23,387 nucleotides of DNA from positions 1 through 23,387 of the forward strand of contig JACCUU010000091.1 in NCBI GenBank assembly GCA_013811645.1. The letters are read 5' to 3'. Source of the stretch: Actinomycetota bacterium (GTDB taxonomy: Bacteria; Actinomycetota; Thermoleophilia; Gaiellales; Gaiellaceae). The notes beneath the pieces were generated by a model. It ran no database searches. It was not told the origin of the DNA and saw only the letters and a list, made by a program, of their open reading frames with translations. The position numbers and the translations under genes are program-made. This document shows, one piece after another, positions 1-23,387 of this stretch. Each line of letters opens with the position of its first letter. The stretch's first letter is position 1.

Positions 1-177
1 TTCCCTTCCGCAGTAGGGGATTGGTGTCCCTCGCGTATTCGTCCAGTGAGACGTACCGGACGTCCCCTTTCTGGGGGGATTTGGTTCAGGGTCCGTAAAG
101 CTTCGATGAACGAGCTCGCGGCCCGAAACGGCAGCGACGCTCGCAAACGGCCGGGCCGGCGTATTAGGATCGCCTCG

Positions 178-597
178 GTGGCCCTCGGCAAGAATGCCAA
201 GATCGAGCTTCTGAAGCGCGTTCCCCTCTTCGCGGGGTGCTCGAACGCCGAGCTCCGCGAGATCGCGCTGAGCGCCGACGAGATCGATCTGCGCGACGGC
301 CACGTGCTGACGCGAGAGGGCAAGCCGGGCCGCGAGTTCTTCGTGCTGATCGAAGGGACGGCCCGCGTGTCGAAGGGTGACAAGAAGATCGCCGACTTGC
401 GCGCTGGAGACTGGTTCGGAGAGATCGCGCTTCTCACGCACACCCCCCGCACCGCCACCGTGACCGCGACGTCCCCGGTGCGCGTGCTCGTCGTCACCGA
501 TCGCGCGTTTCGTCGTGTCGTCGAGACGATGCCGAGGATCGCGCTCAAGGTCCTCGCGAGCGTCGGGCAGCGGCTCGATCACGACGCTAGGAGCTAG
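178..597 (+). CDS. Cyclic nucleotide-binding domain protein, stand-alone CRP-like sensor domain
   Basis: This 139-residue protein consists almost entirely of one cNMP-binding beta-barrel. The barrel begins at LLKRVPLFAGCSNAELREIA, and the phosphate-binding cassette is FGEIALL followed by PRTATV, the family signature. No helix-turn-helix follows, so it is not a CRP-type transcription factor. It may bind a cyclic nucleotide or act as a regulatory subunit; the ligand and partner are unknown. I chose GTG 178 because AGGA lies 8 nt upstream and because homologues start at about this point. An in-frame ATG at 106 would add 24 basic, low-complexity residues and has no clear ribosome binding site. 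The gene is convergent with dnaE, with a strong palindrome between them. The domain call is firm; the start and the cellular role are not. Confidence 0.85.
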   Translation: MALGKNAKIELLKRVPLFAGCSNAELREIALSADEIDLRDGHVLTREGKPGREFFVLIEGTARVSKGDKKIADLRAGDWFGEIALLTHTPRTATVTATSPVRVLVVTDRAFRRVVETMPRIALKVLASVGQRLDHDARS

Positions 598-626
598 CGG
601 CTGTCGAAGAGCGGAACACGGCGACC

Positions 627-692
627 GCGGACGCGAAGCGGACGCCTTTAGGGATTTCGCGCGACCGAAATTCCGCTAGCGGAATTTCGGTC
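627..692 (-). repeat. Two-hairpin palindromic repeat, copy 1
   Basis: Read on the minus strand, this copy begins with a perfect 30-bp palindrome (663-692, centre GCTAGC). It continues with the linker GCGCGAAATCCCTAAAG and ends with a second weaker hairpin, GCGTCCGC-TTC-GCGTCCGC (627-645). The same order of parts and near-identical linker occur at 7289-7350 and 17712-17778. The copy starts 7 nt beyond the dnaE stop codon and lies between two convergent genes, so it may also act as a two-way transcription terminator, although there is no T run. Confidence 0.8.
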
Positions 693-699
693 AGCGCAA

Positions 700-3600
700 C
701 TAGACCAAGGCGGCTTCGCCGAGCAGCGCGCGCGCCTCGGCGTAGAAGTCTGCGTCCGGCTTCACGCGGTAGTCGGGGCCGAGAGCGAGCGTGCGTGCGC
801 CGAGTGACGTCTCGAGGGACACGTACACAGGAGCGTCGCCTGGGAAGTCCTTGACGAGGATCGCGAGCTCGCGTATGAGCCCGGCAGGCGCCTCGCGCGC
901 ATCGATTCGCAGTCGCACCTCGCGTCGTACCGGCGTCGACTCGAAGGCAGTGACCTCCAACGCGACGAGCTTCGTCTCCCCCGCCTGCTTGTGGTCGACC
1001 CGCCCCTTGACGATCAACATGCGATCCGTCTCGAGATGGTCGCGCGCCGCGGCGTAGGTGGAGTTGAAGACGACGACCTCGGCGCTTCCCGTGGGATCGT
1101 CGAGCGTCGCGAAGACCATCGGCTCGCCGCGCTTGGTCGTCACCTGCTTGAGGCCGGCGACGATCCCGCCGACGACGACGATCTCGCCGTCGCGGCGGCG
1201 CTCGACGTCGGCGAGCGTGCAGTCGGTCTTGCGCCTGAGCTCGCCCGAGACCTTCTGGAGCGGGTGCTCGGAGACGTAGAGCCCGAGTGTCTCCTTCTCC
1301 AGTCGAAGCAGCTCGCGCTCGTCGAACTCACCGGAGGGGATCGCAGGATGGTGCTTCTCTCCGGAAGCCTCCTCCGCTTCGCCGAAGCCGCCGTCGAAGA
1401 TGGAGGCCTGCCCGGCGAGACGGTCGGCCGCGTGCTTGTGACCAAGACCGAGTGCGCTGTCCAGCACTGCAAGCATCCCCAGCCGAGTCGCACCCGTGGA
1501 GTCGAGAGCGCCGCACTTCACGAGCGACTCGAGCGCACGCCGGTTCACGGTCTGCGGATCGGCGCGCTCGGTGAGCTCCCAGATCGTCGCGAACGGCCCA
1601 CCCTCCTTGCGCGCCCGCACGATGGCCTCAGCGGCGGACTCCCCGACGTTCTTCACCGCGTTCAGCCCGAAGTGGATCGTCCCGTCGACGATCGCGAAGT
1701 CGTGCTGGGAGGAGTTCACGTCCGGCGGGCGGACGTCGATGCCCATCTCGCGGCAGGCATTGACGTAGAAGGGCACGCGATCCTTCGTGTTCATGACCGA
1801 CGAGATGAGCGCTGCCATGTACTCGCGCGCATGGTTGGCCTTGAGCCACGCCGTGCGATACGCAATGAGCCCGTAGCACGCGGCGTGCGCCTTGTTGAAG
1901 GAGTAGTCCTGCGACGACTCCATGTCCTTCCAGAGCTGCTGAGCAACTCCCGCCGCGACGTCGTTCTGCGCGCATCCCTCCAGGAACTTGTCCTTGAGCG
2001 ACGCCATGAGCGAATGGATCTTCTTCCCGATTGCTTTCCGAAGTGTTTCCGCTTCCGCTGGTGAGAACCCGCCGAGCTGCTTCGCGATCTCCATGTACTG
2101 CTCCTGATAGATGCAGATCGCGTAGCTCCCGCCGGTGATCGCCTCGAGCCGTGGGTCGGCGAAGGCGACCTGCTCTTTCCCGTGCTTTCTGGCCGCGTAG
2201 GTCGGGATATAGCCCATGGGGCCCGGCCGGTAGAGCGCGACGAGCGCGATCAGGTCCTCGAACTCCGTCGGCTTGACGAGCCGCAGGGCTTCGCGCATGC
2301 CGGAGGACTCGAACTGGAAGACCCCCGTCGACTCGCCACGGGCGAGCATCGCGTAGGTCGGGCCGTCGTCGAGCGGGAGCGTCCCGATGTCGACCCCGCC
2401 GATGAGCTCCACGGCCTTGTCGATGACGTCGAGGTTCCGCAAGCCGAGGAAGTCCATCTTCAGGAGGCCGAGCTCGACGACGTCGTGCATCCCGAGCTGG
2501 GTCACGATCTCCTGGTCGGAGCCCTTCTGCTGCAGTGGCACGAGCTCGATGAGGGGCTGGGCGCCGATGACGACTCCGGCCGCATGGATCGAATCCGCTC
2601 GGGTGAGCCCTTCCAGCGGCCCCGCGAGGTCGAGGATCTCCTTCGCGACCGGGTCCGAGTCGACCGCCTGCCGCAGCTCCGATCCGGGGCGAAGAGATTC
2701 GGTGAGCGTCTGTCCTGGACCTTCCGGGACGAGCTTCGCGATTCGGTCGACGACCCCGTAGGGGATGTCGAGCACCCGGCCCGCGTCGCGGATCGCCGCG
2801 CGCGCAGCCATCGTCGAGAACGTGATGATCTGGGCGACCCGGTCGCGTCCGTACTTCTCGGCGACGTAGTTGATGACCTGATCGCGCCCGGCGACCGAGA
2901 AGTCGATGTCCATGTCGGGCAGGTCCTTGCGCGCCGGGTTCAGGAAGCGCTCGAAGAGCAGGCCGTAGCGCATCGGGTCGACATCGGTGATCTCGAGGCA
3001 GTACGCGGCGAGCGAGCCTGCCGAGGAACCGCGCCCGGGGCCGACGCTGACCCCGTTGTGCTTGGCGAAGTGGATGAAGTCCCAGACGATGAGGAAGTAG
3101 TCCGCGAAGCCCATCTCGCGCACCGTCTTCAGCTCGAAGCGAAGCCGCTCGTGGAGCTCCGGCGTGGCCTTGCCGAAGCGCTTGAGCAATCCCTTCTCGC
3201 ACAGCTCGACCAGGTAGTCGAACGCGTCACGCCCCTCCGGCACCGGGTAGCGCGGCAGCAGGATCTTGCCGAGCTCCATCTCGACCGAGCAGCGCTCGGC
3301 CACCTCGAGCGTCCGTGCGAGCGCATGCTCGTACCCGGCGAAGTCGCCTGCCATCTCCTCGGGCGTCTTGAAGAAGAACTCGTTCGTGTCGAAGCGCCAG
3401 TGCGCGGGGTTTTTCAGCGTGTCGCCGGACTGGATGCAGAGGAGCGCCTCGTGCGCGTAGGCGTCCCCCGCGTCGAGGTAGTGGACGTCTCCCGTCGCGA
3501 CGAGCGGGAGGCCCGTCTCCTCGGCAAGCGCGACCAGCTTGGGGTTGATCGCCTGCTGCTCCGCAAGACCGGCGTTCTGGAGCTCGACGTAGGTGGAGTC

Positions 3601-4104
3601 GCGTCCGAAGACCTGCTGGAGGCGGTCGAGGTCTTCGCGCGCATCCTTCGGCCGCTCCTCGGCGAGCGCCCGGGACACACGCCCCGAGAGACATCCAGAC
3701 AGCGCCACCAGCCCCTTGGCGTGGCTCTCGAGCAGCTCCCAGTCGACGCGCGGCTTGTAGTAGTACCCCTCGAGGTAGCCCAGCGAGCAGAGCTTGATGA
3801 GGTTCGCGTAGCCCTCGTTCGTCTCGGCGAGAAGCGTCAGGTGCGCATAGCCCTTGGTCTGAGCGCGCCGGTCGTCTGCGACGTACACCTCACAGCCGAC
3901 GATCGGCTTCACGCCCTCCCTGCGGGCCTCCCGGTAGAGCTCGACGGCGCCCGCGAGCGAGCCGTGGTCGGTGAGCGCGACCGCAGGCATCTCGAGCCGC
4001 TTCGCCTTCTCCACGAGCGCCGGGATCCGGCAGGCCCCGTCGAGAATCGAATACTCGGAGTGAACGTGGAGGTGGACGAAGGGCGGCGCGGCGGGGTGAC
4101 TCAC
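700..4104 (-). CDS. dnaE: DNA polymerase III alpha subunit
   Basis: Replicative DNA polymerase catalytic subunit, 1134 residues, the normal length for DnaE1. The N-terminal PHP domain has its metal-site motifs intact (HLHVHSEYS at 11-19, TDHGS at 45-49, SGC around 136-138, GDVHYL at 205-210). This suggests a working PHP proofreading site, as known for actinobacterial DnaE1. The palm carries GPGRGSSAGS (355-364), PDMDIDF (396-402) with the catalytic Asp pair D399 and D401, and KMDFLGL with the third Asp at 551. The fingers and HhH regions follow. QASIF at 899-903 fits the internal beta-clamp-binding motif. An OB fold covers about 976-1015. The start is GTG 4104; TAAGCT lies 9 nt upstream and there is no Shine-Dalgarno sequence, so the mRNA may be nearly leaderless. 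The reading frame is intact. Confidence 0.98.
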   Translation of the reverse strand: MSHPAAPPFVHLHVHSEYSILDGACRIPALVEKAKRLEMPAVALTDHGSLAGAVELYREARREGVKPIVGCEVYVADDRRAQTKGYAHLTLLAETNEGYANLIKLCSLGYLEGYYYKPRVDWELLESHAKGLVALSGCLSGRVSRALAEERPKDAREDLDRLQQVFGRDSTYVELQNAGLAEQQAINPKLVALAEETGLPLVATGDVHYLDAGDAYAHEALLCIQSGDTLKNPAHWRFDTNEFFFKTPEEMAGDFAGYEHALARTLEVAERCSVEMELGKILLPRYPVPEGRDAFDYLVELCEKGLLKRFGKATPELHERLRFELKTVREMGFADYFLIVWDFIHFAKHNGVSVGPGRGSSAGSLAAYCLEITDVDPMRYGLLFERFLNPARKDLPDMDIDFSVAGRDQVINYVAEKYGRDRVAQIITFSTMAARAAIRDAGRVLDIPYGVVDRIAKLVPEGPGQTLTESLRPGSELRQAVDSDPVAKEILDLAGPLEGLTRADSIHAAGVVIGAQPLIELVPLQQKGSDQEIVTQLGMHDVVELGLLKMDFLGLRNLDVIDKAVELIGGVDIGTLPLDDGPTYAMLARGESTGVFQFESSGMREALRLVKPTEFEDLIALVALYRPGPMGYIPTYAARKHGKEQVAFADPRLEAITGGSYAICIYQEQYMEIAKQLGGFSPAEAETLRKAIGKKIHSLMASLKDKFLEGCAQNDVAAGVAQQLWKDMESSQDYSFNKAHAACYGLIAYRTAWLKANHAREYMAALISSVMNTKDRVPFYVNACREMGIDVRPPDVNSSQHDFAIVDGTIHFGLNAVKNVGESAAEAIVRARKEGGPFATIWELTERADPQTVNRRALESLVKCGALDSTGATRLGMLAVLDSALGLGHKHAADRLAGQASIFDGGFGEAEEASGEKHHPAIPSGEFDERELLRLEKETLGLYVSEHPLQKVSGELRRKTDCTLADVERRRDGEIVVVGGIVAGLKQVTTKRGEPMVFATLDDPTGSAEVVVFNSTYAAARDHLETDRMLIVKGRVDHKQAGETKLVALEVTAFESTPVRREVRLRIDAREAPAGLIRELAILVKDFPGDAPVYVSLETSLGARTLALGPDYRVKPDADFYAEARALLGEAALV

Positions 4105-4161
4105 GGGAGGGCAAGCTTAGTACGGCACTCGGCTAGCCCTTGAAGACGCCCACGCTGCGCC

Positions 4162-4410
4162 TTACGCCGCGCCGACCTGCCAGAACGCGTCGGCCAGGCG
4201 ACGCCACTCGTCACGAAGATCGGCCCGGCCGGTCACCTGCTGGAGCTCCCAGTACGCCCGAATGAGCGCGCCGAGATCCGGCTCTGAGCCCTCCACTCGT
4301 CCCGCCTCGAGCACGCGCAGGTACCAGGAGGCGGGTTCGATTCCGAGCTCGGCCGAAAGCGTGAGCGCGCGGTCGCGCAGGGCTTCGGTGGGCGTTGCGA
4401 GGCGATCCAT
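4162..4410 (-). CDS. Small hypothetical protein, 82 residues
   Basis: I do not recognise this protein. It has 82 residues, starts at ATG 4410 and stops just upstream of the dnaE 5' end on the same strand. The sequence looks predominantly helical and soluble, with Trp and Tyr residues spaced in amphipathic stretches (ASWYLRVLEAG, AYWELQQVTG, EWRRLADAFWQVG) and no membrane segment or signal peptide. It could be transcribed with dnaE, 57 bp downstream, or be an independent gene divergent from the phosphatase at 4501. Codon use and the coherent amphipathic pattern favour a real gene. The upstream ribosome site is weak, so the start is uncertain. Confidence 0.55.
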   Translation of the reverse strand: MDRLATPTEALRDRALTLSAELGIEPASWYLRVLEAGRVEGSEPDLGALIRAYWELQQVTGRADLRDEWRRLADAFWQVGAA

Positions 4411-4500
4411 GCCCGAGCTATCGGCACCCGCGACGAGCCGATTGAGGCGGTCCCCTCGGACGGGGGAACAAGCGTCCGGGCAAACTGAGCGTCGCCGACA

Positions 4501-4962
4501 ATGCGCCCTCCGACCGTCATCGTCCCTGGCCGCCTCATCGCCGGCCGCCACCCGTGTGCCTGGGGCCCGCAGGATGCGCCGGAGGAGGTCGCGCGGCTGC
4601 TGGAAGCGCGGGTCACCCTCTTCGTCGATCTCACGCAGGAGGGTGAGCTCGAGCCGTACGCCTCGCTCGTTCCGCCCGCCCGCCATGTCCGGATGCCGAT
4701 TCGGGACTTCTCCGTGCCCGCTCCCGACGATCTCGTCGCGACGCTCGACGCGATCGACGCGGAATTGGGCGCGGGAGGGCTCGTGTACGTGCACTGCTGG
4801 GCGGGCTGCGGCCGGACCGGCGTCGTCGTCGGGTGCTGGCTCGTCCGGCGGGGCTTTGATCCCAAGGACGCGCTCGCGAGGATCGCGGAGACCCGCGGTC
4901 TCGGCTGCCCGCAGACGCTGGAGCAGCGGCTGCTCGTCTTCGGCTGGGAGGCGGGTCGGTAG
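4501..4962 (+). CDS. Dual-specificity protein phosphatase family protein
   Basis: This 153-residue cysteine phosphatase contains the P-loop HCWAGCGRT (residues 98-106), matching the HCX5R(S/T) signature, with nucleophile C99 and phosphate-binding R105. D69 in PIRDFSVP is placed as the general acid, as in dual-specificity phosphatases. The protein is a single cytoplasmic domain with no signal peptide. It probably removes phosphate from a phosphotyrosine, phosphoserine or phosphothreonine protein, or from a small phosphorylated substrate; the target cannot be read from sequence. It starts at ATG 4501, 90 bp from the divergent 82-residue gene, and two tandem hairpins follow its stop. Catalytic residues look complete. 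Confidence 0.88.
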   Translation: MRPPTVIVPGRLIAGRHPCAWGPQDAPEEVARLLEARVTLFVDLTQEGELEPYASLVPPARHVRMPIRDFSVPAPDDLVATLDAIDAELGAGGLVYVHCWAGCGRTGVVVGCWLVRRGFDPKDALARIAETRGLGCPQTLEQRLLVFGWEAGR

Positions 4963-5024
4963 CACCGGCAGGTCGGTAGTACCCCGCATGCGGAACCTCG
5001 CGATTCCCCACCTCCCCGCCGCTG

Positions 5025-5055
5025 GTCCGCTTCGCGGACAGTCGCTACCGCGACT
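5025..5055. terminator. Two back-to-back hairpins after the phosphatase gene
   Basis: GTCCGC-TTC-GCGGAC (5025-5039) is followed immediately by AGTCGC-TACC-GCGACT (5040-5055), both perfect stems, and then CCCTGAAACGGG. They lie about 60 bp past the phosphatase stop and could end its transcript, though no T run follows. The stretch ACCGCG...CCCTGAA resembles the linker of the palindromic repeat family, so it may be a degenerate relative. Confidence 0.4.
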
Positions 5056-5228
5056 CCCTGAAACGGGTGAGCGTGCTGAGAGCAACGGGCTCCGATAGGC
5101 GTGTTGAGCATGTGCGCCGGCTTCGTGGTTTTCCGCGCTCGCGGCGTCGAGGGGACGTGTTGAGCCCGGACGCCCGGTACGCGATCGCTCCCGCGGACGT
5201 CGACTCGGGAACCCGTGCCGGAGAGCCG

Positions 5229-7133
5229 ATGCCGTCGCCAGCTGAGATCGACACCGACGGGCTCGAGGAGCGTATCGGGGCGCTCGCCAACCTGGTCGGC
5301 GAGATCGCCGATCGCGTGCGCGCCGCAGAGCTCGCGACCGGCGACGAGAAGACGGCGAAAGAGCTTCGGCGCGCGATGGAAGCGGTCGCGAAGCACGACC
5401 CTAGGCTCGAAAGCCGACTGACGAACCGGATCGACGTCCTCGCCGACCGCCTCGGCACGCTCGCCTCCGCCGTGTCGACGACGTCGTCGGAGCTCGCACG
5501 GAGGGACGGCGAGCTGGCGGCCCTTCGCCGCGAGCTCGAGCGGGGGAGCGCGCAGATCCAGGCATTCGGACAGGAGGTCGCGAGAGGAGGTTCCGCAGCC
5601 GAGATCGACAAGCTCCGAAAGACGGTTGCAAGCCTCTCGACCGAGCATTCGCCTCGGAAGGCAGACGAGCAGGTCGTTCGGCTCGGCGGGAAGGTCGACT
5701 ACCTGACCGAACGCGTCGACACGCTCGCCAAGACCGTCGCGGCGACCGCAGCCGGGCTAGCCGGGCGAGACGGAGACCTCGCCACACTCCGCCAGAAGCT
5801 CGACGAGCGCGCGAGGCGCCTGGAGCAGGGGATCCTGGAACTGGGGCAGCGTCCTGCCGAGGCGGGGCTCGGCCGACGCCTCGAGGATCTCGAAGCCGAG
5901 GTCGAGCAGTCGATGGCAGGCATGGGCGAGAAGCAGGCTGCCGTCGAGCACCGGATCGCAGCACACGAGGTAGCACTGACCGGATCGGCTCGAGAGGCTG
6001 CGCGGATCGGCGAGCTCGGGCTCGGGCTGGCGGAGCTCACCGGTCGGCAGGAGACGGCAGAACGCGATCGCGAGAACGATCTGGTGAGAGTCACTGCGTT
6101 GGAGCTGGATCGTCGGACGTCGACGAACGCCGACGTGGAGAGCGTTCGCGAGGCGATCGCCTCGCTGTTGGACGACGTGGAACGTGACCGGGCGACCGTC
6201 GAAACGCGCCTCGACACGATGGCAAGGGATCGCAGCGAGCAGGCGGCAGAGATCGGCCATGCGTCCAGAGCTGTCGCGAATCAGCTGGAAGGGCTCGTCG
6301 AGCGGATCGAGAGGGTCGAGCACCTGCAGGTTGCGGGCGCGACCGAGACCACGCGCTTGTCGGCCGAATGGGCGGCGAGGATCGAAGCCGTCACCTCGCT
6401 CGAGGCTCAGCTGCAATCGCTGGCGGAGAGCGTGGCGGAAGCCGCCCGGGGCGCGGAGAGCGAGGACGGCGCGGGACTTACGGAGCTCGACGCGCGTCTC
6501 CAGGCCGTCGAGCGGGCGGGCGTAGATGTCGCAGCCGAAATCACGCGCGTGTCGGCTTCCTGGTCAACAGAGCTCGAGAGGATCGCCGCCAAGATCGACG
6601 ATTCCGCCGCGACCGCGCTGGACGCAACGTCACGCGACGCGCAGGCCGAGCGGATTCTGACGGAGCTCGGCACGCGACTCGATGCCATCGTGCACGAGCG
6701 GCAGACGGTCGCGGCCCAGATTGCGATGGCCTCGGAGAACGAGGTCGCCGAGCTTCGAACCCTCATCGCCGGCTTTCGTACGCGCTTGGCGCCCGTCGAC
6801 CTGGAAAGTCCCGGTCCACCGTACGTCGGAGGCCGCCTCGACGAGCTGGCCCGCAGGCTCGACTCGATCGGCGACGTCGGCCCGGATCAGGAACTCGAGT
6901 CCGGCGCGGGTGAGGGTCGCCTACGGCTCGAGCTGCGCGCTCTCGAGCTTCGCGCGGAGCCCACCGAAAAGGCGGCTCAACAGAATCGGGACGCGGTTCT
7001 CGCGCAGCTCGATCTGCTCGCGGGCCAGATCGAGTCACGTTTCCAGAGGCTCGAGGCAGAACCGACCGACCCCTCGAGCTCCGAGGAAGCCGGCCAAGCC
7101 GAGGTCGTGCCACTTCGCGGTGCAGAGGTGTGA
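5229..7133 (+). CDS. Long coiled-coil protein with internal repeats
   Basis: I do not recognise this protein as a named family. From ATG 5229 it has 634 residues, almost all in heptad-like helices rich in Ala, Glu, Arg and Leu, with no membrane segment or signal peptide. It contains an internal duplication: residues 67-104 and 155-192 align over 38 positions at about 47 percent identity (both contain RDGxLAxLR). Shorter related pairs occur further on (TTRLSAEW and ITRVSASW). Such proteins usually serve as scaffolds or rod-like spacers. ATG 5229 has GGAGAG close upstream; GTG 5157, TTG 5160 and an ATG at 5067 are in-frame alternatives that would add sequence of different, Arg-rich character. 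The C-terminal 20 residues are acidic and probably disordered. Confidence 0.75.
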   Translation: MPSPAEIDTDGLEERIGALANLVGEIADRVRAAELATGDEKTAKELRRAMEAVAKHDPRLESRLTNRIDVLADRLGTLASAVSTTSSELARRDGELAALRRELERGSAQIQAFGQEVARGGSAAEIDKLRKTVASLSTEHSPRKADEQVVRLGGKVDYLTERVDTLAKTVAATAAGLAGRDGDLATLRQKLDERARRLEQGILELGQRPAEAGLGRRLEDLEAEVEQSMAGMGEKQAAVEHRIAAHEVALTGSAREAARIGELGLGLAELTGRQETAERDRENDLVRVTALELDRRTSTNADVESVREAIASLLDDVERDRATVETRLDTMARDRSEQAAEIGHASRAVANQLEGLVERIERVEHLQVAGATETTRLSAEWAARIEAVTSLEAQLQSLAESVAEAARGAESEDGAGLTELDARLQAVERAGVDVAAEITRVSASWSTELERIAAKIDDSAATALDATSRDAQAERILTELGTRLDAIVHERQTVAAQIAMASENEVAELRTLIAGFRTRLAPVDLESPGPPYVGGRLDELARRLDSIGDVGPDQELESGAGEGRLRLELRALELRAEPTEKAAQQNRDAVLAQLDLLAGQIESRFQRLEAEPTDPSSSEEAGQAEVVPLRGAEV

Positions 7134-7159
7134 AGACCGCCTGATGAGGTCATAACGAG

Positions 7160-7333
7160 ATGATGCGGCTCCTCGACCTCATGGTATTTCTCGGTGTGCG
7201 CAGCTCCTGGGCGCGCAGCCGGCTCGCCTACCGGCTCCTCCTGAGCATCGTCGTCGCCGACCGCGCGCGACGCTGATTTGCCCGGCACAGGATCGGAAAC
7301 CGCTCTCGCGGATTCCGATCGCGCAAGATCCCT
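7160..7333 (+). CDS. Possible small membrane-associated peptide ending in a repeat
   Basis: This is a 57-codon ORF, 26 bp behind the coiled-coil gene, with GAGG about 10 nt before ATG 7160. Residues 4-33 form a hydrophobic and basic amphipathic stretch (LLDLMVFLGV, YRLLLSIVVA). The last 14 codons and the TAA stop come from palindromic repeat copy 2, because the conserved CCCTAA of the repeat supplies the stop. It may be only a chance frame in a GC-rich intergenic region. The evidence is weak. Confidence 0.25.
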
Positions 7334-7350
7334 AAGACCGCTTCGCGGCC
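7289..7350 (+). repeat. Two-hairpin palindromic repeat, copy 2
   Basis: Stem 1 is GATCGGAAACCGC (7289-7301), loop TCTC, GCGGATTCCGATC (7306-7318), with one mismatch in 13 pairs. The linker is GCGCAAGATCCCTAAG, and the second hairpin is CCGC-TTC-GCGG inside a GC-rich tail ending in GCGGCCGC. It has the same architecture as 627-692 and 17712-17778. It lies between the convergent coiled-coil and GNAT genes and could terminate both transcripts. Confidence 0.8.
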
Positions 7351-7353
7351 GCG

Positions 7354-7857
7354 TCATGCCTCGATGACGAATGCCATCAGGATCGCGTCGACGACGTCGT
7401 CGCCACGGGCGTAGTGCTGCTTTCGGTAGCCCTCGCGCTCGAAGCCGAAGGACTCGTACAGGTGTACCGCGGGCTCGTTCCACGGGAAGACGTGCAGCTC
7501 GAGCTTCCGCACCCCCACCGTCCGCGCCCAGGCGACCGCTTCGGCGAGCAGCTTCGTCCCGATCCCCTGCCGACGATGGCTTTCGGCGACCATCAGTCCG
7601 AGATCCGCGACGTGGTGGCTTGCGGGGTGCGGATCGCGGGAGAGCGAGAGCCGCCCAACGACACGGTCGCCGTCGGCTGCGACGATGACGGTCGCGTCCG
7701 GGTGGCGGAGAACGGTCTTCAGGTATCTCCGCTCGCTCGAGACCGACCGCCAGCTCTCGGTGGCGAGGATCCACCGTCCCTCTTCGCCTCCGACCGCCTG
7801 CGCGAGCTCGACCAGCGCGGCCGCGTCGCTCGGCTCGGCGCGTCGGACGCGAATCAC
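7354..7857 (-). CDS. GNAT family N-acetyltransferase
   Basis: This 167-residue protein is a single GNAT fold that would transfer an acetyl group from acetyl-CoA to an amine. The acetyl-CoA pyrophosphate-binding loop is RRQGIGT, after the beta-4 strand HHVADLGLMV. The C-terminal motif NEPAVHLYESFGFEREGYRKQHY is the usual end of RimI-like and small-molecule acetyltransferases. The substrate is unknown. The start codon GTG 7857 overlaps the stop of the upstream gamma-glutamyltransferase-like gene in a GTGA arrangement, so the two are translationally coupled and probably act in one operon. Confidence 0.92.
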   Translation of the reverse strand: MIRVRRAEPSDAAALVELAQAVGGEEGRWILATESWRSVSSERRYLKTVLRHPDATVIVAADGDRVVGRLSLSRDPHPASHHVADLGLMVAESHRRQGIGTKLLAEAVAWARTVGVRKLELHVFPWNEPAVHLYESFGFEREGYRKQHYARGDDVVDAILMAFVIEA

Positions 7858-9191
7858 GCGACGACCCGTCCCGCGCCACCCCGTCGCGGGTCCCCGGCCG
7901 CTGCGAGGGTACCGCTCGGATCCAGCTCGACGGCCTGCACCCCACCGAAGTAGAGGTTGCGACCCGCCCAGCGCACGACGTTCCAGCTCTCCTCGAGAGC
8001 CGCGGTCGACTCGTCGGATCGGCCGCCCTCGACGTGCAACGTGTCCCCGTCGACGTGCAGGCGCGGAGCAGCGATCGCGTCGCCGACTCGAGCCGACCGA
8101 CCGACGACCTGCCAGGCGACTTGAGCGATCGCCCCGGCAAGTCGCACCGAACCGGCGCTGCCGAGGACGAGCCGAGCGCGGCCGTCTCGCAGAACGAGCG
8201 TCGGTGTCAGCATGCTCGGCAGCCGCGTCCCTGCGGGACGGAGGTCGTGGCCGATCACGTCCAGCTCGCCGAGCATGTTGTTCATCTGCGCGCCGCCGCG
8301 GAAGACACCCGAGCCGGACCCGAGGGTCGAGGAGAGAGCTGCCGCCTTCCCTGACTCGTCGACGACGGAGATGTGCGTGGTGCCCGTGAGCTTGCCGCTG
8401 GCGGAAGCGCGATAGGCGTCTCGAAGCGCATCCGCGACGTCTCCGGCCGACGGCTCCGTAATCGCCCCGAGCTGTCCGAGGATCGCGACGACGATCGCGC
8501 CGCCGCGTGACGGTGGCGGCGCGGTGAAGACCGGGTGGCCGAGCAGCGTGGTCTTGAGCGGCACGCGGTCGATGACCTGGTAGTCGGAGAGATCGTCCGC
8601 GTACTCCGGGAGAAGCTCGGCGACCGCAGCTGCCCGGACATCGCGGATCCGCTCGAGCGTCGCGCGGAGGTCGCCCGTCATGACCCGTGCGGGATCTCCG
8701 TAGACGCGACGGCCCTCTTCCTCGCGGAGGAGGATCGAGGAGAGGATTCCATGCAGGAACGCGCGCGGCTCGTCACACGTAACGCCCTGGGACGCGAGTG
8801 CGAGCGCGGGCTCCACGAGATCTGCCCAGTCGATCGTCGAGAAGCGCCGATGGGCTTCCTCGAGACCGGCGACAAGTCCCGGCACCGCGACCGATCCCAC
8901 ACCGACATGGAAGGCCTGGGTTCCCGCGTCCGCGAAGTCGATCAACACCTCGTCCATGACCCCCGGCTGGGCAGCCGGAACGGCGAAGAAGCAGTCGAGC
9001 AGCACGGCCTCTCCACCCGGCTCGTGGACGAGGAGGAACCCACCCCCCGCCGGTCCGGTCAGCGGGCCCTCGGTGACGAATGCGGTGAAGGCGGCCGCAA
9101 GCAGCGCGTCGACCGCATTGCCGCCGTCTCGAAGCACCTTCGCCCCCGCCTCGGCGGTCAGCGGATGGCCTGCTGCGATCGCGCCGCCCAT
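7854..9191 (-). CDS. Gamma-glutamyltransferase-like Ntn-hydrolase
   Basis: The 445-residue protein has the GGT fold. It begins directly with the family's first motif (AGHPLTAEAG, then GGNAVDA), so there is no signal peptide and the enzyme is probably cytoplasmic. It is shorter than typical GGT (about 530-580). The autocleavage site GTTHISVVD is present; the predicted nucleophile is the first Thr of TTH (residue 271). PSMLTPT and GSAGS correspond to the active-site SSMxPT and GSPGG motifs. However, the usual REtAP motif, whose Arg holds the gamma-glutamyl alpha-carboxylate, reads FFAVP here. The substrate may therefore not be a gamma-glutamyl compound. ATG 9191 is preferred over GTG 9197 because TAGATT lies 6 nt upstream of it, suggesting a leaderless transcript. 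It is coupled to the GNAT gene by a 4-nt overlap. Confidence 0.85.
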   Translation of the reverse strand: MGGAIAAGHPLTAEAGAKVLRDGGNAVDALLAAAFTAFVTEGPLTGPAGGGFLLVHEPGGEAVLLDCFFAVPAAQPGVMDEVLIDFADAGTQAFHVGVGSVAVPGLVAGLEEAHRRFSTIDWADLVEPALALASQGVTCDEPRAFLHGILSSILLREEEGRRVYGDPARVMTGDLRATLERIRDVRAAAVAELLPEYADDLSDYQVIDRVPLKTTLLGHPVFTAPPPSRGGAIVVAILGQLGAITEPSAGDVADALRDAYRASASGKLTGTTHISVVDESGKAAALSSTLGSGSGVFRGGAQMNNMLGELDVIGHDLRPAGTRLPSMLTPTLVLRDGRARLVLGSAGSVRLAGAIAQVAWQVVGRSARVGDAIAAPRLHVDGDTLHVEGGRSDESTAALEESWNVVRWAGRNLYFGGVQAVELDPSGTLAAAGDPRRGGAGRVVA

Positions 9192-9197
9192 CTTCAC

Positions 9198-9203
9198 AAT
9201 CTA
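9198..9203 (-). promoter_or_regulatory. Probable -10 element for the GGT-like gene
   Basis: TAGATT on the minus strand matches the TAnnnT -10 core and ends 6 nt before ATG 9191. No Shine-Dalgarno sequence is present. A transcript starting at or next to the ATG would be leaderless. Confidence 0.4.
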
Positions 9204-9220
9204 TTTGGCGCTCGTCCTGA

Positions 9221-9236
9221 ATCCGCGCGAGCGGAT
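9221..9236 (-). terminator. Hairpin just downstream of ftsZ
   Basis: ATCCGC-GCGA-GCGGAT is a perfect 6-bp stem with a 4-nt loop, lying 7 nt beyond the ftsZ stop codon and before the GGT-like gene. It has no T run, so termination is only suggested. It would separate the parA-ftsZ unit from the GGT-GNAT unit. Confidence 0.35.
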
Positions 9237-9243
9237 GCGGCAC

Positions 9244-10653
9244 CTAGGAGCTCAGGAACGCGGGGAGCTCGTCGTCGGAGCCCCGCGAGGAGGCGCCCTC
9301 GAAGGTCGGACGCGTCAGGCGGCGACGGCTCCCGCCCAGGCCGGTGGCGACGACGGTCACCCAAACCTGTCCGGTGAGGCGCGGGTCGACGTTTGCTCCG
9401 AAGATGATGTTCGTCTCGTCGGTCGCGGTAGCGCGCACGACCTCGGCCGCCTCGTTGACCTCGACGAGCGAGAGATCGTCACCGCCGGCGATCGAAAGCA
9501 GGATCCCGCGGGCGCTCACGATCTCGCCGTCGATCAGCGGCGAGCCGAGCGCACGTTCGGCGGCCTCTTGCGCACGGTTCGGCCCGGTCGCGTAGCCGAT
9601 GCCCATTAGCGCGGAGCCGGCGTCCTGCATCACGGTGCGCACGTCGGCGAAGTCGAGGTTGATCAGGCCCGGCGTCGTGATCAGGTCACAGATGCCCTGG
9701 ACGCCCTGGCGGAGGACGTCGTCGGCGATCCTGAACGCGTCGATCATCGACGTGGAGCGGTCGAGTACGTCGAGGAGCCGGTCGTTCGGGATCACGATGA
9801 CGGTGTCGCACGCGGCTCGCAGCTCCTCGACGCCGCGATCCGCCGCCGTTCGGCGGCGCGTGCCTTCGAAGCGGAACGGCGTGGTGACGATCCCGACCGT
9901 GAGGGCGCCGATCTCGCGTGCGATGCGCGCGACCACCGGGGCGGCTCCTGTTCCGGTGCCGCCGCCCTCGCCTGCGGTGACGAAGACCATGTCCGAGCCG
10001 CGCAGCGTCGCACGCAGCTGGTCGGCCGCATCTTCGGCCGCGGCGCGACCCACCGTCGGGTCAGCGCCCGAGCCGAGGCCGTGGGTCACGCCTTCTCCGA
10101 TGTGGATCTTGGTGGGGGCATCCGAGACCGCGAGTGCCTGCATGTCGGTGTTCACGGCGATGAAGTCGACCTGGGCAATCCCGGCATCGATCATGCGATG
10201 GAGCGCGTTCAGGCCGGCGCCGCCAACGCCGACGACCCGGATCGCGGCGAGATACGCCGTTCCCTTGGGCGGGGGGACGCGGTGCAGTCGCGGCGCGGGC
10301 TCGAGGATCGTCTGGAAATAGCGCGCTGCCGCGCGGGAAGCCGTAGCCTCGGTCGCGGCGGTGGCGGGCTCCTGTAGAGCCTTCGGCGGCGTGCGTGGCT
10401 TCGTGGCCGCCGGCGGGGCGCTCTGCCGCGGCGCCGTCTGTTCCTCTTCCTCCTCGACTTCCCCGAAGTCGTGGACGTGCTCGACCGTCGCTTCGAGCGC
10501 GGCCCGTGCGCGAGGGCTCAGCTCATCCGTGTCCGCGGGCCGCTCGGGCTGCTCACCTTCGGCGGGCGCATCCTTGGCGCGCTGGGCGGCCTCGGTCTTG
10601 CGGAAGAGCTCGGCCAGCGGGCCCTCACGCATGCTCGCGCGCTTGCGCGCCAT
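9244..10653 (-). CDS. ftsZ: Cell division GTPase FtsZ with long N-terminal extension
   Basis: This tubulin-like GTPase would polymerise into the division ring. The core runs from about residue 137 ([14 protein letters not shown]) to 445. It has NTD (168-170), the GTP-binding loop [11 protein letters not shown] (226-236, the Glu form used by actinobacterial FtsZ), and the catalytic T7 loop NLDFADV (332-338). The C-terminus [11 protein letters not shown] resembles the conserved peptide that binds FtsA, SepF or ZipA, but lacks the usual terminal basic residues. The odd part is the first 130 residues, rich in Ala, Pro and Glu with an acidic run (EVEEEEEQ); ordinary FtsZ has only a short N-terminal tail. 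ATG 10653 is preceded by AAGGAGG with a 6-nt spacer, so the extension is real by start choice. The gene overlaps parA by 29 nt. Confidence 0.93.
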
Positions 10654-11548
10654 CGAGCACCTCCTTCGCGAGATCGCGGTACGCCTGAGCCGCTGGGCCA
10701 GTGGGGTCGTAGCGCAGCACGGAGCTCCCCTTCACCGGCGCCTCCGCGTAGCGCACGGTCTTGCGGATCCGCGTCTCGAACAGGAGATCGCCGAAGTTTT
10801 CCTGCAGGATCTCGATGGCCTCGCGCGCGTGCAATGTCCGCCCGTCGTACATCGTGGGGACGATGCCCTGCACGCGAACCGCGGGATTCAAGTTCTCACG
10901 CACCATGGCGAGCGTGTTCTCGAGTTGCACGAGGCCGCGCAGCGAGAGGTACTCGCACTGCACCGGCACGATCACTCCGTCGGCCGCGACGAACGCGTTG
11001 ATCGTCAGCAGGCCGAGCGACGGAGGCGTGTCGAGAAGCACGTAGTCGTACTTGTCGCGAACCTCGACGAGTGCCTTCTCGAGCGCCCGCTCGCGCCCGA
11101 TCAGGGCAGAGAGCGCGAGCTCCGCGCCGGCCAGGTCGATGGAGGCAACGGCAATGTCGACCTCGACGGTGTGGATGACGTCGGAGATAGGGACCCGGTG
11201 CACGAGGACGTCGAACATCGATCGCTCGATCACGTCGGGGTTCATTCCCTGGCTCATGGTCAGGTTGCCCTGCGGGTCGAGATCGATGATGAGGACGCGC
11301 TTGCCGGCTTCCTTGAGCGCGACGCCGAGGTTCAGCGTCGTCGTCGTCTTGGCGACGCCGCCCTTCTGGTTCGCGAAGGCGATCACCCTTGCCAGCGGGT
11401 GCTCCTCGGGATCGTCGGTGAGCTCGGAGGACGGAACCGCGTGGAGCCGCGGCACCGCCGTCGACTCGACTGCGGTATCCGTCTCGCCGGCAGGCTCGAC
11501 AGGCTCGGGCGGCGGCTGGGACCGCGGCAGGATTCGTGAGAGTCCCAT
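10625..11548 (-). CDS. parA: ParA/Soj-family ATPase
   Basis: This 307-residue P-loop ATPase belongs to the ParA/MinD superfamily, which positions chromosomes, plasmids or protein assemblies. The deviant Walker A motif KGGVAKTTT (62-70) has the signature Lys at 62. [10 protein letters not shown] (residues 86-95) and [10 protein letters not shown] (Walker B) are also intact. About 50 N-terminal residues, rich in Pro and Glu, precede the ATPase domain and are probably disordered. No parB or parS-like gene lies next to it; instead it overlaps ftsZ by 29 nt, so it may position the division machinery rather than, or as well as, DNA. ATG 11548 is preceded by GGTGAGG with a 5-nt spacer. Confidence 0.92.
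10660..10666 (-). promoter_or_regulatory. Strong ribosome binding site of ftsZ
   Basis: AAGGAGG lies 6 nt before ATG 10653, inside the 3' end of parA. It fixes the ftsZ start upstream of the long N-terminal extension and indicates that ftsZ is translated from the parA message. Confidence 0.85.
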
Positions 11549-11620
11549 GACCGCCTCACCTTCCCGTCTCCGGCTGAAACTCCTTCAATGCCGTTCACGG
11601 TAGCCACACGGGCTCCGACT

Positions 11621-12568
11621 TCAGTCTTCCCCGTCCCAGTAGTCGAGCGACTCGCCGAGGCGCGCGATCACGCCGAGGCCTGTGAAGTACACCTTCCCCG
11701 AGCGCGGGTAGTAGCAGATGTCGTTCGGATCCCTCGTGCCGTACATGAGCACGGACATCCCGTGCTCGCCCGCGCGAAAGGTGTGGCCGACGCCGGTGCC
11801 GGCCGGTCTGGCGACGACCGATCCGGCGCGAACCGGCTGCTCGACGATTCCATCCTCCTCCCACAGGAGCAGATCGCCGTCCCCGTCGAGCACGACGAAG
11901 ATCTCCTCCTCGGCCGAGTGGCAGTGCGGGGGAGCGTTCAGCTTGCCCGGGAGCACTTCGGCCAGCCGCAGGCCCGTCCAGGACGAGCCAGCCGCCCGGC
12001 CGAGGTTCCGCACGCGGCGACCGACCGTGGCGCCGTCCCGCTCGACGGATTCGACGTCTGCGACGTTGACGATCGTCGACGGCCGTGGCGCCGTCTCGCC
12101 GATGGCTGCCGGGCCTGCCGCGGCCTCCCGTGCCCAGGGGTGGTCTTCCTCGGCGCCGACGGGCGCCCAGGTCTCGCCCAGCCATGCGACTCCGGCGCGC
12201 GGCAGCCAGGTCACGCCGGCGGAATACGTTCGCTGACCGAAAGCCAGCACGTCGATGCCGTCATCGCCAGCGCGCAGCGTGTGGGCGTTCGCGAGCGCGA
12301 GATGGACGAGGCAGTCGCCCGCGCCGACGTCGTAGGCGAGCGTGTCTTCGCCCTCCCACTGGACGGAGACGCCCGATCCCGCCAGCACGTAGAAGATCTC
12401 CTCCTCGGCCCCCTCGAGATGAAGCGGAGTCGACCACATCCCCGGGTCGACCCGGATCCGCTTGACCCCGATCGTCTGCGAATCGCGGCCCGTCAGGCTC
12501 TGCCACGTCCCCGCAATGTGGCCTCGCTCCCGGCGCCAGCTCTTGACATCGTCCCAGTGCGAGATCAC
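11621..12568 (-). CDS. Two-domain cupin protein (bicupin)
   Basis: This 315-residue protein has two cupin beta-barrels. The C-terminal one has a full metal site (PPHCHSAEEEIFVVLDGDG at about 213-231 with H215, H217 and an adjacent Glu, and a later His at 262). The N-terminal one has HLEGAEEEIFYVLAGSG (from H50), in which the second His of HxH is replaced by Glu, so its metal site may be altered. Bicupins include oxalate decarboxylases, dioxygenases and sugar-binding proteins, and the reaction cannot be assigned. GTG 12568 overlaps the stop of the upstream small gene in GTGA, so the two are translationally coupled. No signal peptide is present, so the protein is likely cytoplasmic. Confidence 0.85.
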   Translation of the reverse strand: MISHWDDVKSWRRERGHIAGTWQSLTGRDSQTIGVKRIRVDPGMWSTPLHLEGAEEEIFYVLAGSGVSVQWEGEDTLAYDVGAGDCLVHLALANAHTLRAGDDGIDVLAFGQRTYSAGVTWLPRAGVAWLGETWAPVGAEEDHPWAREAAAGPAAIGETAPRPSTIVNVADVESVERDGATVGRRVRNLGRAAGSSWTGLRLAEVLPGKLNAPPHCHSAEEEIFVVLDGDGDLLLWEEDGIVEQPVRAGSVVARPAGTGVGHTFRAGEHGMSVLMYGTRDPNDICYYPRSGKVYFTGLGVIARLGESLDYWDGED

Positions 12569-12795
12569 ACGGCGATCATGTCATGCGAAAGGGCCTTCGG
12601 AGTCGCCCCGGCCAACGCTGACCGCAGACCGTCGACGGCATCCCCTCCAGCATCACCTCCCTCCGTGCTCGCCCAGGCTTCCGCCTCTCCGAGCAGTGCT
12701 CGCAGCTCGGGCAGAAGCGCCGCACGCCCGGCGCCGGACCGGTCGAGCGCCTCGATTCGCTCCAGCCGCTCCAGCACCGCTCGTGCCTCGTCCAT
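12565..12795 (-). CDS. Small hypothetical protein coupled to the bicupin
   Basis: This 76-residue protein begins at ATG 12795; GTG 12804 in the same frame would add three residues. It is Ala- and Leu-rich and mostly helical, with leucine-heptad spacing (AVLERLERIEALD, LLPELRALLGEAEAW) and no membrane segment. I do not recognise a family. Its stop overlaps the bicupin start by 4 nt, which argues that it is a real, translated gene and that the two proteins are made together. It may form a small helical partner or dimer; that is inference. Confidence 0.6.
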   Translation of the reverse strand: MDEARAVLERLERIEALDRSGAGRAALLPELRALLGEAEAWASTEGGDAGGDAVDGLRSALAGATPKALSHDMIAV

Positions 12796-12863
12796 GGAGC
12801 CCACGCTAGCCCGCTTCGCGTCACGGGTGGGAAACGACTCTGTGCCGACTTCGTGCCGAAGTG

Positions 12864-12881
12864 CGCCCTCGAACGAGGGCG
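12864..12881 (-). terminator. Hairpin downstream of the 407-residue gene
   Basis: CGCCCTCG directly opposes CGAGGGCG with two unpaired A residues between them (8-bp arms), 3 nt beyond the stop of the gene at 12885. It probably ends or weakens transcription before the small ORF and bicupin pair. There is no T run. Confidence 0.4.
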
Positions 12882-12884
12882 GCT

Positions 12885-14108
12885 TCAGACGGCCTCGGCC
12901 CAGGCCGTCTGTCGCCGTGAAAGTCCCAGGAGCTCGCGGTCGAGCTCGTGCACGAGCTCGCTTCGATCGGGTGCGCGCAGCGTCGCCACCAGCGCCCGTC
13001 TGGCCGCATCGACGCAGGCCGTGCTTCCGCCGTCCCCTCCGGCAAGCGCGACGAGATGACCATGCAGCTCCTCGCGGGCAGTGCTGTCGGCCTCCAGAAG
13101 CACCGCCGCACGCAGCGGCCAGGTTTCACCGAGGAGCGCGCCGAGCGCGGCGCGAAGCTGCTCGGCCCGGAACGGCTCGTTCTGGAACAGGGAAAGCTCC
13201 CAGCGGTCGAGCGCCTCGGCCAGCTCCGGGTCACCGTCGGCTTTGCCGAGCGCGGCAAGCACGTCCATGGCGATCGGAGCCCGGAATGCGTCCAGGCGGG
13301 ACGGCTCCCCCGGTGGCTGTGTCGCGGCGATCGGGAGCACCGGGCGGACGCCGAACGGCCGGCCGTCGAGGGTTTCGAAAAGAACCGGCCCCGCGGCCAG
13401 CGCCGCTGCCGTCGTCAACCGGATCGCGCTCACCGCATCAGCGATCTCGGCGGGCGAGTCGGGGGGATCGGCGCCTGAATCGAGATCGACGAAGAGCTCG
13501 AGCACGCAGCAGCGGTCGGGCTCGCGACCGAACCCCGGTGGCAGCAACCCCCGCGACTCGGGCCAGTGGGTCGAAAGCTCTCCCGACGCGAAATGGCGGA
13601 TCGAGAGGCCGGGCGCGAGGTCGACCGGCCCTGCAACCGACAGTCCGATGAGCGGCACGAGCGCGCGGAACTGCCGCCGCTCCCCGAAGAGCGTCGACTC
13701 GAGGATCCCATACGCGTGCTCGAAGGCCTCGTCGTCCCAGTCGAACCCGCCGCACGACTCCGCTGTCGAAGTGAGCAACCCGAGGAGCACCGTACGAAAG
13801 AGCGCGTCGTCCTCGCTCGCCTTAGTGCCGGCATGGGCGCGGGCGAAGATCGCGGCTGCGGGCTCACGGTCGAGCTCGTCGAGGGCAAGGCGCGCGTCGT
13901 CACGCGAGCGGAGAAGTGATTCGCGGTCTTCGATGAACGATCGAACGAGCGGACGTAGCTCGTACAAGGCAGGGCCGTTTCGCTGAACATGCTCTTCGAA
14001 TGCAAACGGCAGCTCGGCGCCGTCTTCGAGCTCGCGGCCGAGGACGACGAACGCCCCGAGGACGAAGCCGCGCAACAGCGGATAGAGGTGGGGCGCGCGC
14101 ACGGGCAC
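12885..14108 (-). CDS. Hypothetical protein, 407 residues
   Basis: I do not recognise a family. The protein is soluble, with no signal peptide or clear membrane segment. Residues 1-110 look helical; 110-190 contain DWDDEAFEHAYGILESTLFGE and a loop-rich segment LIGLSVAGPVDLAPGLSIR of the kind seen in beta-rich regions. Residues 280-400 are again helical, with conserved-looking FRAEQLRAALGALLGETWPLRAAVLLE. It starts at GTG 14108 or GTG 14102; GGAAG lies 8 nt before the latter. It follows lhr by 46 bp on the same strand and may be co-transcribed with it, which hints at a link to nucleic acid repair or stress, but this is context only. Confidence 0.7.
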   Translation of the reverse strand: MPVRAPHLYPLLRGFVLGAFVVLGRELEDGAELPFAFEEHVQRNGPALYELRPLVRSFIEDRESLLRSRDDARLALDELDREPAAAIFARAHAGTKASEDDALFRTVLLGLLTSTAESCGGFDWDDEAFEHAYGILESTLFGERRQFRALVPLIGLSVAGPVDLAPGLSIRHFASGELSTHWPESRGLLPPGFGREPDRCCVLELFVDLDSGADPPDSPAEIADAVSAIRLTTAAALAAGPVLFETLDGRPFGVRPVLPIAATQPPGEPSRLDAFRAPIAMDVLAALGKADGDPELAEALDRWELSLFQNEPFRAEQLRAALGALLGETWPLRAAVLLEADSTAREELHGHLVALAGGDGGSTACVDAARRALVATLRAPDRSELVHELDRELLGLSRRQTAWAEAV

Positions 14109-14154
14109 GTCTTCCGGGTACGCGGCCGGGCCCGGCTCTCCTCTCTGGACAGAG

Positions 14155-17100
14155 CTACGGTCGCAGAACCGCGCGCCGAGGACCTGCGAGGAAGCCGGAC
14201 TCGACCAGCAAGCTCATCGCCTCCGTCTCGATGACCGGCACGCCGTCGAAGCGCTCGACCGCAAGGCGCTTCGCTCCTCCCGATCTGACGTGGGCGACGA
14301 GCGAGGCGAGCGCCGGACGCAACCACTCGGGATCCGGCTCCCGCAGCGGAACGAGCGAACGGCCACCCCGCTCCACGAACAGCACCGCCTCACCGTCGAC
14401 CAGGACTACCCAGGCACCGGCTACCCGCGCGGCGCGCGCACCGGCTCGGCGCGGCCAGGGTACAGCGGCTCCATATGGCTGAGCGGGATCAGCCGCCGCC
14501 AGGACAAGCGCATCCCGCTCCCTGACCTCGCGCGCTTCCGTCCGCAGCTCGCGCAAACGCTCGACGGCTCCGGGCAACGCGAACTGAGCGCCCCCAAGAC
14601 CTTCGACGAAGTACCCGCGCCGGCAGACTCCGAGCGTCTCGAGCGCCCGCAGCTCGCCGTACACGGCGCCGTACCCGCCCTTGACGCCCTCGCCCCGCAC
14701 GCCGTCACGCGTCACGATCCCCTGCCGTTCGAGCAGGAGCTCCGCCAGGGCTCGGCGGTCGGGCTGCTCCGGGAAGAGCGACGTCGCGAGCGACCACCTG
14801 CCCTGCGTGGGTGACGGCGCACTTGTGCGCGAGCGCAGGAAGCGACGCCTGTTCCGTTCTGGGCGAGGCGCGTCATAGCGGCGTGACGCGCGGAGCGGCG
14901 CCCACGAGTCGTTCGTCACCTCACCGGTCCAGACGAGATCCCAGAGCCCCGTCAGCGCGTCGGACGGCTCGAGCTCGGTCCTGGCCAGGAGATCCGCCCA
15001 GAAAAGAGCACCTGCGCCGAGCGCGGCACGGATCGAGCTGTGAACCGAGCCCTCCGGCGGCACTTCTCCAGCCGGCGATCCGAGTAGCGCAGCGTCCTCA
15101 CGAAAGTACACGGCGACGCGATCCAGCCCGGCACCGACCCAGATCACATCGCCTGACGCGCAGAGCGCGTCGAGATCGGCGGGCCGGTACGCAGGAACCC
15201 GCCGAGGCAACACGTCACTCTCCCAGAGCGAGACCGGCAGCGCGAGCCCTTGCAGCGGAACGAGAGCCTCACGCAGGGTCTGGCGACGCCCGATCCCGTG
15301 CCACGCGGGCAGGAAGCGTCCCAGCGCAGCCTGGTCGGCAGGCTCGACCTCGCGACGCAGGACGGCGAGCGTCGCCCGGCGAATGCGCCGCAGAACGTCC
15401 GGGTCACACCACTCGCGCTCGGTGCCGCCCGGCCGAAGCTCTCCGCGCACGAGCTTCTCGTCATGCTCGAGCCCCTCGAGCTCGCCCTCCGCCTTGTCGA
15501 GCTCGAGCCCGAATCGAGCCGCCGCCTCGGCGGTCGTGAAAGGCCCGTGGGTGCGGGCGTAGCGACGCAAGACAACGGACAGCGCGTCGGGCACCTGCTC
15601 GAGGAAGACGTTCGGGACGCCACCGGGCGGCACCGCACCGAACGCATCCCGGACGAGCCCCGCGTCCTCGACGGCGGCCAGCGGTTCCACCTCGCCGAGC
15701 CGAACCCGGATCGCCCGCCGCTCACGCAAGAGCGTCTCGGCGAAGCCACGGTCGTACTCCCCGTCGAGCAACGGCCCGGCCCGCCGCAGCAAGTCATGGA
15801 GCTCGTCGGCGTTTCGTGGCATGAGCCGTAGCGAGGCCTCGACCTGCTCGATGGCGCCGAGATCGAGAAGCTCGCGAAGCTCCTCGGCTCCCATCAGCTC
15901 GCGGAGAAGCCCGCGGTCGAGCGAGAGCGCCTGCGCCCGCCGCTCCTCGGGCGGCGTGTCGTCCTCGTACATATAAGTCGCCACGTAGTCGAAGAGGAGC
16001 GAGGACGCGAACGGGGACGCGGAAGCCGTCTCGACCTCGACGAGATCGAGCTCACGGGTCTGGATCCCTTTGAGAATCCCGCGCAGAGCGGGCAGGTCGA
16101 AGACGTCCTGCAGGCACTCGCGATATGTCTCGAGCACGATCGGGAACTGCGGGTAGCGTCGCGCGACCTGGAGCAGGCTCTGCGCCTTCAGCCGCTGCTG
16201 CCAGAGCGGCGTACGCTGGCCGGGACGGCGACGCGGGATGAGGAGCGCGCGCGAGGCGTTCTCCCGGAAGCGCGAACCGAAGAGCGCAGACTGCCCGAGC
16301 TCCGCGATCACGAGCTCCTCGACGTCCCCGGGGTCGAGCAGGAGATCGGCGAGCGGAGGTGGCACGTCGGCATCCGGGAAGTGCAGCGCGATGCCGTCGT
16401 CCGACCAGATCGACTGCGCGTCGACGCCGAGCGAGTCCCTGAGCCGCGCCGCGAGCGCCATCGCCCAGGGTGCGTGCACGCGACCGCCGAACGGGGTCAG
16501 CACGCACACGCGCCAGTCGCCGATCTCGTCACGGAAGCGCTCGACGACGATCGAGCGATCCGAGGGGACGACGCCCGTGGCGGCCTCCTGCTCGCGCAGA
16601 TATGTGACGAGATTCCGCGCCGCCCGCGTGTCCAGGTGGTACTCGCGAGTCAGCGCGGCCTGCGCCTCGTCGTCGGAGAGCGAGACCAGCTCGCGCGATG
16701 CGCGGCCGATCCTCTCACCGAGCTCCGCCGGCCGCCCCACCCCTTCGCCCTTCCAGAACGGCGCCACTCCCGGAACTCCCGGTGCCGGGGAGACGAGAAC
16801 GCGATCCCGCGTGATGTCCTCGATCCGCCACGTCGAGGCCCCGAGGACGAATGTCTGGCCCTCGCGCGCCTCGTACACCATCTCCTCGTCGAGCTCGCCG
16901 ACCCGCCCGCCGTCGCCGACGAGGTAGACGCCGAAGAGCCCTCGGTCGGGGATCGTGCCGGCATTGGTCACCGCGAGCCGCCGGGCTCCGGTGCGCCCAC
17001 GCACGATCCCTGCGGTTCGATCCCAGACGATCCGTGGCCGGAGCTCGGCGAACTCGTCGGACGGATACCGGCCCGCGAGCATGTCGAGCACGTTCTCGAG

Positions 17101-18528
17101 CTGGGCTCGAGAGAGGTCCGAGAACGGGTACGCGCGACGGACGAGCGCGTGCAGCTCGTCCACCGAGATCTCCTCGTCGGCGCAGATGGCGACGATCTGC
17201 TGGGAGAGAACGTCGAGCGTGTTTCGGGGAATGCGCGTCTCCTCGATCGCGCCCTCGCGCATCGCGCGCGCCACAACCGCGCACTCGAGCAGGTCGGCCC
17301 GGAACTTGGGGAAGATGCGGCCCCGCGACACCGAGTGCAGGTCGTGCCCCGCTCGCCCCACGCGTTGCAGCCCACGGGCGACCGACTTCGGGCTCTCGAC
17401 CTGGATGACGAGGTCGACGGCGCCCATGTCGATGCCGAGCTCGAGCGAGGACGTGGCAACGAGACACGGGATCCGGCCGGCCTTCAGGAGCTCCTCCACG
17501 ACGATTCGCTGCTCACGCGCGAGCGACCCGTGGTGGGCGCGCGCGATCTCCTCCCCGGCGAGCTCGTTCAGCCGCAGCGCGAGCCGCTCCGCGAGCCGGC
17601 GGTTGTTGACGAAGACGATCGTCGAGCGGTGCTGCCTGACGAGGTCGAGAATGGCGGGGTAAATGGACGGCCAGATCGAGCGGCTCGACTGCTCGGCTGT
17701 ACCTTGCGCAAGATCGGAATCCGCTAGCGCGGACTCCGACCGCGCGAAAACCCCTGAAGGCGGCCGCTCTGCGGCCGCTGCCGTAGTACGCGAGTCCGCG
17801 AGCGGCGGCACGGAGAGATCCGCAGTCGACCCGAGCTCGCGCATGTCCTCGAGCGGAATCACGACCTCGAGATCGAGCTCCTTCCGCGTGCCCGCGTCCA
17901 CGAGCTCGATCTCCCGCTCCGAGCCTGCGACGAAGCGGCCGATTTCGACAAGCGGGCGCTGCGTCGCCGAGAGGCCGATGCGTTGGAAGGGGCGCTCGAC
18001 CAGGCCTTCGAGCCGCTCCAGCGACAGCGCGAGGTGCGCTCCGCGCTTGGTTCCGGCAACCGCGTGCACTTCGTCCAGGATCACCGTCTCGATGCCGCGC
18101 AAGGTCTCGCGCGCCTGGGAGGTGAGGAGTAAGAAGAGCGACTCGGGGGTAGTGATGAGGATGTCCGGCGGCGTCTTCTGCATCCGTCGCCGCTCGTCCG
18201 CGGGTGTGTCGCCAGTGCGCACGCCGACGGAGAGCTCCGAAGCAAGACCTGCAAGCGGGCTCCGGAGGTTGCGCTCGATGTCGTAGTTGAGCGCCTTGAG
18301 CGGGGAGACGTACAAGAGCCGGAGGCCCTCGCCGGGCGACGCGTTCAGCCGGTCGATCCCGATCAGGAACGCCGCGAGCGTCTTCCCCGAGCCGGTCGGC
18401 GCCTGGATGAGAACGTTTCCGCCCTCCGCGATCGCAGGCCACCCGAGCGCCTGGGCCGGAGTCGGCCCGGCGAACGCCCGCTCGAACCACTTCCTCGTTC
18501 CGGGCGAGAAAGCATCGAGCGCGGCCAT
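14155..18528 (-). CDS. lhr: Lhr-family ATP-dependent DNA helicase
   Basis: This large superfamily 2 helicase of 1457 residues is close to the length of mycobacterial Lhr, a DNA-damage-induced 3'-to-5' helicase. Lobe 1 has Walker A APTGSGKT (43-50), the DEVH box (152-155) and SAT (187-189). Lobe 2 has HHGS, SSLELGIDMG and QRVGRAGH (388-395). The winged-helix, beta-barrel and long C-terminal domains of full-length Lhr follow. Residues 251-273, between the lobes, are encoded by a palindromic repeat element in frame. TACCCT lies 6 nt before ATG 18528, suggesting a leaderless mRNA; GGGGA is too close to serve as a Shine-Dalgarno. The gene diverges from a DNA glycosylase across a 20-bp inverted repeat. 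Confidence 0.95.
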   Translation of the reverse strand: MAALDAFSPGTRKWFERAFAGPTPAQALGWPAIAEGGNVLIQAPTGSGKTLAAFLIGIDRLNASPGEGLRLLYVSPLKALNYDIERNLRSPLAGLASELSVGVRTGDTPADERRRMQKTPPDILITTPESLFLLLTSQARETLRGIETVILDEVHAVAGTKRGAHLALSLERLEGLVERPFQRIGLSATQRPLVEIGRFVAGSEREIELVDAGTRKELDLEVVIPLEDMRELGSTADLSVPPLADSRTTAAAAERPPSGVFARSESALADSDLAQGTAEQSSRSIWPSIYPAILDLVRQHRSTIVFVNNRRLAERLALRLNELAGEEIARAHHGSLAREQRIVVEELLKAGRIPCLVATSSLELGIDMGAVDLVIQVESPKSVARGLQRVGRAGHDLHSVSRGRIFPKFRADLLECAVVARAMREGAIEETRIPRNTLDVLSQQIVAICADEEISVDELHALVRRAYPFSDLSRAQLENVLDMLAGRYPSDEFAELRPRIVWDRTAGIVRGRTGARRLAVTNAGTIPDRGLFGVYLVGDGGRVGELDEEMVYEAREGQTFVLGASTWRIEDITRDRVLVSPAPGVPGVAPFWKGEGVGRPAELGERIGRASRELVSLSDDEAQAALTREYHLDTRAARNLVTYLREQEAATGVVPSDRSIVVERFRDEIGDWRVCVLTPFGGRVHAPWAMALAARLRDSLGVDAQSIWSDDGIALHFPDADVPPPLADLLLDPGDVEELVIAELGQSALFGSRFRENASRALLIPRRRPGQRTPLWQQRLKAQSLLQVARRYPQFPIVLETYRECLQDVFDLPALRGILKGIQTRELDLVEVETASASPFASSLLFDYVATYMYEDDTPPEERRAQALSLDRGLLRELMGAEELRELLDLGAIEQVEASLRLMPRNADELHDLLRRAGPLLDGEYDRGFAETLLRERRAIRVRLGEVEPLAAVEDAGLVRDAFGAVPPGGVPNVFLEQVPDALSVVLRRYARTHGPFTTAEAAARFGLELDKAEGELEGLEHDEKLVRGELRPGGTEREWCDPDVLRRIRRATLAVLRREVEPADQAALGRFLPAWHGIGRRQTLREALVPLQGLALPVSLWESDVLPRRVPAYRPADLDALCASGDVIWVGAGLDRVAVYFREDAALLGSPAGEVPPEGSVHSSIRAALGAGALFWADLLARTELEPSDALTGLWDLVWTGEVTNDSWAPLRASRRYDAPRPERNRRRFLRSRTSAPSPTQGRWSLATSLFPEQPDRRALAELLLERQGIVTRDGVRGEGVKGGYGAVYGELRALETLGVCRRGYFVEGLGGAQFALPGAVERLRELRTEAREVRERDALVLAAADPAQPYGAAVPWPRRAGARAARVAGAWVVLVDGEAVLFVERGGRSLVPLREPDPEWLRPALASLVAHVRSGGAKRLAVERFDGVPVIETEAMSLLVESGFLAGPRRAVLRP
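17712..17778 (+). repeat. Two-hairpin palindromic repeat, copy 3, inside lhr
   Basis: Stem 1 is TCGGAATCCGC-TAGC-GCGGACTCCGA (17714-17739, one mismatch). The linker is CGCGCGAAAACCCCTGAAG. Stem 2 is a perfect GCGGCCGC-TCT-GCGGCCGC (17760-17778). It is oriented opposite to lhr and is read through in frame by it. Alignment with copies 1 and 2 is clear across both stems and the linker. Confidence 0.85.
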
Positions 18529-18534
18529 TTCCCC

Positions 18535-18540
18535 AGGGTA
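18535..18540 (-). promoter_or_regulatory. Probable -10 element of lhr
   Basis: TACCCT on the minus strand fits TAnnnT and ends 6 nt before ATG 18528, consistent with transcription starting at or near the start codon. No properly spaced Shine-Dalgarno sequence is present. Confidence 0.4.
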
Positions 18541-18551
18541 CCGCGCCGGTT

Positions 18552-18637
18552 TAGATGCTTGATCGGGAATTCACGGCGGGCCGGATGACGGCCACGGCAC
18601 GGCGCCGGCGGCGCGTCAATTCCCGATCAAGCATCTA
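18552..18637. repeat. 20-bp inverted repeat between lhr and the glycosylase gene
   Basis: The right arm AATTCCCGATCAAGCATCTA (18618-18637) is the exact reverse complement of the left arm at 18552-18571. The arms are separated by 46 bp, and a further ACG/CGT match lies one mismatch inside. Each arm points toward one of the two divergent genes. The right arm overlaps the glycosylase -10-like TACACT, and the left arm ends 11 bp upstream of the lhr -10-like TACCCT. A shared operator or twin upstream promoter element is likely. Confidence 0.85.
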
Positions 18638-18641
18638 CACT
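18636..18641 (+). promoter_or_regulatory. Probable -10 element of the DNA glycosylase gene
   Basis: TACACT fits TAnnnT and ends 7 nt before GTG 18649. There is no Shine-Dalgarno sequence. It overlaps the last two bases of the right arm of the inverted repeat, so a protein bound there would contact the core promoter. Confidence 0.45.
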
Positions 18642-18648
18642 CAAATCC

Positions 18649-19224
18649 GTGCCGGACGCGGTCTACTTCACCGATTCGGACGAGGCGAACGCGCTGATCG
18701 CCCAGGAGCCGCTCGCGCTCCTCATCGGCTTCGCGCTCGACCAGCAGATCACCGTGCAGACCGCGTTCTTGGGCCCGCTCAAGCTGAAGCAGCGCGTCGG
18801 GTCCCTCGACGCGGCTGCGATTGCCTCGATGGACCCGCAGGAGCTCGAGGAGACATTCCGCCAGCGCCCCGCGATCCACCGCTTTCCCGGCGCAATGGCG
18901 CGCCGCGTTCAGGACCTCTGCGCGTTCGTCGCTGAGGAGTACGACGGTGACGTGAAGCGCGTGTGGACGGACGCGACGAATGCGGCTGACCTCCGCCGTA
19001 GGATCGGCGCGCTCCCTGGCTTCGGGAAGATGAAGGTGACCGGGCTCGGCTCGGTTCTCGCGCTCAGATTCGGCGTGGAGGCCGCAGCGGAGCTCGTCCC
19101 CGAGCATCCGACACTGGGCGGCGTCGACTCGCCCGAGGCGCTCGCCGAGTACCAGGCGCAGAAGCGGGCCTACAAGAGCGCCCGTCGAGGGCAAGATCGA
19201 GCACCTGCCCAGCCGGCAAGATAG
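18649..19224 (+). CDS. HhH-GPD-type base excision DNA repair protein
   Basis: This 191-residue protein has the all-helical HhH-GPD fold of base-excision DNA glycosylases, in the small actinobacterial branch that lacks an iron-sulfur cluster. The helix-hairpin-helix motif is LPGFGKMKV (122-130). DQQITVQTAF near residues 31-40 fits the conserved DQQI helix of the branch. The catalytic Asp cannot be placed with certainty; D160 in TLGGVDSPEAL is one candidate. It probably removes a damaged base, with unknown specificity. The start is GTG 18649, with a -10-like TACACT 7 nt upstream. It is divergent from lhr, another repair gene, with a shared inverted repeat between them. Confidence 0.85.
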   Translation: MPDAVYFTDSDEANALIAQEPLALLIGFALDQQITVQTAFLGPLKLKQRVGSLDAAAIASMDPQELEETFRQRPAIHRFPGAMARRVQDLCAFVAEEYDGDVKRVWTDATNAADLRRRIGALPGFGKMKVTGLGSVLALRFGVEAAAELVPEHPTLGGVDSPEALAEYQAQKRAYKSARRGQDRAPAQPAR

Positions 19225-19388
19225 CCCGCAACGACCGACGCCCTGGCGCCCGAATCGCCTGGGGAACTCGGGCCTGCCCCCTCGCTAAATGCGCGAATCT
19301 CGCAATGAGTCGATAACGGGTTCCTGCGCAAGCTCATGGAGGACTGCCTGAACGCGCTCGTCCACTGCGGTCGCGGCTAGCTCCTCCA

Positions 19389-19420
19389 CCTCGAGGGGCA
19401 GGAACCCCCTGCTCCCGAGG
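19389..19420. terminator. 13-bp bulged hairpin before the secreted-protein gene
   Basis: CCTCG plus GGGGCAGG pair with CCTGCTCC plus CGAGG around a 5-nt AACCC loop. There is one bulged A and one G-T (wobble) pair. A short TTT follows on the plus strand. It may terminate the glycosylase transcript before the next promoter. Confidence 0.45.
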
Positions 19421-19447
19421 GTTTACCGAGCCATCACAGAGCGCCGC

Positions 19448-19453
19448 TACGGT
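19448..19453 (+). promoter_or_regulatory. Probable -10 element of the secreted-protein gene
   Basis: TACGGT fits TAnnnT and ends 8 nt before GTG 19462, with no Shine-Dalgarno sequence between them. Confidence 0.35.
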
Positions 19454-19461
19454 GGTGCGCC

Positions 19462-21636
19462 GTGCGCTGCTCCCGCCTCCTCTCCGCCTCGCTGCTCGTG
19501 CTCGTCGCGAGCGTGTGCCTCGCCGGCGAGGCCAGTGTCGGCACGGCGGCCGAGCGCGCGCCTGTCGAGCCGGTCGCGTCCCTCGAGCCGGCCAAGACCG
19601 CCCGCCTCTGGAGCACGATCGTCTCCGGGCACGCGCCCCAGTTGCGCGCTCAGGTCGAGTGCCGACCTCTGCGCGGGATCTTCTACGCCGCGTCCGACTG
19701 GCTCCGTCTGGCTACGAAGCTCGCCGCATCGGCGTCTGGATGCGCGGAGTACTACGTCTCGGTCCCACCCCTCGTCTCCGACAAAACGACGTTCCGACGC
19801 GACCAGGCGTGGCGCATCCGCGCGCTCGGCCCCAACTTCCACGCGATGGCGGAGATCCACTTCGCGACCTGGAGCCGCTGGGCGCAGATCACGGGCAACT
19901 CGTGGCACACAGCCGGCGTGACGGCGCGGGAGCGGATGGCGGCTGCAGGGTACGACGTCGCGCTCGGGGACACATGGGCGCTGAACGAGCTCACCTCCGC
20001 GGTGCGCCGAGGAGACGGCAGCGCCCGCACCAACGTCCGTGAGTTCCTGCGCGGCCTCTACGAAGGCGACGGGACGCGCCGGACGCGCGGAACGGTGCTC
20101 GTCATCGGTTTCGGACAGCGCACGGGCGACGTCTCCGTCTACCAGAGCACGCTCCAGAGCTGGCTCGCGGACATCGGTTTCTGGACGGACATGACGACCT
20201 ACGTGAGCGACTGGTCGCAGGAGGCGTACGGCGACCTGCGGAGCCACGCCGTCCCGGGAGTGCCCGTCTCGGAGCGGCGCGAATACCTCAACGACTACCT
20301 GCAGCACAAGCTCGTCCTCGCCGGAGTCGGGCCGGGCGTCATCGAGCCGTCGCGCGCGTATCTGCGGGAGGCCTACAGCCCCCTCGCGAACGGCGCCTGG
20401 CCGAGGGAGTCGGCATGGGGCTGGACGATGGTCCCCGCGGAGCAGATGGCCGCGTACGTGTCGGCGCAGGTCAACGCGATGCGCCACTTCAGCGCGTCCT
20501 CGGGTCAGGCGCGTGACCACTGGGGCTTCGCGTGGGCGCCGCGCAACACGATCGGTCTCTCGAACGCCGACTTCGGAGCGCAGACGGGTCGGATCCTCGA
20601 CCGCATGGCCGCCGCGATCCGCGACTCCGGAGACGTCGTCGAGCCCGAGAACCCAGGGAGCGGCGCCTGCGGATCACCGGGACAGGAGACGCTCTGCCTG
20701 GTGGACGTCGCCGAGGCGCGCCACAACGAGAGCTGGCGCGCGTTCCGCGCCTGGACGCAGGCCGTGCTATCGATCGGCAACGGCACGCAGACCATCTCAG
20801 CGGGGACACCGTCGGCGCCGATGAGCATCACCCTCGCGACCGGAACCGGGCTCCCGGTGACGACCGGGGACGCGCGGACGGTGACGCTTCGCTCGAGCTC
20901 CGCGACGGGTGCGTTCTCGACGAGCCCCGAGGGCCCGTGGACGAGCACGCTCGCTCTCACCGTCGCGCCGCGGGCGAGCGTCGCCTTCTACTACCGGGAC
21001 ACGCAGGCGGGGCGCCACACGCTCACCGCGTCGGCCGAAGGCGTCACGGCCGGGACGCAGGTCGTCACCGTCGTCGCCGGACCGGCCGCCGCGATCGCCG
21101 TCACTCCAGGCACGTCCCAGGTTCGCGCACGCGCAGCTCGAAGGCTGGTCGCGACCGCGACTGACGCCTTCGGGAACACCGCCGCCGCGACCGTGACGTG
21201 GCGTGTGCGGCCGGCCGCCCTCGGGACGATCGAGCCGGCCGCCGCGGGCGCGGCGACGTTCATGGCGGGTCGGCTTCTCCGCACCGGAACGATCACGGGC
21301 ACCGCCGGAACGCTCTCGGGCACCGCATCGGTGACCGTCGTCCCGGGAACGCTCCGTATCGGCGCGATCGCCTTCCTGCCGGGGAAGCGCTCGCTGCGTG
21401 TCGTCGTGACGGCCGTCGACGGTGCGCGCCGGCCCGTCTCGGGAACGTCCGTGCGAGCGCTCGTCAGGCTCGAGGGGAAGCGGCACGTCGTGGCCCGAGG
21501 ACGAACCGGCGCCGCCGGCAAGACGATGCTCCGCACGCCCATCGGGCGCGGCTGCTTCACGGTCGCGATCACCCGCGCCGCCGCGCCAGGGTTCGTCTGG
21601 GATCGGCGCACTCCACGCAACCGCGTTTGCGCCTGA
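19462..21636 (+). CDS. Secreted protein: unidentified N-terminal domain plus Ig-like domains
   Basis: This is a 724-residue exported protein. Residues 1 to about 22 form a signal peptide (basic MRCSR, hydrophobic LLSASLLVLVASVCLAG). Residues about 45-410 form a domain I do not recognise. It contains EYYVSVPPL, HAMAEIHF, a WALNELTSAV segment and FAWAPRN, with Trp-rich strand-like segments that could be a glycoside-hydrolase-like barrel. Residues about 440-640 carry Ig-like repeats of the kind seen in bacterial surface proteins (FYYRDTQAGRHTLTASAEG, VVAGPAAAIAVTPG, ATDAFGNTAAATVTW). A basic C-terminal domain ends in RNRVCA with no cell-wall anchor or membrane segment. The start is GTG 19462. 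It is convergent with the broken PA14 gene. Confidence 0.8.
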   Translation: MRCSRLLSASLLVLVASVCLAGEASVGTAAERAPVEPVASLEPAKTARLWSTIVSGHAPQLRAQVECRPLRGIFYAASDWLRLATKLAASASGCAEYYVSVPPLVSDKTTFRRDQAWRIRALGPNFHAMAEIHFATWSRWAQITGNSWHTAGVTARERMAAAGYDVALGDTWALNELTSAVRRGDGSARTNVREFLRGLYEGDGTRRTRGTVLVIGFGQRTGDVSVYQSTLQSWLADIGFWTDMTTYVSDWSQEAYGDLRSHAVPGVPVSERREYLNDYLQHKLVLAGVGPGVIEPSRAYLREAYSPLANGAWPRESAWGWTMVPAEQMAAYVSAQVNAMRHFSASSGQARDHWGFAWAPRNTIGLSNADFGAQTGRILDRMAAAIRDSGDVVEPENPGSGACGSPGQETLCLVDVAEARHNESWRAFRAWTQAVLSIGNGTQTISAGTPSAPMSITLATGTGLPVTTGDARTVTLRSSSATGAFSTSPEGPWTSTLALTVAPRASVAFYYRDTQAGRHTLTASAEGVTAGTQVVTVVAGPAAAIAVTPGTSQVRARAARRLVATATDAFGNTAAATVTWRVRPAALGTIEPAAAGAATFMAGRLLRTGTITGTAGTLSGTASVTVVPGTLRIGAIAFLPGKRSLRVVVTAVDGARRPVSGTSVRALVRLEGKRHVVARGRTGAAGKTMLRTPIGRGCFTVAITRAAAPGFVWDRRTPRNRVCA

Positions 21637-21657
21637 GCGAGCGCGGCGACGCAAACG
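21624..21657 (+). terminator. Hairpin overlapping the stop of the secreted-protein gene
   Basis: CGTTTGCG (21624-21631) pairs with CGCAAACG (21650-21657) across an 18-nt loop holding the TGA stop. It is a plausible but weak terminator. Confidence 0.3.
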
Positions 21658-21863
21658 GGCGCGAATCCGCACCCCAAATCCACCGACGTGCCACAGAACG
21701 CGCCATGCCCTCGACGTGCACGGAGAGGAAGGCGCGGCCGTCGTCGCCTTCTTGGCGCCTACTCGGGCGATAGCCGCCCCGTTTTTCGACGGTGGCCGCC
21801 GGCTGAGCCCGCGCCGCCGTGTGCGGACTCCAGCGGTGCCGGATCTCGACCGAACTCGGGAAG

Positions 21864-21878
21864 CCGGCGGTACGCCGG
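21864..21878 (-). terminator. Hairpin after the broken PA14/malectin gene
   Basis: CCGGCG-GTA-CGCCGG is a perfect 6-bp stem starting 3 nt past the restored TGA stop at 21882-21884 on the minus strand. Its position supports the restored C-terminus as the true gene end. Confidence 0.4.
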
Positions 21879-21881
21879 TAA

Positions 21882-22889
21882 TCACGAGATCTCGACGAAG
21901 CAGATCTTGTTGTTCGCTGCTCCGGACCCGTTTCGAGATCGTTAGCCGGCCGTCGCTGACCGTCACGCTCGAAGTAACGTCGAACCACCTGGTCGACGCG
22001 CTCGGCGTGCCGCTGAGGGCGAGGACACCCTCGACGTTCAGCCGGAAGACGCCGTCGAAGTGCGCGGCGTCACCCGCGACAACGCGAACCGTGTACGTCC
22101 CGTTCGGGACGACGATCTCCCAGACCGCGTTGGGGTTCGCCGGCTTTTGCAGGTGCGTGAGCGTGTCGTAGCGCTGATCGGGCGAGTTGGTCGCGTTGCG
22201 GTCCCGTGTCTGCGCGGTGTTGTCGGCGTTCCAGCCGAAGCGCTCGCCCCCGGAGCGGAGCCCTAACACGGCACGGGCGTCGGGAAGGTACCCGGCGGGC
22301 ACGGCCGCCCCAGCGGGCTGGAAGTTGATCCGCGCACCGAAGCGAGGATCGAGCGCCGACTGCTGGATCACGGTCTTCGCCGTCGAGGGTCCGCTCCAGA
22401 GCAGCCGGGCGACCGCATCGCCGCCGCGCTCGTAGAACTCCATCCGGATCGCGTACCTCACGCCCCCGGTGAGACTGATCGTGCCGGAGTTCTCGGTCCG
22501 AGCGTGGTCGGTCCAGTTGTTCACGACCTGCTGCCCGTTCACCCAGAGACGGACGCCGTCGTCGCTCTCGGTGAAGAACGTGTACGTGCCGCTCGCCGCC
22601 GGCTGCACCGCTCCCCACCCAGCGGACGCTGAACGTGTCCGCCGCGATCCCGGTTGCCGGCCCGCCCGCCCGCGCCCCAGACGAAGTCGACCGTGGGGTC
22701 GATGCGGCTCACCGTTGCCCCGGTGAGGTCGACGTTGTCGTAATAGGTCGCGGATCCCGGCTCCTCCGTCACGGCCCGCCATCAGGAGCAACACGCGGTC
22801 GCGCGCCCCCTTTCAGTACGAGCCGGAGGTGGCCGTCGCCGTCGACGAATGGCCCCCTGTCTGGATCCCCGCCACGCTCTGACTGTCAT
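21882..22889 (-). pseudogene. PA14 plus malectin-like carbohydrate-binding protein, broken by several frameshifts
   Basis: In N-to-C order the pieces read: a short lead (FVDGDGHLRLVLKG), a PA14 domain (SATYYDNVDLTGATVSRIDP, then TGIAADTFSVRWVG, then TYTFFTESDDGVRLWVNGQ), and a malectin-like domain (INFQPAGAAVPAGY, WNADNTAQTRDRN, NGTYTVRVVAGDAAHFD), ending in NNKICFVEIS and a stop. These domains bind or sit beside cell-surface sugars. The pieces lie in different frames. Removing one base in each of the runs at 21931-21933, 22613-22616, 22659-22673, 22775-22777 and 22806-22810 restores a continuous protein; a sixth site at 22853-22857 is likely. The upstream limit is unclear and no signal peptide was found. 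It is either a decayed gene or a local run of sequencing errors. Confidence 0.75.
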
Positions 22890-22909
22890 CTCAGGCAACG
22901 AATCACGCT

Positions 22910-23092
22910 CTACCCGTTCGGGAGAAGTCGCTCCTGTCCAACTCCTCCAGCATCCACGAGCGTCAGTCCCTCGCGCTGGCAGACGCGCTCGATACTTTGC
23001 CGCTGAAGCTCGGGACTCAGGAACGAGTCAGCGCCGCGGCCGCCCACGCGCGACACCCGGACGTAGCCTATGGCCTTGGTCCTGGTATTCAC
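22910..23092 (-). pseudogene. N-terminal remnant of a serine recombinase
   Basis: GTG 23092 is preceded by GGGAGG with a 5-nt spacer and opens a 60-residue frame. AIGYVRVSRVGGRGADSFLSPELQRQ matches the N-terminus of resolvase/invertase serine recombinases, with the catalytic Ser expected in YVRVS. The frame leaves the family after LTLVD. The next frame continues LEELDRSDFSRTGRA and then stops, so a frameshift has cut the gene early. The rest of the catalytic domain and all of the DNA-binding part are absent, and the broken PA14 gene follows within about 20 bp. It is therefore inactive unless the sequence is wrong. It marks past mobile-element activity here. Confidence 0.75.
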
Positions 23093-23110
23093 CGACGCCT
23101 CCCAATCATC

Positions 23111-23387
23111 ATGACGGGCGACCCGGCAAGCCCGGAAGAGCGCGCACAAGGCGTCGCTTCGGGCCGTCCAAACCGTGTGACCGAAGCGGGGCCTGCCTCC
23201 GCGGCCATCGAGCTGACGACCCTCACCGACGGCGGCCAGCGGGCGGCGGACATCGCGCGCCTGCTCGCCGGCTTCCTCGCGAAGGCGGAGAAGAGCCTGG
23301 ATCTCGCCTTGTACGACGTCCGCTTCGAGACCGGCGCGGGTGGGCTCGTGCTCGCCTCGCTCCTCTCCGCCGCCCAGCGCGGAGTTG
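23111..23387 (+). CDS. Phospholipase D-like domain protein, 5' part only
   Basis: An open frame runs from ATG 23111 off the window end (92 codons visible). After a polar 30-residue lead it reads IELTTLTDGGQRAADIARLL, then KSLDLALYDVRFETG and LLSAAQRGV. This is the usual opening of PLD-superfamily domains, where SLDLALYDVR forms the first strand and the segment before the first HKD motif follows. The catalytic HxK motif lies beyond the window. No Shine-Dalgarno sequence precedes ATG 23111; GTG 23177 is an alternative start that would leave more room from the divergent recombinase stump. The substrate could be a phospholipid or nucleic acid. Confidence 0.65.
   Translation, partial: MTGDPASPEERAQGVASGRPNRVTEAGPASAAIELTTLTDGGQRAADIARLLAGFLAKAEKSLDLALYDVRFETGAGGLVLASLLSAAQRGV

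What the first reader, a model, noticed from the sequence alone, without database searches (positions are those of the whole stretch)
627..17778. A family of two-hairpin palindromic repeats with three clear copies
Copies at 627-692 (-), 7289-7350 (+) and 17712-17778 (+) share one design. Stem 1 is about GATCGGAATCCGC with its inverse, followed by the linker GCGCGAAAWCCCTRAAG, then a second GC hairpin about GCGGCCGC-TTC-GCGGCCGC. They are 62-67 bp long. The linker is not palindromic yet is conserved, so this is a dispersed element and not just chance terminators. Three copies in 23 kb predicts hundreds in the genome. It resembles REP/BIME or Rickettsia palindromic elements in form, but I know of no described family with this sequence.
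Basis: seen in the sequence. Interest (0 to 1): 0.8.

Follow-up and report, generated by a model that had tools for sequence, protein, structure and literature searches.

The report
Mobile hairpin repeats at gene ends
A short DNA repeat that folds into two hairpins is scattered through genomes of one bacterial family, mostly right beside the ends of genes, and has also landed in frame inside conserved genes, where it adds about 25 amino acids to the protein.

Summary
Three copies of a ~75-bp two-hairpin repeat lie in the window. A covariance model finds 37 distinct places in the 58%-complete own genome, copies in 11 of 11 held genomes of the genus, in 25 of 129 of the order, all one family, and in 3 of 396 sampled phylum genomes, again that family. 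Covariation is strong.

It behaves as a non-autonomous mobile palindrome: orthologous sites are empty in a sister genome, two gene ends carry it in opposite orientations in different species, tandem arrays occur. Copies abut gene ends (51 of 70 start -2 to 10 bp from the upstream stop). The peptide sits there in 14 of 119 listed Lhr homologs, scattered over the tree, and in an oxidoreductase.

In hairpin 1, A-C mismatches outnumber G-T 65 to 23, so the reverse strand folds better. No mover was found; Y1 transposases are neither linked nor co-distributed. Closest kinds: REPs and Rickettsia palindromic elements.

The parts
626..698 (-). Copy A, core of the repeat; between the dnaE stop (700-702) and a called convergent gene ending at 597
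   Evidence: R1 match 78.6 bits; gene calls; orthologous site empty in the closest relative G009
659..697 (-). Copy A, hairpin 1
   Evidence: fold
646..658 (-). Copy A, linker
   Evidence: alignment A2
627..645 (-). Copy A, hairpin 2
   Evidence: fold
7284..7353 (+). Copy B, core; its 3' end touches the stop of the GNAT gene on the other strand
   Evidence: R1 match 74.0 bits; at this gene end G009 is empty and G010 has the element in opposite orientation
7285..7324 (+). Copy B, hairpin 1
7325..7337 (+). Copy B, linker
7338..7348 (+). Copy B, shortened hairpin 2
17705..17779 (+). Copy C, core; inside lhr, on the strand opposite to it; read by lhr as AAAAERPPSGVFARSESALADSDLAQ
   Evidence: R1 84.2 bits; translation; 9 of 10 genus genomes with an lhr match lack it
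17706..17745 (+). Copy C, hairpin 1
   Evidence: fold
17746..17759 (+). Copy C, linker
17760..17778 (+). Copy C, hairpin 2
   Evidence: fold
14155..18528 (-). lhr, large DEAD/DEAH helicase (1457 aa), host of copy C between its DEAD and Helicase_C domains
   Evidence: Pfam; many full-length homologs without the insert have about 1430 aa
700..4104 (-). dnaE, DNA polymerase III alpha; its stop lies 1 bp from copy A
   Evidence: Pfam
7354..7857 (-). GNAT acetyltransferase; its stop abuts copy B
   Evidence: Pfam

Best explanation
A non-autonomous mobile palindromic repeat: a core mostly of 73-77 bp plus a weakly conserved tail of about 25 nt, found so far in one actinobacterial family (probably Gaiellaceae, from names of near homologs). 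SHOWN: it is dispersed; its hairpins are held by covariation; orthologous sites are filled, empty or filled in opposite orientation among species of one genus; it forms tandem arrays; it abuts gene ends with an excess of TAG and CTAG nearby; and it lies in frame inside lhr (own genome) and a Gfo/Idh/MocA oxidoreductase (G008), with the same peptide in the same places of further homologs known only as proteins. Harmful insertions are purged, which leaves gene 3' ends and the one reading frame whose peptide is tolerated in flexible linkers. Effects on the host, such as on mRNA 3' ends or translation near the stop, would be side effects.
For: Copies: 37 places in the own MAG; 11 of 11 genus genomes; 25 of 129 genomes and 6 of 42 genera of the order, all family f1; 3 of 396 sampled from the phylum, all f1. 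Covariation. Site differences: dnaE end, GNAT end and lhr filled in G000 and empty in G009; opposite orientation at the GNAT end (G010 v G000) and at one orthologous convergent pair (L020 v L068). Arrays: six units in G009, five in G006. Gene ends: of 151 copies ++27, --48, +-43, -+12, inside 5, one neighbour missing 16. Stops within 45 bp of a copy are TAG in 83 of 152, other genes 94 of 270. CTAG starts 27 times in positions -14 to -4 of 120 copies, about 0.8 expected. Strand: A-C 65 v G-T 23 in 119 of 151 copies, same sign in the four two-neighbour contexts; the reverse strand of each window copy folds better. Coding: 14 of 119 readable Lhr homologs; 12 inserted of 100 rows need 11 changes and one clade is rejected; 3 of 121 oxidoreductases, query included.
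Against: No enzyme was found; Y1 and integron integrase tests were negative. No target-site duplication is shown: CTAG on the two sides is not associated (4 of 120 have both). At 8 gene ends copies are shared between genomes in the same orientation, against 2 in opposite orientation, so many copies look old. The scattered lhr inserts could partly be spread by homologous recombination. The A-C/G-T bias may be inherited from a few source copies, so the counts are not independent; in two small classes with a missing neighbour it is absent (0 v 2 and 1 v 1). Filled and empty sites were compared at three loci only. Gene calls came from a rough script.
Confidence: 0.72

Rival explanations
1. A REP/BIME family mobilised by a RAYT (Y1 HUH transposase) of the same genomes.
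For: Same genomic habit as REPs in PMC3733652 (passages seen): convergent and unidirectional spaces, often under 20 bp from gene ends, in-gene copies in DNA repair and helicase genes, TAG of the tag serving as stop. Y1 genes occur in 6 of 11 genus genomes. A hairpin with a conserved bulge and one favoured strand would suit a single-strand transposase (recalled).
Against: No copy in the stretches held around 10 Y1 loci; no co-distribution (17 of 25 v 74 of 104; 18 of 25 with the G009 match that only one search found); three copy-rich genomes (G002, G003, G008) gave no Y1 hit, though they are 53-69% complete; no fixed GTAG: GTAG in the last 14 bp of 23 of 120 copies, CTAG of 27, at varying distance and often as a gene's stop.
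Confidence: 0.15
2. A host 3'-end RNA element (terminator, mRNA stabiliser or ribosome-stalling hairpin) kept by selection.
For: Most copies sit close to stops, and convergent spaces (43) exceed divergent ones (12, 5 of them one array). REPs within 15 nt of a stop are reported to affect translation (PMC12306157, passages). 8 gene ends share copies in the same orientation.
Against: No T-run: none of the three window copies is flagged. Both orientations relative to co-directional neighbours occur (27 v 48). The strand bias does not follow gene direction. Arrays, in-frame copies inside genes and empty sites in a sister species.
Confidence: 0.1
3. The lhr and oxidoreductase inserts come from a few old insertions spread by homologous recombination, not from repeated insertion (compatible with the best explanation otherwise).
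For: Same linker and frame each time; P0002-P0005 share the left junction.
Against: Junctions differ (for example P0007, P0008, P0009, P0012, P0013, P0014, P0030). Proteins without the insert keep the usual linker residues. 11 changes on the tree, one clade rejected, though recombination would also break a clade.
Confidence: 0.3

Closest known systems
GTAG- and CGTC-tagged REP sequences (PMC3733652, passages seen)
   Same: Small palindromes in many copies, mostly between convergent or unidirectional genes close to gene 3' ends, some inside ORFs including helicase and repair genes; grouped copies; CGTC REPs likewise lack a known transposase.
   Different: Here the unit is two unlike hairpins joined by a conserved linker, ~75-100 bp rather than 20-40; no fixed GTAG tag; no Y1 gene linked. 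The word Actinobacteria does not occur in that paper's main text.
Rickettsia palindromic elements, RPE (PMC10969869 and PMC2229807, passages seen)
   Same: Palindromic repeat of about 100-150 bp with an open frame, inserted in frame into unrelated conserved genes.
   Different: Different phylum; sequences were not compared. Here in-gene copies are rare (2 clear of 151) and recur in the same linker.
Mycobacterial interspersed repetitive units, MIRU (one passage of PMC12548453)
   Same: Short actinobacterial repeat thought to be mobile and to insert at gene junctions.
   Different: MIRUs are said to insert at start codons and couple translation; here copies abut stops. No sequence comparison was made.
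Integron attC sites (recalled)
   Same: Palindrome after a stop codon, bulged bases, one strand favoured.
   Different: No integron integrase over the family cut-off in 11 genus genomes; the copies seen in the window lie beside ordinary chromosomal genes.

Membership tests
REP | short, similar palindromes in multiple copies, mostly extragenic | tested here: met
   the unit is longer than usual
REP | GTAG or CGTC tetranucleotide at one end of the stem | tested here: not met
   GTAG in the last 14 bp of 23 of 120, CTAG of 27 of 120, spacing 0-9 bp; CGTC was not counted
REP | association with a RAYT | tested here: not met
   incomplete genomes and short contigs limit the test
RPE-like coding palindrome | in-frame insertion in unrelated protein genes with a conserved peptide | tested here: met
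   lhr and Gfo/Idh/MocA; DNA seen for one case of each
RPE-like coding palindrome | a large share of copies inside genes | tested here: not met
   2 clear of 151; 3 more near N-termini are doubtful
RPE (Rickettsia) | sequence kinship to Rickettsia elements | not tested
   model R1 was searched only within the phylum
MITE | terminal inverted repeats | tested here: inconclusive
   the two ends differ by eye; no program was run for it
MITE | target-site duplication | tested here: inconclusive
   CTAG enriched on both sides but not jointly (4 of 120)
intrinsic terminator | GC stem followed by a T-run | tested here: not met
   the three window copies
integron attC | integron integrase in the genome | tested here: not met
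   0 of 11 over cut-off; weaker matches in 10 of 11, as in all 14 controls
Rfam families | match to a curated RNA family | tested here: not met
   window at gathering thresholds; six loci at E<=0.5, one match at E 0.43 far under its gathering score
MIRU | insertion at start codons with a coupled ORF | not tested
   no MIRU sequence was compared; distances to starts were seen but coupling not analysed

The most novel reading that the evidence does not exclude
A new class of mobile palindrome moved as a strand-specific hairpin (ssDNA or RNA) by an enzyme that is neither Y1 nor integron type, targeted to TAG/CTAG at gene ends, which has inserted many separate times into the same linker of lhr in one orientation and frame, so that a repeat repeatedly becomes a protein segment of a conserved helicase.
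Probability: 0.25. Interest if true: 0.78.

Novelty: new variant of a known kind. Interest (0 to 1): 0.58.

Why it matters
In-frame palindromic repeats are best known from Rickettsia (PMC10969869, PMC2229807, passages). Here an actinobacterial family shows the same trick with a different repeat, and species of one genus still have empty sites, so that the origin of in-frame inserts, their effect on the protein and the enzyme behind them become testable. Searches of the open-access library listed no description of this family (listings only, and subscription papers and preprints are not covered).

Tried and rejected
Intrinsic terminator: no T-run. Known RNA family: none. RAYT/Y1: see rivals. 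Integron attC. TSD: no association of CTAG on the two sides. Coding-frame protection across intergenic copies: in 60 cores of 75 nt the peptide frame is open in 88%, but three other frames are as well (87-90%), so no special protection is seen. Three 'inside gene' calls (L016, L095, L049) lie at N-termini and were not counted as in-gene. P0089 has an unrelated insert and was dropped before the 100-row tree, along with proteins under 1250 aa (P0014 and P0030 among the inserted ones); with these kept, 15 labelled rows of 119 needed 13 changes, at least 10 forced by well supported branches. 32 of 151 copies without the canonical hairpin-1 layout were left out of the mismatch count. One search used wrong coordinates for one copy and was redone. 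One search scanned with an ORF that is probably spurious and found no relative. One search was aimed at the wrong residues of P0122 and says nothing about the insert. brought 80 lhr loci of named genomes (best 83% identity); they were not analysed. One search had a script fault and was redone. The Lhr model is of moderate quality (mean pLDDT 68.6); only its low confidence over residues 215-285 was used, and no fold search was run.

Full report
OBSERVATION. The three copies are real. From linker hits in the own genome (9 places; the reversed control pattern hit once) and copy C, eight full copies were aligned (A2) and made into a covariance model, R1. In the own genome, a MAG of 1.41 Mb in 313 contigs and 58% complete, R1 gives 63 matches at E<=0.1; merging opposite-strand self-hits of the palindrome by hand leaves 37 distinct places at E<=1e-3. 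In the genus 11 of 11 held genomes match, with 1 to 95 raw hits each (both strands counted, 119 candidates scored per genome); the 30 genomes of 21 other genera in that sample have none. A wider sample finds 25 of 129 genomes of the order, in 6 of 42 genera, all of the same family (37 candidates scored per genome, so weak cases may be lost). Of 396 genomes spread over the phylum 3 match, all of that family (12 candidates per genome). Some near Lhr homologs are named Gaiellaceae or Thermoleophilia bacteria, hence the probable family.

ANATOMY. On 113 aligned copies 20 of 25 pairs have a change on both sides against 7.9 (sd 1.6) in shuffles; slid structures fall to 22-48% paired (the alignment was fitted to the model, which leans towards it). 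Tandem arrays occur: six units about 79 bp apart in G009 (L082), five units 105 bp apart in G006 (L168), three about 100 bp apart in L040 and two 105 bp apart in L087. Four own-genome loci carry hairpin 1 joined to another 3' module, and two lack hairpin 1 (L003, L008).

WHERE THE COPIES SIT. Genes were called with a small codon-usage script, which is rough, and loci were fetched by rank, so strong copies are over-represented. Of 151 copies of at least 54 bits: 27 lie between two genes running the same way as the element, 48 between two running the other way, 43 between convergent genes, 12 between divergent genes (5 of these in one array), 5 inside a called gene, 16 with a neighbour missing. 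In the first and third classes 51 of 70 start -2 to 10 bp from the upstream stop. In the second, 35 of 48 end 6-31 bp from the stop of the downstream gene, about the length of the tail. Stops within 45 bp of a copy are TAG in 83 of 152 genes against 94 of 270 other genes. In 120 non-tandem copies CTAG starts 27 times at -14 to -4 (about 0.8 expected) and 18 times at +14 to +34 (about 1.6 expected), including 8 upstream cases in the 44 copies whose upstream neighbour needs no stop there. Joint occurrence is not raised (4 of 120), so no target-site duplication is shown.

MOBILITY. Nine genus genomes match the dnaE end; R1 finds the element there only in G000 (in G002 the contig ends at the gene), and G009, whose DnaE piece is 93% identical, has a short spacer without it. 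At the GNAT end G000 has it in one orientation, G010 in the other, G009 none. In lhr 1 of 10 genus genomes has it. Among gene ends next to copies in the fetched loci, 8 are shared between genomes in the same orientation (L010/L092/L091, L011/L074, L012/L155, L023/L075, L027/L175, L044/L157, L046/L166, L069/L180) and 2 in opposite orientation (L020/L068 and the GNAT gene). A shared gene end does not prove one common insertion. So some copies look old, and others differ between species.

INSIDE GENES. Copy C lies in lhr between DEAD (23-190) and Helicase_C (294-394). lhr reads its reverse strand as AAAAERPPSGVFARSESALADSDLAQ. Relative to G009 the gain is net 25 residues. In the Lhr model residues 215-285 have pLDDT under 50, so the insert falls in a flexible linker. 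Of 120 listed Lhr homologs 119 had a readable linker and 14 carry the peptide. The list was drawn with an inserted query, so this is no population frequency, and for these homologs only proteins were seen. With the linker left out of a quick tree, 12 inserted among 100 long proteins need 11 changes, and one clade is rejected; junctions vary. A second gene, a Gfo/Idh/MocA oxidoreductase in G008, holds a copy (L177). Its homolog P0122 and a more distant one, P0202, have inserts at the same site; 118 of 121 sequences, query included, lack it. All in-gene cases seen use the same frame, although four of six frames are about equally open in the repeat. Selection for a mild peptide, or orientation-coupled insertion, could explain this; recombination between relatives may account for part of the scatter in lhr.

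STRAND. In hairpin 1 of the 119 of 151 copies with canonical layout, A-C mismatches number 65 and G-T 23. The sign is the same in the four classes with both neighbours (12:5, 19:8, 21:4, 6:1) but not in two small classes with a missing neighbour (0:2, 1:1). A-C on this strand is G-T on the other; over 151 copies the reverse strand is more stable by 2.5 kcal/mol on average as RNA, and the three window copies agree. This points to the element's own folding, as ssDNA or RNA, rather than to a role tied to the direction of the host gene. Shared ancestry of copies weakens the count.

ENZYME. Y1 transposases (PF01797) occur in 6 of 11 genus genomes, 5 over the cut-off; none of the 10 loci has an R1 match in the stretch held. 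Across the order 17 of 25 repeat-bearing and 74 of 104 other genomes have Y1 (hand tally; G009 matched but not). No integron integrase passes its cut-off in 11 genomes. The mover is unknown.

COMPARISON. REP elements share position, scale and occasional in-gene copies, including in helicases (PMC3733652, passages), but the fixed tag and the RAYT link fail here. RPEs share in-frame coding inserts (PMC10969869, PMC2229807, passages). It works like both, and I file it as a new family of this general kind. Literature searches.

Noticed in passing
L032, L034, L036, L037 (own genome): Hairpin 1 is joined to another 3' module with CGGGGTGTGAAGTCG: a second subfamily, so the modules may shuffle (held loci only).
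   Followed up: partly
L003 and L008 (own genome): Copies with linker and hairpin 2 but no hairpin 1, as if hairpin 1 were lost or never gained between GCGC repeats.
   Followed up: no
L217:1999-2163 (G001): At the GNAT gene end of another species lies a different ~165-bp sequence with inverted ends AGGCTTGATGTGGG, sharing the tail motif CACATCAAGCCT.
   Followed up: no
P0089 (Lhr homolog): The same Lhr linker holds an unrelated insert, so the linker may be a general insertion hot spot.
   Followed up: no
window 9244-11548 (-): An FtsZ-family gene with a long N-terminal extension (tubulin domain from residue 138; start not checked) next to a ParA/MinD-type ATPase gene.
   Followed up: no
L168:1782-2277 (G006): Five tandem units 105 bp apart; in the overlapping locus L049 an open frame runs from there into a ruvC gene.
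   Followed up: partly
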